64,000 bases of DNA from Candidatus Hydrogenedentota bacterium (GTDB taxonomy: Bacteria > Hydrogenedentota > Hydrogenedentia > Hydrogenedentales > JAEUWI01): positions 1-64,000 of the forward strand of contig JAEUWI010000015.1 of assembly GCA_016791475.1 (NCBI GenBank). Direction: 5' to 3'. The position numbers were made by a program, and so were the translations under genes. Of this stretch, positions 1 through 64,000 are shown in pieces. Within the stretch, counting starts at the first letter, position 1; each line of letters opens with the position of its first letter. The notes beneath the pieces were generated by a model, which was not told where the DNA came from, made no database searches, and saw only the letters and a program-made list of their open reading frames with translations.

Positions 1-27
1 CCTCCAACGGCGCCCCCGGCTTTCCGC

Positions 28-56
28 GCCCGCCCGGGGGGGGGGGCGGGCTTTTT
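28..56 (+). terminator. Rho-independent terminator of an off-window gene
   Basis: An 8-bp G/C stem (28-35 with 44-51) closes an 8-nt G loop and is followed by five T at 52-56. It is oriented to end a plus-strand transcript entering from the left edge. Confidence 0.7.
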
Positions 57-367
57 CTTCACCCCCCCAGGACTCGCTTCGCTCGCGCCTGGGCTACGAT
101 ATGCCGCTCCTTCGGAGCTAATACTGCGGAAGTATATACTGTCAACGGCGGTTAGCCTCCCGCATTATCGTCACAAAGATTGACGTTGGAACGGCGGGGC
201 CTGATGAATTCTCACCGGCAAAGCCGGTGGTTTAGCTTGGATTAAGTCGTCATCAATGAGGTAGACCGCTCGAAAGAATTATCGACTCGAAATCCAGTTC
301 CGCCTCTTTCAACATGGTCAACTTGGTCCACATAGTCCATTTGCCAACTCGGTCCAAGAAGCCCTTT
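57..367. other. Gene-free stretch with REP-like hairpins
   Basis: No convincing gene is seen here. Small foldbacks are visible: CCCAGG (66-71) with CCTGGG (88-93), GCTCC/GGAGC around TTC at 106-118, and CACCGGC/GCCGGTG around AAA at 213-229. They look like dispersed repetitive extragenic palindromes rather than terminators, because no T-run follows them. The 74-codon plus-strand frame starting at 314 is the reverse of the end of the next gene. Confidence 0.4.
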
Positions 368-1672
368 TCACAGCCCCACATCAACCTTCACCGCTTCGGG
401 ATGCGCGTCCGTCACGGAGTGGGTATGGACATGAACCGCGCCGGTGGCGATATCCACAGACACGAGGCGCTGGGGCGAATCGCGGAGGGCATCCGAAATG
501 TCGGGGTCCCCTTCGAGGTATTCGTGTCCGAAGATTAGAATGTTTTTCTCCATTTTCTTCACCGATTGAACATTCGTGAGCGGCAGGGCGGCTTCCCACT
601 GCACCTTGCCCACCGGTCCCGTAACGCGGGCGAGCCGGAGTTTCCCGGCTTGCCCCAGACGCTCCCGGTGCAATACGAAAACGCTGGCGGGATCGGTGGC
701 CCACAACGCGGGAAGCTGCTGCGCCTGGGAATACTCGCGGAGCAGACCCGCGTCCAGAAACTCGGGAGCTTCGGGCAATGGTTTGAGCTCGGTGTAATTG
801 CGGTACATCGGGATCGTCTCGTCGGGCGTGTGCGCCTTGGCGCCCCACACACGCCGGCGGACTTCCGGCGTGAGTGCGGTCGGCCTGTTGCTGGTTTCGA
901 GGACCTTGGCCTCCTCCTCCGTCAACAGGCCGATGTAACTATCCGTCAGTTCGACGCCGCGCACCAGATGGAGCCCCGAACCGCCGGGGGTGATGAATTC
1001 GGGCGGATACGCGCCCTCCTTCGGAGGCTGGGGAACGGACTCGACTGCGGTGACTTTGAAGGTGGCCGGATCGACCCGCCACTGGCGGGCATCCGCAGCC
1101 GTGATGCACAAGCCCCGGTGGTCGAATATGATATAGCGCGAATCCGTCGGCATCAGCCCCTTCAATTCCGGGTTCAGCGCCTCCACCTTACCCACCGGCG
1201 CGATTACCGAGCCGTCGGACGCGGCGAGCGCCACGAGTTTGTCATGGAGCAAGAGCCAGACCGCGTTCCCATCCACGCCGAGGAATTCGCGATCAATCAT
1301 GCCGCCGCCCCGCTCGGTTTCCAACCGATTGCGCCAGATCGGCTGTGCCGTGGCCGCGTCCACCGCCCACATGTCGACGTAGAACTCGGTATATTCGTAG
1401 CCGGAACTGTGGCGGCCCGGCTGGCGGATCCTGCGCCATTGTCCCGTGAGGAGGTAGGCCCGCTCCCCTTCGGCGGTCTTCGCGAAGACAGGCGCGCCAA
1501 AAAGCCCGAAAGGACTGTAGCTGGCCTCGTTAAAGGACTTCGAGATCAAATAGATGGACAAAGGCAACAGGGCGGCGACGCATAAACCAACCAGGAAACG
1601 CAACCCGACACCGCCAGAATTTGCCTGGGAAAGAGGGTTGACTGCTGAAGATATTGGCGCGGGACTTGTCAC
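368..1672 (-). CDS. Membrane-anchored beta-propeller-like protein, PA2928-type, copy 2
   Basis: A 434-aa protein with one hydrophobic segment near residues 24-44, so it is probably anchored with its body outside the cytoplasm. The body has repeated blade-like stretches of the pattern WAVDAATAQPIWRNRL, typical of PQQ-like propellers that coat a domain with Trp/Asp-rich strands. It is a clear paralogue of the next gene (1713-2987): YLLTGQW, ERGGG, LMPT and ITAADARQWR occur in the same order in both. The wording of these motifs recalls the PA2928 family of uncharacterised proteins, a recognition from memory with no function attached. It is last in a minus-strand run of lipoprotein, copy 1, copy 2, with a 40-nt gap after copy 1. 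The role is unknown. Confidence 0.7.
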   Translation of the reverse strand: MTSPAPISSAVNPLSQANSGGVGLRFLVGLCVAALLPLSIYLISKSFNEASYSPFGLFGAPVFAKTAEGERAYLLTGQWRRIRQPGRHSSGYEYTEFYVDMWAVDAATAQPIWRNRLETERGGGMIDREFLGVDGNAVWLLLHDKLVALAASDGSVIAPVGKVEALNPELKGLMPTDSRYIIFDHRGLCITAADARQWRVDPATFKVTAVESVPQPPKEGAYPPEFITPGGSGLHLVRGVELTDSYIGLLTEEEAKVLETSNRPTALTPEVRRRVWGAKAHTPDETIPMYRNYTELKPLPEAPEFLDAGLLREYSQAQQLPALWATDPASVFVLHRERLGQAGKLRLARVTGPVGKVQWEAALPLTNVQSVKKMEKNILIFGHEYLEGDPDISDALRDSPQRLVSVDIATGAVHVHTHSVTDAHPEAVKVDVGL

Positions 1673-1712
1673 GATGCTGTCTCCCTGTGGGGTAACTTAC
1701 CAAGTAAACATT

Positions 1713-2987
1713 TCACAAGCCTGCATTGATTTTCGCCGCTTCCGGGTGGGTTTCCAGCGCGGAAAAGCTGAAGTGACGCACCGCGCCACTCGCGAGGTCG
1801 AGCGCCACGAGTCGCCGCGGCGAATCCCGTAAAGGATCGGTCACCTCGGGGTCGCCCTCGGTGTACTCAATCCCAAGAATCACCACCGTACTGTCCAGAC
1901 GGCGCACCGACTGAACTTCCGTCAGGGGCAATTGGGTATCCCAGAGAACCCTGCCGTCGATCACCGACAAACGGGCCAGCCGGAGCTTTCCGGCTTGGCC
2001 CAGGCGCTCGCGGGAAAGGAGCAGCACGCTGTCGGGCTCGCCGATCCGTATGGCCGGCAACTGGGATGCCCTGTCGTATTCGCGGAGGAATTTACCCCCG
2101 AGATAATCCGCCGTACCGGGCACCGGCGAGACATCAACATAATCCGGCTGCTCGCCGAAGAACGTGGACTGCTTTACGATCCGCGCGCTCCATATTCTTC
2201 GACGGTCATCGTTATAGGAGTCGCCGAGGTTGTTGTGCTCCTCAAAGAACTTCGCTTCATTGTCGGTCATCATCCCAAGCCATCGCTCCGCCGTCTCAAC
2301 GCCCCGGACCATGTGCAATTGCGTGCCATTCGGGGTGTAGTAGACGGGTGGATAGGCCCGCGGATCGGGTGGGGTGTCGGGGGCAACGGGGAGGGCTTTA
2401 AAGGTATCCGGGTCGATTCGCCACTGGCGCGCGTCCGCGGCCGTAATCAGGAGGCCGCGACCGTCGAAAGTGAAGTAGCGATCTTCCGTCGGCATGAGCC
2501 CCCTCAATTCCGCATTGCCTTCCTCCAACTTTCCCGACTTCAGCAGCACGGAGCCGTCCAGGGCCGAAACCGCCACGATGTGCCGCCTTATCTTCAGCCA
2601 CACGGTGTTTCCGTGAACCCCCATGAGACTGCGATCACCATAGCCGCCACCGCGCTCCGATTCGAGGCGCTTTCGCCAAAGGGGCTTTGCCGTTGCGGCG
2701 TCGATGGCCCAGAGGTCGACGTGAAAGTAGGTGGTCATTCGTCCGCTGCGGCCCTGCCCCCTGGGGGTGTAGGTCCGCCACTGTCCGGTCAGCAGGTAGA
2801 CCCGATCACCCTCCGCATATTTCGCCACCACCGGGGCGCCGAAATTGCCCAAGGGGGTGTAGCCGGCCTCGAAAAAGAAGCTGAGCGCGTAGTAGACGGC
2901 CATGGCAATGAGACACAGGGTGCCCAGTGTGTAGATTGCCTTGTGCGCGGCCCCACCGAAGCTCCGGCGTTTAGCGTCCGCACTCAT
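1713..2987 (-). CDS. Membrane-anchored beta-propeller-like protein, PA2928-type, copy 1
   Basis: A 424-aa paralogue of the neighbouring 368-1672 gene. It has a hydrophobic segment at about residues 15-37 and then the same series of motifs (YLLTGQW, HVDLWAIDAATAKPLW, LMPTEDRYFTFDGRGL, ITAADARQWRIDP). The C-terminal part carries RERLGQAGKLRLARL, also shared. Its start codon overlaps the stop of the upstream lipoprotein gene by 4 nt (ATGA), so the two are probably translationally coupled. The pair arose by tandem duplication and has diverged strongly. The function is unknown; a surface or periplasmic scaffold or sensor fits the topology but is only inference. Confidence 0.7.
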   Translation of the reverse strand: MSADAKRRSFGGAAHKAIYTLGTLCLIAMAVYYALSFFFEAGYTPLGNFGAPVVAKYAEGDRVYLLTGQWRTYTPRGQGRSGRMTTYFHVDLWAIDAATAKPLWRKRLESERGGGYGDRSLMGVHGNTVWLKIRRHIVAVSALDGSVLLKSGKLEEGNAELRGLMPTEDRYFTFDGRGLLITAADARQWRIDPDTFKALPVAPDTPPDPRAYPPVYYTPNGTQLHMVRGVETAERWLGMMTDNEAKFFEEHNNLGDSYNDDRRRIWSARIVKQSTFFGEQPDYVDVSPVPGTADYLGGKFLREYDRASQLPAIRIGEPDSVLLLSRERLGQAGKLRLARLSVIDGRVLWDTQLPLTEVQSVRRLDSTVVILGIEYTEGDPEVTDPLRDSPRRLVALDLASGAVRHFSFSALETHPEAAKINAGL

Positions 2988-3985
2988 GGCTTGGCGTCCA
3001 TCATGGGAAAGCGATGTATGGCGTAGAGCGGCGGTGAATTGGAGATCGCGCCGGCATTGATCCGCACCGTTTCCGAAGATTCAAAAGACTTCAGGGTAAA
3101 CTGCTCCCAGTTCGTGCGGTTCTTCTTGCGCTTCCAGTAGGTGGTCTCCTGTCGCTCTTTGACGAGGCCCGTGGACACATCCGCGTAGATCGAGCCGCGC
3201 TTGCCGCCTTTGTAGCTGGCCCAATCGGATTCCGGTGGCGGGGCAAACTCACCCGCCGTCTGGATATACCAGAGATCATCCCGCCGACTGATCAGGCGAA
3301 TCGACTCCTTCGCAGGCAGATAGGGCCATGGTGAATCGGCTTGCGGCGCGGACCACATATCGCCGAGACGCACGGGGCCCTTCGGCAGGTATCCATAGGT
3401 CTCCAGCAAATGGCGCCGGATCGGCCGGTCGTCAATGTGCGCCATGAACACACGCCGCCAGGCGTGCCGCAAAACCGGATCCAGTTTCGCGAATTGAAGA
3501 TCGCTGCGCGAAACGACGGCCGCCACTGAATTCTCCAGCGCCGTCAATCCGTCAATGTGACAGATACCGCCGTCCGCATTTACGGTGAACGTGAACGGAT
3601 GAAGCAGAATCGCCTGCTCGAGGTCCTTGAAGAGGGACTCCATTTCGGGAGGACGGAGGCGATCACCTCGGGGCGTCACCACCCAGTCGTCCATGGCGTA
3701 GATTCGGGGAGTGACGGAGAACTCCGTGTCCCCCGCGCGGCTGCGCTGGAGGCTGCGCAATTCATAGACGAAGCGGGTGAAGCCCTCAATGCGGATCTCT
3801 TCCCCCATGAACCCGTAACGCCCGGTACTGCGCCGGGATGCTTCCACCCAGTGGGGGGTGTTCGACGGCACATTCAAGCGCAACGAAAGGGGCTCGCCCT
3901 TGCGCAGGGGCACCTGCTCCGCTGTTCGGCAGGCGGAGAGGCCCGCGACGGAGAAAATCAGGAGGGTGGCCAGTGCTGCTTTCAA
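2984..3985 (-). CDS. Lipoprotein of unknown function
   Basis: A protein of about 333 aa. I place the start at a TTG (3983-3985), because a GAGG Shine-Dalgarno lies 9 nt upstream and the product then begins directly with a lipoprotein signal, MKAALATLLIFSVAGLSAC, with LSAC as lipobox. The longer frame, from TTG at 4084, would add a charged 33-residue leader that makes no sense before a signal peptide. The mature part has no domain I recognise; it is about 315 residues with mixed beta-rich character and no further membrane segments. It is coupled by a 4-nt overlap to the following paralogue pair, which suggests one exported complex. Confidence 0.65.
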   Translation of the reverse strand: MKAALATLLIFSVAGLSACRTAEQVPLRKGEPLSLRLNVPSNTPHWVEASRRSTGRYGFMGEEIRIEGFTRFVYELRSLQRSRAGDTEFSVTPRIYAMDDWVVTPRGDRLRPPEMESLFKDLEQAILLHPFTFTVNADGGICHIDGLTALENSVAAVVSRSDLQFAKLDPVLRHAWRRVFMAHIDDRPIRRHLLETYGYLPKGPVRLGDMWSAPQADSPWPYLPAKESIRLISRRDDLWYIQTAGEFAPPPESDWASYKGGKRGSIYADVSTGLVKERQETTYWKRKKNRTNWEQFTLKSFESSETVRINAGAISNSPPLYAIHRFPMMDAKP

Positions 3986-4107
3986 TCGGGTTTTCCTCGG
4001 GGCCAAGTGCCAGGGCAACACTACCCAAGGGCAGGCGCGCGGATCAAGCCGGGGGTGACCGTCGGATGGAGCCGTACCTGGCAAAATGGGTATGCCAGGC
4101 GTGACGC

Positions 4108-5349
4108 CTACTTTGCGTCCTTCACGTCGTAGGCAATCAACACGTCGCCGTGGCGGATATAGAGCCGACCATCCGCGATGGAAGGGTGGGCCCAGTGGAC
4201 ACCTTCCCCCAGCTCCACCTCAAACTCGCTTATCGCCTGGAAGCGATCCGGCGACATGCGGGCAAGTCCGAGGGTTCCCTTCTCGCTGTAGCAATAGGCG
4301 AGACCGTCGGCCACCGTGATAGAGCCTTTGCCCACGCCGCGCTCTTCCCACTTCACCACGCCGTCCGAAGCAGACAGACACACCCACCGGCCGTTCATGG
4401 TCGAGCCGTACAGATGGCCACCCTGAAATATCACTCCACCATGATGATTGTTGAGGGTCTCGTCGGCCCAGCGCTGCGTAATTGATTTGCCATCCGCGGA
4501 AAGCTCATACATGACACCGCCTTTACGGTGGCCACTGGTGGCATAGAGAAAACCATCCGCATAGACGGGCGCCACCGCATGGTTCTGCAGCTCCTCCGTC
4601 TCGTCAAAGGGCGTCCGCCACACCACCGCGCCCGTCTCCGGATCCAGCCCGGCGAGGGTTGTCGTCACCAGCGTAACAATCAGGCGGGTCCCCCCGCGTT
4701 CGATGAGAATGGGCGAACAGTAGGCCGATTGATCACTGAGTCCCTTGCTGGCCCAAATCGTCTCGCCGTTCGATTTGTTCAGCGCGACCACACTCGCATC
4801 CGGGCCGCCCGGCGTCACGATCAAGCGATCACCGTCGAGCAGGAGCGACTCGGCGAAGCCCATGGCCGGCGCCGTGCCTCCGAAATCCTTTGCCACATCA
4901 CGCTGCCAGAGCAAGGCGCCCGTTTCCGCGTCAAAGGAGCACACCACGCCATGACTGCTGATGAGATAGGCCCGGCCCTCATTGATGGTGGGCGTGTAGC
5001 GGGTACCGGGATAGGTCTTCTCCCATTCCGGACCATAGGGCGTGGACCAGAGTTTCTTCCCGTCCAGATCGAAAGCGTGAAGATGGCCCTGCTTGTCACT
5101 GCCGAGCATGCCGGTGAGGTAAATCCTCTCTCCCGCGATCACCGCCGACGAGTAGCCCTCGCCCAATCCCTCGGCAACCCAGCGCGGCTTCAGTCCCTCA
5201 GGGGGCCACGCTGTCAGAAGGCCTGTATCGGGCGAAATTCCATTGCGATCTGGTCCGCGAAACTGGGGCCACTCTCCCCCATGGGCGCTCGCGCCGATAA
5301 CCAATAACAGGCCTGTCAGTAAACTCATGGAACTACCATACCACTGCAA
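4108..5349 (-). CDS. Exported PQQ-like beta-propeller protein
   Basis: A 413-aa protein of the PQQ-binding-like (quinoprotein/BamB-type) beta-propeller class. The start is TTG at 5349, backed by AAAGGAGG 8 nt upstream. A signal peptide occupies residues 1-25 and ends near GASAHGGEW. The mature N-terminus WPQFRGPDRNG is the hallmark of the large planctomycete-type family. Blades repeat the pattern of aliphatic strand plus DxETGAxxWxR (for example SFDAETGALLWQRD, GLDPETGAVVW). No dehydrogenase catalytic residues or cytochrome motif are evident, so an enzymatic PQQ role is not supported; binding or scaffolding outside the membrane is more likely. It has its own promoter at 5419-5447. Confidence 0.8.
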   Translation of the reverse strand: MQWYGSSMSLLTGLLLVIGASAHGGEWPQFRGPDRNGISPDTGLLTAWPPEGLKPRWVAEGLGEGYSSAVIAGERIYLTGMLGSDKQGHLHAFDLDGKKLWSTPYGPEWEKTYPGTRYTPTINEGRAYLISSHGVVCSFDAETGALLWQRDVAKDFGGTAPAMGFAESLLLDGDRLIVTPGGPDASVVALNKSNGETIWASKGLSDQSAYCSPILIERGGTRLIVTLVTTTLAGLDPETGAVVWRTPFDETEELQNHAVAPVYADGFLYATSGHRKGGVMYELSADGKSITQRWADETLNNHHGGVIFQGGHLYGSTMNGRWVCLSASDGVVKWEERGVGKGSITVADGLAYCYSEKGTLGLARMSPDRFQAISEFEVELGEGVHWAHPSIADGRLYIRHGDVLIAYDVKDAK

Positions 5350-5418
5350 CGGATTAACCTCCTTTGTGAACCCGGCCCTGCGGTCACTACCGCGCCCAAC
5401 CGCAAACGGCAGACGCCC

Positions 5419-5447
5419 ATCATAACGGGAGCACTTTCAATACGCAA
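5419..5447 (-). promoter_or_regulatory. Sigma-70-type promoter for the beta-propeller gene
   Basis: On the minus strand, TTGCGT, a 17-nt spacer and TATGAT predict a start site near 5412, giving a leader of about 63 nt to the TTG start at 5349. Confidence 0.6.
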
Positions 5448-5460
5448 CGTGACTCCCGGC

Positions 5461-5490
5461 TTGCGCGGTTCTCGGGCGGGGGCGTATCAT
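5461..5490 (+). promoter_or_regulatory. Candidate sigma-70-type promoter for ispG
   Basis: TTGCGC at 5461-5466, 18-nt spacer, TATCAT at 5485-5490. Transcription would begin near 5497, after the longest possible ispG start, which argues for an internal start. It lies divergently beside the promoter at 5419-5447. Confidence 0.45.
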
Positions 5491-5580
5491 TCCCCGTCAC
5501 CATTTTGCGGGTGCTGCGGGAAAATGAGGTTCCCGAAGGGCCGCCGCAACGAAGCACTTCTTTCAACATTCACCCTCACA

Positions 5581-6822
5581 ATGAGTTTACATCGAATGAC
5601 ATTGCAGGCAAGAAAAAACACCATCGGCGTCAATGTGGGTGGTGTACAGGTCGGCGGAGGAGCCCCCGTCGTCGTCCAGTCCATGACCAACACCGACACG
5701 GAGGACGCCCCCTCCACTGCCCGGCAAATCGTGGAATTGGCCGAGGCCGGGTCCGAGCTGGTCCGCATTACGGTCAACACGCCCAAAGCCGCCGCAAGCG
5801 TTCCTGAAATCATGGAGCGCGTTCGGGATGCCGGGGTGAGTGTTCCCGTGATTGGCGACTTCCACTACAACGGTCACCGGCTCCTTACAGCCCACCCGGC
5901 CTGCGCGGAAGCTCTGGCGAAATACCGGATTAATCCCGGCAACGTTGGCAAAGGTGACAAACGGGACGAGCAGTTCGCAACCATCTGCAAAATCGCCAGA
6001 GACAACGACAAACCGGTACGAATCGGCGTAAACATGGGCTCGTTGAACCAGGAACTGGTGATCGAGCAGATGCAGATCAATACCGATGAAAACCTCGGCA
6101 AGTCATCGGAAGACATTATTAACGACTGCATGATTCTCTCCGCGATACAGTCCACCGACCTCGCGCTGGAGGCCGGATTGCGCGAGAACCAGATCATCAT
6201 CTCCTGTAAGACCAGCGTCCCGGTATACCTCATCGAGCTTTACCGTAAGCTCAGTGCCCAGACCCGACAGCCCCTCCACCTCGGCCTCACCGAAGCCGGC
6301 ATGGGCATGAAGGGCCAGATCTGGTCCGCCGCCTCCATGGGCCTCCTGCTTGGAGAAGGCATCGGAGATACCATCCGTGTCTCCCTCACCCCCCAGCCGG
6401 GTGGCGATCGACGCGAAGAAGTCTACGCGGCGCAAGAGATATTGCAGTCCCTCAACATCCGCCAGTTCGCCCCCAGTATCACCGCATGCCCGGGCTGCGG
6501 GCGGACCACCAGCACGACGTTTCAGGAGCTGGCCGCCGAGACACAGGATTATGTCCGCCTTCGCATGCCCGCCTGGCGCAACGAGTTTGAGGGCGTCGAA
6601 ACCCTCAAGGTGGCGGTCATGGGTTGCATCGTGAACGGCCCCGGCGAATCGAAGGCCGCCAATATTGGAATCAGCCTGCCCGGCAACGGAGAAGACCCCG
6701 TCTGCCCGGTCTTTGTAGACGGTGAGAAGTATGCCAGCTACTCGGGGACGAAAGACGAACTGGCAAACCAGTTCCGGCTGCTGCTGGAAGAATATGTGGG
6801 GCGGACCTACAGCAGGAAGTGA
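5581..6822 (+). CDS. ispG: 4-hydroxy-3-methylbut-2-enyl diphosphate synthase
   Basis: IspG (GcpE) converts methylerythritol cyclodiphosphate to HMBPP in the non-mevalonate isoprenoid pathway, using a [4Fe-4S] cluster. The protein is about 413 aa from the start chosen here, the short two-domain form. The N-terminal TIM barrel opens with VGGGAPVVVQSMTNTDT and contains INPGNVG. The C-terminal cluster domain carries CPGCGR and GCIVNGPGE, supplying the three cysteines and the catalytic Glu of the family. The open frame extends to 5449, but the likely promoter (5461-5490) and family alignment favour ATG 5581 (or 5596); neither has a strong Shine-Dalgarno. The DUF6807 gene follows after 36 nt, possibly in the same transcript. 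Confidence 0.93.
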   Translation: MSLHRMTLQARKNTIGVNVGGVQVGGGAPVVVQSMTNTDTEDAPSTARQIVELAEAGSELVRITVNTPKAAASVPEIMERVRDAGVSVPVIGDFHYNGHRLLTAHPACAEALAKYRINPGNVGKGDKRDEQFATICKIARDNDKPVRIGVNMGSLNQELVIEQMQINTDENLGKSSEDIINDCMILSAIQSTDLALEAGLRENQIIISCKTSVPVYLIELYRKLSAQTRQPLHLGLTEAGMGMKGQIWSAASMGLLLGEGIGDTIRVSLTPQPGGDRREEVYAAQEILQSLNIRQFAPSITACPGCGRTTSTTFQELAAETQDYVRLRMPAWRNEFEGVETLKVAVMGCIVNGPGESKAANIGISLPGNGEDPVCPVFVDGEKYASYSGTKDELANQFRLLLEEYVGRTYSRK

Positions 6823-6858
6823 CGGACGCGACAGCACGTGCTTCCAGGGAGACGTTGG

Positions 6859-7857
6859 ATGAACAGCATCGTACCAGCCAATCAGACTTTCGCTCGCCCC
6901 AGGACGATCAGGATTCGGCTGATTATTTCCGCACTGGCGCTCACCTGTTGCGTGGTCTTTCGTACGGACGCTGCGGGCTTCACGCTGGAGGAGTCCGATC
7001 GCCAGCTTACCATTCTGGAAGCTGGCAAGCCGGTTTTGACGTACAACTTCGGTCGCGTCGATCCACCCGCAGGCGTGGACGTGGAACGCTACTGGCGCTC
7101 CAGCTACATTCATCCCCTTTACGGTCTCGATGGCGAGATCATGACGGACGATTTTCCCGAAGATCACTATCACCATCGGGGCGTTTTCTGGACCTGGCCT
7201 GAGACCATGGTGGGCGAACGCAAGATAGACGTTTGGACCATCGTCGGCGCCCACCAATTGTTTCAGCGCTGGCTGAAGAAAGAAGCCTCACCGGATCGCG
7301 TCGAAGTCGGCGTGGAAAACGGCTGGTTCTTCGATGGCGATCCGAAGCCGAGGGTACTGGAGACCATATTCTTCACCGCCCACCCCGCACAGGATACGTT
7401 TCGCGCCCTGGACTTCCACCTCAAGTTCACGAATGTGTGCGAAGAGAACGTTACGTTCGAGGGAGCCAAGGACAAAGGCTACGGCGGCTTTTCTTTCCGT
7501 CCCAATGCGGACAACAAGCCTTTCTCCTTTCTGACCGCCAAGGGGATCGTGCCGGAGGACGCGCTGAGCTTTGAAACGCCCTGGGCCAGCATAAGCTGGA
7601 AGCAAAAAGACGGTGCGGGTACTTCCGGAATCGCCATGATGCAGCACCCGTCCAATCCAGGGTTCCCCCACCCTGGCTGGATTTTTCGGCACTATGGCTT
7701 CCTCGGTGTCTGCTGGCCCCACGAGCAGACCCACGTCCTAAAGCCGGGCGAATCCTTTGAATTGAAGTACCGCCTGCTGGTGCAGCACAACCTCGACGGT
7801 GAAAATGCGCTAAGCGACTTGTTCAAACAGTATTTGGACGAATCCACAAAGCATTGA
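6859..7857 (+). CDS. DUF6807 (PmoA-like) exported protein, first copy
   Basis: A protein of about 332 aa with an N-terminal signal segment ending near TDAAG. ATG 6859 is preferred over GTG 6838 because GGGAGA lies 6 nt before it. The family mark is the histidine-rich stretch DHYHHRGVFWTW, and later PHPGWIFRHYGFLGVCWPHE. This matches the DUF6807 family, sometimes labelled methane oxygenase PmoA although it is unrelated to particulate methane monooxygenase. Family members usually sit in carbohydrate-degradation loci and are beta-sandwich proteins, perhaps glycan-active. The next gene is a paralogue whose frame overlaps this one by a few nucleotides only at its open reading frame, not at its likely start. 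The activity is unknown. Confidence 0.75.
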   Translation: MNSIVPANQTFARPRTIRIRLIISALALTCCVVFRTDAAGFTLEESDRQLTILEAGKPVLTYNFGRVDPPAGVDVERYWRSSYIHPLYGLDGEIMTDDFPEDHYHHRGVFWTWPETMVGERKIDVWTIVGAHQLFQRWLKKEASPDRVEVGVENGWFFDGDPKPRVLETIFFTAHPAQDTFRALDFHLKFTNVCEENVTFEGAKDKGYGGFSFRPNADNKPFSFLTAKGIVPEDALSFETPWASISWKQKDGAGTSGIAMMQHPSNPGFPHPGWIFRHYGFLGVCWPHEQTHVLKPGESFELKYRLLVQHNLDGENALSDLFKQYLDESTKH

Positions 7858-7895
7858 CGCGTCTGCGTGCCGCCTTTTCACCGAAGGAGTATCCC

Positions 7896-8804
7896 ATGGA
7901 GCACATCGGTCGCTCGATCCTGTTTGCGGCGCTTCTTAGCTTACCGATGCTTCCCGGCGTCTTTGCAGTTGAATTAAAGCTTCAGGCCCGTGCTGGTCAA
8001 GATCAAATTGAGGTCATTACCGGCGCTGAACTGATCACCGCGTACAAATACGCGCCCGCACAGAAGTATCCCTATCTTTTTCCCGTAAACGGGCCCGTAT
8101 CCGGGCAATCCGTCACTACGGAAAGCGCCGATCCCTATCCGCACCATCACTCCCTCTTCTTCGCCTGTGATCGCGTTAACGGCGGCAACTACTGGCAGGA
8201 AGGCAACGAGCGCGGACAGATTCTTTCACAGGGACCGGTGATCGAAGTGGCTGAAGGCGCGCGCGTCGTTATTGTGGATGAATGCCTTTGGAAATTGCCG
8301 GAGGAAGACGCGGTCATGAAAGACCGGCGGCGCATTTCCGTGTCCGCCCCCTCCGAATCGCTCCGGCTGATTGATTTCGAAATTGCTCTGGAACCGCTGG
8401 TGGATATCACCATCGAAAAAACCAACCACTCCCTTTTCGCAGCGCGGATGACACCCGAACTGAGCGTTCAGTCCGGCGGGGTACTGGTTAACGCGCAGGG
8501 CGATGTTGCGGAGGCTGGCACGTTCGGCGTGGCGTCACCCTGGTGTGATTACTCTGGCTCCCGAAACGACATCCGGGAAGGGCTTGCCATTCTCCAGCAC
8601 CCCTCCAACCGATGGTATCCCGCCAAGTGGTTCACCCGGGATTATGGCTTCTTTTCACCCACGCCCATGTACTGGCCCGAGGGCGATGCAATCATGCTGC
8701 CGAAGGGCGAAGTGGTAACCTTGCGCTATCGCGTCATCGTGCATTCAGGCGAGCTGTCGAAAGCAGACCTTGCCTCCATGCACCAGCGCTATGCCGCCGA
8801 GTAG
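7896..8804 (+). CDS. DUF6807 (PmoA-like) exported protein, second copy
   Basis: A protein of about 302 aa beginning at ATG 7896, with GAAGGAG placed 6 nt upstream. It has a clean signal peptide of about 24 residues ending LPGVFA. The family signature appears as YPHHHSLFFACDRVNGGNYW and, near the C-terminus, YGFFSPTPMYWPEG. It is homologous in layout to the preceding gene (central His cluster, C-terminal WYPAKWFTRDYGF) but quite diverged, so the duplication is old. The pair may bind or cleave the same glycan in the periplasm; this is inference from the family's usual neighbourhoods. The gene ends 39 nt before the convergent oxidoreductase gene. Confidence 0.72.
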   Translation: MEHIGRSILFAALLSLPMLPGVFAVELKLQARAGQDQIEVITGAELITAYKYAPAQKYPYLFPVNGPVSGQSVTTESADPYPHHHSLFFACDRVNGGNYWQEGNERGQILSQGPVIEVAEGARVVIVDECLWKLPEEDAVMKDRRRISVSAPSESLRLIDFEIALEPLVDITIEKTNHSLFAARMTPELSVQSGGVLVNAQGDVAEAGTFGVASPWCDYSGSRNDIREGLAILQHPSNRWYPAKWFTRDYGFFSPTPMYWPEGDAIMLPKGEVVTLRYRVIVHSGELSKADLASMHQRYAAE

Positions 8805-8843
8805 CAACGCAGCCTGGCAATCAGGTTCAGCCTGAGCCGGGTG

Positions 8844-10187
8844 CTACGTTTCGTAGCCCCTGCGCTGGGCGCGCTTGAGATAGGCATTGGCCTCGGGATC
8901 GTTAACAAACTCTTCCTTCTCCGGGTCCCAGGCAAGTTTCCGACCGGTCCAGCGCGCGATGTTACCCAGGTGGCAAACAGTGGTTGAACGGTGGCCCGTT
9001 TCCATTTCGGCCGAGGGCCATTCGCGGGTGCGAACGCACTCCAGCCAGTTCCTCAGGTGTTCCAGCGTGTCATCGCGACCTTTGGGCTCGTCCACGCGCG
9101 TTTTTTCCGCGTCGCCATCGCGCTTGATTTCGTATACGCCCCGGGAGATGCTCATGGCGCCCTTTGTTCCCACGAAAAACCCGCCCCCGGCCGGCCCCTT
9201 ACCGTCCATGTGCACGGTGACGCCGTTTGCGTAGCGGAAGACCACGGGACAGGCCAGTTTCGCGGCTTCGGGCCATGGGTGTTCGCCCTTGAGGGGAGTA
9301 CCTTGAAAAGATAGTTGTCCCGGACCGAAAGGCTCTGGCCAAATTTCCACCGGGCCGCTGTCCCCCATGCCCAGTCCCCATTGGATCATGTCCAGGCTGT
9401 GAGCGCCCCAGCCGGTCATCTCACCACCCGAATAGGGGCGATAGGAAATCCAGCCGTAGGGACGTCCATCTTCGTAGGTCTTGCCATCGCCGCGCGGCGC
9501 AAACAGCAGCGGATGAAATGGGCGTACTTCCGCCTGTCCGCACCAGCGGTCCCAGTCCAATCCCGCGGGCGCGTCTTCCCCGCCCAGTTCACATTCCCAG
9601 GGACTCGGCAGATTCGCCGTATGCACTTCCGTGATCTCGCCGATCTCGCCATCGTGAAGCCGCCGCATACCCTCCCGGCAGGCGACCATGGTACGTTGCT
9701 GGCTGCCGGTCTGGGCAATGCACCCATGCTTACGCACGGCGCGCACCATTTGCCTGCCTTCATCGATGGTGAGGGTCAGCGGTTTTTCGCAGTAGACGTC
9801 CTTGCCCGCGCGGCACGCGTCAATCACCGGTCTTGCGTGCCAGTGATCCGGCGTCGCGATAACCACGGCGTCGATTTCGGGTGAATCCAGAAGTTCACGA
9901 TAGTCATCGTAGAGTGCCGCACCCGGAAAGCGCTTCCCCACTTCTTCGAGACGCGGACGGTAGAGGTCGCAGAGCGCCACAAGCTTTCCCTCTTCCGGAA
10001 GTCCGTATAGACTGTTCGCGCGCCGTCCGCAGCCGATGTAGCCCACGCGAATGGGACCGCTCGCGGGCAGGCGACGCGTGGGAGTGGTCGCGCAGGAAGT
10101 GAGAAGCGTGGGCGCGGCGGAGAGCGCCAATGCCGCGCCGGATTGCTTGAGGAATGTGCGGCGTGGGATGGATACGGGACTTTTCAT
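8844..10187 (-). CDS. Tat-exported Gfo/Idh/MocA-family oxidoreductase
   Basis: A 447-aa protein. The N-terminus has a twin-arginine motif (PRRTFLKQ) and a lipobox-like LLTSC at residues 28-32, so it may be a Tat-exported lipoprotein. The Rossmann domain starts at about residue 45 with VGYIGCGRR, and the family motif CEKPLT follows DAVVIATPDHWHARP. Gfo/Idh/MocA enzymes oxidise or reduce sugars and cyclitols with NAD(P) held tightly, as in periplasmic glucose-fructose oxidoreductase. The substrate cannot be told. It lies 33 nt downstream of an enolase-superfamily gene, also Tat-exported, which suggests a two-enzyme periplasmic sugar-acid or sugar conversion. Confidence 0.85.
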   Translation of the reverse strand: MKSPVSIPRRTFLKQSGAALALSAAPTLLTSCATTPTRRLPASGPIRVGYIGCGRRANSLYGLPEEGKLVALCDLYRPRLEEVGKRFPGAALYDDYRELLDSPEIDAVVIATPDHWHARPVIDACRAGKDVYCEKPLTLTIDEGRQMVRAVRKHGCIAQTGSQQRTMVACREGMRRLHDGEIGEITEVHTANLPSPWECELGGEDAPAGLDWDRWCGQAEVRPFHPLLFAPRGDGKTYEDGRPYGWISYRPYSGGEMTGWGAHSLDMIQWGLGMGDSGPVEIWPEPFGPGQLSFQGTPLKGEHPWPEAAKLACPVVFRYANGVTVHMDGKGPAGGGFFVGTKGAMSISRGVYEIKRDGDAEKTRVDEPKGRDDTLEHLRNWLECVRTREWPSAEMETGHRSTTVCHLGNIARWTGRKLAWDPEKEEFVNDPEANAYLKRAQRRGYET

Positions 10188-10220
10188 GGCGTCAACCTCG
10201 CTGGTTGCGAATGCGTAGCC

Positions 10221-11465
10221 CTATTGAACCTTGGACTGGTCCATCAGAGCCCGCAGTTTTTCTTCATCGACCTCGATACCCAGTCCCGGCCCCTGCGGAA
10301 TGGGCACCTTGCCCCCCTGGGGAACAAAAGGCTCTTTGATCACGCTTGCCCCGAGAAACTGCGGACCATTCAGTGCCGCCGGATACTTGAGACCATAGGC
10401 CCCATACAGAATCAGCGACGCGGCTAGCGAAACGTCGGGATCGGTCAGGCCGCTGCCGAGGAAGAGCAGTCCCTCGTTTTCAAGGATTTCCACCTGTTGA
10501 GAGGCCGAAACGAGACCTCCGCAGCGGGCAGGCTTCAGGGCCGCGCCATTGCAGCAGCCCAGCTTGACGAATTCAATCAGATCCGTTGGCGAGACGACGC
10601 CCTCATCCAGAATAATCGGCAGCGCGCCTTGCCGTATCAGTTCCTGGTATCCGGTCAAGCGGTTGGAGGGCAGCGGCTGCTCCAGAACGGCGACACCGGC
10701 ATCAGCCAGGCGCGGCGCGGCGTCCAACGCGGTCGCCAGATCATATCCACCATTGGCATCGGCCCAGAGAAAGCCCTCGGGCACCAGACGCTTCAGCGTG
10801 CGGCACATTTCGATGTCAAACTTGATGTCAGGCGCCACCTTGACGTTGAAGTTCTCGAAGCCCCGCTCCCGGCCCTTCTCAATCAGAGGCTCCAGCTCGT
10901 CCAGCGTCTTGGGATTCAGGGTCCAGCTCAGCACGAGCTCCTTCCCCGCCTCGCGACCCCAGAGTTGGGCGATGTTCAACCCGGACGCCTTTCCGATCAG
11001 GTCATGAAGCGCCATATCGATACCGCTCTTGGTGATGGGCGCGCCCGTGGAAAAGGAATTCGCCACTTCCCGGTTCATGGCATCGTGGGCGCCCTTGAGA
11101 TCGAAGGGATCGCGCCCGAGGAGTACCGGGGTAAGGTAGCGCTCGATAGTACTGACCGCGCTTTCCAGCGTCTCGTAGCTCCAGCGGGGCACGGGCACGC
11201 TCTCCCCCCAGCCCACCGTGCCGTCGTCCGCCGTAATTTTGACCAGTACCGAGGGACGCCCCGTGCCCGTTGGGCCTTCGAAGAACTTGAAGCGCATTAC
11301 GGTGGGATAGATGACCGGGAAGGTTTCAATACGCTCAATGCGCAGGACCCGCCCCCCCACCGCCAATACGTTTTCGCTCAGTGCCATGCCAGCAACTCCA
11401 AACAGCCCCGCCCCGAGAAAGCTCCGGCGACTCCAGGCGCGCTGTTTTCCGCGTTCCGACTGCAT
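10221..11465 (-). CDS. Tat-exported mandelate racemase/muconate lactonizing family enzyme
   Basis: About 414 aa from ATG 11465. The longer frame to 11690 only reads through the upstream gene's end. The product begins with a Tat signal (SRRSFLGAG). The enolase-superfamily barrel has the expected residues in order: Lys in FNVKVAPD, metal ligands in WADANGGYD, LEQPLP and ILDEGV, and a second Lys in GAALKPARCGG. The two-lysine arrangement is that of the muconate-lactonizing/dipeptide-epimerase subgroup; the substrate is not determined. Export of such an enzyme is uncommon among studied members but frequent in Planctomycetes-like genomes. It lies 56 nt after the reductase gene and may end the same transcript together with the Gfo/Idh gene. 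Confidence 0.82.
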   Translation of the reverse strand: MQSERGKQRAWSRRSFLGAGLFGVAGMALSENVLAVGGRVLRIERIETFPVIYPTVMRFKFFEGPTGTGRPSVLVKITADDGTVGWGESVPVPRWSYETLESAVSTIERYLTPVLLGRDPFDLKGAHDAMNREVANSFSTGAPITKSGIDMALHDLIGKASGLNIAQLWGREAGKELVLSWTLNPKTLDELEPLIEKGRERGFENFNVKVAPDIKFDIEMCRTLKRLVPEGFLWADANGGYDLATALDAAPRLADAGVAVLEQPLPSNRLTGYQELIRQGALPIILDEGVVSPTDLIEFVKLGCCNGAALKPARCGGLVSASQQVEILENEGLLFLGSGLTDPDVSLAASLILYGAYGLKYPAALNGPQFLGASVIKEPFVPQGGKVPIPQGPGLGIEVDEEKLRALMDQSKVQ

Positions 11466-11521
11466 GTCCTTACCCTGTCCGAGGGTTGCGTTTCCACGTC
11501 GTGGCAAACAGGTTTCACCTG

Positions 11522-12382
11522 TCAGTATATCAGCTCCGCCCAGCGACCGCTTGATTCGAGGCCCTGCCGGATGGCCGACCAGGCCGCTTCGGAATCCGCG
11601 ATCTTTATCATGGTCTTGTTGAAGCTCTCCAGCGCGGGTTCGAGCCCGGCGATGTAGACGTAGGTATTGGGATCCTGCATGAGGTTCCATACCTCTTCGC
11701 CGTAGTCGTTCATGTGGGCTTCCCAGGTAACGGGCGCCTGGAGATGCGGGCGGGGACTCACGGCCTCGAATGCCTTGAAGCTGTCGTCGTCGTAGTACAG
11801 ATTGAAGTCGTTGACGACGTCGTTCATGTAGAGCAATTCCAGACCATGATTCGCGCCGTAGAAAAGCCTCACCTGGCCGCGCCAGTAGCCCTTATCGTGG
11901 AAGATGCGCTTCACAAAGGCACGGAAGGGCGCGATACCGGTTCCAACGCCGACCATGATCATGTTGGCGTCGGGCGAGCTCGGCATGGTGAAGTGGTTAC
12001 CATAAGGACCCGTAATCGTGATGGCGTCGCCGGGTTTACGATCGCAGAGGTAGTTGGAGGCCACCCCCGGATACTCTTCGCCGTTTACCTCGTCGATATA
12101 GGAGCAGCGCCGCACGCAAATGGCGATTTCGGTGCCCTTGCCGTCTTCACCCAGCCGGGTGCTCGCGATGGAGTAGAGCCGCAAATGGTGCGGGTTGCCA
12201 AACTCGTTCTCATGAGAGATCAGCACGCCGATGCTCTGTCCTTCGACAAAGGAAAGGCTCCCACCCGGTACGAGCAGGGTGATGTGGCGCACTTCCACCG
12301 GCGATTCTTCCGGTGTTATGCGGCGGGTATCCTTGACGACGGCCGTATGGGGATGGTTGGTGTCATAGTAGGAAAGCTTCAT
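11522..12382 (-). CDS. Ferredoxin-NADP+ reductase, plant-type
   Basis: About 286 aa from ATG 12382 (AGGAG 8 nt upstream). FAD is bound through RLYSIAS in the N-terminal beta-barrel. The NADP domain has GVGTGIAPFRAF and YVYIAGLEPALE, and the C-terminus WAELIY ends in the flavin-stacking aromatic typical of plant-type FNR. It would exchange electrons between ferredoxin (or flavodoxin) and NADP(H). It follows rnfA and a small membrane peptide; its ATG overlaps the peptide's TGA by 3 nt. This places NADP exchange in the same transcript as the ferredoxin-producing PFOR and the ferredoxin-using Rnf complex. No 2Fe-2S motif is present, so it is not NqrF. Confidence 0.88.
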   Translation of the reverse strand: MKLSYYDTNHPHTAVVKDTRRITPEESPVEVRHITLLVPGGSLSFVEGQSIGVLISHENEFGNPHHLRLYSIASTRLGEDGKGTEIAICVRRCSYIDEVNGEEYPGVASNYLCDRKPGDAITITGPYGNHFTMPSSPDANMIMVGVGTGIAPFRAFVKRIFHDKGYWRGQVRLFYGANHGLELLYMNDVVNDFNLYYDDDSFKAFEAVSPRPHLQAPVTWEAHMNDYGEEVWNLMQDPNTYVYIAGLEPALESFNKTMIKIADSEAAWSAIRQGLESSGRWAELIY

Positions 12383-12585
12383 GACTTGATCTCCTGATTC
12401 GTGCGCCGTGCCGGCGCCGGTTGTGCGGTGTGGCACGCCCCCGACGAGGGGCAATACCGGCAGCCTTGACCGTCTGTATCGGGTGTGCCGGGCCCGTGCT
12501 CGTGCGGGGTCGCGCCGCAGCGATGCAGCACGGCCAGCGCCGCAGCGACGGCGAGCCAGGCAACGAGTAACTTCAACATAATCAT
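12379..12585 (-). CDS. Small Cys/His-rich single-span membrane peptide
   Basis: A peptide of 68 aa starting MIMLKLL at ATG 12585 (a second ATG lies at 12579). The hydrophobic segment covers residues 2-21, followed by a soluble tail with HRCG, PHEHG and GCRYCPSSGACH: four Cys and several His that could hold a metal or Fe-S cluster. The start lies just downstream of the rnfA stop and the stop overlaps the reductase start (ATGA), so it is clearly part of the operon. I recognise no family; it resembles the small cysteine-rich membrane peptides found beside FeoB only in general layout. A role in Rnf assembly or in passing electrons to the reductase is a guess. Confidence 0.6.
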   Translation of the reverse strand: MIMLKLLVAWLAVAAALAVLHRCGATPHEHGPGTPDTDGQGCRYCPSSGACHTAQPAPARRTNQEIKS

Positions 12586-12589
12586 CGTA

Positions 12590-13171
12590 TCAATTCCCCA
12601 ATCCGGCAAAGCCCATGAAGGCGAGGGATAGAATGCCCGCAACCATGAGCGCCAGCCCGGAGCCCCGGGCGATACCGGGGAGATTGTTCAGCGCCAGTTG
12701 CTCGCGCAACCCCGCCATGATCACGAGCGCGAGGGTGAATCCCGCACCGGAACCCAGGGCGTAGGCGATGCACTGGAGGAGGTTGTAACCCTTGAACGTC
12801 TGGAAAAGGGCAAGTCCGAGAATCGCGCAATTGGTGGTGATAAGCGGCAGGTAGATACCCAGCGCGCGAAAGAGTCCCGGGCTGTGTTTCCGCAACGCCA
12901 TTTCAACGAGCTGCACCGCCGAAGCAATGACGGCGATGTAGCAGATCAGGCGGAGATATTCCATCCCGACGCTGACCAGCAGCGCGTTAATGGCGTAGGC
13001 GCAGACCGAGGTAACCACCATGACAAACACGACCGCGAGCCCCATGCGGCTTGCAGTCTCGAATTTTCCCGATACGCCAAGAAAGGGACAGATACCGAGA
13101 AAGGCGCTCAGCACGAAGTTGTTGATGATGCAGGAATTCAACAGAATGAAGGTCAGTGAATCATCCGACAT
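12590..13171 (-). CDS. rnfA: Rnf complex subunit RnfA
   Basis: An integral membrane subunit of the Rnf ferredoxin:acceptor ion pump, 193 aa with six predicted membrane helices. ATG 13171 (MSDDSLTFILLNSCIINNFV) is the start. The longer frame to 13459 is a read-through of the rnfE region. RnfA and RnfE are inverted-topology homologues that together hold a membrane [2Fe-2S] cluster; the helix-1 cysteine is seen in NSCIINN and the helix-4 one in ITTNCAILGLAL. The gene overlaps the rnfE stop by 11 nt. NqrE is the homologue in Na+-NQR, but the surrounding set (rnfB, rnfC) identifies this as Rnf. Confidence 0.93.
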   Translation of the reverse strand: MSDDSLTFILLNSCIINNFVLSAFLGICPFLGVSGKFETASRMGLAVVFVMVVTSVCAYAINALLVSVGMEYLRLICYIAVIASAVQLVEMALRKHSPGLFRALGIYLPLITTNCAILGLALFQTFKGYNLLQCIAYALGSGAGFTLALVIMAGLREQLALNNLPGIARGSGLALMVAGILSLAFMGFAGLGN

Positions 13172-13805
13172 GACGGGTTGCCTCCGAGGTCGCCCGCCGC
13201 GCGCCGCGCGCCTTGAACCACGCGAAGAGCAGGAGCCAGGCCCCCAACACAAAAAAGCCGCCTGGGGGCAGGGCCATGATGGCCATGGGCTCGAATTGGG
13301 GGCCGAACAGGTCATGGCCCATGAGGGAGCCGTTCCCCAGGAGTTCCCGCACCGAACCAAGGCACAGAAGTGCGAAAGTGAAACCCGCGCCCATTCCCAA
13401 TGCGTCCAGGAGCGCGAGACCGACGCCGTTCTTCGATGCGAAAGCCTCCGCCCGGCCAAGTATGATGCAATTCACCACAATCAACTGGATAAAGGGACCA
13501 AGGGCGAGATAGATGTCGAGGCTGATGGCCTGAATGACATAGTCCACCACGGTCACGAACGTCGCGATGATTATGACATAGGTGGCCATTCGGACTTGTG
13601 TTGGTATCACGTGCCGCAACAGCGACACAAGCAGGCTGGACATGACCAGCACGACAAGGGTTGCCAGGCCCATCGCGAGGGCGTTTACCACGGAATTTGT
13701 CACCGCCAGCGTGGGACACAGACCGAGTTGAATGACGAAAACCGGATTCTCACGCCACAGCCCCTTAATGAAGGTGTCAACTGAGTTGCTCGATTGCGTG
13801 TTCAT
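13161..13805 (-). CDS. rnfE: Rnf complex subunit RnfE
   Basis: A 214-aa, six-helix membrane subunit homologous to RnfA and NqrD. Family marks are NPVFVIQLGLCPTLAVTNS at the N-terminus, with the cluster-binding Cys in GLCPTLAV, and IVVNCIILGRAEAFA in the second half, with the other Cys. Its start codon overlaps the rnfG stop by 4 nt (ATGA). The C-terminal 20 residues are basic (FKARGARRATSEATRH) and end in the cytoplasm. Confidence 0.93.
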   Translation of the reverse strand: MNTQSSNSVDTFIKGLWRENPVFVIQLGLCPTLAVTNSVVNALAMGLATLVVLVMSSLLVSLLRHVIPTQVRMATYVIIIATFVTVVDYVIQAISLDIYLALGPFIQLIVVNCIILGRAEAFASKNGVGLALLDALGMGAGFTFALLCLGSVRELLGNGSLMGHDLFGPQFEPMAIMALPPGGFFVLGAWLLLFAWFKARGARRATSEATRHVG

Positions 13806-14509
13806 CGCGCAGCCTTTCGAATCACGTCCAGCTCGGGCCGTACACGGGGAAGGGCGTCGCGCAGGCTCCGGTCCATCATGACCGCTACGGCCTTGGAGCC
13901 GATGGTGGCCCCGGAAATTCCGTCCACCTCCCAGGGTTGCGACTTCGTACCGTGTTTCACCGCCGTTATTGCGTTCACGAGTGTGTTATTCGCCGGGTCC
14001 ACCGTGGCGTCCAGTGCCAGAAAGTTCTCCAGGAAAGCCGGGTCCTTCCCAATCTTGTCGCCCAGCCCCGGGGTCTCTTTTGACTCGATTACCGTCATGC
14101 CCGTGACGATCTGACGATCGGGATCATAACCGTAGAGTATCCGCACCACGTCCTGGTAACCTTGTCCCGACGCCTCAAGGGCCAGCCCTTTCAACGCCCC
14201 ACCTTCGTCGTAAACCGCATAGAATCGAGCACCGAAGGCCGCATGTGCGGGATCGGGATTGACTCCGGCCTCGCCAAAGGCGAACTCGCGTTTCGTCGCG
14301 CCGCCGGGCACCACCTTGAAGATGGCCCGGTCAATCCGCGCCGTGCGGTTGGCCTCAATGTAGGGCGCGGTCACCTGGAAAGCCCCCACAATGAGGAGGC
14401 CGGAAAGGGCCGAAATCAGCGTAAGCGCCCTCACCATTCGGCCGGTGTTCACGGGGGCGACCGCCGATGCTTTTTCATCCTGTACCGATGCTACGGGAGC
14501 GTCAGCCAT
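13802..14509 (-). CDS. rnfG: Rnf complex subunit RnfG (covalent FMN)
   Basis: About 235 aa from ATG 14509 (MADAPVAS); the longer frame to 14557 starts inside rnfD. One membrane helix (about residues 27-47) anchors a periplasmic FMN-binding domain. The flavinylation motif is SGAT within DGISGATIGSKAV, where FMN is attached to Thr by phosphoester, and the family stretch ETPGLGDKI is present. RnfG passes electrons between the flavin of RnfD and the RnfA/E core. It overlaps the rnfD stop by 8 nt and the rnfE start by 4 nt. Flavinylation needs an ApbE-type transferase, which is not in the window. Confidence 0.92.
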   Translation of the reverse strand: MADAPVASVQDEKASAVAPVNTGRMVRALTLISALSGLLIVGAFQVTAPYIEANRTARIDRAIFKVVPGGATKREFAFGEAGVNPDPAHAAFGARFYAVYDEGGALKGLALEASGQGYQDVVRILYGYDPDRQIVTGMTVIESKETPGLGDKIGKDPAFLENFLALDATVDPANNTLVNAITAVKHGTKSQPWEVDGISGATIGSKAVAVMMDRSLRDALPRVRPELDVIRKAAR

Positions 14510-15554
14510 GACTCGCCTTCCGCTCGCCGAATACACGCGGCTGGGTCCACTGGTCAATGAGGGGGCTCAGGGCATTACCGAGCAGTATCGCGTACATGAC
14601 GCCCTCGGGGAGGCCGCCTTTCACTCGGATTACAATTGTCAGGGAACCAATGAAAGCGCCGTAGATCCAGATTCCGCGCGGTGTCACCGGTGAACCGACC
14701 ATATCCGAAGCCATGAAGAATGCACCCAGCATAAGGCCGCCGGAGAAAAGCATGAAAAAGGGTCCGGGGCAGGCGGTGGAATCGTATAGATGGAAGGCCG
14801 TGCTCATCAGGAAGGCCGAGCCGAGTACGGCGACCGGGATTCGCCAGTTTACGATTCTGCGTACGACGAGAAAGGCCCCGGCGACTGCGATGAGCAGGGC
14901 GCTGGTTTCCCCCGCCGATCCGGCCGTCGTCCCGAGGAGCAGATCCCAGAGGCCCGTGCCAACCTGGCTGAATTTCTGCAAAGACAAGGGCGTGGCGCCA
15001 CTGAAACCGTCCACGGCGTGTTCCAGAACCCAGGCGTCGACCGCGGGCGGAGAGCAGAAGGGCGGCGCGAGGGACGACGGGATGAAGGTTGCGAATCGCC
15101 CCGATGCGAAGGCGGGCGACCAGGTGGTGAGCGCAACGGGGTAGGAAGCCTGAAGGAAGGCTCGCCCCACGAGCGCGGGATTGAATACATTGGCGCCCAG
15201 GCCTCCGAAGAGCGCCTTGCCCAGTCCGATGGAAATTGCGCCGCCGAGCGCCGCCATCCAGAGCGGCAGGCCCGGTGGCAGCGTCAGGGCCAGTAGCAGT
15301 CCGGTGATGGCGGCGCTGCCATCGGAAAGGCTTGAGGGCCTGCCCGAGAACACATTGAAGAGCGCCTCGGCCAGGAGGCAGGCCACCGTACTTGTGACGA
15401 TCAGGGCGAGCGCACTCAGGCCAAACTGCCAGACACTGAAGGCGCAGAGGGGCAGCAGCGCGAGAATCACTTGATACATGATCGCGTCGACACCCGCTTT
15501 CCGGTGTACGTGGGGCGCGGCCTGAAGCTCCAGCAGATGCCCGTTGGCGCTCAT
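14502..15554 (-). CDS. rnfD: Rnf complex subunit RnfD (covalent FMN)
   Basis: About 350 aa from ATG 15554 (MSANGHLLELQAAPHVH); upstream codons to 15659 belong to the rnfC frame shadow. It is a multi-helix membrane protein of the RnfD/NqrB family. Conserved marks are GGLGANVFNPALVGRAF and the covalent FMN site SGAT in VDGFSGATPLS. The start overlaps the rnfC stop by 4 nt (ATGA). Together with RnfG it carries electrons across the membrane, coupled to Na+ or H+ export; which ion cannot be read from the sequence here. Confidence 0.92.
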   Translation of the reverse strand: MSANGHLLELQAAPHVHRKAGVDAIMYQVILALLPLCAFSVWQFGLSALALIVTSTVACLLAEALFNVFSGRPSSLSDGSAAITGLLLALTLPPGLPLWMAALGGAISIGLGKALFGGLGANVFNPALVGRAFLQASYPVALTTWSPAFASGRFATFIPSSLAPPFCSPPAVDAWVLEHAVDGFSGATPLSLQKFSQVGTGLWDLLLGTTAGSAGETSALLIAVAGAFLVVRRIVNWRIPVAVLGSAFLMSTAFHLYDSTACPGPFFMLFSGGLMLGAFFMASDMVGSPVTPRGIWIYGAFIGSLTIVIRVKGGLPEGVMYAILLGNALSPLIDQWTQPRVFGERKASHG

Positions 15555-16894
15555 GAAACCGCCTTTCGTTCCCGAACGATCTGCTTGCCGATCCGGAAGT
15601 ACTGAACCAGCGGTATGTCCGACGGACACACATAGGAGCAGCAGCCGCACTCGAAGCAATCCATCAGGTGATACTGCGACGCCATGCGATCATAGTCCCG
15701 GACCCTGGCGAGCTGCCCCAGGTAACAGGGATTCAAATGAATCGGGCAAACTTCGAGACAGGCGCCACACTTGATGCAGGGGCGCTCCGCCCTCGCGGCG
15801 GCACCGTCTTCGCCGGGCAGAACCACAATACCGGATAGGCCCTTGGTAACGGGCGTATCCCAGGAACTGACGGCCGTGCCCATCATCGGTCCGCCGAAGA
15901 CCACCCGTGCATTCCCCGGTTTCAATCCGACGCAGGCCAGAACATGCCGGACTGGCGTCCCCAGCGGAACCAGATAGTTGCCGGGCTTCTCGATCCCCTC
16001 TCCCGTCACCGTTATAACCCGCTCGATGAGGCCCTGCCGCTGCGGAAGCAACTCGCCGATTTGGGCAAGGGTGGCCACATTGAAAACCGCCGCCCCAACA
16101 TCGGAAGGCAGTCCGCCGGCGGGCACCTCGCGCTTTAGCAGGGACTTGATGAGGATTTTTTCGGCCCCCTGTGGATAGCGCGTCGCTACGGTGCGAAGTT
16201 CCACCTCGTCCCGATCACGCATGGCCTTGGTCAAGGCCGCCACGGCGTCCGGCTTGTTCGCTTCAACGCCGATCACGGCCCGAGCCGCACCCAACGCCTT
16301 TCGAACTACCGCCAGGCCCCGAAGTACGGCATCCGGCTGCTCAACCATGAGGCGGTGATCGGTTGTGAGGCGGGGCTCGCACTCGCATCCGTTTGCGATA
16401 ACCGTATCCACCGTGCACCCATCCGGAACCCTCAGCTTCACGTGGGTCGGAAACGCCGCGCCACCAAGGCCGACCACGCCGGTCTCCTGAACCGCGCCGA
16501 CCAGCGCCTCGGGCGACATGGTCGATATATCCTGTTCGAAGCCGTACAAAACCGACTGGCTCGCGCTCGGATAGACGTCGATGATGATCGTAGGCACCCG
16601 GGCCCCGCGGGGCGTGGTCAGGTCCATTATCGCCCGAACACGTCCCGTTGCGGGGGCGTGCATGGGAACCGACATGAAGCCAGACGCGCTGGCTATCGGC
16701 TCGCCGCGAACCACTTCCTGTCCCGGATGGACCAGGGCGATGGCGGGCGTGCCGACATGCTGCGAAAGGGGTACGTAGACCACTTCCGGAAAGGGCAGGC
16801 GAACCACCGCCTTGTGAGCCGTGAGCTCCTTGTGCTCAGGTGGATATAGCCCTTCCGGGGACTTGTCCCACCATTCTCGCAACAGGTTCAGCAT
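15551..16894 (-). CDS. rnfC: Rnf complex subunit RnfC
   Basis: A 447-aa peripheral subunit that carries flavin and two [4Fe-4S] clusters and is the usual NAD-reactive face of Rnf. The flavin/NADH-type domain contains GLGGAAFPTHVKL and IANGCECEP. The C-terminal ferredoxin part has CIKCGACLEVCP and CFECGCCSYVCP. It lacks the long Ala/Lys-rich tail seen in E. coli RsxC and is close to the compact bacterial form. It lies 34 nt downstream of the PFOR gene and 4 nt overlapping with rnfD, so PFOR is embedded within the Rnf operon. Confidence 0.92.
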   Translation of the reverse strand: MLNLLREWWDKSPEGLYPPEHKELTAHKAVVRLPFPEVVYVPLSQHVGTPAIALVHPGQEVVRGEPIASASGFMSVPMHAPATGRVRAIMDLTTPRGARVPTIIIDVYPSASQSVLYGFEQDISTMSPEALVGAVQETGVVGLGGAAFPTHVKLRVPDGCTVDTVIANGCECEPRLTTDHRLMVEQPDAVLRGLAVVRKALGAARAVIGVEANKPDAVAALTKAMRDRDEVELRTVATRYPQGAEKILIKSLLKREVPAGGLPSDVGAAVFNVATLAQIGELLPQRQGLIERVITVTGEGIEKPGNYLVPLGTPVRHVLACVGLKPGNARVVFGGPMMGTAVSSWDTPVTKGLSGIVVLPGEDGAAARAERPCIKCGACLEVCPIHLNPCYLGQLARVRDYDRMASQYHLMDCFECGCCSYVCPSDIPLVQYFRIGKQIVRERKAVS

Positions 16895-16928
16895 AGTTCG
16901 CGTGCCTTCGTTGACCGATACATGACGC

Positions 16929-19900
16929 TCAAGAGAATTTCTTCGCCCGCTTCAGCAGCTTGTCAAGGTCCTTTTCCTTCGGGTCCGCCGGGGTTCCGGG
17001 ATGGATAACCTGCGCCGTGCACTTCTCCGCGGCGCGCACCAGATCCTTAAAGGGACCGCCCAGCGGATCTTTCACATAGGCCTTCTTATTCTCATTGTAG
17101 GCGAAGATTTTTGGATTGATCTGAATGCATTCGTTGCACGCGGTGCAGCCGGCGGAGTCGATATAGCCCGGCGTATGACCACCCGAGCTGCCATTGTTTG
17201 AAGCGACCGGTGCGGCGGCCGGCGCACTGACGGAGGCGGCCGCCTCGATCAGGGCCGTGCCACCCCCTCCCACCATCTGCAGCAACTGGGCCGCGAGATT
17301 CTGGGCCATTTCTGCCCGAACCTCGGTTGCAATCGATTCCCGATCCGGCATCTGCGCCGGCAGAGCGATGGCGCGGAGCATGGTCCAGAACTGGATCCGG
17401 TCCTCCGCCGCCTTGACGATGGGCTCGGCGGGAATGACGCGCATGAGTTCGTTCTTCTTGCCCACCATCCAGATGTAGGGAAAAAGACCCTTGCGGTCAT
17501 CGGCGGGCATTTTGATATAGTCCGCCAACGGAACCATTTTGTCGTTCCACGTGTCGCGCGGGGCCTTGCGGAACTGCTTCCGGAAGCGCCCTTCGGTCAC
17601 GGCGAAGTCGGCGAAGGTCAGGGGCGCCTCCATGGATTCCGGCGCGCCTTCCTCATTGGTGTAATTAATCGTGTAGACCGGCCAGTCCGATTCCATCGCG
17701 GGATTGCCGTCCAGGTCGAAGCACTCTTGAGGCGTCGGGCCCAGGTCGGGGTTGTACCGGAAAATGGGATAGGCCCGCGACTCGACGGCCAGTTTGCTCT
17801 GCAGGCTCGCCACGTCATCCGCGATGCCGTGCTCCGGCATGCAGGGCGCATACACATTGAAAAGGGCCGGGCGGCGGATGTTGAGGCCGTCGATGAAGCC
17901 TTCGAGGAGGTGCGTCACATTGGAGACGCTGCCCTGCAGGCAGTAGGTCGTGCGGTGCGCCATGGCAATGAGGCCGATTTCCTTGCGGATTTCTTCCTTG
18001 CCCTGGAAGGCCTTGCCGTACTGGGCCATGTCCGACACCTGGCCGGTGAAACCGGAGGTGCAGGCCTGGCCGCCCGTGTTGGAGTACACCTGCGTATCCA
18101 GAATCATGACCTTGATTGGCTTGCCCGACATCATCAGCCGCGACAGGTTCTGGAAGCCGATATCGTACATGGCGCCGTCGCCACCCACCGAGACTACGGG
18201 CGGGCACAGCAGGAATTCTTCATCGGAGAAATCCCGCCAGTTGAAGTAGGTGAGACTCTTCTCGTGCTCGCGCCAGGGAAGGTCGCCCGTCAGGGCCAGT
18301 TCCGCCATGCGAATCGCCTTGAAGCCCTCGGCCATCCTGGACATGTGTCCCTCGAAAATACCCATGGCCATGCTGGGCGAATCTTGAAACAAATGATTGG
18401 TCCACGGGAAGGGATACGGGTTGAAGGGGAAGGTGGAACCCCACACCGAAGTGCAGCCGGTGGAATTGATGATACCCATGCTGGACCGGCCCTGGTGGTT
18501 GGCTCCGGTCGTATATTTCCAGTGCAGGCGCTTCAATTCGGCCATCAGCCCGGTCACCCACTTGAGCCAGTCCGGATCCAGGGGTTCCTGCGCGTGGGAC
18601 GCGTCCAACCCTTCGGAAAGCCGGCCCAGGGTCAGGTCGGAGTTGCCCGCGCCCTCAATGGCGTGCTGGAGCGCGGTCGGATTGCTGAGATCAATCGTAC
18701 TGGCCAACTTGAGGCGTACATGCTGCTCCAGTCGACCGATGAGATTCTCCAAGTGTTCGAGGTGCTTCTTCACGCGGCGCTGCATCAAAGCCTCAACCGT
18801 CGCCGTGAAGAGGTGGATGATGGTTTTCTCGCCGCAGCCGAGGCAGGCGCCGTCGCCGCCGCTCATGGTGAAGTAGGCGCGCTTGTCGAGCAGCAGAGTC
18901 TCCAGAGCGCCGATCTTCTCTTCCAGATCATCAATACGGATGTATTCCTGCGAGGTGGTGGGCAGCGCACGCCAGACTTCCCAGTCGCTGCGCAGCTTCT
19001 GGAGGCTTTCCGGACGCTGAGGAACGGAGCGGAGCGCGTCGTCGTTACAAACCTTGACGCACTCCATGCAGCCTTTGCAGGCATAGGGGTTCACGGTAAT
19101 GGAGAGGAGACCGCCGCTGCCCGGCTTTTCCTTCTCCTTCTGGACGAAATAGGGCTTGGTGATGGAGAACTGAAAGTCGCCCAGCGCTTCGCTGAACCAT
19201 TGGGCCTCTTCTTCGAGACGCGGGCGCTCGTCTTCGGGCAGCACCGCAACGGCGACAACGTCTTCGAGTACCTCGGCCAGAATCGCGCGTGGATTGGCTG
19301 CTTCGCCTTCGGTATTGAGTCGGCCACGCAAGCGATTCTCCACGGGAATCAGGGCTTTGCGCAAGTGCCGCGTCGGCCCGTGGGCCTGTTCCGCCCGCTT
19401 CGTTGCTGTGTCAAAGATTTCGTTGAGCGAATGCACAAGGCCCGGAATCGCGCTGTCGGGACAAATCGTGTAGCACGAACCGCAGGCCGTGCAATTCTCC
19501 GGCACCCAGAGGGGATGGTCGAAGCGGATCTGACTCATGTCCCGAAAGACGCCCGTGCTTGCCGGCACCACGCTCAGCCCGATAAAGGGATCCACGATGT
19601 TGTCATTGCCGCGCCCGGTCATATAGAACTCGCCGGTCTGTTCCCAGAAGCGATGGATATCGTTGAGACTCACATCTCCCCGGGGAATGTCCCGCATCAT
19701 GACGGGCAGGGCAAGCTCGTGGCGAAGGATCGGCTCGGCCACCGTGGAAATCGCTTTATCCGTGACTTCCCGGACTTCGTCAAATCCACGGGCCACAACC
19801 CGGACGTTGTCTTCTACCACCCGCGCACCCTTGCCGCCGAATTTGTGCTGCAACTGCTTCCGGATGGCTTCGAAGAGCGTTTCTTCGGTGAGACCCTGTG

Positions 19901-21851
19901 CCGCCATCACGGGCGAAGCCTTGAAGAAGGCGCCCTGGAAGGCGTTACCCTGCATTCGGAACTGCAATTCGGGGTCGGCCGCCTCGTCGCGGGCAATTTT
20001 GAAGGCGTCGAGGTAATAGAGGCGGATCTTATGGTCGATGATGATTTTCTGGTAGGTCTTTGGGATGCTCTTCCAGACGGCGTCGGCGTCATCGAGATCA
20101 GACTGGATAATGAAGACGCCGCCATCTTTCAGGCCGGCGAGGGCATTGCTGTGATTGAATACATTCGGGTCCGGGGAAAGAACCACATCCACATAGATAT
20201 ATTCACAATTGATTCGAATCGGCTCGGGTGCCGCGGAAAGGTAGTAGGTCGTCGGCTGCCCCTTCTTCTCTGAGCCGTACTTGGGATTCGCCTTTATGTG
20301 GTATCCCAGGAGGTCAAACAGGGTGATGGCGAGGTTCTTGCCCGTGGTGATGGCGCCCCAGCCGCCCACCGAATGGAAGCGCACCGTGATGGCGTCCTTC
20401 GGCATCAGGTTGGGGTTCTCGCTGCCGCGGATCGCCAGTTTCCGAATGTCGGGGTAGGCGGCTTCAATCTCCTGCTGCTGAATCTGCTGTTTGGGCGTAT
20501 AGGCCTTGTCGTGCAGAAAGTCGACGGAAAGGTAGAAGAAGCGCTTCTTTTCGCCGTCGGGCAGCATGTTCTCAACCGCCGCAATAAGCCCCTCGGGCTG
20601 AAGGTCGCGGCTGCCGAGACCAAAGGATCCAGAATAGAGCAGCGGCGCTTCTTCCGCGTTCTTATAAGCTTCGATACCGGGATAGGGCTGGGGACCCTTG
20701 CCGGCGCGCCCGTTTTCGAGCGCCTTGCCGATTGCGCCGCGGACTTCCTTCATGAGCGGAAGATCGGAGGCGAGGGGCTGGTCCACGCGTTCGAGAATAA
20801 CGACGCCCTTGCGGCCCTTGAGCAGCTTGCTGATCAAGTCGTTCGGGAAGGGGCGGAACATGATGAGATTCACTACACCGATCTTGATCTTGCGGGTCTC
20901 GCGCAGATAGTCCGCGACGGTTTCCGCGGAACTGACCACACTGCCCTGGCCGAAGATAATATAGTCCGCGTCCTCACAGCGATACGTATTGACCCTCGCA
21001 TACCCGCGACCGGTCAAGGCCTCGAACTCGGCAAAACACTGATCCGAGAGCGCCTGGATATGGTCAAAAAAGAAGGGGCGTTGCGCGGCCACGCTCTGCA
21101 TGTACGCATCCTGATTCTGAACCGTTCCGATTTGCATCGGATTGTCCACGGTCCAGAGTTCGGGAATCCGACGACGGGTCTCGCCAAACATCATCTTTTG
21201 CGCCGGGGTCGGCGTGGGGATGATATCGTCGGGCCGCCCCAGATACTCCGCGATGAGCTCGCGCTCCGGCAGGAGGATGGATTCGATGAGGTGTGTCGTC
21301 AGGAACCCGTCCTGGCCGACAATACCCGGGGTGAGGGAAAGCTCCGCAATCTTGTGGGCGATGATGTTGAGATCGCACACTTCCTGAGCGCTCTTTCCGA
21401 AAACCTGGAAGAAGCCCGTATCGTCCACCGCGTGGTAGTCGTCGTGACCCGCGTGCACGTTCAAGCTCGACTTCGTCATGGCGCGGCAGCCCATATTCAA
21501 CACATAGGTCAGGCGCTTGCCCACGGCCGCGTAGAGCGACTCGTGCATGTAGGCGATACCCTGGCCCGAGGAGAAGTTGGTGGCGCGGAGCCCCGTCATG
21601 GACAGGCCGGCCGTAACGGCCGCCGCCGCGTGCTCCCCTTCCGGCTCCACAAAGATCAGCGGTCGATTGGATATGTTGATATGACCTTTGGCCGTCTCTT
21701 CCGCCCAATACTCGCCCATCTGGGTCGATGGCGTGATCGGATAGGCGCCGGCCGCGTCGCTGGACTCGCGCTCGCACATGATTACCGCGCTGTTTCCGTC
21801 CATCGCCTGGCGCACCCCGGGGTACTTGGCTGTCTTTGTAATTTTGCTCAT
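16929..21851 (-). CDS. nifJ: Giant pyruvate:ferredoxin oxidoreductase with fused C-terminal ferredoxin-like domain
   Basis: About 1640 aa from ATG 21851 (AAGGTG 6 nt upstream), against about 1170-1200 aa for usual single-chain PFOR. It oxidises pyruvate with CoA to acetyl-CoA and CO2 and reduces ferredoxin. In order: pyrimidine-binding domain (AYPITPSTQMGE), TPP-activating and gamma domains (HSVGGWGAITTGKNLA near 500), two [4Fe-4S] motifs (CTACGSCYTIC near 787; CKGCMECVKVC near 925), the TPP domain (CLGCGEKT near 1001; GGDGAMYDIG near 1224), and beyond residue 1560 a small ferredoxin-like domain with CTACNEC and a distant EKCTAQVIHPG. Linkers around 820-900, 950-1000 and 1030-1130 are longer than in the short form. 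It sits between rnfB and rnfC, strongly implying that its ferredoxin feeds Rnf. Confidence 0.9.
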   Translation of the reverse strand: MSKITKTAKYPGVRQAMDGNSAVIMCERESSDAAGAYPITPSTQMGEYWAEETAKGHINISNRPLIFVEPEGEHAAAAVTAGLSMTGLRATNFSSGQGIAYMHESLYAAVGKRLTYVLNMGCRAMTKSSLNVHAGHDDYHAVDDTGFFQVFGKSAQEVCDLNIIAHKIAELSLTPGIVGQDGFLTTHLIESILLPERELIAEYLGRPDDIIPTPTPAQKMMFGETRRRIPELWTVDNPMQIGTVQNQDAYMQSVAAQRPFFFDHIQALSDQCFAEFEALTGRGYARVNTYRCEDADYIIFGQGSVVSSAETVADYLRETRKIKIGVVNLIMFRPFPNDLISKLLKGRKGVVILERVDQPLASDLPLMKEVRGAIGKALENGRAGKGPQPYPGIEAYKNAEEAPLLYSGSFGLGSRDLQPEGLIAAVENMLPDGEKKRFFYLSVDFLHDKAYTPKQQIQQQEIEAAYPDIRKLAIRGSENPNLMPKDAITVRFHSVGGWGAITTGKNLAITLFDLLGYHIKANPKYGSEKKGQPTTYYLSAAPEPIRINCEYIYVDVVLSPDPNVFNHSNALAGLKDGGVFIIQSDLDDADAVWKSIPKTYQKIIIDHKIRLYYLDAFKIARDEAADPELQFRMQGNAFQGAFFKASPVMAAQGLTEETLFEAIRKQLQHKFGGKGARVVEDNVRVVARGFDEVREVTDKAISTVAEPILRHELALPVMMRDIPRGDVSLNDIHRFWEQTGEFYMTGRGNDNIVDPFIGLSVVPASTGVFRDMSQIRFDHPLWVPENCTACGSCYTICPDSAIPGLVHSLNEIFDTATKRAEQAHGPTRHLRKALIPVENRLRGRLNTEGEAANPRAILAEVLEDVVAVAVLPEDERPRLEEEAQWFSEALGDFQFSITKPYFVQKEKEKPGSGGLLSITVNPYACKGCMECVKVCNDDALRSVPQRPESLQKLRSDWEVWRALPTTSQEYIRIDDLEEKIGALETLLLDKRAYFTMSGGDGACLGCGEKTIIHLFTATVEALMQRRVKKHLEHLENLIGRLEQHVRLKLASTIDLSNPTALQHAIEGAGNSDLTLGRLSEGLDASHAQEPLDPDWLKWVTGLMAELKRLHWKYTTGANHQGRSSMGIINSTGCTSVWGSTFPFNPYPFPWTNHLFQDSPSMAMGIFEGHMSRMAEGFKAIRMAELALTGDLPWREHEKSLTYFNWRDFSDEEFLLCPPVVSVGGDGAMYDIGFQNLSRLMMSGKPIKVMILDTQVYSNTGGQACTSGFTGQVSDMAQYGKAFQGKEEIRKEIGLIAMAHRTTYCLQGSVSNVTHLLEGFIDGLNIRRPALFNVYAPCMPEHGIADDVASLQSKLAVESRAYPIFRYNPDLGPTPQECFDLDGNPAMESDWPVYTINYTNEEGAPESMEAPLTFADFAVTEGRFRKQFRKAPRDTWNDKMVPLADYIKMPADDRKGLFPYIWMVGKKNELMRVIPAEPIVKAAEDRIQFWTMLRAIALPAQMPDRESIATEVRAEMAQNLAAQLLQMVGGGGTALIEAAASVSAPAAAPVASNNGSSGGHTPGYIDSAGCTACNECIQINPKIFAYNENKKAYVKDPLGGPFKDLVRAAEKCTAQVIHPGTPADPKEKDLDKLLKRAKKFS

Positions 21852-21887
21852 GGCAGACACCTTGAATCCGTTGTATTCTCTGTTGTC

Positions 21888-22769
21888 TCAGGGTCTATCG
21901 ATCGTCATCACCGGAAGCGGCGACCGCCGGATGACGGGAGGAGACGCCGCACCCTTTTCCACCGAACCATTATCACCAATCCAGACAATGGCCCCGGTCG
22001 GGCATCGCTGGATAATCTCTCGTGAAAAAACCGCGTTGCGGTTATAATCCACCACCGGGAGCGCGCCCACCATGGCGACTCCGCCCCGCTCCGCGTCCGC
22101 CGCGCAACGGGCGCAACCCGTGCAAGCCACCGCGCACTCGGCCAGGGCCGCATCGCCTTCGTCGAGACTCTTGCAAGCCACCCAGAGGTGGTGGCTGGTG
22201 GGATGAATGGAAAAAAGATCTTTGGGGCACACTTCGACGCAGTCGTTGCAGGCCGTGCACCGGGCTTCGTCCACCACCGGCAGGTTGTGTTCATTCATCC
22301 GGATAGCGCCGAAACCACAAACCGCCTCGCAGTCCCCCAACCCCAGACAACCCCAGACGCATCCCTTGCCACCCCCGGCAATCAGGGCTGCGGCGCGGCA
22401 ACTCGTCACATTCTGGTAGACCGCCCGGTTCCGGGCCACGTTGCTCCCGCCGGCACAGGCGAGTCGTGCAACCCGCCGCGTCGTGGCGCCCGCCTCCACC
22501 CCCAGAACCTTCGCCAGCGCCTTGAGTCCCGCCGGACCACTCACCGTGCATGCCGCTGGCGCGCTCAGGCCCGCGAGAACCGACTCCGCAAAGGCGCGAC
22601 AGCCGGGGCGACCGCAAGCGCCGCAATTGGTTCCGGGGAGCATACCCGCGATTCGATCAATGCGGGGGTCAAATTCAACATACAGGCGCCGGTCGGCCAG
22701 GGCCAAGCCCAGGGAGAGCAGCACACCAAGTCCCGACATCAATAATAGAGCTATCAGCAGGTCCGACAT
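21888..22769 (-). CDS. rnfB: Rnf complex subunit RnfB
   Basis: A 293-aa protein that takes electrons from ferredoxin into Rnf. It has one N-terminal membrane helix (residues 4-26), then the RnfB/Fe-S domain GTNCGACGRPGC near residue 46, and further clusters at CVWGCLGLGDCEAVC, CTACNDCVEVCP and ACTGCARCAAD. The start at 22769 has GAGG upstream. The gene opens the operon: a sigma-54-type promoter lies about 55-70 nt upstream and the PFOR gene follows after 36 nt. The C-terminal 30 residues are extra and carry no motif. Confidence 0.9.
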   Translation of the reverse strand: MSDLLIALLLMSGLGVLLSLGLALADRRLYVEFDPRIDRIAGMLPGTNCGACGRPGCRAFAESVLAGLSAPAACTVSGPAGLKALAKVLGVEAGATTRRVARLACAGGSNVARNRAVYQNVTSCRAAALIAGGGKGCVWGCLGLGDCEAVCGFGAIRMNEHNLPVVDEARCTACNDCVEVCPKDLFSIHPTSHHLWVACKSLDEGDAALAECAVACTGCARCAADAERGGVAMVGALPVVDYNRNAVFSREIIQRCPTGAIVWIGDNGSVEKGAASPPVIRRSPLPVMTIDRP

Positions 22770-22822
22770 ATCACTACCTCAAATCGCGCTTCGGTGTCCA
22801 CGCGCGTTCACTACGCAGCTAT

Positions 22823-22840
22823 AAGCAAGAGAAGTGCCAA
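22823..22840 (-). promoter_or_regulatory. Sigma-54-type promoter for the rnf-PFOR operon
   Basis: On the minus strand the sequence TTGGCACTTCTCTTGCTT fits the -24/-12 consensus (TGGCAC, 5 nt, TTGCT), with exactly 10 nt between the GG and GC dinucleotides. The start site would be near 22814, about 45 nt before the rnfB ATG. No sigma-54 activator gene is in the window. Confidence 0.6.
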
Positions 22841-23301
22841 CATAAACATCTGAAAAAACACCAAAAAACAGGGCTTTCTTGTGATTCGAAACCACCCCGT
22901 TCTGATGTGGCGCGCCCGATTCGATGACCAATGAACAGTTCTGCTCACGCCAGGCACCCCTGTTACACTCTTGGAACAACCTGCGCAAATCGTTGAACAC
23001 TTAAAGACTTTCCGTCTCCGACACGGCGGAGCAATGGGTTCGTGAACACCGCCAGCGACGACGGGAGTTGAGGTTTCCTCATCGCACCGCACGTGATTCG
23101 CTAATGATCGGGACGCTTTCCCAAGGTTAATCGGCGCCATTTCGGGCATTGAACACAATCGCCCCTGTCATTTGTGTTCAGATCGGCGAAGACAGGACTG
23201 GAATGGGGCCGGTATTTTCCCGGGCCTGATGAATACCCGTCTTGATAGCGATACTGATTCCCCGAATGCGGGAGCCGTCTCTTCGGGGGTATACTCTGTC
23301 C
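22841..23301. other. Gene-free intergenic stretch between divergent rnfB and methyltransferase genes
   Basis: I see no gene or RNA here. TATACT at 23290-23295 sits 6 nt before the methyltransferase ATG and would give a nearly leaderless mRNA, but no good -35 element precedes it. Activator sites for the sigma-54 promoter would be expected in this stretch; no obvious symmetric site stands out. Confidence 0.4.
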
Positions 23302-23910
23302 ATGTCCAGAGACCTTGAATATCGCATCGCCCTGATTCTCATCGCCGCAGTGCACCTGGCGATCAGCCAGCGCCAACTCCGCCGCGCGGGGGCTGGAGCG
23401 TCCGCGGCAGGGCCGAGAGCCGAAGGATTCTGGCTGGCGGCGGGGACGGGCCTGTTCTTCCTCACGTTTTGCGCAACCGCAGCGCTCCGCCTGATTGCGC
23501 CAGACTGGCTTCCCTGGCTTGAGCTGCCCCTGAGCGGCCCGTTGCGCTGGCTCGGTTTGGCGCTTATGTCTCTGGGCGCGGCGCTACACCTCTGGGGCGC
23601 CAGGCATCTGGGCCGCAACCTGACGGTCACGATCAGCACGATTGAAGGCCACCAACTGGTGACCACGGGCCCCTATCGGTGGATACGCCATCCTCTTTAC
23701 ACGGGCGGGATGCTGGAGTCGCTCGGCGCTTGCCTGCTCCTCGCCAGCGGAATCGTCGGCGCAAGCGCCCTCGCCTTCTGGATCCTGATCGTGGTCCGGA
23801 CACCGCGCGAAGAGGCCCGGCTCCTGGAAACCTTCGGGGCGGACTATACCCGCTACGCGAAGCAGGTCGGGCGCTTTCTCCCCCGGCGTATCCCCCCGCG
23901 AATCGTATAA
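23302..23910 (+). CDS. Isoprenylcysteine carboxyl methyltransferase/PEMT-family membrane methyltransferase
   Basis: About 202 aa from ATG 23302 with four or five membrane helices. The family core is in the C-terminal half: GARHLGRNLTVTIS, then LVTTGPYRWIRHPLYTGGML, with the RHPxY signature, and later EEARLLETFGADYTRYAKQVGRFLP, whose Glu and Arg bind S-adenosylmethionine. Such bacterial proteins methylate lipids or small hydrophobic substrates; the target is unknown. The open frame begins earlier at 23242 but those codons lack membrane character. The gene converges with the FapA-like gene (12 nt apart). Confidence 0.8.
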   Translation: MSRDLEYRIALILIAAVHLAISQRQLRRAGAGASAAGPRAEGFWLAAGTGLFFLTFCATAALRLIAPDWLPWLELPLSGPLRWLGLALMSLGAALHLWGARHLGRNLTVTISTIEGHQLVTTGPYRWIRHPLYTGGMLESLGACLLLASGIVGASALAFWILIVVRTPREEARLLETFGADYTRYAKQVGRFLPRRIPPRIV

Positions 23911-23922
23911 ATCCCGGATTGC

Positions 23923-25452
23923 TCAATGGCTGTCGTGATGGAGGAGAAATCCGGTCACGGGGTCAAGGGACTGCTGGATATGCTGCATGTGCGTGGCCGC
24001 AAGGCGAAGCCGCCTCTCCACCAGTATGGGCCTCACCGGACCGGGCACTTCCTCCCGCACATGAAGGGTCTCCTGCTGAATGCGCAACCTGGATTCGGGA
24101 TACAGCCGCAATCGAACGAGAATCACGGGGCGAGCGAGGGCGTGGGATTCCGCATAGGCATCCGTGATCGCCTCTTTCAAATCCACCACGGCGGCCTCCA
24201 TCGCGGGCAGGTTGCCGAGCAAGGTCCTCAGGGCGGTTTTCGATTTCTCCGGTAGATTCGCAATCTTCCCCCGAAGTGCCGCCAGGGTGTTGTGGACCCG
24301 GTCCACGTTCTCCGTGGCGAGGCGCAACTTATTTCTGAGAATGGCGATCTGACCTTCGATACTGTGATCTTCTCCGGCTATCACCATCGTCGGGACTGAG
24401 GCCGGCGAGCCGATCTGGCCGACATCCACGCCGCCGAGCGCATTTATCTCCCCCCCGACGATGCGCCCCCTGGGAACATAGAAGGCGCCGCGCGTACTGA
24501 CGGTGGAGTGCACGACCTCGCTTTCCACGGTGACGTCGCCCCCGGCCAGAATATGGGCATCCAGGATAAAACGCGCCTGAACGCCGCAGGCCGCCACAAT
24601 CCGGGTATGCTCGTTTCCCGTGATGCCCCCGTGGACGTGCAGCGCGCCACCCGTTTGCACCTGCGCCCCATCAATTGTGCCCATCACTTCTATATCTCCG
24701 ACGGCCTCAAGTCGGCTGCCGGGAAGAATATCGCCATGAACCAGCACCGCGCCTTCATGAGAGATGTCCCCCGTTTCAAGTCCCACGTCTCCCTGAATTT
24801 CGAAGGTGAGATCGACGGACAGAACCTCTTTGTGCCAGCGAATTCGGCCCGCCACGGTGGCGAAGTAGTTCAGGCCGGCCGCATCGGCCTCCACGTTCTC
24901 CCCCGCCCGGATCTTGCAGCGGCGGGGCTTCCGCACCCGCACCACGCTGCCTTGAAGGTCGACGCCATTCGTCCCGCTTACCGGTTCGACCACCGTCGCC
25001 AGCAGTTGACCTTCCGCCACGTTCCGATTCCCGATGCGCCGCCGAAAATTGATGCGCCCCGTGGCTTCGTCGAGCTCGAAGCCGGGATTGAAGAAATCGG
25101 CACTCCACTCGATCCGCCCGTCCACCGGGGGACGGGGAAGAGTACCGCTGAGAATTTCAACGCCGACGAACTGTGGCGTGCGCGACGCCGCCTCGTGGAT
25201 GGACGCCTGGAGCTTTTCGATGGAGGGGGGCTTGGAAAGGTGGAAGCGGGAAAGACGCGCCAGTACGGCGGCGGCCAGTTCATCGAGATTCCGGCCCTGG
25301 GTGTCGCAGTCGAGCGTCACCTGCATACGGTCCTTGGACATCATGAGCCGAAATCCATCGGACTCCTCCCCCGCCTCCAGCGCGGAATCTTCCGTGATCT
25401 CCGCCGGTGCGCGTGGCGCTTCGCTGTGCTCGGGAGACTGCCCAGGTACCAT
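23923..25452 (-). CDS. FapA/DUF342-family protein
   Basis: About 509 aa from ATG 25452, chosen because GAGGAG lies 6 nt upstream; the frame runs open to 25563. It belongs to the FapA (DUF342) family, whose core is a right-handed beta-helix of polymer-forming type with repeated Gly/Val strands (GDVGLETGDISHEGAVLVHGD, IEVMGTIDGAQVQTGGALHV, written here in short pieces). A C-terminal helical region (about 360-430) is probably coiled coil. The N-terminal 60 residues are acidic and variable. FapA was first tied to flagellar and chemotaxis genes in some species, but its function is not settled. A chemoreceptor gene lies four genes upstream on the same strand. Confidence 0.82.
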   Translation of the reverse strand: MVPGQSPEHSEAPRAPAEITEDSALEAGEESDGFRLMMSKDRMQVTLDCDTQGRNLDELAAAVLARLSRFHLSKPPSIEKLQASIHEAASRTPQFVGVEILSGTLPRPPVDGRIEWSADFFNPGFELDEATGRINFRRRIGNRNVAEGQLLATVVEPVSGTNGVDLQGSVVRVRKPRRCKIRAGENVEADAAGLNYFATVAGRIRWHKEVLSVDLTFEIQGDVGLETGDISHEGAVLVHGDILPGSRLEAVGDIEVMGTIDGAQVQTGGALHVHGGITGNEHTRIVAACGVQARFILDAHILAGGDVTVESEVVHSTVSTRGAFYVPRGRIVGGEINALGGVDVGQIGSPASVPTMVIAGEDHSIEGQIAILRNKLRLATENVDRVHNTLAALRGKIANLPEKSKTALRTLLGNLPAMEAAVVDLKEAITDAYAESHALARPVILVRLRLYPESRLRIQQETLHVREEVPGPVRPILVERRLRLAATHMQHIQQSLDPVTGFLLHHDSH

Positions 25453-25636
25453 ACGCTCTCCTCTTTTCGCTTCTCCCGCGCCGTGCCTCGGGATGCGAAG
25501 CACCCGAAGCCCGGCCAGGAAGACTTTCCGTCTCCCCGGAAGGCGCAAAACACCCGCGCGCAAAGCCGCGACCGGGCCTGTCCCGATTGTAACATGATTC
25601 TGCGCGAAACACGGCGCGGAAATTCCGAGCTGGAGT

Positions 25637-26371
25637 CTATTTCTGCTTCAGATACATTGCGCTGTTGTTGTTTCGCATCTCGATGTCAAAAAGGCCCGTC
25701 TCGCGAATCAGATCGCTCAGTCGCTTGTAACCGTAGTTGATCGATGAAAAGGAGGTGTTGTTGTTGATGTAGTTGATCACCTGGGAAAAATTCGCCCAGC
25801 CGTCATTCTCGTCCGCTTTCTCATCCACGGCGTTGCGCAGCATTTTCACCAACGTCGTATCTTGCCGCAATTCCTTGCGGGTCTTTTTCTTCAACGTTGA
25901 GGCTTCCGCTCCATCATCCTCCACCGCATTCTTCTCGGCGATCAGTTTATCCGTGTTGATGAACCGCGAGCAGGCATTTACCAGCGACTCGGGAGTCTTG
26001 GTGGCGCCGAAGCCGTACACCTTCAGGCCGCTGGTCTTTAGCCGCATGACAAGTGGGGTGAAGTCGCTGTCGCTGGTCATCAGCGCGATGCCGTCCAGCT
26101 TCTGGCCGTAGAGGAGGTCCATGGCGTCGATGATCATGGCCGCATCGGTGGCGTTTTTCCCTTTGGTGTAGGCGAACTGTTGAATGGGCTGAATTGCGAA
26201 GGGATGAAGGGTCTCTTCCCAGCCCTTGAGCTCCGAATTCTTCCAGTTGCCATAGGCCCGGCGAATATTCACCACCCCGTGGTTTGCAAGTTCGTTGAGC
26301 ACACCGTCTATCGCCTGGTGGCTGACGTTGTCGCAATCGATCAGCAACGCTATCCTGGCCTCTTTCTCCAT
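25637..26371 (-). CDS. NYN-domain (LabA/DUF88) protein with C-terminal LOTUS/OST-HTH domain
   Basis: About 244 aa from ATG 26371 (AAGGA 5 nt upstream). The NYN domain is a PIN-like nuclease fold: LLIDCDNVS near the N-terminus supplies the first Asp residues, and KNATDAAMIIDAMDLL and MTSDSDFTPLV supply the remaining acidic residues of the metal site. After a charged linker, the last 75 residues (LRNAVDEKADENDGWANF, INYGYKRLSDLI) look like the LOTUS/OST-HTH domain that often accompanies bacterial NYN proteins and binds RNA. It is likely an RNA-acting protein, although nuclease activity is untested in most family members. Confidence 0.85.
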   Translation of the reverse strand: MEKEARIALLIDCDNVSHQAIDGVLNELANHGVVNIRRAYGNWKNSELKGWEETLHPFAIQPIQQFAYTKGKNATDAAMIIDAMDLLYGQKLDGIALMTSDSDFTPLVMRLKTSGLKVYGFGATKTPESLVNACSRFINTDKLIAEKNAVEDDGAEASTLKKKTRKELRQDTTLVKMLRNAVDEKADENDGWANFSQVINYINNNTSFSSINYGYKRLSDLIRETGLFDIEMRNNNSAMYLKQK

Positions 26372-26411
26372 AAACTTCCTTCCCGGACCACAAAGGGCCC
26401 TCGAAATGAAA

Positions 26412-26464
26412 CCTGCGCCCTGATTCCGTCGCGGCGCTTTGCCGCGCCGGGCTTCGGGCGCAGG
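26412..26464. repeat. Foldback element upstream of the NYN gene
   Basis: Outer arms CCTGCGCCC (26412-26420) and GGGCGCAGG (26456-26464) pair perfectly. They enclose an inner hairpin CGCGGC/GCCGCG at 26430-26446. There is no T-run on either strand, so it is a REP-like element or leader structure rather than a terminator. Confidence 0.5.
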
Positions 26465-26488
26465 GATCGTCATCCAACCAATACGGGG

Positions 26489-27076
26489 TCAATCCACCGC
26501 GGTAACGACCCTCGGCTTTCGCGGATCGTTTACATCCACGACCAGGTCGGCCCCGGTCATGGGGCCGTACTCGGCGAAATAGTGGGCGAAGCCGGGCGCG
26601 GCGAGGGCTTCGAGGCCCTCCGCCTTGGCGCCCGTTGCCATGCGTCCGGCCAGAACATCGGGTGCCACGTCAAGATACACACGCAGGTCAAAGATGTCGG
26701 CCAAAGCACCGGTGTATAGAAATGTACCGTCGGCGACGACAATATCCCCGCCTTCCGCCAGCTCCTGAAGGGTCCGCCGCGCGAGGGCGAAGTCGATGCT
26801 TTCCTCGCCGTACTGTTGCACCAGTTCGGGCGTAACGCCGCCCTTCAGTGCGCCCAGAATCCTCTGGCGCACTTCGGCGTCCGCGCAGTTTTCCAGATGA
26901 AAAGCGGCCACATCCCGGCCCGCTCCGGCGAGATGGGTTTTCAATCCTTTGGCGACGGCGGCGTTTACCGCGCCGTCCGGGCCGTTGACCCCGACCACGA
27001 TCGCCCGCCCTTCCAACTCCAGATCCGCGCAACGCCGCGCCACCTGCTCACAAATCAGATTCAACTCTTTAGACAC
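26489..27076 (-). CDS. Uridine-kinase-like P-loop protein lacking the Walker A lysine
   Basis: 195 aa from GTG 27076 (AGGAG 9 nt upstream). The overall pattern fits the uridine kinase/phosphoribulokinase-like NTPase group: a first strand and loop at residues 24-36 (AIVVGVNGPDGAVNAA), a second half with DIVVADGTFLYTGALADIFD followed by LRVYLDVAPDVLAGRM, and a terminal ADLVVDVNDPRKPRVV. However, the loop that should read GxxGxGK(T/S) is GVNGPDGAVNA, with no Lys and no Thr/Ser pair. So it probably does not transfer phosphate in the usual way. It lies 17 nt downstream of the chemoreceptor gene. Confidence 0.6.
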   Translation of the reverse strand: MSKELNLICEQVARRCADLELEGRAIVVGVNGPDGAVNAAVAKGLKTHLAGAGRDVAAFHLENCADAEVRQRILGALKGGVTPELVQQYGEESIDFALARRTLQELAEGGDIVVADGTFLYTGALADIFDLRVYLDVAPDVLAGRMATGAKAEGLEALAAPGFAHYFAEYGPMTGADLVVDVNDPRKPRVVTAVD

Positions 27077-27093
27077 TCAACTACGCTCCTGAA

Positions 27094-29094
27094 CTACACG
27101 ATAAACTGTTCCACCAGATGCTTCTGCCTGGACGCAAGTCCAGACAGCTCATCGGCACTGCTCCGGGTGCCCGAAGCACTCTGGGAGGTTTCGTCCGCCG
27201 CCCTGCTGATGGCCGCAACGTTTCGGGCGATCTCGTTCATGCCGAGATCGGCCTCGCCGGCGTTGCGCGCGATCTCCTGCGCCGCATTGGCAAGTTCGCT
27301 CATGTGGCGGGTAATTTCAGAGACATCCATCAACGCGCTGCCGAGATTCGCGGACACTTCCATGGTGCCCCGCGCGGTTTCCTCCACGCGCCGGCTGATT
27401 TCGCCCGCTCCCTGCGCCACCTCGCCAATGTTGCTGGAGATATTGTTGGTGGCCTGGGTCTGCTCTTCCACCCGGCTGGCGATGTTGCCCGCAATGCCGT
27501 CGATGGTGCCTATGATACCACTAATGGCATCTATCGCCGCCACTGTCTCCTGTGTGCTGTGCTGCATGCTCTGCACCTGCGTCCGGATTTCCTCCGTCGC
27601 CCGCGCCGTGCGCTTCGCCAGCTCCTTCACTTCGCTGGCCACCACGGCGAAGCCCTTGCCCATCTCGCCCGCCGAGGCCGCCTCTATGGTTGCATTCAAG
27701 GCGAGGAGATTCGTCTGGCTGGCGATACTCGAGATGACGCCCACCACGTTTCCGATTTCCTCCGCCGACTTGCCCAGGCCCCGCACGGTTTCGATGGTGC
27801 GACTCGCCATTTTCGCCGCGTCGGAGGTCACCTTCGCCGCCTCGCTTGAGCTGGAGGAAACGTCCTGCAGCGTTGCGGACATCTCTTCGATGGCCGCGGC
27901 CACGCTTTCGATGGAGGTGGACATCTGAGTCACGGCGGACGCGATGGTGTTCATATTGGCCGAGGTTTCTTCGACCGATCCGCCAATGTTGTTGAGGTTG
28001 TTCGATATACTGTCCGAGGATTCGGCCACGGTGCTCGCGCTGGAGCTGATTTCGGTTATCGCCGAGGCGACGCTCTTCACGTTGGCCGAAGCCTCTTCGG
28101 TAGCGGCGGCCGAGGCCGAGGATTGCGACTTGGTGGACTCGGCCGTATGCGATAGCGCCGTCGCGGTGTTGGAAAGGGTCACGGTCGCGTGGGAAAGAGT
28201 CTCCGCGTTCGACGCGATGTCCCGAATGATGCCCTGAAGTTTCTCCACGAAAATGTTGAACCAGCGCGCCAATTCGGCGAACTCGTCGCCGCCCGAATCA
28301 TTCAGACGGCGGGTGAGGTCGCCCTCGCCCTGAGCGATATCCTTCAGCAGGGCCACGGTCCTGCCCAGGGAGCGGGTGATGGCGAGGGCGATTACGTAGC
28401 CGAACAGCACCGTGGCGACGCAGGCGCCCAGTCCCGCCAGAACAAAGGCTTGGCGAGCCCGCGCCGCACTTGTCTGTGCTTCCCCAGCCATCGTAGTGGC
28501 CGCTTCCTGGTCAGTCTTTATCTTTTCTTCAATCGCCGCGATGCGTTTGTCTAGAGATTCCTGCATAACATTTAAGAAATCGTCCCGCATCACGTCGAAC
28601 GTTTCAATAGAAGTACGCGCCATTTCCTGTCCTGCAGCGCGATTCATAGCTTCGTCGGCGATATTGTAGATCTCCGCTTTCCACGACGCGAACACCTTAA
28701 CAAACTCGGTGTTTAACTCGTCCACTTCGGGAGCGCTTCCTTGCAGCATGATGATTGCCTCTCGAAGCCTAGGCTCTGCGTCCTCGAGGATATTCTTGTC
28801 TATCTTGGCCCTTTGTGCGGCGCGTTCTTCTTGCGTCACGGCTTCCTGAATGGCTTGTTCGGCGATGTATGCCTGGTGAAGATCGCGGTCAGCCTCCAAC
28901 ATATTCTTGATGCTTGCCCGCATCGTATTGATCGACGCAAAATCCACTTCAATCAATGGTGTGAATCGTTGCGTGACAAGATTATCAGCCGTAGAGCTGA
29001 GCACCCCTAGCGAGTGCCAGCCGTACCCGATCAACACGAGAAGGGTGAGAACTGGAATTCCCAGCATAATTCCGATCTTAGTCCTGATCCGCAT
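27094..29094 (-). CDS. Methyl-accepting chemotaxis protein
   Basis: About 666 aa from ATG 29094. The first helix is at residues 7-29 ([19 protein letters not shown]), followed by a periplasmic four-helix-bundle-type sensor domain and a second helix near 225-250 ([20 protein letters not shown]). A HAMP domain comes next, then a long coiled-coil signalling domain with the conserved hairpin tip [12 protein letters not shown] and [16 protein letters not shown]. It reports ligand or energy state to a CheA kinase; no other che gene is in the window. The upstream neighbour is an outer-membrane porin, 71 nt away. Confidence 0.93.
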
Positions 29095-29165
29095 TGCCCA
29101 ACCCTTTGCTCTTGCAATTGAGAGCCGGCTCCGGGGCACGAACCCGGAGCCGACTCGGACTCGCC

Positions 29166-30686
29166 TCAGAACTTTATGCCAAACATCGTTTCGATATAGT
29201 CGGCGTCATCATCGTCGCTGCCCTGGAAGAATCCCAGACCATAGCGATCCGTGAAATTCCCGTCGGAAATGGCATCCCCGGTGAACAGGTGCTCCCATCG
29301 AAAGCGGATCCAGAAATCCTCGGTCATGTAGTAACGGCCCCAGATGGAGGTCTGCAGCCCGAGATCGTCATCGGACTCTCTGGTCCAGAAGCTGAGAAAG
29401 GGCAGCCCCAGCGCGGGGCGGTCAAAAGTCTCATCCACCCAGAACTGTTCCAGTTCAAAGGCCAACTCGGTCTTCTCCGTGGGAGCCAGCTCAAGCCCGA
29501 GGCGTATGGCCTGGAAGTTTGTAAGAGTCTGGCCACTGTCCAGAATGAAGGAGTACTTGCCCGAAGTGTGGGCAAAAAGGCGATTGAAGGAAACGCTGGC
29601 CTCGGGCTGGTAAAGCGGGTTTAAGAACTCGAGTACCGAGATATCCCGGTTGTCTTCTCCCTCGTACCACGCGCCGCCAAGATAGACGCGGGGCGAAAAG
29701 CGCGTGTCGAAGGTATAGCCCATTTCGAGATCGGTGCCAAAGGTTCCGAACTCGGCGTCGTCGTCGCCATAGGTGCCGCCCACGGGCTTAAATCCGAAGC
29801 CCTGCTGGCCGGCATCGCCGAACTGGTAGGCCAGCTCCCAATCGAAGTCGAAGGCCCCCCAGCCGCCGAAAAGCCGCGTGCCGATGGTATGGAGCTCCGT
29901 CGCGCCGTAGTCGTCCAGACCGCGCAGGTCCTCAAACCATTCGCCGGCCGGGCTGAAGGTCGTGTCGTTCAGCGGGCTCGCATCCCGCAGAAACATCCAG
30001 TACAGGGACGCGCTAACGGACTCGTAACCCTCGTAGGTGCCATAGACGCCGTAGAAATCGACATCGTCGTCACTGCTGAAGGATTCGGCCAGCTTGCTCC
30101 ACCAGGCGTCTACCGTGAAGTCGTTTTCATCGTAGGTCACGCGAATTCCATCAAAGGACTGGGCCGTCAGGGTCGAATGGTATTCCGCCACCAGCCAGCC
30201 CTTGCCAAAATTCATGATCTGGCGCCCGAGCCGTACCCGAAGGGGCGTGCCGAAAGCATGGTCGACTTCAACGTACGATTGGAGCAACTTCACGTCTGAA
30301 CCGGCGCCGATCGCGTCCACACCGGTCACGTAATTGGAGCGGAAATCTTCGCCCCACACGTCATAGGATTCAAACTCGATCAGAGTCAGCACGTCGTCCG
30401 TGAAACGCGAGGTGACGTGAAGTCGGGTCTGCATTTCCCCGTAGTACCGGTCTTCGCCATCGTCGTCGAAGCGAAAGCGACTTCCGAGACCCAACGGTCC
30501 GATGGGACGTCGCCAGACTTGAGAATTGGGGATCAGGACCCGGGCGGGCTCGCCTGCGGTATTCTGATAGTTCAGGTTCCCCCGGATTCGGATCTTCAGT
30601 TCCCCCCCCACTTCCACACTTTGCAGCTCGGCCGAGGCCGACGCGCCCGCCCCTATTAACACAAACAAAGCCAACCATTTGAACAT
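29166..30686 (-). CDS. Outer-membrane beta-barrel porin, alginate-export-like
   Basis: About 506 aa from ATG 30686 (GGAG 8 nt upstream). The signal peptide [19 protein letters not shown] is cleaved before [14 protein letters not shown]. The rest is alternating amphipathic strands rich in aromatic residues, Asp and Gly, and ends with GIKF, a typical terminal Phe of outer-membrane barrels. Pieces such as [13 protein letters not shown] and [16 protein letters not shown] recall the alginate-export (AlgE-like) porin family of Planctomycetes and Proteobacteria. The presence of such a barrel shows a diderm cell envelope. It has its own promoter at 30784-30812. Confidence 0.78.
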
Positions 30687-30783
30687 CTTGCTGTCTCCTT
30701 CCTTCCAGGCGGCATGCCCATTACCTCTATGCACAAAGTGTCCTGAAACGGCGCTCTTATTCCATGGACCCTACCCGAAACTC

Positions 30784-30812
30784 AGTATAAGGCGTCCCAT
30801 GACTTTAGACAA
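30784..30812 (-). promoter_or_regulatory. Sigma-70-type promoter for the porin gene
   Basis: On the minus strand TTGTCT, a 17-nt spacer and TATACT give a start near 30777 and a leader of about 90 nt before the porin ATG. Confidence 0.65.
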
Positions 30813-31255
30813 GATAATAATTTCAATAATGATCACCCGCACCGTCGGAACCTACGGAAGCCAATAATGTTTTTTCGCAGTATTATGAATTAGGCGCTCG
30901 AGCACCTTCCGGAATTCAACCCCCGCGCGACAAAGGACCGCACGAGGGGAGCGCCACGCTTCACGGGGGCTGGACTCTGCCCCTGCCGCCATTACGCCGG
31001 ACTTGGTGCGCCCCGCCCGTGAATCGCACCCCACGCACCGCCGCAAGTGGCGTTTTTGCAGCGGTTAGTGCTATGATGAGCCGCTTATTGAGAACCCCTG
31101 CGCGCTGGCGTAGACCCCGCACAAGCGGGGCGGGCCCAGGGGCGACGGGTTGCCGATCAGCCACCTTGGACCTCGGACCGCGCGCCAGCTTAAATCAAAC
31201 CGCCGCTTTACGTTAGCGCTTTGCGCGCCCTTGGCGAATTTTCAGGATCACCGGA
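30813..31255. other. Gene-free stretch upstream of the lipid cluster
   Basis: No gene is supported. A short G/C foldback (CCCCGC/GCGGGG) lies near 31115-31130. This stretch must carry the promoter for the pfa-ole cluster; only a weak candidate is seen (31166-31195), and a TATGAT at 31072-31077 lacks a correctly spaced partner. Confidence 0.4.
31166..31195 (+). promoter_or_regulatory. Weak candidate promoter for the pfa-ole cluster
   Basis: TTGGAC, an 18-nt spacer and TTAAAT, with a start near 31202 and about 54 nt of leader to the PfaD-type gene. The -10 match is modest. Confidence 0.3.
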
Positions 31256-32902
31256 ATGTCGTTGGGTATACAGCAATCCATGAGTACGGCAGCCCCCCCC
31301 TGGGGATGGGTGGGGTTGGATGCCGCGCTCCAGCCCCTCGCCGATCCCCGCTTCGCGACCGTGCTTCACCATACCGAATTGCCCTTCTCCGTGGTCCGGG
31401 ATCCTCAGGGCGAACTCGCCGCCACCACGTCCTTGCCCGAGCGCAACGTGTCTTCGGGCCTCCCCGCCCTGGCCCTGGGCCTCCCGTGCCGGGCGAGCCA
31501 ACTGGGCGACCCCACATTTCGTCGGGACCACCGTGTACGATACGCCTTCTATGCGGGCGCGATGGCCAACGGCATCGCCTCGGAAGAATTGGTGGAGGCC
31601 CTGGCCAAAGAGGGCCTACTGAGCATTTTCGGCGCGGCGGGTTTGTCTATCGAGCGCGTCAGGGAAGCCGTTGAACGCCTTCAGGCCAATCTGGGCGACC
31701 GCCCCTTCGGCTGCAATTTGATCCACAGCCCCAACGAGCAGGACCTGGAAGCCGCCGTGGCGCAGCTCTTTATCGAGCGCGGCGTGACCTTGGTGGAGGC
31801 CTCGGCCTATCTTGATCTGACGCCTTCGGTGGTGCGCTATCGCGTCCACGGCATACACGAAGACGGCGAAGGCAACATTGTCACGCCCAACCGAGTAATC
31901 GCGAAGATTTCGCGCGTCGAAGTGGCCACGAAATTCCTTTCGCCCCCGCCCGCGAAATTCCTGGAGAGGCTCGTGGCCGATGGCCACATCACGGCGGCCC
32001 AGGCGGCCCTGGCCTCGAGGATTCCCATGGCGGACGATATCACCGCCGAGGCGGATTCCGGCGGCCACACCGACAACCGCCCCGCCCTCGCGCTCCTGCC
32101 CGCGATCATCGCCCTGCGGGATCGAATTCAGGCCGAACAACAGTATGCTGGAGCCCCGCGCGTGGGCCTGGCCGGCGGCATCTCCACCCCGGCCGCGGCG
32201 GCGGCGGCCTTCGCCATGGGCGCGGCCTATATCGTAACGGGCACGGTCAATCAGGCCTGTGTCGAAAGCGGTTCCTCAGATATTGTTCGTCAGATGCTCG
32301 CGGAAGCGGAGCAGGCGGACACGGCCATGGCCCCGGCCGCGGATATGTTTGAGATGGGCGTGGAGGTGCAGGTGTTGAAGCGCGGCACGATGTTCAGCAT
32401 GCGGGGCGCGCGGCTCTACGAGCTGTATCGCCAGTATGCCAGCATCGACGAGATCCCCGCAGTGGAGCGGGAAAAGCTGGAAAAGACGATATTCCGCGCG
32501 ACCCTCTCGCAGGTGTGGGAAGACACCAAAGCCTTTTTCCAGAAGCGCGACCCAAAGCAGATTGCCCGCGCGGAGCAGGACCCTAAACACAAGATGGCGC
32601 TGATTTTTCGTTCCTACCTGGGTCAGGCCTCCATCTGGGCCAACCGGGGTGAGACGTCGCGTAAGATCGACTTTCAAATCTGGTGCGGCCCCGCCATGGG
32701 CGCCTTCAACGAGTGGGTGCGCGGCACCTTCCTCGATGACCCCAAGCGGCGCGAGGCGGCACTGGTCAATCTGAATATTCTGCACGGCGCGGCGGTAGTA
32801 CACCGGTGCACCAGTCTGGCCAGCCAGGGTATCCCCGTCCCGCCCGCGTGCATGCGGTATCGCCCGCTGGAGCGCGTCCAACTGGAGGAGTTCATCCGGT
32901 GA
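31256..32902 (+). CDS. pfaD: PfaD-type enoyl reductase of a polyunsaturated fatty acid synthase
   Basis: A 548-aa FMN-dependent enoyl reductase of the PfaD family (nitronate monooxygenase-like TIM barrel). It removes trans double bonds during PUFA synthase cycles. Marks are FGCNLIHSPNEQ and RGVTLVEASAYLDLTP in the N-terminal half, VGLAGGISTP and AYIVTGTVNQACVE at the flavin site, and the family-specific C-terminus with FRSYLGQASIWANRG and YRPLERVQL. ATG 31256 has AGGA 8 nt upstream. The gene comes first in the cluster, as in the myxobacterial pfa1-pfa2-pfa3 order, and its stop overlaps the GTG of the next gene. Confidence 0.92.
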   Translation: MSLGIQQSMSTAAPPWGWVGLDAALQPLADPRFATVLHHTELPFSVVRDPQGELAATTSLPERNVSSGLPALALGLPCRASQLGDPTFRRDHRVRYAFYAGAMANGIASEELVEALAKEGLLSIFGAAGLSIERVREAVERLQANLGDRPFGCNLIHSPNEQDLEAAVAQLFIERGVTLVEASAYLDLTPSVVRYRVHGIHEDGEGNIVTPNRVIAKISRVEVATKFLSPPPAKFLERLVADGHITAAQAALASRIPMADDITAEADSGGHTDNRPALALLPAIIALRDRIQAEQQYAGAPRVGLAGGISTPAAAAAAFAMGAAYIVTGTVNQACVESGSSDIVRQMLAEAEQADTAMAPAADMFEMGVEVQVLKRGTMFSMRGARLYELYRQYASIDEIPAVEREKLEKTIFRATLSQVWEDTKAFFQKRDPKQIARAEQDPKHKMALIFRSYLGQASIWANRGETSRKIDFQIWCGPAMGAFNEWVRGTFLDDPKRREAALVNLNILHGAAVVHRCTSLASQGIPVPPACMRYRPLERVQLEEFIR

Positions 32903-35900
32903 ATAAGCCATCGACTACGCCCGCCGATATCGCTATCGTCGGCATGGGTTGCCTTTTTCCCAAGGCGAATCACCTGGGCGCCTATTGGGCGAATATCAAA
33001 CATGGTATTGACGCCATTATCGAGACGCCCGAGAGCCACTGGCGTCCGGAAGACTATTACGACGCGAACCCGAAGCGCCCCGACTTCACCTACGGCAAGC
33101 GCGGCGGCTTTCTGGAGGCTATTGACTTCAATCCGCTGGCCTATGGCATGCCGCCGAACGCGCTGGAAGCCACGGACACGGCCCAGTTGCTTGGCATGGT
33201 GGCGGCGGAGCACGCCCTGCGCGATGCGGGCATTGGCCACGACACCGAATTCGACCGCGACCGCGTCAGCGTAGTCCTGGGCGTCACGGGAGCGCTGGAG
33301 CTGGTCATCCCCCTGGGCGCACGCCTTGGCCACCCGAAGTGGCGCGAGGCCATGGCCGACGCGGGTCTGGATGCCGCCACGATTGACGACGTGCTAGAAC
33401 GCATGGGCCAGCACTATGTGCCGTGGCAGGAAGCCTCCTTTCCCGGCTTGCTGGGCAACGTGGTGGCGGGCCGCATTACGAAGCACCTGAACCTCGGCGG
33501 CACCAACTGCGTGGTGGACGCGGCCTGCGCCAGTTCCCTGAGCGCGGTGCACCTGGCGGCGCTGGAGTTGCAGGCGGGCAAGAGCGATCTGGTGATCACG
33601 GGTGGCGTGGACACCTTTAACGACATTTTCATGTTCATGTGCTTCAGCAAGACCCCGGCCCTCTCCCCGACCGGCAATGCGAAACCCTTTGACGCGAGCG
33701 GCGACGGCACGATCCTCGGTGAAGGCCTGGGCATGATCGCCCTGAAACGCCTGAGCGACGCCGAACGCGACAATGACCGCATCTATGCCGTCATCAAGGG
33801 CATAGGCGCATCGAGCGATGGCAAAGGCGATGCAATTTATGCGCCCAGCGCGCCGGGCCAGGTGAAAGCCCTGAACCGCGCCTACGAACAGGCCGGCATC
33901 GATCCGCGCACGATTGAACTTGTGGAAGCCCACGGCACGGGCACAGCCAAAGGCGACGCGGTAGAGATCAGCGCACTCTCGACGGTCTATGGCAGTGCGG
34001 AGAACGGTCCGTGGTGCGCCATCGGCTCGGTGAAGTCCCAGATCGGCCACACCAAGGCGGCGGCGGGATCGGCTGCCCTTATCAAAGCGGCCATGGCCCT
34101 GTACACGAAGACGCTCCCCCCCACCATCAAGGTGAAGGAACCCCTGGGCCCGCTGCGGAACACGGATACGCCCTTCTATGTGAATACCCAACTTCGCCCC
34201 TGGCTGCCCCGCGCGGAACACCCGCGCCGCGCCGGAGTGAGTGCCCTGGGCTTTGGCGGCAGCAATTTTCATTGTGTGCTGGAAGAGTACGAAGCCACGA
34301 AAGCCACCCCGGACTGGGACGGCGATGTGGAGATTCTTGCCTTCTCGGGGGCGAATACTGCCGCGATCGTTTCCGCGCTGGACTCGTTCCCCGTTGCGGA
34401 AAAATGGAGCGCACAGCGCGTTGCCGCAGATACCCTTCGCGACGCTTTCGACGCGAAAGCCCCCTGCCGCTTGGCGCTCGTGGTGCGAAATGGCGAGACC
34501 GATGTCCCGAAGCTCATCGCACAGGCGAAGAGCACGTTGACGTCCAAGGGCACGACCACTTCCTGGAGCATCCCCACCGGCATCTACTTCGGTGCGGGTG
34601 AAGCCCCCGGCAATCTCGCTTTTCTCTTCCCCGGACAGGGAACCCAGTATCCCGGCATGTTGCGGGACCTCGCGTGCCAGTTCCCGGAATTCCTGAACGT
34701 ACTCGCCGAGGCCAACGCAATCTATGACGCCGCCCCCGGAACACCCCGCCTCACGGATCGTATCTATCCACACCCCGCCTTTACGCCCGAGGCCGAGACC
34801 GACCACCAGCGGCAATTGACCGCGACGGTGGTCGCGCCATCCGCCATTGGCGCGGTGAGCGCCGGCGCCCTTCGTGTCGTGGAACGATTTGGTATCACAC
34901 CCGACGCCATGGCGGGGCACAGTTATGGGGAAATCGTGGGACTGCTCGCTTCGGGCAAGGTGAGCGAAGCCGACTTCCATCTCCTTTCCAAGTTGCGCGG
35001 GTCGCTCATGGGCCAGGGCCAGGGCGACAAGGGCACCATGATGGCCGTGCGCGCGCCCGAAGACCGCGTGCAGGAGCTTATCGATTCGTCCGGCTTGAAG
35101 GTCATCATAGCGAACAAGAACGCGCCGGAGCAGATGGTGCTGGCGGGCGGGACGGAAGCCATGGCCGAGGCCGAAGCTGCCTTCAGTAAACTTGGCATTC
35201 AAGCAAAGATGCTGCCAGTGGCGGCGGCCTTCCACAGCGAGTATGTGTCCCATGTGCGCGATCCCTTCCTGCAAGCGTTGCAGGGAATGGAAATCGGCGC
35301 GGGAACCGTGCCGCTTTATGCCAACACCAACGCAGAGCCTTATCCGGATAACCAGGACACCGTGCGGGTCTTAATCGCCGAGCAACTCGCCAGGCCCGTG
35401 GAGTTTGTTCGTCAAATCCAGCGCATGTACGCCGATGGGGTACGGACTTTCCTGGAAATCGGTCCCGGCTCGCGCATGTCGGGCCTTGTGGACGCCATCC
35501 TGGGCGACGCGCCCCACAACGCCGTGGCCATCGACGGATCGAACGGCAAGCGTGATGGCATCGTCGATCTGGCCCGCGCGCTCGCGGAAATTGCGGTGCT
35601 GGGCTATGCCGTCAATCTTGACGCGTGGAACGACGGAGCCCCGGTCGATCCGGAGTCGCTGAAACCCAAAGCCAAGATGACCGTGCCCATCTGCGGCGCC
35701 AATTACGTGACCCCGCGCGAAAAGAAACCCAAGTCCGCGCCCCGCCCCGTGGCGGTGGCCCAACCGGCCCAGGCCGTGAATTCGACCATGACGCTTACAC
35801 CATCCACACCCGCCGCGCCCGCGCAGCACGCGAGTCCCCAGCCCGTTGCCATGCCGAACGCCGCACTCCAGGCCACGGAACATCACCTGATCGCGCTGCA

Positions 35901-38900
35901 GCGCATGCAGCAGCAAACCGCCGATCTGCACCGCCAGTTCCTGGAAGGACAGCAGGCCGCGCTGGAAACCTTCCGCGCATTGCTCGGCCAGCAGCAGGGC
36001 TTGATGAGCGGACAGCCTGTGGCGGCTTTCGCGCCCGTGGCGACCGCGCAGGTTACACCGCAAGCGCCTGTAGTTTATCGGACCGATCAGACGGATCGGA
36101 CCGATTCGGTTGTGGCATCACCGGCGATTGTGGCGGTATCCACGCCCCTGGCGACTCCCACTGCCCGAAACACCTCGGGCATTGAAGCCGCACTTTTGGC
36201 CACGATTTCCGAAAAGACCGGCTACCCCACCGAGATGCTGGAACTGGGGATGTCCCTCGATGCCGATCTGGGCATCGATTCCATCAAGCGCGTGGAAATC
36301 CTTTCCGGCTTGAAAGAGCGCCTCCCCGAGGCGCCCGAATTTGGCCCCGACCAACTGGGCACCTTCCACACGCTTGGCGATATCGTGAACTACATCGCGG
36401 CGAACAGCACACATCGATCAGATCGGTCTGATCCGTCGGATCGGTCCGATGACCGCGCGACGAAAACTGTAGTCAGCACCACGGCCATCGAAACGGCGCT
36501 CCTCGCGACCATCGCGGAAAAGACCGGCTACCCCACCGAGATGCTGGAACTGGGGATGTCCCTCGATGCCGATCTGGGCATCGATTCCATCAAGCGCGTG
36601 GAAATCCTTTCCGGCCTGAAAGATCGCCTGCCCGATGCGCCCGAGTTTGGCCCTGACCAACTGGGCACCTTTCACACCCTCGGCGACATCGTGAACTACA
36701 TCGCGGCGAACAGCGCACATCGATCAGATCGGTCTGATCCGTCGGATCGGTCCGATGGCCCCGCGACGAATACGGCGGTCGGCACCGCGGCCATCGAGAC
36801 GGCCTTACTCGCGACCATCGCCGAGAAAACCGGTTATCCCACCGAGATGCTCGAGCTCGGCATGTCCCTCGATGCCGACCTCGGCATCGATTCCATCAAG
36901 CGGGTGGAGATTCTCTCCGGCCTGAAAGATCGCCTGCCCGATGCGCCCGAGTTTGGCCCCGACCAACTGGGCACCTTCCACACCCTCGGCGACATCGTGA
37001 ACTACATCGCGGCGAACAGCGCACATCGATCAGATCGGCCTGATCCGTCGGATCGGTCCGATGGCCCCGCGACGAAAACTGTGGTCAGCACCACGGCCAT
37101 CGAAACGGCCCTGCTCGCGACCATCGCGGAAAAGACCGGCTATCCCACGGACATGCTCGAACTCAACATGGCGCTGGACGCGGACTTGGGTATTGATTCC
37201 ATCAAGCGCGTGGAAATTCTCTCCGCCTTGAAAGATCGCCTGCCGGAAACGCCCGAGTTTGGCCCCGACCAGTTGGGACAATTCCATACGCTGGGCGACA
37301 TCGTGGCGTTCATTGCGGCTTCCGGTGCAAATCGGACCGATCAGACGGATTCGACTGATCGGACACCGAAGATGCTTTCCACGCCCGAAGCCACGCCCGG
37401 CGATCCCCTTTCCATTCGTGCGGTCACCGCCGTTCCCACGGCGCTTGACGCGGGCGACCCACTTGCCCTTGGCGGCGGCACGCTGGTCGTGGTGTCCACG
37501 GGCAATCCGCTCGGCGGCGCCCTGGCCGCCTTGCTGAGAGAGCGCGGTCTCGACGTTAAAGCCAGTTTCTGGAATGACTCGCCAGCGACCTTGCCCGACT
37601 CGCTTGCAGGGTTGATTCTGGTTGCGCCGGAGGGCCCAAGCCCCCACGACCTCATGGAAAACGCCTTTGCCTGGATCCAGCAGGCGGGCGCGCGCATGAA
37701 GGCCAACAACGCGGGCTTGATTGCGAGTATTACTCAACTCGACGGAGCGTTTGGCACCGTCGCCATCAAAGGCGATGCCCTGATGGGTGGTCTTGCGGGA
37801 CTGGTGAAGACTGCCGCCCACGAGTGGCCCGCGATCACGTGCAAGGCTATAGATATTGCTCCCGATGCGCCATCGCCGGTAAATCAGGTAATCGACGTGC
37901 TCTTGCAGAAGAGCGCCACCGAGATTGGCATTACGGTCGACGGCCTGGTCACCCTGTGCCTGGTGCCGAATGAATTGGCAGGATCGTCAGCAGCACCCAT
38001 TACCCCCGGCGATGTCGTCGTCGTAACCGGCGGTGCGCGGGGCGTCACAGCCGATGTCGCCCTCGCCATGGCGAAGGCGTGGAAGCCCACGCTGCTCCTG
38101 CTGGGTCGCAGTGCCCCTCCAACCGCGGAAGCTTCCTGGCTCGCGCCGCTGGCGACAGAAGCAGAAATACGGCAAGCCCTGCTGGCCCGGGCCAACGGCG
38201 CGCTGAAGCCTAAAGAACTGCGCGAGGCGCTTGATACCGTACTCCGGAACCGGGAAGGCTTGCGCAATATCGAGGCCATGGTGGCGGCGGGCGCCGAGGT
38301 GCAGTACCACGGCACGGATATCCGCGACGCCAATGCAGTCGCTACGCTATTGGACGAAATCCGTGCGTCACGCGGTCCGATCCGTGGCATCGTCCACGGC
38401 GCGGGCGTGCTGGCGGACCGACTGATCGAAGACAAGACTCTGGAGCAATTCAATCAGGTCTACGGCACGAAGGTGGACGGGCTGAACGCGCTCCTCGCGG
38501 GCGTGGGCGGTGATGATCTGAAGTTCATCGCGCTCTTCTCGTCCTCCACGGGACGCTTTGGTCGCAAGGGACAGATCGATTATGCCGCGTCCAACGAGAT
38601 TCTCAACAAGATCGCTCAGCGCGAGGCCAAAGCCCGGCCGAATTGCCGCGTGGTTTCCGTTAATTGGGGCCCCTGGGCGGGCGGAATGGTCAATGCGGAT
38701 CTCGCGAAACTATTCAAATCCGAGGGCGTCGGTCTCATTGGCCTGAATGATGGTGCGGAGTTCCTGGTGGAGGAATTGAGCCAGCCGACGCCACGCCCGG
38801 TAGAAATTGTCGTGATGGGCGGTGAAATTCCGGCGTTCAATGTTTCGCCCGTGCCCGTCGCGCCGGCGCGAAAAGCTTCCGGCGCCGCGTTCCGTACCGC

Positions 38901-39780
38901 GCTCGAAATCGATTTGAGCGCCGACGCGTTCCCCTTTCTGAAATCACACGTACTTGCGGGTAAAGCGGTGCTTCCCGTCGCCATGATCAGCGAGTGGTTC
39001 GCCCACACGGCCCTCCACACCCACCCGGGCCTGCGCTTCCATGGCTTTGATGACCTGCGGGTCTTCAAGGGCGTTACGCTGGACGCGGAAGAAGTCCAAA
39101 CGCTTCAGCTTTGTACCGGAGACGTGGAGCAATCGCGCGGTGGTGCGGCGATTCCCGTCGAGCTGCGCAGTCATGCGGTCGGCGGCAAGGAGGTGCTCCA
39201 TGCGGCCGCCCTGGTCCATCTCGCAGAGACGCTGCCCTCGGGCGAGGCCCGGATCAAGGCGCGCGATCTCCAGGCGAAGGCTTACAACAATGGCGGCCTC
39301 TATGAAGGCGGCCACCTCTTCCACGGACCGGCCTTTCAGGGCCTGCATTCGGTGGATGGTGCGGGCAATGACCTGATCGCCGCCCTCGTGGGCAAGGCGC
39401 CCGCGCCGAAAGACTGGATTCTCGCGCCCATGCGAAATACCTGGCTCGCGGATCCGCTCATCCTGGACAGCAGTTTCCAGATGATGATCTTGTGGTCCTT
39501 CCGCCAGTATGGCGTGGGCAGCCTGCCGAGTTTTCTGCGCGAGTACCGGCAGTTTACCGGCCGATTCCCGAATGACGGTGCGCGCATCGTGATCCAGGTG
39601 ACGGAGCACAACAAGCGAAAAGCGACTGCGGACATCGAATTTGTGGATCCGAAGTCAGGTGCATTGATCGCGCGCATTAGCGGCTATGAATGCACGCTGG
39701 GCTCGTTTCTAAACAAGGCCTTTCAGAATAACAAACTTGAAATGCGCAGCGCCGCAGGGACTGACGCGGACACGCGATGA
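32899..39780 (+). CDS. pfaA: PUFA synthase KS-MAT-4xACP-KR-DH megasynthase
   Basis: 2293 aa from GTG 32899, which overlaps the pfaD stop (GTGA) and has GGAGGAG 8 nt upstream. Domains: ketosynthase with Cys210 in DAACASSL, His345 in EAHGTGT and His384 in GHTKAAAG; malonyl-type acyltransferase with Ser675 in GHSYGE; four acyl carrier domains with Ser1128, 1230, 1332 and 1434 in LGIDSIKRVEIL, spaced exactly 102 residues; ketoreductase from about 1700 (VTGGARGV); and a C-terminal polyketide-type dehydratase with His2017 (HVLAGKAVLP) and Asp2190 (LDSSFQ). This is the Pfa2/PfaA layout, the DH being the myxobacterial variant. The carrier domains need a phosphopantetheinyl transferase (PfaE), which is not present nearby. 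Linkers between carriers are (R/S/T)xD repeats encoded by 9-bp units. Confidence 0.93.
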   Translation: MNKPSTTPADIAIVGMGCLFPKANHLGAYWANIKHGIDAIIETPESHWRPEDYYDANPKRPDFTYGKRGGFLEAIDFNPLAYGMPPNALEATDTAQLLGMVAAEHALRDAGIGHDTEFDRDRVSVVLGVTGALELVIPLGARLGHPKWREAMADAGLDAATIDDVLERMGQHYVPWQEASFPGLLGNVVAGRITKHLNLGGTNCVVDAACASSLSAVHLAALELQAGKSDLVITGGVDTFNDIFMFMCFSKTPALSPTGNAKPFDASGDGTILGEGLGMIALKRLSDAERDNDRIYAVIKGIGASSDGKGDAIYAPSAPGQVKALNRAYEQAGIDPRTIELVEAHGTGTAKGDAVEISALSTVYGSAENGPWCAIGSVKSQIGHTKAAAGSAALIKAAMALYTKTLPPTIKVKEPLGPLRNTDTPFYVNTQLRPWLPRAEHPRRAGVSALGFGGSNFHCVLEEYEATKATPDWDGDVEILAFSGANTAAIVSALDSFPVAEKWSAQRVAADTLRDAFDAKAPCRLALVVRNGETDVPKLIAQAKSTLTSKGTTTSWSIPTGIYFGAGEAPGNLAFLFPGQGTQYPGMLRDLACQFPEFLNVLAEANAIYDAAPGTPRLTDRIYPHPAFTPEAETDHQRQLTATVVAPSAIGAVSAGALRVVERFGITPDAMAGHSYGEIVGLLASGKVSEADFHLLSKLRGSLMGQGQGDKGTMMAVRAPEDRVQELIDSSGLKVIIANKNAPEQMVLAGGTEAMAEAEAAFSKLGIQAKMLPVAAAFHSEYVSHVRDPFLQALQGMEIGAGTVPLYANTNAEPYPDNQDTVRVLIAEQLARPVEFVRQIQRMYADGVRTFLEIGPGSRMSGLVDAILGDAPHNAVAIDGSNGKRDGIVDLARALAEIAVLGYAVNLDAWNDGAPVDPESLKPKAKMTVPICGANYVTPREKKPKSAPRPVAVAQPAQAVNSTMTLTPSTPAAPAQHASPQPVAMPNAALQATEHHLIALQRMQQQTADLHRQFLEGQQAALETFRALLGQQQGLMSGQPVAAFAPVATAQVTPQAPVVYRTDQTDRTDSVVASPAIVAVSTPLATPTARNTSGIEAALLATISEKTGYPTEMLELGMSLDADLGIDSIKRVEILSGLKERLPEAPEFGPDQLGTFHTLGDIVNYIAANSTHRSDRSDPSDRSDDRATKTVVSTTAIETALLATIAEKTGYPTEMLELGMSLDADLGIDSIKRVEILSGLKDRLPDAPEFGPDQLGTFHTLGDIVNYIAANSAHRSDRSDPSDRSDGPATNTAVGTAAIETALLATIAEKTGYPTEMLELGMSLDADLGIDSIKRVEILSGLKDRLPDAPEFGPDQLGTFHTLGDIVNYIAANSAHRSDRPDPSDRSDGPATKTVVSTTAIETALLATIAEKTGYPTDMLELNMALDADLGIDSIKRVEILSALKDRLPETPEFGPDQLGQFHTLGDIVAFIAASGANRTDQTDSTDRTPKMLSTPEATPGDPLSIRAVTAVPTALDAGDPLALGGGTLVVVSTGNPLGGALAALLRERGLDVKASFWNDSPATLPDSLAGLILVAPEGPSPHDLMENAFAWIQQAGARMKANNAGLIASITQLDGAFGTVAIKGDALMGGLAGLVKTAAHEWPAITCKAIDIAPDAPSPVNQVIDVLLQKSATEIGITVDGLVTLCLVPNELAGSSAAPITPGDVVVVTGGARGVTADVALAMAKAWKPTLLLLGRSAPPTAEASWLAPLATEAEIRQALLARANGALKPKELREALDTVLRNREGLRNIEAMVAAGAEVQYHGTDIRDANAVATLLDEIRASRGPIRGIVHGAGVLADRLIEDKTLEQFNQVYGTKVDGLNALLAGVGGDDLKFIALFSSSTGRFGRKGQIDYAASNEILNKIAQREAKARPNCRVVSVNWGPWAGGMVNADLAKLFKSEGVGLIGLNDGAEFLVEELSQPTPRPVEIVVMGGEIPAFNVSPVPVAPARKASGAAFRTALEIDLSADAFPFLKSHVLAGKAVLPVAMISEWFAHTALHTHPGLRFHGFDDLRVFKGVTLDAEEVQTLQLCTGDVEQSRGGAAIPVELRSHAVGGKEVLHAAALVHLAETLPSGEARIKARDLQAKAYNNGGLYEGGHLFHGPAFQGLHSVDGAGNDLIAALVGKAPAPKDWILAPMRNTWLADPLILDSSFQMMILWSFRQYGVGSLPSFLREYRQFTGRFPNDGARIVIQVTEHNKRKATADIEFVDPKSGALIARISGYECTLGSFLNKAFQNNKLEMRSAAGTDADTR
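36079..36109. repeat. 9-bp-unit linker repeat, first copy in pfaA
   Basis: Units of the form KATSRGWCN (GATCAGACG, GATCGGACC) encode the RTDQTDRTD linker before the first carrier domain. The same unit family recurs at 36415-36450, 36721-36757, 37025-37063, 37331-37365 and 44349-44430, the second to fourth copies in opposite orientation. Confidence 0.7.
36180..37325 (+). repeat. Tandem 306-bp acyl-carrier repeats within pfaA
   Basis: Four units in exact 306-bp register (carrier Ser codons at 36280, 36586, 36892 and 37198). Units 1-3 are nearly identical in protein and very close in DNA; unit 4 has diverged (DMLELNMALDADLG). Each ends in a spacer of RSD-type tripeptides. Confidence 0.9.
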
Positions 39781-39902
39781 TGACCGCGCTCGCGATTTCC
39801 GCCCTTCTGCGAACGGCGGTAACGCCAACGTCCGGATCAGTTCTGAGAAACGCCGCGGCGGCGGGACCAGAACGTCGACTTGGTCTTTGTTAGTCCGGGA
39901 GC

Positions 39903-39993
39903 TTACCCCCCTGCCCCCCCGCAAGCGGGGGGAACCATACTTGTCGAACTGAACCTCTTGGTTCCCCCCGCTTGCGGGGGGCCAGGGGGGTAA
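39903..39993. repeat. Long foldback element in the pfaA-pfaC gap
   Basis: Two 35-bp arms (39903-39937 and 39959-39993) are inverted copies with one mismatch, separated by 21 nt. Each arm itself contains a CCCCCCGCAAGCGGGGGG palindrome. On the plus strand it would form a very stable hairpin between the two synthase genes. Confidence 0.85.
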
Positions 39994-40061
39994 AACCTAG
40001 ATCGTGTATCGCCCCTTTTTGGGTGGCGCGAAGCGTCATGAATGACGCTCCCTGGAACACT

Positions 40062-43000
40062 ATGAAACAACCAGCTATAGCAATCGTGGGCATGGGCGGG
40101 ATCTTTCCCGACGCCCCCGATCTCGATACCTTCTGGCGTAACATACTGTCGGGCAAGGCCTCGGCCAAGGAAGCCCCGGCGGATCGCTGGCTGCTGCCTG
40201 TCGACGAGGCCTACGACCCCGAACAGGGCAAGGCGGATCACGTTTATTCAAAGCGCGGCTGCTTTATCGACGGGGCCGTCCCGCTGAAACTCGACGCGCT
40301 GGATCTCGACGCCGAACTCGTATGCCAGCTCGACCCCATGTATCACCTGCTTCTCCATGCCGGTACGACCGCGATGGCGGATGCTGGCGCCCGCCAGTGG
40401 GATCACAGCACGACCGGCGTTATCGTTGGCAATCTTGCCCTGCCTACGGAGCAATCTTCGGCGCTGGCCCGCGCAATTCTCGGGCGCACCTTCGAGGAAA
40501 AAGTGTTGGGCGAAAGTCCCGACACCCCCATGCCCCATCCCCTGAACCGCTACGTCACCGGCCTCCCCGCCGCTGTGCTGGCGAAGGCCCTCGGCCTCGG
40601 CGGCACGGCCTACACGCTGGACGCCGCCTGCGCTTCCTCCCTCTATGCCATCAAGTTGGCTGTCGACGAGCTCCAGGCGGGCCGGGCCGATGTGATGCTC
40701 GCGGGCGGTGTTTCCCGCCCCGATCCGCTCTATACCCAGATGGGCTTCGCCCAGTTGCGCGCACTGTCTCCAACAGGCACGTGTTCACCTTTTGATAAGG
40801 CCGGCAACGGCCTCGTGGTCGGCGAAGGCGCGGGCGTCTTTGTGCTCAAGCGCCTCGACGATGCCATCGCCGATGGCAATACCATTCACGGCGTAATTCG
40901 CGGCATTGGTCTCTCCAACGATGTCGGCGGACGCTTGCTCGCCCCCACGTCTGAAGGCCAGCTCCGGGCCATGCGCGCCGCTTATGCCGCCGCAGGCTGG
41001 AAGCCCGAATCGGTTGGACTCGTCGAGTGTCACGCCACGGGCACCGCCGTGGGCGACGCCATCGAAGTGGATAGCCTGAAGCAACTCTGGGCGGAGGCCC
41101 CTTGGGCACCCGGCCAGTGCACGCTGGGCTCGGTGAAGTCGAACATCGGTCACACGCTCACCGCCGCAGGTTCCGCCGCTATGCTGAAAGCGCTCCTCGC
41201 GCTGAAGCACGGGCAGCTCCCCCCCACCGCGAGCTACCGGCAATCGCCGGAGTCCTGGAAACTGGGTGAAAGTCCCTTTGTGGTGCGCAGCGCTCCCGAA
41301 GCGTGGAATTCAGAATCTCCGCGCCGTGCCGCGGTCAGCGCCTTCGGTTTTGGCGGCATCAATGCCCACGTCCTCGTCGAAGAATGGATCGCACCGGACC
41401 GTGTCGCCCCGACCACCGTGGAGCCCCTCGAAGGGCCGGAGTGCCCCATCGCCATCGTCGGCATGGATGCTCATTTTGGCCCGTGGCAGGGACTCCATGC
41501 GGTGCGCCAACGCCTCCTCGGTGGCGGCGCGGAGGTGGCCCCCCAATCTCCCACCCACTGGCACGGCGTGGAACAGAGCGCCTGGTACCGCCGGACGGGG
41601 CTGAGCCGCAATGCCTTTAAGGGCTACTGGCTCGGCGAGATCGCCACGCGCCTGGATCGCTTCCGCATTCCGCCCAAAGAACTCGAAGAGATGCTGCCCC
41701 AGCAGTTGCTCATGCTCCAGGTCGCTGTGAACGCCTGGGAACATGCGGGCCACGCCGACTATGGCGATGAAGCCACCGGCGTCTACATTGGCGTGGGGCT
41801 GGACCTGAACACGACCAATTTCAACGTCCGCTGGTCGTTGCAGAAACAGGCGAAGGCATGGCTCAAGGCCCAGGGCGGCGATACATCGCCCGAAGCGGTC
41901 GAACAGTACCTTGCGACCTTGCGCGATGCCCTCACGCCCGCCCTCACGGCCAACCGGACCATGGGCGGACTTGCGAGTGTTGCGGCCAGCCGCATCGCCC
42001 GGGAACTCCGCTGCGGCGGACCCAGCTTCACCCTTTCGGGCGAGGAAAGCTCCGGCATCCACGCTTTGGAAGCCGCCACGCGCGCACTGCAGCGGGGTGA
42101 AATCAACCAGGCTATCGTGGGCGCTGTGGATCTCGCGGGCGATGTGCGCGCGGTGCTCGGCAGCCACCATCACAGCCCCTTCTCCCCCACGGGCGAGGGC
42201 GTGGGCCTGGATGCGTCTTCTGACGGCGCAATCATCGGCGAAGGGGCCGTGGCGTTTGTGCTGAAACGCCTGGAAGATGCCGAGGCCGATGGGGATCGCG
42301 TGATCGCCATCATCAAAGGCATGGGCAGCGCGGCCGGGGGCGGTGTGGATAGCGCCCGATCAGTGACGGCCTATCAGGATGCCGTGCAACGGGCCGCCCA
42401 GGACGGACACATCGATTTGGGCTCGGTGGAGTATGTCGAAGCCCACGGCAGTGGCGTTGCGAGCGAGGACGCCGTGGAGGCGGAAGCGCTGGCGGCCCTA
42501 TATACCCATGATGACGCCACGACGGACCTCCAGCATTGCCTGGTCGGCACGGCGATGAACGATATTGGCCACACCGGCGCCGCAGCCGGCCTCGCGGGCG
42601 TGCTTAAGGCCGCCCTGTGCCTGCATCATGAAATTCTGCCGCCGCTGCGCCGGGTGACCGCGCCCATCGATGCCCTCACGAAAGGCACAAGCCGCCTGTG
42701 GGCGCCCGATGCGCCCCAGTACTGGCTCCACGACAAGGCGGCGGGCCCGCGACGCGCGGGAGCCAGCAGCATGACGCCGGGTGGCGGGCACACCCACGTG
42801 ATCCTTGAAGGCGCCCCCATGGGCGCTTCCACGATTGCGCAGCCCCTGGGCCAACGTGAGGAGGCCCTGTTTATCCTGACCGGCGATAGTGCCGCGTCGC
42901 TGCTCGCCGGGCTGGAGCGCCTCAAGCAACTCGCACACCGCAACGGCGAAATGGGCATGGAATCTCTTGCCCGCGCATGGTGGCAACAGCACCCCGTGGC

Positions 43001-46000
43001 CCACCCCGCCCGCGCTATCGCCCTGGTGGCCCGGTCGGTGTCGGAATTGCTGGAACAGATCGAAGGCCTTCGTCAAGCCCTCACAAGCCAGCCCGAACAG
43101 GGCATCGGCGGACGCTTTCAGCCGCCCCGGGATCCGGCCGCGCGCGACCGCGTCTTCTATTCGCCGGATCCCCTCGGCGTAACGGGCAAGATCGCCTTCG
43201 TCTTCCCCGGTTCGGGCAATCACTACGCCGGGATGGGCCGCGATCTTTTCGCCCAGTGGCCCGCCATCCTTCGTGCGCAAGACACCTCGAACAACTTCCT
43301 CCGCCAGCAATATCAGCCGGACGTTTTCTGGCGCGACACACGTGACTTTAACCAGAACCATAAGGCCATGATCTTCGGCCAGGTATCCCTCGGCACGGCG
43401 GTGAGCGATCTCGTACGGAGTTTCGGCATCGAGCCCCAGGTGGCCATCGGTTACAGTCTGGGCGAAACCGCAAGCCTATTCTCGCTGGGTGCCTGGCGTG
43501 ACCGCGATTTGATGCTGGACCGCATCGCCCATTCGCGCCTCTTCACCGACGAGCTCGCGGGCGACTGCAACGCCGCCCGGCGCGCCTGGCAGTTGCCCGG
43601 ACAAGAGGCGGTGGACTGGGTGCTGGGCGTTATCGACCGCCCCATGAAGGTGGCGAAGCAGGCCCTGAAGCAGCGCAAGAAGGTCTATCCCCTGATTGCG
43701 AACACCTTCCAGGAATCCGTCATCGGCGGTAACCGCAAGGCGGTCGAGAAGCTCATCGCCAAGTTGGAGTGCCAGTTCATTCCCCTCGAAGGCGTGACCA
43801 CCGTGCACTGCGATGTGGTGAAAGAGGTGGAAAAAGAATACCGCGACCTGCACCTCTTCAACACCACGCCGCCGAAGGGCATACAGTTTTTCAGCGGCGC
43901 CTGGGGCAAGAGCTATACGGTTAGCCGCGAAAGCGCGGCCGATTCCGTGCTGGCGCAGGCCATCGACGGCGTGGACTTCCCGGCCGTGATCGAAGGGGCC
44001 TACGCCCAGGGGGCCCGTTTCTTTATCGAAATGGGACCGGGCAATTCGTGCAGCCGCATGATCAGCCGTATCCTCGCGGACAAGCCCCACCTGGCGCGTT
44101 CGGTATGTTACGACGGCCACAGCGCGGTGTCGCTCGTATTGCGCACACTGGGCCAACTCGTCGTGGAGGGCATCCCCGTGAATCTCGATGCACTCTACGG
44201 CCATGGCGAGCCCGAAATCATTGCCGAGACCGACCGGCCGATGGTCCGTATCGCCGTGGGCGGCGGGCCCTATGTGGCGCCGCCGGTGCCGAAGGTGGAG
44301 CCCGTATACGCGCAGGCGAAGGCCCTCGCACAGGCGAGAATGAACAATAGGACGGATACGACCGATAGGACGGATAAGGAAAACACGGTCAATCGGTCCG
44401 ATCAGTCGAATCGGTCAGATTGGGCACCCGCCGCCAGCGCGGGCCTCTCCCCCGCGCTGCTGGAAAGCGTCGCGCTGGCGGAATCCGCCGCGGCCTCGGC
44501 CCACGCCCAGTACCTCCATTTCGCGGACACCATGCAGCAGGTCATGGCGGGCGGAATCGCGTGGCAGATGCAACTGCTCACCCAACCCGGTGTAACGATC
44601 GCACCCCTCGCAGTGGAAGCACCGGTGCGCGCCGACGTAGTCTTCGACCGCGATCAGTGCATGGAATTCGCCATCGGCTCCATCGCAAAAATGCTCGGAC
44701 CCCGCTTCGCGGAGGTGGACACCCATCCCACGCGGGTGCGCTTGCCCGATGAGCCCCTTATGCTGGTCGATCGCATCACCGCGCTGGAGGGCGAGCCCTG
44801 CTCCATGGGCTCGGGCCGCGTGGTCACCGAGCACGACGTGCTGCACAACGGCTGGTACCTCGACGGCGGCCACATTCCCACATGCGTCGCGGTGGAAGCG
44901 GGTCAGGCCGACTTGTTCCTTTCCGGCTATCTCGGCATCGATTTCGAGACGAAGGGTAAGGCCATGTATCGCCTGCTCGACGCCGAAGTGACCTTCCTCG
45001 ATCACACGCCGGTGGCGGGCCAGATCATCCGCTACGACATTCACATCGACCACTTCTTCCGCCATGGCAATCCGTGGTTCTTCAAATTCTGGTTCGACGC
45101 CACGGTGGACGGAAAACCGTTGATGACCATGCGCAACGGTTGCGCGGGCTTCTTCACCGAAGAGGATCTCGCGGCGGGCCAGGGCGTGGTGGATTCGCGG
45201 CTGGCGCTGCAGAATGATCGCGGCACGCTGCCGGTCGACTGGCGCGAACTCGTGCCCATGGCCCCCGCATCGTACAACGACGCTCAGGTCAACGCGCTCC
45301 GCGTGGGCAATCTGGCCGGGTGCTTCGGCGATGCTTTCGCCGCGCTGCCGCTGCAGAATCCCGTTCGGATTCCCGATGGCAGGATGAATCTCGTCCATCG
45401 CGTGCTCGAACTCACGCCCGGTGGTGGCCGCTATGGTCTCGGCAGAATTGTGGCCGAGGCGGACATCCATCCCGACGACTGGTTCATCACGTGCCACTTC
45501 GTGGATGATCGCGTCATGCCCGGCACGCTGATGTTTGAGTGCTGCCTTCACACGCTGCGTATTTACCTCATGCGCATGGGCTGGGTGGCCGAGGCCGAGG
45601 CCGCCTATTGGGAGCCGCGCCTTGGAGTCACCGGAAAGCTCAAATGCCGCGGTCAAGTGCTGGAAACGACAAAGAAGGTGACTTACGAGGTCAACATCAA
45701 AGAACTGGGCTACGGTCCTCAGCCCTACGCCGTGGCCGATGCACGCATGTACGCCGACGGCAAGGCCATCGTGGATATCGGCGGCATGTCGATCCAGTTG
45801 CAGGGCCAGACCCGCGAGGGGCTTGAGTCGCTGTGGGCCAACGTTCGAAACAACGACGGCACGCCGCGTCCGGCGCTCTACACCTACGAACAGATTCTCG
45901 CTTTTTCGTCGGGCAAGCCGTCCGAGGCCTTTGGGGCGCCCTACGCGATTTTCGATCCGGGCCAACCCCGAAAGATCGCCCGCCTGCCCCGACCGCCCTA

Positions 46001-46967
46001 TCAATTCCTGGATCGCGTCGTAGCGGTTACCGGCACGCCCTTCGTACTCGAAGCCGGGCCCACGGTGGAGGCGCAATACGACATTCCGGCGAACGAGTGG
46101 TATTTCGGCGCGAATCGCCAGACCGACATGCCCTTTGCCGTGCTGCTGGAGATCGCGTTGCAGCCCTGCGGCTGGCTCGCGGCCTATTGCGGCTCCGCAC
46201 TCACCAGCGATATCGATCTGAAATTCCGCAACCTCGGCGGCAAGGCGATCCAGCACCAGGTGGTAACGGCGGCGACCGGTACCCTCACCGTGAAAGTGAA
46301 GATGACGGCGGTGTCGAATTCCGGCGGCATGATTATCCAGCACTACCATATGGCGGTACATGGCGCGACGGGGTGCCTCTACGAAGGCACGACCTACTTC
46401 GGTTTCTTCTCCCAGGCGGCCTTGGCCGATCAGGTGGGCATCCGCGAGGCCGTGCGCTATCAACCGACCGCTCAGGACATCGCCGCAAATGCGCCTCTCC
46501 CCTATCCAGTGGAAGCCCCCTTCCCCGACGACCAATGGCGTACGCTGGACCAGGTCACAGTCTATTCGCCCGAGGGCGGACCTGCGGGATTGGGCTTTAT
46601 TCAAGGCACCCTGAAGGTCCGGCCCGACACGTGGTTTTTCCAGGCACACTTTTTTGAAGATCCGGTGTGCCCCGGCTCGCTCGGCCTGGAATCCTTCCTG
46701 CAACTACTCAAATATTTCGCAGTGCAACGCTGGGGTGCGGATGCTTCCACCCACTTCGAGACGATAGCCGTGGGCGAAGAGCACGAGTGGATCTATCGAG
46801 GTCAAATTATCCCCACGGACAATGAAGTGACGGTGGAGGCGGTGATCACAGGCATCGATGATGATCGGAGATTGATTCATGCCGATGGCTTTTTGGTCGT
46901 CGATGGCCGCGTGATTTATCAGATGAAGAAACTCAGTCTGCGCGTAGGGACAGCGTCGGACCCGTGA
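40062..46967 (+). CDS. pfaC: PUFA synthase KS-CLF-AT-DH-DH megasynthase
   Basis: About 2301 aa from ATG 40062 (MKQPAIAIVGMGG); ATG 40038 is also possible and neither has a clear Shine-Dalgarno. Domains: ketosynthase with Cys190 in DAACASSL and HATGTAVGDA; a second KS-like unit from about 480 in which the active Cys is Glu661 (SGEESSG), so a chain length factor; acyltransferase with Ser1132 in GYSLGE (PfaB-like, here fused); then two double-hotdog FabA-like dehydratases. In each, the first hotdog lacks the catalytic His while the second has it (His1812 in CHFVDDRVMPG; His2196 in AHFFEDPVCPG). The layout equals myxobacterial Pfa3 without its terminal acylglycerolphosphate acyltransferase. A 9-bp-unit linker (RTDTTDRTD, NRSDQSNRSD) lies between AT and DH. 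Confidence 0.92.
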   Translation: MKQPAIAIVGMGGIFPDAPDLDTFWRNILSGKASAKEAPADRWLLPVDEAYDPEQGKADHVYSKRGCFIDGAVPLKLDALDLDAELVCQLDPMYHLLLHAGTTAMADAGARQWDHSTTGVIVGNLALPTEQSSALARAILGRTFEEKVLGESPDTPMPHPLNRYVTGLPAAVLAKALGLGGTAYTLDAACASSLYAIKLAVDELQAGRADVMLAGGVSRPDPLYTQMGFAQLRALSPTGTCSPFDKAGNGLVVGEGAGVFVLKRLDDAIADGNTIHGVIRGIGLSNDVGGRLLAPTSEGQLRAMRAAYAAAGWKPESVGLVECHATGTAVGDAIEVDSLKQLWAEAPWAPGQCTLGSVKSNIGHTLTAAGSAAMLKALLALKHGQLPPTASYRQSPESWKLGESPFVVRSAPEAWNSESPRRAAVSAFGFGGINAHVLVEEWIAPDRVAPTTVEPLEGPECPIAIVGMDAHFGPWQGLHAVRQRLLGGGAEVAPQSPTHWHGVEQSAWYRRTGLSRNAFKGYWLGEIATRLDRFRIPPKELEEMLPQQLLMLQVAVNAWEHAGHADYGDEATGVYIGVGLDLNTTNFNVRWSLQKQAKAWLKAQGGDTSPEAVEQYLATLRDALTPALTANRTMGGLASVAASRIARELRCGGPSFTLSGEESSGIHALEAATRALQRGEINQAIVGAVDLAGDVRAVLGSHHHSPFSPTGEGVGLDASSDGAIIGEGAVAFVLKRLEDAEADGDRVIAIIKGMGSAAGGGVDSARSVTAYQDAVQRAAQDGHIDLGSVEYVEAHGSGVASEDAVEAEALAALYTHDDATTDLQHCLVGTAMNDIGHTGAAAGLAGVLKAALCLHHEILPPLRRVTAPIDALTKGTSRLWAPDAPQYWLHDKAAGPRRAGASSMTPGGGHTHVILEGAPMGASTIAQPLGQREEALFILTGDSAASLLAGLERLKQLAHRNGEMGMESLARAWWQQHPVAHPARAIALVARSVSELLEQIEGLRQALTSQPEQGIGGRFQPPRDPAARDRVFYSPDPLGVTGKIAFVFPGSGNHYAGMGRDLFAQWPAILRAQDTSNNFLRQQYQPDVFWRDTRDFNQNHKAMIFGQVSLGTAVSDLVRSFGIEPQVAIGYSLGETASLFSLGAWRDRDLMLDRIAHSRLFTDELAGDCNAARRAWQLPGQEAVDWVLGVIDRPMKVAKQALKQRKKVYPLIANTFQESVIGGNRKAVEKLIAKLECQFIPLEGVTTVHCDVVKEVEKEYRDLHLFNTTPPKGIQFFSGAWGKSYTVSRESAADSVLAQAIDGVDFPAVIEGAYAQGARFFIEMGPGNSCSRMISRILADKPHLARSVCYDGHSAVSLVLRTLGQLVVEGIPVNLDALYGHGEPEIIAETDRPMVRIAVGGGPYVAPPVPKVEPVYAQAKALAQARMNNRTDTTDRTDKENTVNRSDQSNRSDWAPAASAGLSPALLESVALAESAAASAHAQYLHFADTMQQVMAGGIAWQMQLLTQPGVTIAPLAVEAPVRADVVFDRDQCMEFAIGSIAKMLGPRFAEVDTHPTRVRLPDEPLMLVDRITALEGEPCSMGSGRVVTEHDVLHNGWYLDGGHIPTCVAVEAGQADLFLSGYLGIDFETKGKAMYRLLDAEVTFLDHTPVAGQIIRYDIHIDHFFRHGNPWFFKFWFDATVDGKPLMTMRNGCAGFFTEEDLAAGQGVVDSRLALQNDRGTLPVDWRELVPMAPASYNDAQVNALRVGNLAGCFGDAFAALPLQNPVRIPDGRMNLVHRVLELTPGGGRYGLGRIVAEADIHPDDWFITCHFVDDRVMPGTLMFECCLHTLRIYLMRMGWVAEAEAAYWEPRLGVTGKLKCRGQVLETTKKVTYEVNIKELGYGPQPYAVADARMYADGKAIVDIGGMSIQLQGQTREGLESLWANVRNNDGTPRPALYTYEQILAFSSGKPSEAFGAPYAIFDPGQPRKIARLPRPPYQFLDRVVAVTGTPFVLEAGPTVEAQYDIPANEWYFGANRQTDMPFAVLLEIALQPCGWLAAYCGSALTSDIDLKFRNLGGKAIQHQVVTAATGTLTVKVKMTAVSNSGGMIIQHYHMAVHGATGCLYEGTTYFGFFSQAALADQVGIREAVRYQPTAQDIAANAPLPYPVEAPFPDDQWRTLDQVTVYSPEGGPAGLGFIQGTLKVRPDTWFFQAHFFEDPVCPGSLGLESFLQLLKYFAVQRWGADASTHFETIAVGEEHEWIYRGQIIPTDNEVTVEAVITGIDDDRRLIHADGFLVVDGRVIYQMKKLSLRVGTASDP
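44349..44430. repeat. 9-bp-unit linker repeat in pfaC
   Basis: Two runs of degenerate 9-bp units (44349-44378 and 44389-44430) encode the Thr/Ser-Asp-rich linker between acyltransferase and dehydratase. The unit is related to that in the pfaA linkers and to the intergenic arrays at 62581-62772. Confidence 0.6.
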
Positions 46968-47035
46968 CGTTGGCAGCAATAGAGCACTACTTAACCATCG
47001 CAAATCGACCGAGCGCGGTGAGCCACAACGTCCGG

Positions 47036-47154
47036 GGCTGTCCTGTCGTAAGGGAAGCGCACGGGACACGAAAGACGTTCTCAATCCGCGACATTGCCCC
47101 TGTATGCGGGCGCTGTTGTTGTTTAGCGTGCGCCTGGGCCACGACAGGACAGCC
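47036..47154. repeat. Inverted repeat in the pfaC-oleA gap
   Basis: GGCTGTCCTGTCGT (47036-47049) and its perfect complement (47141-47154) bracket 91 nt; the arms extend imperfectly inward for 13 more bases ending in GCGCAC/GTGCGC. No gene is found between 46968 and 47254. Confidence 0.7.
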
Positions 47155-47254
47155 GCGCCGGTTGCGATTTCTTGCCCTCGTGCGAATTTAAATGTATCAC
47201 CAGTAGATTGATTCGCGGACCGCAGACCTGTGGCGCCGCTGTCCCTGAGGTATC

Positions 47255-48301
47255 ATGAAATACACCAAATCCTATATCGACACCATCGGCTACGAGCTTG
47301 CGCCCGTGGTGGTGAGTTCCGACGAAATCGAGGAGTCGCTTGCGCCACTCTATGAGAAGCTCCACATCCCCTTCGGGCAATTGGAGTCGCTCACGGGTAT
47401 CCACGAGCGCCGGTGGTGGCCTGCGGGCTATGCCCTGAGCGATGGCGCCATCGCCGCAGGGCGCAAAGCCCTCGCGCAATCCGCCGTCACACCCGCCGAC
47501 ATCGGCGCGGTGGTGTATTGCGGCGTCGGGCGCGACAACTTCGAGCCGGCGACGGCCTGTCGCGTCGCGGCGGAGCTGGGCATCAGCGGCAATACCGCCA
47601 TTTTCGACATCAGTAACGCATGCCTCGGTGTTATCAACGGGATCATGGACGTCTCCAACCGCATCGAGCTCGGCCAGATCCGCGCGGGGCTTGTGGTGTC
47701 GGCGGAAACGGCCCGGGATATTGTCGAAGAGACCATACAGAAAATGCTCGCGAACCCCACCATGCCCTATTACATCGAATGCCTGGCCACCATGACCGGT
47801 GGTTCGGGCGCGGTGGCGGTGCTGGTGACCGATGGATCGTTCCGCCCAGAGGAAGAGCAACACCAAGTCCTTGGTGGCGTGGCCCTCGCCGCGCCGGAGC
47901 ACCACGGTCTCTGCACCTGGGGCCTGGAGCGCGTGGACGGTCCCCTGCGCAGGCAATTCATGAGTACGGACGCGGTTTCGGTTTTGAAGCATGGCGTGTC
48001 GCTAGGACTGGCGACGTGGGAGGCGCTGCTGGCGGAGATGGGCTGGACCCGCAATGAAGTGGACAAGGTGATCTGCCACCAGGTGGGCCATGCGAACAAA
48101 GACGCAATCCTGAAGTCGATACAGATCGCGCCGCAGAAAGACTTCGCGACCTTCGGCTACCTCGGCAACATGGGGACGGTGTCATTGCCCATCACGGCGG
48201 CGATTGCAAGCGAGCGCGGGCATTTGGTCGCGGGAGACCGGGTGGCCTTTCTGGGAATTGGCAGTGGTTTGAACTGCATGATGCTGGGACTGCGCTGGTA
48301 G
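47255..48301 (+). CDS. oleA: OleA, thiolase-fold acyl-CoA condensing enzyme of olefin biosynthesis
   Basis: 348 aa, start ATG 47255 with GAGG just upstream. OleA performs non-decarboxylative head-to-head Claisen condensation of two long acyl thioesters to a 2-alkyl-3-keto acid. The thiolase-fold catalytic set is present: Cys123 in ISNACLGV, His275 in CHQVGHAN and Asn305 in GNMGTVS, and a Glu at 97 (DNFEPAT) where OleA places its extra base. That Glu, together with downstream oleB, oleC and oleD, separates it from FabH. Position directly after a PUFA synthase suggests polyunsaturated acyl substrates. The gene is separated from pfaC by 287 nt. Confidence 0.92.
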   Translation: MKYTKSYIDTIGYELAPVVVSSDEIEESLAPLYEKLHIPFGQLESLTGIHERRWWPAGYALSDGAIAAGRKALAQSAVTPADIGAVVYCGVGRDNFEPATACRVAAELGISGNTAIFDISNACLGVINGIMDVSNRIELGQIRAGLVVSAETARDIVEETIQKMLANPTMPYYIECLATMTGGSGAVAVLVTDGSFRPEEEQHQVLGGVALAAPEHHGLCTWGLERVDGPLRRQFMSTDAVSVLKHGVSLGLATWEALLAEMGWTRNEVDKVICHQVGHANKDAILKSIQIAPQKDFATFGYLGNMGTVSLPITAAIASERGHLVAGDRVAFLGIGSGLNCMMLGLRW

Positions 48302-48313
48302 TATCGAAGAGAC

Positions 48314-48884
48314 CAACCACAAATGGACACGAATTCACACGAATAAGAGCATCGACGACACGACGCCAAGCCAGCGATTTCCCTGCGGTTCAAGCAACCG
48401 AAGCAAATGCGAATAAAGGAAAATAGGAGGGCAAATGGTATGAGCGAATCCGGCAAGATAGTTCGTGGAAAGGAAGTTTACGAAATAATTGGTTGTGCGA
48501 TGGAGGTGATTAACTCCGTAGGGCATGGCTACCACGAGAAGCCTTATGAAAATGCATTAGTCGTTGAGTTCGGACTCCGTGGCATTCCGTTTCAACAGCA
48601 GCCGAAATTCGAAATCGTGTATAAGGAAGTACCCGTGGGAATCTACATTCCCGATCTCATAGCCTATGGCGATATCATTATCGACACAAAAGTAATCGAC
48701 AGAATTACCGACCGCGAGCGCGGACAGATTTTGAACTACATGCGAACCGCTCGCTGCCGCGTCGGGCTCATAATCAATTTCCGATATGCAGAACTCGAAT
48801 GGGAACGGTTGGTGCTGTGAAGCCAATAGGTGCTGCGAGAGAAAAACCCTCTTATTCGTGTATTTTCGTGTCCATTCGTGGTTG
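48314..48884 (+). mobile_element. Putative GxxExxY cassette bracketed by 36-bp inverted repeats
   Basis: The left arm (48314-48349) and right arm (48849-48884) are inverted copies with 4 mismatches in 36. The arms consist of 9-10-bp ATTCGTGT-like units. Between them lies one GxxExxY gene and nothing else. The segment is visibly richer in A+T than the ole genes either side, which supports insertion. No clear target duplication is seen. Confidence 0.55.
48440..48820 (+). CDS. GxxExxY-family protein
   Basis: About 126 aa from ATG 48440 (GGAGG 9 nt upstream); the frame opens at 48407. The family signature GYHEKPY follows INSVGHG near residue 33. A conserved acidic and lysine pattern, IPDLIAYGDIIIDTKVID, resembles the D-(D/E)xK core of PD-(D/E)XK nucleases, although no activity is established for the family. 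The gene interrupts oleA and oleB, is more A+T-rich than they are, and is enclosed by inverted repeats. Olefin synthesis is not known to need such a protein, so it is best read as a passenger or part of a small mobile unit. Confidence 0.82.
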   Translation: MSESGKIVRGKEVYEIIGCAMEVINSVGHGYHEKPYENALVVEFGLRGIPFQQQPKFEIVYKEVPVGIYIPDLIAYGDIIIDTKVIDRITDRERGQILNYMRTARCRVGLIINFRYAELEWERLVL

Positions 48885-48936
48885 AATTTTTCTTCCAAAT
48901 ACTTCGGTGATTGTTCACCTGTGGATTGAAAACTAG

Positions 48937-49821
48937 ATGTCCGTTCAGAATTTCCCCTTCAAACCAAAACACATCAACCGCAACGGCCTCAAATACAACT
49001 ATGTCGACGAAGGCCAGGGCGATCCCGTGGTCATGGTCCACGGCAATCCGTCGTGGTCCTTTTATTACCGCAACCTCATCGACGCGCTGAAGGGCCAATA
49101 CCGCTGCATCGCGCCGGACCACATTGGCTGCGGGTTGTCGGATAAGCCGGGCGATGACCAGTACACCTACACGCTCAAGAACCGCGTGGATGACCTGGAG
49201 GCGCTCCTCGATCATCTGGATGTCACGAAGAACGTCACGCTTGTCGTCCACGATTGGGGCGGCATGATCGGCATGGCCTGGGCCACGCGCCATCCGGAGC
49301 GGGTGAAGCAGATCGTGGTGTTGAACACTTCGGCCTTTCACCTCCCCGACACAAAGCGCTTTCCATTGGGCCTCTGGATCTGCCGGAACACCTGGTTGGG
49401 CACCGTCCTCGTGCGCGGCTTCAACGCTTTCGCCCGCGGTGCGGCGTGGGTCGGTTGCAAGCGCAATCCCATGCCGAAGGAACTGCGCGACGCCTATTGC
49501 GCGCCCTACGACTCGTGGGACAACCGCATCGCCACGCTCCGCTTCGTGCAGGATATCCCCCTGCGTGGCGAAGACCCGGCCTACCCCATCGTGACGGAGG
49601 TGGAACTGAAGGCGAAGCAATTCGCCGACCGTCCCATGCTCATCTGCTGGGGTCTGCTCGATTTCGTATTCGACAAGCATTTTCTCAAACTCTGGACCGA
49701 CCAATTCCCCCAGGCCGAGGTGCATCGCTTTACCGATTGCGGGCATTATATTCTGGAAGATGCGAAGGACGAGGTGATTGGGCTTGTACAGCGCTTTCTG
49801 GCGCGAAGTCTGCCGACGTGA
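48937..49821 (+). CDS. oleB: OleB, alpha/beta-hydrolase beta-lactone decarboxylase
   Basis: 294 aa of the haloalkane-dehalogenase-like alpha/beta hydrolase fold. OleB splits CO2 from the beta-lactone made by OleC to give the cis-olefin. Seen here: oxyanion segment VHGNPSWSFYYR, nucleophile Asp106 in VVHDWGGMIG and base His270 in DCGHYILEDA. The HGNPSWS and HDWGG motifs are shared with dehalogenases, but the oleA-C-D context decides the role. The Shine-Dalgarno is weak. The upstream gap holds the GxxExxY cassette and the downstream gap (49822-50015) a cloverleaf foldback. Confidence 0.9.
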   Translation: MSVQNFPFKPKHINRNGLKYNYVDEGQGDPVVMVHGNPSWSFYYRNLIDALKGQYRCIAPDHIGCGLSDKPGDDQYTYTLKNRVDDLEALLDHLDVTKNVTLVVHDWGGMIGMAWATRHPERVKQIVVLNTSAFHLPDTKRFPLGLWICRNTWLGTVLVRGFNAFARGAAWVGCKRNPMPKELRDAYCAPYDSWDNRIATLRFVQDIPLRGEDPAYPIVTEVELKAKQFADRPMLICWGLLDFVFDKHFLKLWTDQFPQAEVHRFTDCGHYILEDAKDEVIGLVQRFLARSLPT

Positions 49822-49837
49822 CAAGGTAGACATCGCC

Positions 49838-49924
49838 AAGCGGGAGCGCGGGTTTTCTTACCCGCGTTTCGTGTGCCAAAGGCACACGAAACTTACACGG
49901 ACTGGAAAGTCCGTGCTCCCGCTT
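49838..49924. repeat. Perfect cloverleaf-like foldback in the oleB-oleC gap
   Basis: An outer 10-bp stem (49838-49847 with 49915-49924) encloses three hairpins: 6 bp at 49848-49865, 12 bp with an AAA loop at 49866-49892, and 7 bp with a GGAA tetraloop at 49897-49914. All stems are perfectly paired and only four bases (49893-49896) between hairpins are unpaired. The whole element is 87 nt. Confidence 0.85.
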
Positions 49925-50015
49925 TCGCATCAAACCTCGAATAGAACACGCCACTTTGCGGTATCATGAGGGAATACAGCAGGCGCCATCCGGGGCAACG
50001 CATGAGGAATAGACC

Positions 50016-51683
50016 ATGACCACCGAAACACCAACCCTACCGGGCAACATCGCGGCCCATCTGCCGCGGATGGCCGCGCTCCATCCCGATCACCTTGCGG
50101 TAAGCGTTCAGCTTCCCGGTGGGAGCACGGGCCGCCACAAGTATGCCTCATACACGCTGAAGCAGCTCGACGACCAGAGCGATCGCATCGCCCACGGACT
50201 GGACCGTATCGGTATTTCGCGCGGCGTGCGGACGGTGCTCATGGTGAAGCCGAGCCTGGAATTTTTCGCGCTGACCTTTGCCCTGTTCAAAGTGGGCGCG
50301 GTTCCCGTGCTGGTCGATCCCGGCATGGGCATGAAGAATCTCAAGACCTGCCTGGCCGAAGCGGAGCCGGCGGCTTTCATCGGCATTCCCAAGGCCCATG
50401 CGGCCCGGCAATTACTCGGTTGGGGCAAGCCAACCATCAAGACCCTGGTGACCGTGGGTCGCAAGCTCACCTGGGGCGGCTACACCCTGGACGGCATCAC
50501 GCTGAAGGACAGCAAGTCCTTCGCACCCGTGGAGCCGAAGCCCAATGAAACCGCCGCGATCCTCTTCACCAGCGGCAGCACGGGCGTGCCCAAGGGCGCG
50601 GTGTACACCCATGAAGTCTTCAACGCGCAGGTCGAAATCCTGCGTGAGAACTATGGCATCACCCCCGGTGAAAAAGATCTGGCCACTTTCCCCCTCTTTG
50701 CCCTTTTCGGCCCGCCGCTGGGCATGGCCGCGATTATCCCCGATATGGACGCGAGCCAGCCCGCCGCATCAAATCCGCAGCATATCAGCGACGCGATCCA
50801 CGATCACCAGGCCACGAATCTCTTCGCCTCCCCCGCGCTTATCGAGCTCGTGGGGCAGCACGGCATCGCGAACGGCGTCCTGCTGCCCAGTTTGAAGCGG
50901 GTCATCTCCGCAGGTGCCCCCGCATCCAATCCGTCCCTGGCGCGCTTCTGCAAGCTGCTGGCGGACGGCGTGGAGATTTTCCCGTCCTATGGTGCGACGG
51001 AGGCCCTGCCCGTGGCCTATATCGGCACGAACGAACTGCTCAGCGAGACGGTCGAAGCCACCGACAACGGCGCGGGCGTCTGCGTGGGCCGCTCCGTGCG
51101 CGGCGTGGAGGTGTCCATCATCCAGATCACCGACGACCCCATCCAGCATTGGTCGGACAAGCTTCACTGCGCGCAGGGCGAGATCGGCGAGATCACCGTC
51201 ACGGGACCCGTGGTCACCAAGGCCTATTTCAACCGACCCGAATCGACCAACCTCGCGAAAATCAAGCACCCGGACCTCGGCATCATCTATCACCGCATGG
51301 GCGATGTGGGCTACTTCGATGAGAAAGGGCGCCTCTGGATGTGCGGGCGCAAGGCCCACCGCGTTGTGACGCCGGAAGGCACGCTGTTCACCATTCCCGT
51401 GGAGCGTATTTTCAATACCCACCCGGCGGTAAAGCGCACGGCGCTGGTCGGCGTGGTGAAAGGCGGAATCACTATCCCCATACTTTGTGTGGAAAAATCC
51501 GGCAACACCGGTGGCCTCGACGACGAAGCCCTGCTTGCGGCGCTCAAGGAGATCGGCGGAAAACACGATATTACGCGCCCCATCCACCATTTTCTGTTTC
51601 ACCCCAGCTTTCCGGTGGACGTGCGCCACAACGCAAAGATCTTCCGTGAGGCACTGGCCGAGTGGGCCAAGGATAAGATTTGA
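50016..51683 (+). CDS. oleC: OleC, AMP-dependent beta-lactone synthetase
   Basis: 555 aa of the acyl-AMP ligase superfamily. OleC uses ATP to close 2-alkyl-3-hydroxy acids to beta-lactones. The nucleotide motif is FTSGSTGVPKGAVYTH near residue 180; later motifs are SYGATEALP, which binds adenine, and GDVGYFDEKGRLWMCGRKAHRV, the hinge and ribose-binding stretch. Unlike acyl-CoA ligases it needs no CoA. The start ATG 50016 has GAGGA 7 nt upstream. The stop overlaps the oleD ATG (TGATG), so oleC and oleD are coupled. Confidence 0.9.
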   Translation: MTTETPTLPGNIAAHLPRMAALHPDHLAVSVQLPGGSTGRHKYASYTLKQLDDQSDRIAHGLDRIGISRGVRTVLMVKPSLEFFALTFALFKVGAVPVLVDPGMGMKNLKTCLAEAEPAAFIGIPKAHAARQLLGWGKPTIKTLVTVGRKLTWGGYTLDGITLKDSKSFAPVEPKPNETAAILFTSGSTGVPKGAVYTHEVFNAQVEILRENYGITPGEKDLATFPLFALFGPPLGMAAIIPDMDASQPAASNPQHISDAIHDHQATNLFASPALIELVGQHGIANGVLLPSLKRVISAGAPASNPSLARFCKLLADGVEIFPSYGATEALPVAYIGTNELLSETVEATDNGAGVCVGRSVRGVEVSIIQITDDPIQHWSDKLHCAQGEIGEITVTGPVVTKAYFNRPESTNLAKIKHPDLGIIYHRMGDVGYFDEKGRLWMCGRKAHRVVTPEGTLFTIPVERIFNTHPAVKRTALVGVVKGGITIPILCVEKSGNTGGLDDEALLAALKEIGGKHDITRPIHHFLFHPSFPVDVRHNAKIFREALAEWAKDKI

Positions 51684-52687
51684 TGAAGGTATTGGTAACG
51701 GGCGGCGGCGGCTTTCTCGGCGGCGCGATCATTGACAAATTGTTGGCGCGCGGCGTCGAAGTGCGCAGTATTTCGCGCGGAAAGTATCCCGTGCTGGAAG
51801 CCAAAGGCGTGGAATGCATCCAGGCGGATCTCTCCGACGCGGAGGCGGTGACCGCCGCGACCACCGACTGTGTCGCCGTGATCCACACGGCGGCCAAGGC
51901 GGGCGTCTGGGGCGACTACCAAGACTACTTCGACGCGAACGTGACCGGCACGCGCAATGTCATCCTCGCGTGCAAGGCCCACGCCGTGCCGAAGCTGGTC
52001 TACACCAGCACGCCGAGCGTGACCTTCGCCGGTGAGGACGAAGACGGCGTGGACGAGTCCATGCCCTATGCGGAGAATTTCCTCTGCCACTACGCGGAAA
52101 CCAAGGCCCAGGCCGAGCGCGATGTCCTCGCGGCGAACGGCGGCACCCTCAGCACCGTGGCGTTGCGCCCCCACCTCATCTGGGGACCCGGCGATCACCA
52201 CCTGGTGCCTCGCGTCATCGCGCGGGCAAGAGCGGGTAAGCTCAAGCTCGTGGGTAGCGGAAAAAACCGTGTCGATGCGACGTATATCGACAACGCCGCC
52301 GATGCGCACCTTTGCGCGCTGGATACCCTCAGCCCCGAGGCCGCATGCGCGGGCAAGGCCTACTACATTTCCAACGACGAGCCCATCCCCATGGGTGCGC
52401 TCATCAACAAAATTCTGAAGGCGGGCGGCCTGCCCCCCGTCACCCGGAGGGTCCCTCCGGCCATGGCCTACTTCGTCGGCGCGTCCCTGGAAAAAATCTA
52501 CGGAGCGATGGGCAAAGACGAGGAACCCATCATGACCCGCTTCGTCGCCCGCCAACTGGCGACCGCCCACTGGTTCAATATATCCGGAGCAAAGCGCGAC
52601 CTGGGCTATCGGCCTTCCGTGAATATGGACGAAGGCATGCGGCGACTGGAAAATTGGTTGAAGTTGAATCCGCATGAACCGGATTGA
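51683..52687 (+). CDS. oleD: OleD, NADPH-dependent 2-alkyl-3-ketoalkanoate reductase
   Basis: 334 aa from ATG 51683, of the extended short-chain dehydrogenase group. OleD reduces the OleA product to the 2-alkyl-3-hydroxy acid. The N-terminus is VLVTGGGGFLGGAI, with the GxxGxxG cofactor loop; the catalytic pair is Tyr137 and Lys141 in HYAETKAQAE; TSTPSVTF lies where the catalytic Ser is expected. The later region KLVGSGKNRVDATYIDN is typical of the 3-beta-HSD-like branch to which OleD belongs. It ends 45 nt before the acyltransferase gene. Confidence 0.9.
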   Translation: MKVLVTGGGGFLGGAIIDKLLARGVEVRSISRGKYPVLEAKGVECIQADLSDAEAVTAATTDCVAVIHTAAKAGVWGDYQDYFDANVTGTRNVILACKAHAVPKLVYTSTPSVTFAGEDEDGVDESMPYAENFLCHYAETKAQAERDVLAANGGTLSTVALRPHLIWGPGDHHLVPRVIARARAGKLKLVGSGKNRVDATYIDNAADAHLCALDTLSPEAACAGKAYYISNDEPIPMGALINKILKAGGLPPVTRRVPPAMAYFVGASLEKIYGAMGKDEEPIMTRFVARQLATAHWFNISGAKRDLGYRPSVNMDEGMRRLENWLKLNPHEPD

Positions 52688-52732
52688 GCGTTTCGTGATT
52701 TCACCCGCGGCTCGTCGCCGCGCTATACTCAA

Positions 52733-53572
52733 GTGCCCTGGCCAAGGCAACTGGAAAATCAGGAAGTGAAGGTAGAAACCCAAGAGCAAGAAATAACGGT
52801 GTCCCGTGCCCATTCCAGCCGACTGCGCACCCTCCTGCGTATAACCAACATGTTGCTGGCGACGGCGCGGGTGGTGCCCCCCTACTATGTCGGCCAGTTT
52901 CGCTACCGTAGCGAGGCGGACCGTGTGCGCCTGCTTTATCGGGGCACCCAGGACTGGCTCACGGCCATGGGGCGCGCCGCCGGGATTCGCTCCGTCACCG
53001 TGGAGGGCGCCCCACCCGAAAAAGGCTCCTTCATCGCGCCGAACCACATCACCTATGCGGACATTTGCGCCCTGAGCACCGCCACGCGCATGTGGTATGT
53101 ATCCAAGGCCGACGTGCTCAATTGGCCCCTCTTCAACCGCCTCTTTCGCTTCTCGCGCAACCTCACCGTGGATCGCGACAATATCCGTTGCCTCTCCGCA
53201 ACCAACGAGAGCATCGCCCGGCGAATTCAGGAGGGCTACAACGTCTGCGTCTTCCTGGAAGGCACCACAGGCGGCGGAGACGTCATCCTTCCCTTCCGCG
53301 GCCCCTTGCTCCAGCCCGCACTGGACGGCGGCGTGGACATTGTACCCGTGTGCATCAAGTGGCGCGCGGACGATCCCGCCATCGACGTCACCCAGGACAT
53401 CGCCTACTGGCGCGGCACGCCCATGGGGCCCCATGTCATGCGCTTCCTCGGCTTCAACGGCGTCCACGCCACGGTCCGCTTCGGCACACCGATCAAGGCG
53501 GAGGGTGATCGCAAAGTCCTGGCCGAAACCGTGCGCGACGCTGTCGTGGCCATGCATGAAGAGATGAGTTAA
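52733..53572 (+). CDS. PlsC-like lysophospholipid/glycerolphosphate acyltransferase
   Basis: 279 aa from GTG 52733; later GTG codons are possible and none has a strong ribosome site. The acyltransferase motifs are NHxxxxD as His105 to Asp110 (APNHITYAD) and FLEGTTGGG in place of the usual FPEGTR. A hydrophobic region lies before them. In myxobacterial PUFA clusters the third synthase ends in such an acyltransferase that moves product to glycerolipids; here the domain is missing from the synthase and a separate gene closes the cluster. It could therefore offload polyene acyl chains to membranes, in competition with OleA. This link is inference. Confidence 0.8.
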   Translation: MPWPRQLENQEVKVETQEQEITVSRAHSSRLRTLLRITNMLLATARVVPPYYVGQFRYRSEADRVRLLYRGTQDWLTAMGRAAGIRSVTVEGAPPEKGSFIAPNHITYADICALSTATRMWYVSKADVLNWPLFNRLFRFSRNLTVDRDNIRCLSATNESIARRIQEGYNVCVFLEGTTGGGDVILPFRGPLLQPALDGGVDIVPVCIKWRADDPAIDVTQDIAYWRGTPMGPHVMRFLGFNGVHATVRFGTPIKAEGDRKVLAETVRDAVVAMHEEMS

Positions 53573-53578
53573 GCACCG

Positions 53579-54793
53579 CTACTTGTCGAGTGCTTTCGCG
53601 ACCGCGGGTCTGATACTTTCACCCCGCAGATCCGTGGCCGCAATCTTGCCATCGGGCCCTATGAGAATGATGTGCGGAATCCCCCGCACGCCATAGTCGT
53701 CGGGAAGGGTCGCGTTGGACCAATCTCCCAGAAAACCCTGGGACCACCCGAGTCCCTCCTTCTCCACGAACTTCTTCACCGTTTCCGCCTCGCCATCAAG
53801 ACTCAAAGCGACCATGGCAAAGTCGGGGTTATCCTTGAACTCGTCGTAGACCGCCTTCATATTGGGAATTTCACCCACACAGGGTCCGCACCAGGTGGCC
53901 CAGAAATCGAGCAACACATGCTTACCCGCCAGATCCGAAAGCTTGAGCGACTTTCCGTCGAGCGTGGAAACCTCGAAGGATGGCGCAATGTCGCCCACCT
54001 TCAGACGCTTGTATATTTTGACATCCAGGGTACCCAGATCAATCGGCTCCTCCCCATCGCCTTCGGGTACGATTACCTGGCGGGTCGCCTGTCCGATGCC
54101 CATGCCGAAATCCGTGGCGTTTGCGTCGCCCACTTCAATCCACAGGCCATAGTCTCCCGGTGGCACGTCCGATAGGGAAAAACGACCGTCCTCCTCCACA
54201 TCCGCGACAATCATCGTCGCCGCGGCCCGAAGGGCCTTTCCTTCATCCGACTCCTGGAAAGTCCCCCACCACGCCTGCATCTCCTCCCGCTCCAGATTCG
54301 CCGGTGGGTTCGGCCACTTCACATTGCTGTGGAGGAAGCGACTGCTCCCACCCTGCCAGCCTACCTCGATATCCGTTTCGCCCTTGGCGGCCATTTTCCC
54401 GACAATTTTTCGGCCGCCCTTGCCGATCTCGACCTGCAGGGTTTCGCCGGGCTTCGGGAATAACGTCTTCGTGTGGCTCGTCATACTGGCGGTGGTGCTT
54501 TTCTCTTTCACCTTCTGAATGATGGTCACGAAGCGCCCCACCGTGACCTCCTCCGGATGGACAGACTCGAAGACAAACTTCCCGTCACTGCCCGCCTGGA
54601 CGGTATTGGCCTTTTCATTGAGATCGTGGGACTTCTGATAGTTCAGAATGATCTCACCCGGGGCCGGTTTTCCATCCTTGTAGTGGACGCCCTCAATTCG
54701 GGCCATCTCCTCGGCCACAGCCCCGCCCATCAAGAACAGTACAGAAGCGGCCAGACCGCGTCCAAATAAGATTCCCCAACGATTCGTACCCAT
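53579..54793 (-). CDS. TlpA-like thioredoxin-fold protein with N-terminal beta domains
   Basis: 404 aa. A signal peptide (about residues 1-27) ends at GGAVAEE. The middle (30-250) holds beta-sandwich, carboxypeptidase-regulatory-like stretches such as GKFVFESV and GRFSLSDVPPGDYGLWIEVG. The C-terminal domain is a TlpA/ResA-type thioredoxin with FWATWCGPCVGEIPNM and the cis-Pro segment GVRGIPHIILI. It probably acts as a periplasmic disulfide reductase or redox sensor. This architecture is common in Planctomycetes-like genomes. The gene converges on the acyltransferase gene with only 6 nt between their stops, and has its own promoter at 54907-54936. Confidence 0.85.
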   Translation of the reverse strand: MGTNRWGILFGRGLAASVLFLMGGAVAEEMARIEGVHYKDGKPAPGEIILNYQKSHDLNEKANTVQAGSDGKFVFESVHPEEVTVGRFVTIIQKVKEKSTTASMTSHTKTLFPKPGETLQVEIGKGGRKIVGKMAAKGETDIEVGWQGGSSRFLHSNVKWPNPPANLEREEMQAWWGTFQESDEGKALRAAATMIVADVEEDGRFSLSDVPPGDYGLWIEVGDANATDFGMGIGQATRQVIVPEGDGEEPIDLGTLDVKIYKRLKVGDIAPSFEVSTLDGKSLKLSDLAGKHVLLDFWATWCGPCVGEIPNMKAVYDEFKDNPDFAMVALSLDGEAETVKKFVEKEGLGWSQGFLGDWSNATLPDDYGVRGIPHIILIGPDGKIAATDLRGESIRPAVAKALDK

Positions 54794-54906
54794 GACACGC
54801 CCTCGTGCTGGTTGAGAGGGGTCTCGATGCCGTCGTAGAAGCCGGACCCCTCGATCGGTGCGTTACTGCCGAAAGCGTCCACATGAAACAGGCGAACGCC
54901 TATTCC

Positions 54907-54936
54907 TTAATACGCCCGAAGGGTACGATCTGTCAA
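54907..54936 (-). promoter_or_regulatory. Sigma-70-type promoter for the TlpA-like gene
   Basis: Minus strand: TTGACA, 18-nt spacer, TATTAA; start near 54900, leader of about 107 nt. Confidence 0.6.
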
Positions 54937-54959
54937 CAAAAAAACACGAGGACCGTGCG

Positions 54960-55940
54960 TCACTTACCCGCTGGAGGCCGATACACCACAAGATCCGCCC
55001 GGCCACTGTCCCCCTCCCTCAAGGTGGTCGACTCCGCCTTATCCAGGCTGATGGTGAGAATCTTTGCCTCCGGCGCCGCCGCCTTCATCCGCAGGAGGAG
55101 CCCGCCGCCGTGATCCGTGTGGAACTGGCCCACCATCAACATCGCCCTGCCATGGGTGCGCCACGCCTTGACCACCGAGTCCGCCATGGTCGCATCCCAC
55201 ACCTGCTGCGCCCGGAACATGCCCGCGAGTTGTTCTTCGGTAAACTCGGGCATGGTGTGCGCGTTCCCCCCCTGCCCTTTGGCCGGCGGCGCGCTGTGGT
55301 GACTCATCGTCGCCTTGAATCGCTCATAATAGGCCGATTGCTCGATTGGGGCGGGCACCACGAACTGTTCCGGGTAAGCCTCTGCGAAAGTCGCAAGCGC
55401 ATCGAAACTCTCCAGGCGCCCGAGACGTGTGAATCGCCGGGGGGCATTGGCCGCAATTACAGGAGACCCATTTTCTCTGGCCGCGTCCACAATGGGCTGG
55501 TAAAACTCGTCCCACTTGCCCTTGGCCCCCCAGTCTCTCGACTCGGTAATGTCCACCAGAGTCTTCTGGGAGATACGGCCCGCCAGGTAGGCGTCCACCA
55601 GCGCCTGCTCGTCCCGCTCAAACATTTCCATGCACACGGCCACCCGGCCCCGCGCCGCCAGGATCCCGCTGAGGGCCGCCTGGAAACGGTGCGCCTGCGG
55701 ATCGTCGTGTTGCTCCGCCAGCACAACGATATCGGCCGCGCCCGCCCGCGCCACAAGATCGTCCCACGTCACAACCGCATTGTCCGCACCTAACACGATC
55801 ATCTGTTCTGGCTTTACTTCGGGCGGAGAGTCCCCGGGATCGCGGGAACCGTGAGGTCCGCCGGTTGTCGCACACCCGCTGGCAAAGCCAAGAAAGGACG
55901 CTAACAGCAGGAAGAGATATCTGGAGAAGGCTGAATTCAT
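54960..55940 (-). CDS. ChaN-family (Tiki-like) lipoprotein
   Basis: About 326 aa from ATG 55940 (AGGA 7 nt upstream); the longer frame to 56024 includes promoter sequence. The lipoprotein signal ends FASGC. The ChaN/EreA-Tiki fold is marked by IVVLAEQHDDPQAH near residue 70, VAVCMEMFERDEQ, and the terminal MVGQFHTDHG, which provide the paired Glu/His residues. ChaN of Campylobacter binds haem pairs and is linked to iron uptake; other members are proteases. Which applies here is open. Its own promoter lies directly upstream (55996-56024). Confidence 0.82.
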   Translation of the reverse strand: MNSAFSRYLFLLLASFLGFASGCATTGGPHGSRDPGDSPPEVKPEQMIVLGADNAVVTWDDLVARAGAADIVVLAEQHDDPQAHRFQAALSGILAARGRVAVCMEMFERDEQALVDAYLAGRISQKTLVDITESRDWGAKGKWDEFYQPIVDAARENGSPVIAANAPRRFTRLGRLESFDALATFAEAYPEQFVVPAPIEQSAYYERFKATMSHHSAPPAKGQGGNAHTMPEFTEEQLAGMFRAQQVWDATMADSVVKAWRTHGRAMLMVGQFHTDHGGGLLLRMKAAAPEAKILTISLDKAESTTLREGDSGRADLVVYRPPAGK

Positions 55941-55995
55941 GGCGGGTTCCTGCTGGATCGGCAGAGCGATATACGAACAATACTTTTGTATAGCC

Positions 55996-56024
55996 ATCAT
56001 AACAAAACCAACTTCATCAATCAA
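55996..56024 (-). promoter_or_regulatory. Sigma-70-type promoter for the ChaN-like gene
   Basis: Minus strand: TTGATT, 17-nt spacer, TATGAT; start near 55989 and about 49 nt of leader. Confidence 0.65.
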
Positions 56025-56041
56025 TCGCTGTGCGGGGCGGC

Positions 56042-56482
56042 TTAACTCCGCCGCGCGGGAACCACCAGAACCGGACAGGTGGCGCGGGACAAGACCCCCT
56101 CGCTCACGCTGCCCACCAGCAGGTTGTAGACCGCGCCGTGGCCGTGAGAGCCTACGACAATGAGGTCCGCGCCAAGCTTGCCCGCCTCTTCCAGAATCTT
56201 TTCGACGACGGGCCCTTGAAGCACACGTCCGTGGGCATCAATGCCCTCTTCGCGAAGTTTTCCGCACAGGCTGTTCTCCTCCTTGAAGTGCTGGACCGCG
56301 TCCCGGGCCACCTGATCGCGAACATGCTGCGGTCCCGCGCCGTAGCCGACGAAATCGGGCTCAGGAGGCTCGACATGAAGGAGATAGAGGGTCGCACCGC
56401 AGGCGCGGGCCATCTCCCCGGCCCTGTCCACGAGACCTTCGGTGACGTCTGAAAAATCTATGGCGGCCAGAATGGTCTTCAT
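56042..56482 (-). CDS. Universal stress protein (UspA family)
   Basis: 146 aa, one Usp domain. The N-terminus MKTILAAIDFSDVTEG and the nucleotide loop GSHGHGAVYNLLVGSVSEG fit the ATP-binding subgroup (G-2x-G-9x-G-S). It ends with TCPVLVVPARRS. Such proteins bind ATP and act in stress or dormancy responses; no partner is suggested by the neighbourhood. The gene stops 102 nt upstream of the ChaN-like start and precedes that gene's promoter. Confidence 0.92.
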   Translation of the reverse strand: MKTILAAIDFSDVTEGLVDRAGEMARACGATLYLLHVEPPEPDFVGYGAGPQHVRDQVARDAVQHFKEENSLCGKLREEGIDAHGRVLQGPVVEKILEEAGKLGADLIVVGSHGHGAVYNLLVGSVSEGVLSRATCPVLVVPARRS

Positions 56483-56602
56483 CCTTCGATTCCTTCCGAT
56501 GATTCACGCGACAGGGCGGCCGCGCGGTACACCCGGGCTTCGCACGACGCGTTGCTACAGTCTACAAATCCCCGGGGGGTGTTACAAGCGCGGGGGAGGG
56601 CC

Positions 56603-56638
56603 AACAAGAAAGGGCCCCAGCAACGCGGCTGGAGCCCT
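56603..56638 (-). terminator. Rho-independent terminator after hisA
   Basis: Minus strand: an 11-bp stem (56611-56621 with 56628-56638, one G-U pair) followed by a T-rich run TTTCTTGTT. It ends the infC-rpmI-rplT-hisA transcript, 25 nt after the hisA stop. Confidence 0.8.
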
Positions 56639-56663
56639 CTACAAAACACATTCTGGTTCAGCG

Positions 56664-57389
56664 TTACGCGGCGGCGGTTGCGACCGCTTCCTGGACACTG
56701 AACTTCTCCAGATAGAGTGCGCGACCGATGATGACCTCATCGATCCCATCGCTCTCCAACGGGCGGATTGCGCGAACGTCGTCCAGGCTGGACATTCCGC
56801 CGGAAATGGTCACCGGGATGGAAATGGCCAGAGCCAGCTCTCGAGTCGCCTCGATATTGGGCCCCTTCATCATGCCGTCACTCAAAATGTCGGTATAAAT
56901 AATCCGAGCGGCGCCGGCGGCCTCGACCTCGCGGGCAAAGGCAATTGCGTCGCGCTCCGTGTCTTCCAGCCAGCCGCTCAGCGAGAGCTTGCCCGCGCGC
57001 GCGTCAATACCCACGGCGATCTTTCCGGGGTGCGCTTCGCAGGCCTCCCGCAGGAGCGCCGGATCGCGATAGGCCGCCGTACCAAGTATGACCCGGCTCG
57101 CACCGGCCTCAAGAATCGCCTCGATCGTCTCGCGGTTGCGGATGCCCCCGCCAACTTCATAGGGGATGCCCGCCGCCTTGAGCGCCCGAAGCTCGGACTC
57201 CACACAACAGCGACCCGCTTTGGCGCCGTCCAGATCGACGATATGGATCAGCCCTTCACCGAGAGCGTCCCACCAGGTCTGGGCCTGGGCGACGGGATTC
57301 TCGGAAAAGACGGTCTCCTGATCGTAGTCACCCTGAACCAGGTTGACACAGAGTCCGCCACGGATATCGACCGCGGGAACAATGCGCAT
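56664..57389 (-). CDS. hisA: HisA, ProFAR isomerase
   Basis: 241 aa from ATG 57389. HisA converts ProFAR to PRFAR in histidine synthesis on a (beta-alpha)8 barrel. Catalytic and phosphate motifs: VPAVDIRGGLCVNLVQGDY at the start (general base Asp8), EVGGGIRN, GVDAR-like GIDARAGKLS, IYTDILSDGM (catalytic Asp), and SGGMSS near the C-terminus. The start overlaps the rplT stop by one base (TGATG), so histidine synthesis is translationally coupled to ribosomal protein L20, an unusual arrangement. No other his gene is nearby. Confidence 0.93.
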   Translation of the reverse strand: MRIVPAVDIRGGLCVNLVQGDYDQETVFSENPVAQAQTWWDALGEGLIHIVDLDGAKAGRCCVESELRALKAAGIPYEVGGGIRNRETIEAILEAGASRVILGTAAYRDPALLREACEAHPGKIAVGIDARAGKLSLSGWLEDTERDAIAFAREVEAAGAARIIYTDILSDGMMKGPNIEATRELALAISIPVTISGGMSSLDDVRAIRPLESDGIDEVIIGRALYLEKFSVQEAVATAAA

Positions 57390-57754
57390 CAGGAAGCGGC
57401 TTCCATCGACGCTTTGACGGTCTCGCAGAGCTGCGCGAAGGCGGCTTCGTCGTGGACCGCCAGATCGGCGAGGACCTTGCGGTCGAGGTCGATGTTGGCG
57501 ATCTTCAGCCCGCTGATGAAGCGGCTGTAGGTGATGCCGTTGGCGCGGGCGCCTGCATTGATGCGGGCGATCCACAGTTTGCGGAACTCGCGCTTCCGTA
57601 CCTTGCGGTCGCGGTAGGAATATACGCCGGCGTGCTCGACGGCCTGGATGGCGGTCTTAATGAGGCGGTGATGACTTCCGCGGTAGCCGGAGGCTTCCTG
57701 TAATACTTTCTTGCGGCGCTGGCGGGATGCGGGACCGTTTGTAGATCTTGGCAT
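57389..57754 (-). CDS. rplT: Ribosomal protein L20
   Basis: 121 aa. L20 binds 23S rRNA early in 50S assembly and in several bacteria represses its own operon by binding the infC-rpmI leader. Typical residues are SRQRRKKVLQEASGYRG and SYRDRKVRKREFRKLWIARINA. The start has AAGGA 7 nt upstream. It follows rpmI after 146 nt and couples to hisA. Confidence 0.97.
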   Translation of the reverse strand: MPRSTNGPASRQRRKKVLQEASGYRGSHHRLIKTAIQAVEHAGVYSYRDRKVRKREFRKLWIARINAGARANGITYSRFISGLKIANIDLDRKVLADLAVHDEAAFAQLCETVKASMEAAS

Positions 57755-57900
57755 GGTAAGTTCCTTTCTCTAAACACGCGCCCGGCGCATAGCGGAAGGG
57801 GCATGTTTTTCAATCTTTTGGCTCGACCCGCACGCACGGAGGCGTTCTATCGCGGCGGCGCGGTTCTGGGTGACGACTGATTCTGGCCTGCAATCCCTGC

Positions 57901-58098
57901 TTAGAGGTAGGGGAGCATCGCCTTGACGCGCTTCAATTCGGTGGAAGCGACCTCGGTGATCTTCCGCAGCGCGCGGCGAACCTTGGCGGACTTCCCGTTC
58001 ATCAGGTGACGCGCGCCCTGCTTGTGGGATACAATCTTGCCGTTCTTCGTCTTCTTGAAACGCTTGGCGGCGGCGCGGTTGGTCTTAATCTTGGGCAT
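57901..58098 (-). CDS. rpmI: Ribosomal protein L35
   Basis: 65 aa from ATG 58098 (GGAGGG 7 nt upstream); the frame opens 5 codons earlier. The basic MPKIKTNRAAAKRFKKT start and SHKQGARHLMNGKSAKVRR are the family signature. It is the middle gene of the conserved infC-rpmI-rplT order. Confidence 0.96.
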   Translation of the reverse strand: MPKIKTNRAAAKRFKKTKNGKIVSHKQGARHLMNGKSAKVRRALRKITEVASTELKRVKAMLPYL

Positions 58099-58277
58099 TG
58101 ACTTTCCCTCCATAAGGGGTAACGAAAAAGTTGATACTCACAGCCGATGCCGGGGTTGAATCACACCGACATCCTGCTTTCGGGCGCCTCGGGGCCGCCT
58201 GAACAAAACAAGGGAAACGCGCCATCCGGAGAAATACTTCCCAGGACTTCGCCTGTTCCCAAAACCACGCTTCCCGT

Positions 58278-58829
58278 CTACTTCGCAGCCTTGGAGGGCT
58301 GCAGCACGATGCTCATGTTGCGCCCCTCGAGGCGGGTTGCCGCCGGGTTGTATTCCCCGGTGCACAAATCCGCCGTCTCTTCCACGACCTTGACGAGAAT
58401 TTCACGGCCAAACTCGGGGTGGGCCATCTCGCGTCCGCGAAACATCACCGTGATCTTCACTTTGTTCCCCTCTTCGAGGAACTCGCGCACGTGCTGTTTC
58501 TTGTACTCAAAATCGTGCTTGTCGATTTTGGGCCGGAACTTGATTTCCTTCACCGTGACCGTGTGCTGGTTCTTGCGTGATTCGCGCGCGCGCCGCTTCT
58601 GCTCGTACCGGAACTTACCGTAGTCCATAATCCGGCAAACGGGCGGCACCGCGAGCGGGGCGACTTCCACCAGATCCAGTTCCCTGGTCACGGCCTCCCG
58701 AAGCGCGTCCGGCGACGACATGATGCCGAGCTGGTTGCCTTCGTCGTCCACCACGCGCACCTGGCGGGCGCGAATCTGTTCATTAATGCGGACCTTATCT
58801 TCTTCTCGCTTGATTGGCGGCCTGGCTAT
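58278..58829 (-). CDS. infC: Translation initiation factor IF-3 with AUA start codon
   Basis: 183 aa, the normal IF-3 length. The start is taken as ATA at 58827-58829, because AGGAGGT lies exactly 7 nt upstream (58837-58843) and the product then begins ARPPIKREEDKVRINEQIRA as in the family. The open frame to 59009 has no ATG with a ribosome site near this point and would read through the leader hairpin. The C-terminal half has KEIKFRPKIDKHDF and VMFRGREMAHPEFG. Rare start codons let IF-3 repress its own translation, since IF-3 discriminates against them. The gene lies at the head of the ribosomal operon. Confidence 0.95.
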   Translation of the reverse strand: MARPPIKREEDKVRINEQIRARQVRVVDDEGNQLGIMSSPDALREAVTRELDLVEVAPLAVPPVCRIMDYGKFRYEQKRRARESRKNQHTVTVKEIKFRPKIDKHDFEYKKQHVREFLEEGNKVKITVMFRGREMAHPEFGREILVKVVEETADLCTGEYNPAATRLEGRNMSIVLQPSKAAK

Positions 58830-59072
58830 GAGTATAACCTCCTCTGGGACGTGCCCCGGGTTACGTTGGGCCTGAATCCGGCATCGGACCCCGGCTCCGG
58901 GGGCCACACAATAAAAAATCGGCAAAGGAGCCAGTCCTTTGCCGATTTGGAACGTACCCATTTCGGGCAGCATCAATTCTTGCTGCATACTAACCCGGCT
59001 GGCTGGCATACGCCGCCGCGAGGTGAGGGACCGGCGTCCCTACTTGGATAACCCGTACACCGGGTTACAACA
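58830..59072 (-). promoter_or_regulatory. Structured leader of the infC operon
   Basis: About 240 nt between the predicted start site and infC. It contains GTAACCCG near its 5' end (59061-59068), CCGGGTTA in the middle (58991-58998), the terminator hairpin (58912-58948), and GTAACCCGGG again just before the ribosome site (58855-58864). The middle block can pair with either of the others, so alternative folds around the terminator are possible. Layout resembles known IF-3/L20 leaders that work by attenuation. Confidence 0.5.
58912..58948 (-). terminator. Intrinsic terminator hairpin upstream of infC
   Basis: Minus strand: a perfect 13-bp stem (58917-58929 with 58935-58947), 5-nt loop, then TTTTTTAT. 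It lies downstream of a strong promoter and 83 nt before infC, so it most likely acts as an attenuator; it could also end transcripts from the permease gene. Confidence 0.85.
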
Positions 59073-59078
59073 GCCGGT

Positions 59079-59107
59079 AGTGTAGCAGATGCGCGGCGGC
59101 CAGTCAA
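59079..59107 (-). promoter_or_regulatory. Strong sigma-70-type promoter of the infC operon
   Basis: Minus strand: TTGACT, 17-nt spacer, TACACT. It starts transcription near 59072, between the permease stop (59125) and the leader terminator. Confidence 0.7.
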
Positions 59108-59124
59108 ACCGACCACCGCCCTTT

Positions 59125-60513
59125 TCAGAGCGGAATCTCGTCGTCCGGCGCATGATGCGCGGCCGTCCCCACCAGCAGCACCGTGGCGGCGATACCGATG
59201 AGCATGCCGACCCACGGATTGAAGATTGCCAGCGCCACGGCGGTAAACAACACCACCCCCCGCTCTATGGTCGTCCGGGGTATCGCCATGGCCACAAAGG
59301 CACAGGCAAAACCGGTCAACACCAGGGTCAGCGACAGGGCCACACCCATCAACGGTTTCAATGCGGTCACCATGGGCAGAAAAAACCAGAGAATCGGCAC
59401 GCCAAAGACGTAGTAGGAGTGAATGCCGCTGAAAATGGAGTCCATGGACTTGCGGCCATCGGCCCAGCGCTGAACGATAACCACCTGCACCCCCGTCCAC
59501 AGGGCACCCTGATACGGGAAGAAGGGCGCGGTAAGCGACTGGAGGGCGTTGCGAATGGCGATGGAGATATGGCTGCGGTTCGTGTTGATGTCGATCTTCT
59601 CGTCCGGCCGGGCCTTCTCCGCCGCAAGAATGATCTCCGTGCCGGTTATAATATCGCCAAACAAAATCACGTAGCTCATCAGGGCCAGGGGCAGCGCCTG
59701 AAGAAACACCGCGGGCTCGGGAAAACCGATGGAGAAGGGCGACATCTTCGCAAACATATCTCCAAAGGGCAGCGCGAGAAAGCCCCACTGGATATCGTAA
59801 ACAATTTCCGCCGGACCCTCCGGAAACAAACCCGTCAGCGGCCCGATGATGGCCGCCGTCAGGAAGCCGGGAAGCAGCCCCAGACTCGCCAGCAGGGCCA
59901 CCCAGCGAAATTTCTTCTTGTAGCCCTGGAGTGGCTCCGAAAAAATCAGCAGCATACAGACCACCAGCGCGGCAATGGTGGTGACCGGTTGCACGAAGAG
60001 ATACTTCTCGGCGTCGTCCAGAAACACGCGCTTGAGCGCGGCGATGGCCGCACCTAGAATAATGCCGCCCTTCAGGGCATCCGGAATCCACGCGATAAAG
60101 CGGCTCCCCAGCCCCGTGATACCCAGGACAAACAGGATCACCGAAAGGTTCATCGCCGCCGCCGTCATGAAATGAATACGCTGCTCCGGCGTCATGTCGG
60201 GGCTGCCGATGGCCAGCAGCATCAAGGGCAGTGCCGGCGTGATCATGCCCGGCGCGTAGGGCTCGCCAAACAAAATCGGCGCGGTGCAAAGGAGCAGCGA
60301 CTGAATAAACATGCACGCGACCGCCTCCTCAAAGGTCAGCCCCATGAAATTCGTCAGGATCGGCACCGTGGCCAGGCCCGTCGCTCCGGCGACAAAGATT
60401 CCCTGAAGGAGATCGGGCCACTCCACGCGCGTGTGGATAAACGGAATCCGCGCCGTGAAGGGCCCCCATTGAATACCCGGATGTACCGCTCCCGCTTCCC
60501 GAATGCTCGCCAT
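59125..60513 (-). CDS. Multi-pass membrane permease, nucleobase/anion-transporter-like
   Basis: About 462 aa from ATG 60513 (GGAGAG 6 nt upstream), with some 12 hydrophobic segments. Segments such as AGATGLATVPILTNFMGLTFEEAV and GITGLGSRFIAWIPDALKGGIILGAAIAA, quoted here only as examples of helix pairs, recall the UraA/SulP (NCS2-type) fold, whose inverted 7+7 repeat begins with similar Gly-rich helices and has a substrate site around TGTEIILAAEKA. The substrate is unknown and the family assignment is tentative. It is transcribed toward infC but separated from it by a promoter. Confidence 0.6.
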   Translation of the reverse strand: MASIREAGAVHPGIQWGPFTARIPFIHTRVEWPDLLQGIFVAGATGLATVPILTNFMGLTFEEAVACMFIQSLLLCTAPILFGEPYAPGMITPALPLMLLAIGSPDMTPEQRIHFMTAAAMNLSVILFVLGITGLGSRFIAWIPDALKGGIILGAAIAALKRVFLDDAEKYLFVQPVTTIAALVVCMLLIFSEPLQGYKKKFRWVALLASLGLLPGFLTAAIIGPLTGLFPEGPAEIVYDIQWGFLALPFGDMFAKMSPFSIGFPEPAVFLQALPLALMSYVILFGDIITGTEIILAAEKARPDEKIDINTNRSHISIAIRNALQSLTAPFFPYQGALWTGVQVVIVQRWADGRKSMDSIFSGIHSYYVFGVPILWFFLPMVTALKPLMGVALSLTLVLTGFACAFVAMAIPRTTIERGVVLFTAVALAIFNPWVGMLIGIAATVLLVGTAAHHAPDDEIPL

Positions 60514-60733
60514 ACACAACTCTCCCATCTTGGACCCACCACGTGCCGGGTCTCGACCTCTTGCCTCCGCGCCGAAGCGCGCCACTGCGCTCACACAAGC
60601 CCCTAACAATACCAGTACCGGTCACGAATTGCCACCGCTTGCGGCGGAGGAGAAAGCGCTGTAGAGTAGAGGGGGCAGATTGACCTCCCAAAGGAACATC
60701 GGCCCACTGAATTACAAAGGAATCGCGCAAGTT

Positions 60734-60877
60734 GGGAGCGCTGGCATCCCCGCCGGCAATGGGCCGTAGGTGCGATTTAGACTGGCGGGCATCAAAAAAG
60801 TGCCCCATAGCGCGACTGGAGCCAAGGCAGCTTGAAAACTTGGATACAAAATGCCGGCAGGGATGCCGACGCTCCCA
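60734..60877. repeat. BIME-like inverted repeat in the permease-gluQ gap
   Basis: Arms 60734-60760 and 60851-60877 are inverted copies (about 24 of 27 identical) carrying GGGAGCG and CCGCCGGC-type blocks. They enclose about 90 nt. The rest of the 60514-60932 gap holds nothing I can support. Confidence 0.75.
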
Positions 60878-60932
60878 GCCTGCGCGTGCCCTTTCAATCA
60901 GCGGTCGTGTGCCCCATTCAGAAAGCGAGTGA

Positions 60933-61892
60933 GTGACACGATATTTGCCAGATCACAATGAAGCTCCTGCCCCGTGGGTCACGCGCTTCGCCCCGAGCCC
61001 GACGGGATACCTTCACCTCGGCCATCTGGTCAACGCCATCTATGTCTGGGGCCTTGCTCGCGCCCTGGACGGTCGCGTTATCCTCCGCCTGGAGGACCAC
61101 GACCGGGGACGCTGCCGACCCGCCTATGAAGCCGCCATCCACGACGATCTCGCCTGGCTGGGCCTCACGCCGGATGGTGATAGCCTCGATTCGCTACAGC
61201 GACGCCCCTCGTCCTATCGCCAGTCGGATAACGTCGCACGCTACCAGACCGCCCTCGAGTCACTCGCGGCCCGAGGCCTGGTTTACACCTGTACCTGCTC
61301 CCGCGCGGCCATCCTCGCACGCACCGGCCCCCAGGGGGCCGAGCTATGCTACGATGGACATTGCCGCGACGCCGGATACCGACCGGATGTGGAGGGTGGA
61401 ACACGTCTGCGGCTGGACGATGAAACCGTCGTCGTAGAGGATGTCCGCATGGGCGCCCTGCGACAGACGCCGTCCCGCCAGTGCGGCGATCTACTCTTGA
61501 AAGATCGCCATGGCTGCTGGACCTATCACTTTGCGGTGGTGGTTGACGATTTGGAGCACGGCGTCAATCTGGTGATCCGCGGCGAAGACCTGCTCGACTC
61601 CACGGGGCGTCAGGTGCTGCTGGGCGGATTGCTGGGCCGTGAGGCGCCGCCGGCATTTCTGCACCACCCCCTCATCACCGCGCCCGACGGAGCCAAGCTG
61701 AGCAAGCGGGACTTCGCGAAAGGCCTTCGAGACTATCGCGCCGAAGGCCGAAGCGCCGCCAGTGTGCTCGGCGAAGCCGCCTGGCGCGTGGGCCTGCTGC
61801 CGGAAGGCGAAACGCTGAGCGCGGACAGGATTCCCGCGCTGTTTGAAGATGATAGGATGGTGCAGACATTGCTCAAACGTGAACGGAGTTAA
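60933..61892 (+). CDS. gluQ: Glutamyl-Q tRNA(Asp) synthetase
   Basis: 319 aa from GTG 60933. GluQRS is a truncated glutamyl-tRNA synthetase that attaches glutamate to queuosine at position 34 of tRNA-Asp. The class I motifs are HLGHLVNA (HIGH) and KLSKRD (KMSKS), with FAPSPTGYLHLG at the start. The zinc site is intact: CTCS and CYDGHC supply four Cys. The anticodon-binding domain of GltX is absent, which defines the family. A downstream small membrane protein starts 3 nt after its stop. Confidence 0.93.
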   Translation: MTRYLPDHNEAPAPWVTRFAPSPTGYLHLGHLVNAIYVWGLARALDGRVILRLEDHDRGRCRPAYEAAIHDDLAWLGLTPDGDSLDSLQRRPSSYRQSDNVARYQTALESLAARGLVYTCTCSRAAILARTGPQGAELCYDGHCRDAGYRPDVEGGTRLRLDDETVVVEDVRMGALRQTPSRQCGDLLLKDRHGCWTYHFAVVVDDLEHGVNLVIRGEDLLDSTGRQVLLGGLLGREAPPAFLHHPLITAPDGAKLSKRDFAKGLRDYRAEGRSAASVLGEAAWRVGLLPEGETLSADRIPALFEDDRMVQTLLKRERS

Positions 61893-61895
61893 CCG

Positions 61896-62372
61896 ATGAA
61901 CGAACTATCGCATGAAGAGACCGGCAGGTTGACGGACCTGATTCTCGCGGGGCAAAAAATCGAGGCGATCAAACACTACAAAGAAATCACAGGCATGGGG
62001 CTCAGGGAATCAAAAGAGTTCATCGACGACCTGGAAGCGCAATTGCGTCGGGATTATCCAGACTTCCCCCAGAATCCCGCCACTTCCCCAAAGTCACACC
62101 GGCCATCAATGGGCAATATGCCCGAGGAAGACGCGAAGAAGATGACGGATTTCATCTTCGCCGGGCAAAAGATTGCGGCGATCAAGATGTATAAGGAAGC
62201 GACGGGGCTGGGGCTGAAGGAGTCGAAGGACGTCATCGACGCGCTGGAAAAGCAGTTGCGCGAGGAATGCCCGGAAGAATTCGCGCACGCGGCGAAGACG
62301 GGGTGCAGTGTAGTGTTGGTGGGCGGGATTCTTGCATTTGCGGCGGCGACTGGGATTCTTGGCTGGGCGTGA
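61896..62372 (+). CDS. Membrane protein with two L7/L12 C-terminal-like motifs
   Basis: 158 aa, ATG 61896 with GGAG 7 nt upstream. Two copies of a helix-turn-helix segment (AGQKIEAIKHYKEITGMGL near residue 18; AGQKIAAIKMYKEATGLGL near 88) match the KxxAIKxxRxxTGLGLKEAK segment of ribosomal L7/L12, the part that recruits translation factors. Each is followed by ESK(E/D)xID(D/A)LE. A C-terminal hydrophobic helix (CSVVLVGGILAFAAATGIL) anchors it. It is not the ribosomal stalk protein, whose dimerisation domain is missing. It is coupled to gluQ; the function is unknown. Confidence 0.75.
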   Translation: MNELSHEETGRLTDLILAGQKIEAIKHYKEITGMGLRESKEFIDDLEAQLRRDYPDFPQNPATSPKSHRPSMGNMPEEDAKKMTDFIFAGQKIAAIKMYKEATGLGLKESKDVIDALEKQLREECPEEFAHAAKTGCSVVLVGGILAFAAATGILGWA

Positions 62373-62580
62373 CGTGGGGACGTACCGCCGCAAGGGCCCC
62401 AAACAGTCGCGCCAAAAGCCCGACGACATCCTCACCACCCAACCGACCGAAGCCCACACCAACGCGGCGGCATGTCCCTGGGGAACCTGGAATCGCGACA
62501 GGATGCAGCATCGGATCACCCCACACATCCCCTGGGACAGGCACGCGCGTTAGCAATTCCGTCGCGACGGTGAGTGGAGT

Positions 62581-62662
62581 GATGCGACTTTATGGGACTT
62601 ATGGGACTTATGAGTCGTATGAGTCGTATGAGTCGTATGAGTCGTATGAGTCGTATGAATCC
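62581..62662. repeat. 9-bp minisatellite A
   Basis: Nine units of a 9-bp motif: GATGCGACT, one extra T, two TATGGGACT, five TATGAGTCG and TATGAATCC. No gene is supported between 62373 and 62867; frames reading YESYES-type peptides through it are repeat artefacts. Confidence 0.9.
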
Positions 62663-62691
62663 GCCCAGTGCACCGCCGACATATCCTTGGC

Positions 62692-62772
62692 CCCATAAGA
62701 CCCATAAGACCCATAAGACCCATAAGACCCATAAGACCCATAAGACCCATAAGACCCATAAGCCCCATAAGA
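62692..62772. repeat. 9-bp minisatellite B, inverted relative to A
   Basis: Nine units (CCCATAAGA, one variant CCCATAAGC). On the minus strand the unit is TATGGGTCT, so A and B face each other across 29 nt and could fold together with mismatches. Confidence 0.9.
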
Positions 62773-62811
62773 CCCATGGTCCCATCCCCGCCCCCCCCCC
62801 CCACACACAAT

Positions 62812-62846
62812 CAAAAATCCGGCGGGCGCTTTCGCACCCGCCGGAA
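62812..62846 (-). terminator. Rho-independent terminator of the von Willebrand A gene
   Basis: Minus strand: a 9-bp G/C-rich stem (62818-62826 with 62837-62845) followed by ATTTTT, 22 nt after the stop codon. Confidence 0.8.
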
Positions 62847-62867
62847 TGCCCCCTCCCCGCCGCAGCC

Positions 62868-64000
62868 TTATTGATTCTGCGTGCTCAACGTCTTCGCCGT
62901 GATAACCAAATCCACAAAAGCCTCTCGATCCGCGTCGCCGTTGGCCGCGCCGCGCGCCAGCTCGATGATCCGGTCGAAGTTCGTGCTGTGTCGGTAGCCG
63001 CTGTTGCGCAATACCTGACCGAAGGCCGCCACGGCGGAGGCGAAGCGGAAGTCCGCATCGACCTCGCGCAGGTCGCCGTTCATGGCGAGGAGGGGCACAT
63101 CGATCTTCGTGCTTTCGTTGCCATCGGGCTGCTTATAGCGCATTTTCACCGTGAGCCATTCTCCCGCGGGTACCGGGATGGGAACGGGCATCGGCTCCGG
63201 CGCGAAGCGCTCTTCACCGCCAAATCCTGGCTTGGCAGGCTCCACCACATCGGTGCCGGGCGCGGGAACGCCGGTCTGATATTTCAGCGCATCGACACTG
63301 GGTACCCCCGGCTGTACTTCCACCGGTGCACTCGGCTCGGTGCTCTGGTATTTCAGCGCGTCCACACCGGTCATCGGCCGGACACCCGCCGGGATGATCT
63401 CGTAGAGCGCCGTCACGGTATGGCCCGCGCCGATCTCGCCCGCGTCCTTCGTGTCATCGTTAAAGTCCTGATTCGCCAGAGCGCGGTTTTCATAGCCCAG
63501 CAGGCGGTAGTGGGACACCTTCGCGGGGTTGAATTCCACCTGGATCTTCACGTCCTTCGCGATGGTCTGGAGGGTGCCCGAGAGCTGGTCGACCAGAGCC
63601 TTCCGCGCCTCGGCGTGGTTGTCGATGTAGGCATAGTTGCCGTTACCGCGATTGGCCAGTTGCTCCAGCGTGGAGTCCTTCAGGTTGCCCATCCCGAAAC
63701 CGAGGGTCGTCAGGAACACCCCCGACTTCGCCCGCGATTCGATGAGGCCCATGAGGTCGCCATGCTCCGTCGTGCCCACATTGAAGTCGCCGTCCGTCGC
63801 CATGACAACGCGGTTGATGCCTTCCTTGATGAAGTTGCTCTGGGCCAGGTCATAGGCCATCTGGATGCCACCGCCGCCGTTGGTGCTGCCGCCGGAGTTG
63901 AGGCTTTCGATGGCCTGCGTGATCGCCGCGCCTTCGCTGCACGGCGTCGAGCCGAGCACCTGCCGCGCATCGCCCGCATAGGTCACGATGCCCACGCGAT
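62868..64000 (-). CDS. Von Willebrand factor A domain protein, YfbK-like (5' end outside window)
   Basis: At least 377 codons, open through the right edge, so the N-terminus including the first MIDAS Asp motif (DxSxS) is missing here. Visible vWA parts are VGIVTYAGDA, GSTNGGGGIQMAYDLA (second MIDAS element) and VVMATDGDFNVG (third MIDAS element). The C-terminal half has the DUF3520-like region typical of YfbK/Ca-activated-channel-like proteins (YRLLGYENRAL, GEIGAGHTVTALYEI, DADFRFASAVAAFG). A proline-rich insert near 63180-63380 repeats VDALKYQ. Such proteins are usually exported and bind partners through a divalent metal. Confidence 0.88.
   Translation of the reverse strand, partial: RVGIVTYAGDARQVLGSTPCSEGAAITQAIESLNSGGSTNGGGGIQMAYDLAQSNFIKEGINRVVMATDGDFNVGTTEHGDLMGLIESRAKSGVFLTTLGFGMGNLKDSTLEQLANRGNGNYAYIDNHAEARKALVDQLSGTLQTIAKDVKIQVEFNPAKVSHYRLLGYENRALANQDFNDDTKDAGEIGAGHTVTALYEIIPAGVRPMTGVDALKYQSTEPSAPVEVQPGVPSVDALKYQTGVPAPGTDVVEPAKPGFGGEERFAPEPMPVPIPVPAGEWLTVKMRYKQPDGNESTKIDVPLLAMNGDLREVDADFRFASAVAAFGQVLRNSGYRHSTNFDRIIELARGAANGDADREAFVDLVITAKTLSTQNQ

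Follow-up and report, generated by a model that had tools for sequence, protein, structure and literature searches.

A linked pfa–ole gene cluster predicted to make a long-chain polyunsaturated hydrocarbon in the phylum Hydrogenedentota

The window analyzed here, i.e. the whole stretch of 64,000 nucleotides from a Candidatus Hydrogenedentota bacterium, represents contig C15 of a 7.7 Mb genome assembled in 529 contigs. Between positions 31256 and 53572 it carries pfaD, pfaA, a fused pfaBC, oleA, oleB, oleC and oleD as long open frames, all on the forward strand, together with two further genes:

31256..32902, + strand: pfaD, trans-acting enoyl reductase of the PUFA synthase, 548 aa (PF03060 and PF21607)
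32899..39780, + strand: pfaA, KS-AT-ACPx4-KR-DH, 2293 aa (Pfam domains, motifs, GTG start)
40038..46967, + strand: pfaBC fusion, KS-CLF-AT-FabA-FabA, 2309 aa (Pfam domains, motifs, ATG start)
47255..48301, + strand: oleA, head-to-head acyl condensing thiolase, 348 aa (3ROW family, E 5e-58)
48407..48820, + strand: PD-(D/E)XK_3 (GxxExxY-type) gene in the oleA–oleB interval (PF13366, E 2e-31)
48937..49821, + strand: oleB, beta-lactone decarboxylase of the haloalkane dehalogenase fold (PF00561; haloalkane dehalogenase, E 2e-39)
50016..51683, + strand: oleC, AMP-binding beta-lactone synthetase (PF00501, E 3e-51)
51683..52687, + strand: oleD, 2-alkyl-3-ketoalkanoate reductase (PF01073, E 1e-53; start context)
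52733..53572, + strand: PlsC-type acyltransferase (PF01553, E 2e-18)

The most likely start of pfaA, a GTG at 32899, overlaps the pfaD stop, oleD shares one base with the oleC stop, and the remaining intergenic gaps of the pfa–ole locus measure from 45 to about 290 bases, a spacing consistent with the predicted co-transcription of these genes. A scan for sigma-70 promoters and terminators gave no signal clearly above the shuffled expectation. The original prediction of pfaD, pfaA, a pfaC-like gene and oleABCD on one strand with intact catalytic residues is borne out by the open reading frames, the Pfam domains and the motifs, with all seven named genes in place and the refinement that the “pfaC-like” gene is a fused pfaBC. 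The interval given for these genes also holds the PD-(D/E)XK_3 gene between oleA and oleB and ends with the PlsC-type acyltransferase, not with an ole gene.

The product of pfaD is 55–61% identical to PfaD of Geobacter, Geomonas and other Desulfuromonadales. PfaA shows the Pfam domain order KS-AT-4 ACP-KR-DH, with the motifs DAACASS in the KS, GHSYGE in the AT, LGIDS in each of the four ACPs, TGGARG in the KR and HxLAG in the DH, and its ACP array is encoded at 36211–37305 by a tandem repeat with a 306-bp unit present in 3.6 copies. The third gene, read from the ATG at 40038, is a fused pfaBC and a pfaB-type acyltransferase is therefore not missing; its product, in the order KS-CLF-AT-FabA-FabA, has DAACASS in KS1, a CLF with E replacing the Cys, GYSLGE in the AT and two FabA-type dehydratases with the HF..D motif, and these active-site motifs closely match the orthologues of Geomonas, Geobacter and Pelovirga. 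Of the features that mark membership of the Pfa-type synthases, a multi-ACP PfaA, a fused PfaBC built as KS-CLF-AT-DH2 and PfaD are present. The DH region of PfaBC is about 55–65% identical to its counterparts in Desulfuromonadales, Thiotrichaceae and planctomycetes and, with about 60% identity to the Geobacter-type region and about 35% to Shewanella PfaC, the synthase is, as judged by sequence identity, of the Geobacter type and not of the EPA type.

As a separate observation, degenerate 9-bp repeats (ATCGGTCAG / ATAGGACGG) encoding RSDRSDPSDRSD-like linker peptides lie at 36079–37365, around and between the PfaA ACPs, and at 44346–44420, in the AT–DH linker of PfaBC. That repeats of one kind occur in both genes hints at a linker repeat that is spreading. 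At 62590–62777 the window also holds tandem repeats with a short period of 9 bp, TATGAGTCG and CCCATAAGA.

The OleA protein aligns with the Xanthomonas OleA 3ROW (E 5e-58), and its catalytic E97, C123, H275 and N305 are invariant in the 14 sequences aligned. OleB, about 60–69% identical to OleB of Geobacter and Shewanella, has the Asp nucleophile in VVHDWGG and the His in GHY, and the nucleotide-binding motifs are intact in OleC (TSGSTGVPKG) and in OleD (GGGGFLG, together with YxxxK), the latter starting from the ATG at 51683. The sequence features of an OleABCD pathway, namely the Cys/Glu/His/Asn set of OleA and intact OleB, OleC and OleD, are present. OleA is about 54–64% identical to OleA of Shewanella, Geobacter and planctomycetes, and in a quick tree it falls within the clade of Shewanella, Geobacter and planctomycete OleAs, where it groups with sequences from Hydrogenedentota of the same genus; the branching within this clade is partly open, and a long starred branch parts the clade from a second Hydrogenedentota type and from Xanthomonas OleA. 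It also shares 40 of the 47 columns that separate Shewanella, Geobacter and Geomonas OleA from 3ROW and from the 43%-identical forms, a set that serves as a clade signature and not as a measure of the pocket.

Among 68 Hydrogenedentota genomes, this OleA type occurs in 13, and the same 13 carry a high-identity PfaBC DH region, neither of the two being present in the other 55 (13/13 vs 0/55, Fisher p = 3e-14); weak matches of 34–36% in G063 and in G035, the latter besides its own cluster, were left out of this count. In 12 of these genomes oleA and pfaBC are same-strand neighbours, and in the remaining one, G007, they lie on separate contigs. A chance neighbourhood of pfa and ole genes is ruled out by this co-occurrence, and the arrangement lies far beyond chance because it is conserved across phyla. 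OleA enzymes are promiscuous as a family, which lends some credit to the idea that the pfa–ole neighbourhood is incidental and that OleA works on ordinary FAS II acyl-CoA as in Xanthomonas; the strict co-occurrence, the same-strand adjacency in two phyla and the clade membership of OleA all speak against this, and make it very improbable. The dedicated coupling of the two gene sets proposed in the original prediction is instead supported, with the pairing found in relatives within the phylum and in Desulfuromonadales as well; a lack of the pairing in every relative, which the original prediction named as its refutation, is thus not what is seen.

The presence of oleB bears on the end product. 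Of the 13 genomes that bear the cluster, 12 have OleB, and in the thirteenth the contig stops just after oleA. This, and the Asp and His retained by OleB in the window, argue against an end product that is an intermediate (beta-lactone or ketone) or of another chain length and not an alkene, as might be considered from the separation of oleA and oleB in G007, G013 and the Schlesneria loci and from the beta-lactones made by oleACD clusters without oleB (PMC7064751); such an outcome is considered quite unlikely. At the level of single loci, pfa, oleA and oleB of G007 lie on three different contigs (oleA at L030, contig C399), and oleA stands without oleB-oleC-oleD alongside in L030, L076 and L080.

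Several other genes of this phylum resemble parts of the cluster. The second OleA type, about 41–43% identical, is found in a different Hydrogenedentota family, in a single genus (L016, L017 and L018, from G043, G051 and G041, respectively), where oleB adjoins in all three loci and oleC also in L016 and L018, with no matching PfaBC; it probably belongs to an ordinary olefin pathway. PfaD-like genes of 50–60% identity occur in many Hydrogenedentota, a further family of the phylum included, with no PfaA or PfaBC nearby (L122–L128, L131, L135 and L040 at 14430–16385), and a lone PfaD match was therefore not taken to indicate pfa; a domain scan of two of these neighbourhoods (L126 and L040) detected no PUFA synthase, and in L040, from G005, an OleD-like reductase (58%) follows the stand-alone PfaD-like gene. 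In G035, a second PfaC-like open frame of 2437 aa with about 34% identity (contig C197, 35317–37698) exists besides the pfa–ole cluster and possibly encodes a different secondary lipid synthase.

When named genomes were scanned with the OleA alignment, matches of 54–79% identity came from Hydrogenedentota, Shewanella, Photobacterium, Colwellia, Psychromonas, Geobacter, Geomonas, other Desulfuromonadales, Schlesneria and other Planctomycetota, and Thiotrichaceae. Of 19 loci from Desulfuromonadales or Deltaproteobacteria, 18 have pfaBC immediately upstream of oleA and in the same orientation; in the remaining one, L113, pfaD and pfaA occupy that place and pfaBC is on another contig. All ten Desulfuromonadales genomes checked have pfaD on the strand of oleA and about 14–16 kb upstream of it, the distance in the window being 16.0 kb. 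The order pfaD-pfaA-pfaBC-oleABCD and the spacing of about 16 kb between pfaD and oleA are shared with Geomonas and Geobacter. A PfaC-type DH region was present in each of 23 further genomes with OleA of this clade, most of which are Gammaproteobacteria or Schlesneria-type planctomycetes that lack the tandem. In the gammaproteobacterial loci L044–L104, OleA and OleB are roughly 59–68% identical to those of the window, about as close as Geobacter's, whereas the PfaC DH is at about 35% vs about 60% for Geobacter, suggesting that the ole genes were re-paired with another type of synthase.

The genome search found a single phosphopantetheinyl transferase, a Sfp-type protein of 254 aa on the unlinked contig C19, which contains FNLSH and QGKP and matches hRxhLS only loosely; the motifs described for PUFA-associated enzymes are hRxhLS, x(G/D)xP and (F/S)NxSH (PMC3098273). 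The PD-(D/E)XK_3 gene at 48407–48820 is absent from its place next to oleA in every other locus compared and is probably not part of the pathway; in the same-genus G001 the oleA–oleB interval consists of about 2.3 kb of other sequence. The PlsC-type acyltransferase is a candidate pathway member. Its gene starts 45 bp after oleD, and a 76% homologue lies about 3 kb past oleD in G001. Together with the production of both EPA and C31:9 from one synthase in Shewanella (PMC6463001), this has led us to consider that the cluster yields membrane PUFA, via the acyltransferase, in addition to hydrocarbon. A dual output of this kind is possible but doubtful, given that the Desulfuromonadales loci and the other Hydrogenedentota families compared show no PlsC match beside the cluster, that the match in G005 is weak and about 9–10 kb from oleD, and that the synthase resembles the Geobacter type and not the EPA type.

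The polyene-hydrocarbon pathway put forward in the original prediction remains the best reading and is well supported by the intact motifs, the OleA clade, the conserved order, the co-occurrence and the C31:9 of Geobacter bemidjiensis. The locus is very probably a Type I-like pfa–ole cluster producing a polyunsaturated hydrocarbon of long chain length, for which hentriacontanonaene (C31:9) or a closely related homologue is the likeliest candidate, where “Type I-like” is assigned from the PfaBC, PfaD and OleA identities and the OleA tree, the synthase Types themselves being defined by proximal KS phylogeny. In the proposed pathway, PfaA, PfaBC and PfaD would be activated by the unlinked Sfp-type phosphopantetheinyl transferase and, working without oxygen on the tandem ACPs, would assemble a polyunsaturated acyl chain of about 16:4 with methylene-interrupted double bonds. 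OleA would then accept a pair of these chains, probably handed over directly by the ACPs, and condense them head-to-head to a beta-keto acid, which OleD would reduce to the beta-hydroxy acid, following which OleC would close the beta-lactone and OleB would remove CO2 from it to give an internal alkene of about C31. What is observed is the set of genes with their motifs, their conserved order and their co-occurrence; to this the scheme adds a chain length, an ACP hand-over and a final product that we infer from Shewanella and Geobacter, the chain length because the publications consulted describe no reconstituted Type I synthase. That the Hydrogenedentota version makes a different polyene, of another chain length or with a phospholipid/hydrocarbon split set by the PlsC-type enzyme, and so a phylum-specific membrane lipid or biomarker, appears unlikely.

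The coupling of the two gene sets has precedents. The ole genes were described as “often linked” to pfa-type clusters (PMC3098273), the pfa and ole operons are adjacent in Photobacterium profundum SS9 (PMC6463001), and Allemann et al. (2019) reported that OleA mediates pfa–ole coupling in vivo, drawing on the Shewanella Pfa synthase (PMC6463001). A tandem of pfaD, A, B, C, oleA, B, C, D and pfaE has been described in the hentriacontanonaene producer Geobacter bemidjiensis (PMC4882568, PMC3098273). The novelty of contiguity implied in the original prediction thus does not hold, being ruled out by the neighbourhood comparison, the ten same-strand spacings in Desulfuromonadales and these publications. 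The only news is the linked pfa–ole cluster in the little-studied phylum Hydrogenedentota, the gene order being already known from Geobacter. PfaA-KS amplicons were assigned to Hydrogenedentes in 2025 (PMC11837533), and the literature search, outside which most subscription journals lay, returned no earlier report of a linked pfa–ole cluster in Hydrogenedentota and no lipid data for any member. The findings extend the linked hydrocarbon cluster to an uncultivated phylum, offer in the complete co-occurrence a clean genomic test that this OleA clade pairs with a PUFA-type synthase, and support assigning C31:9-type polyenes in anoxic environments to sources beyond marine Gammaproteobacteria and Geobacter.

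Compared with the known systems, the locus is most like the Geobacter bemidjiensis Bem cluster in gene content and order, in the fused PfaBC (KS-CLF-AT-DH2), in same-strand linkage and in OleA clade, a likeness drawn from the sequences of Geomonas and Geobacter relatives and, for G. bemidjiensis itself, from its published description; it differs from that cluster in having the phosphopantetheinyl transferase on another contig, the PD-(D/E)XK gene between oleA and oleB and the PlsC-type gene at the end. Photobacterium profundum SS9 likewise has neighbouring pfa and ole genes and an OleA of the same clade (about 60% in the Photobacterium loci compared), but its EPA synthase is of Type A, with pfaB and pfaC as two genes, and in the Photobacterium loci L066 and L091, unlike in the window, pfaA is on the strand opposite to oleA. 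The C31:9 makers Shewanella oneidensis and S. pealeana share a Pfa-fed OleA, with OleABCD about 47–68% identical in the Shewanella loci, whereas pfa and ole are unlinked within 10 kb in the loci compared and PfaC is about 31–38% identical. Finally, Xanthomonas campestris OleABCD, whose OleA uses FAS II-derived chains in an organism with no pfa cluster, shares the OleA fold and catalytic residues but differs in an OleA identity of 38%.
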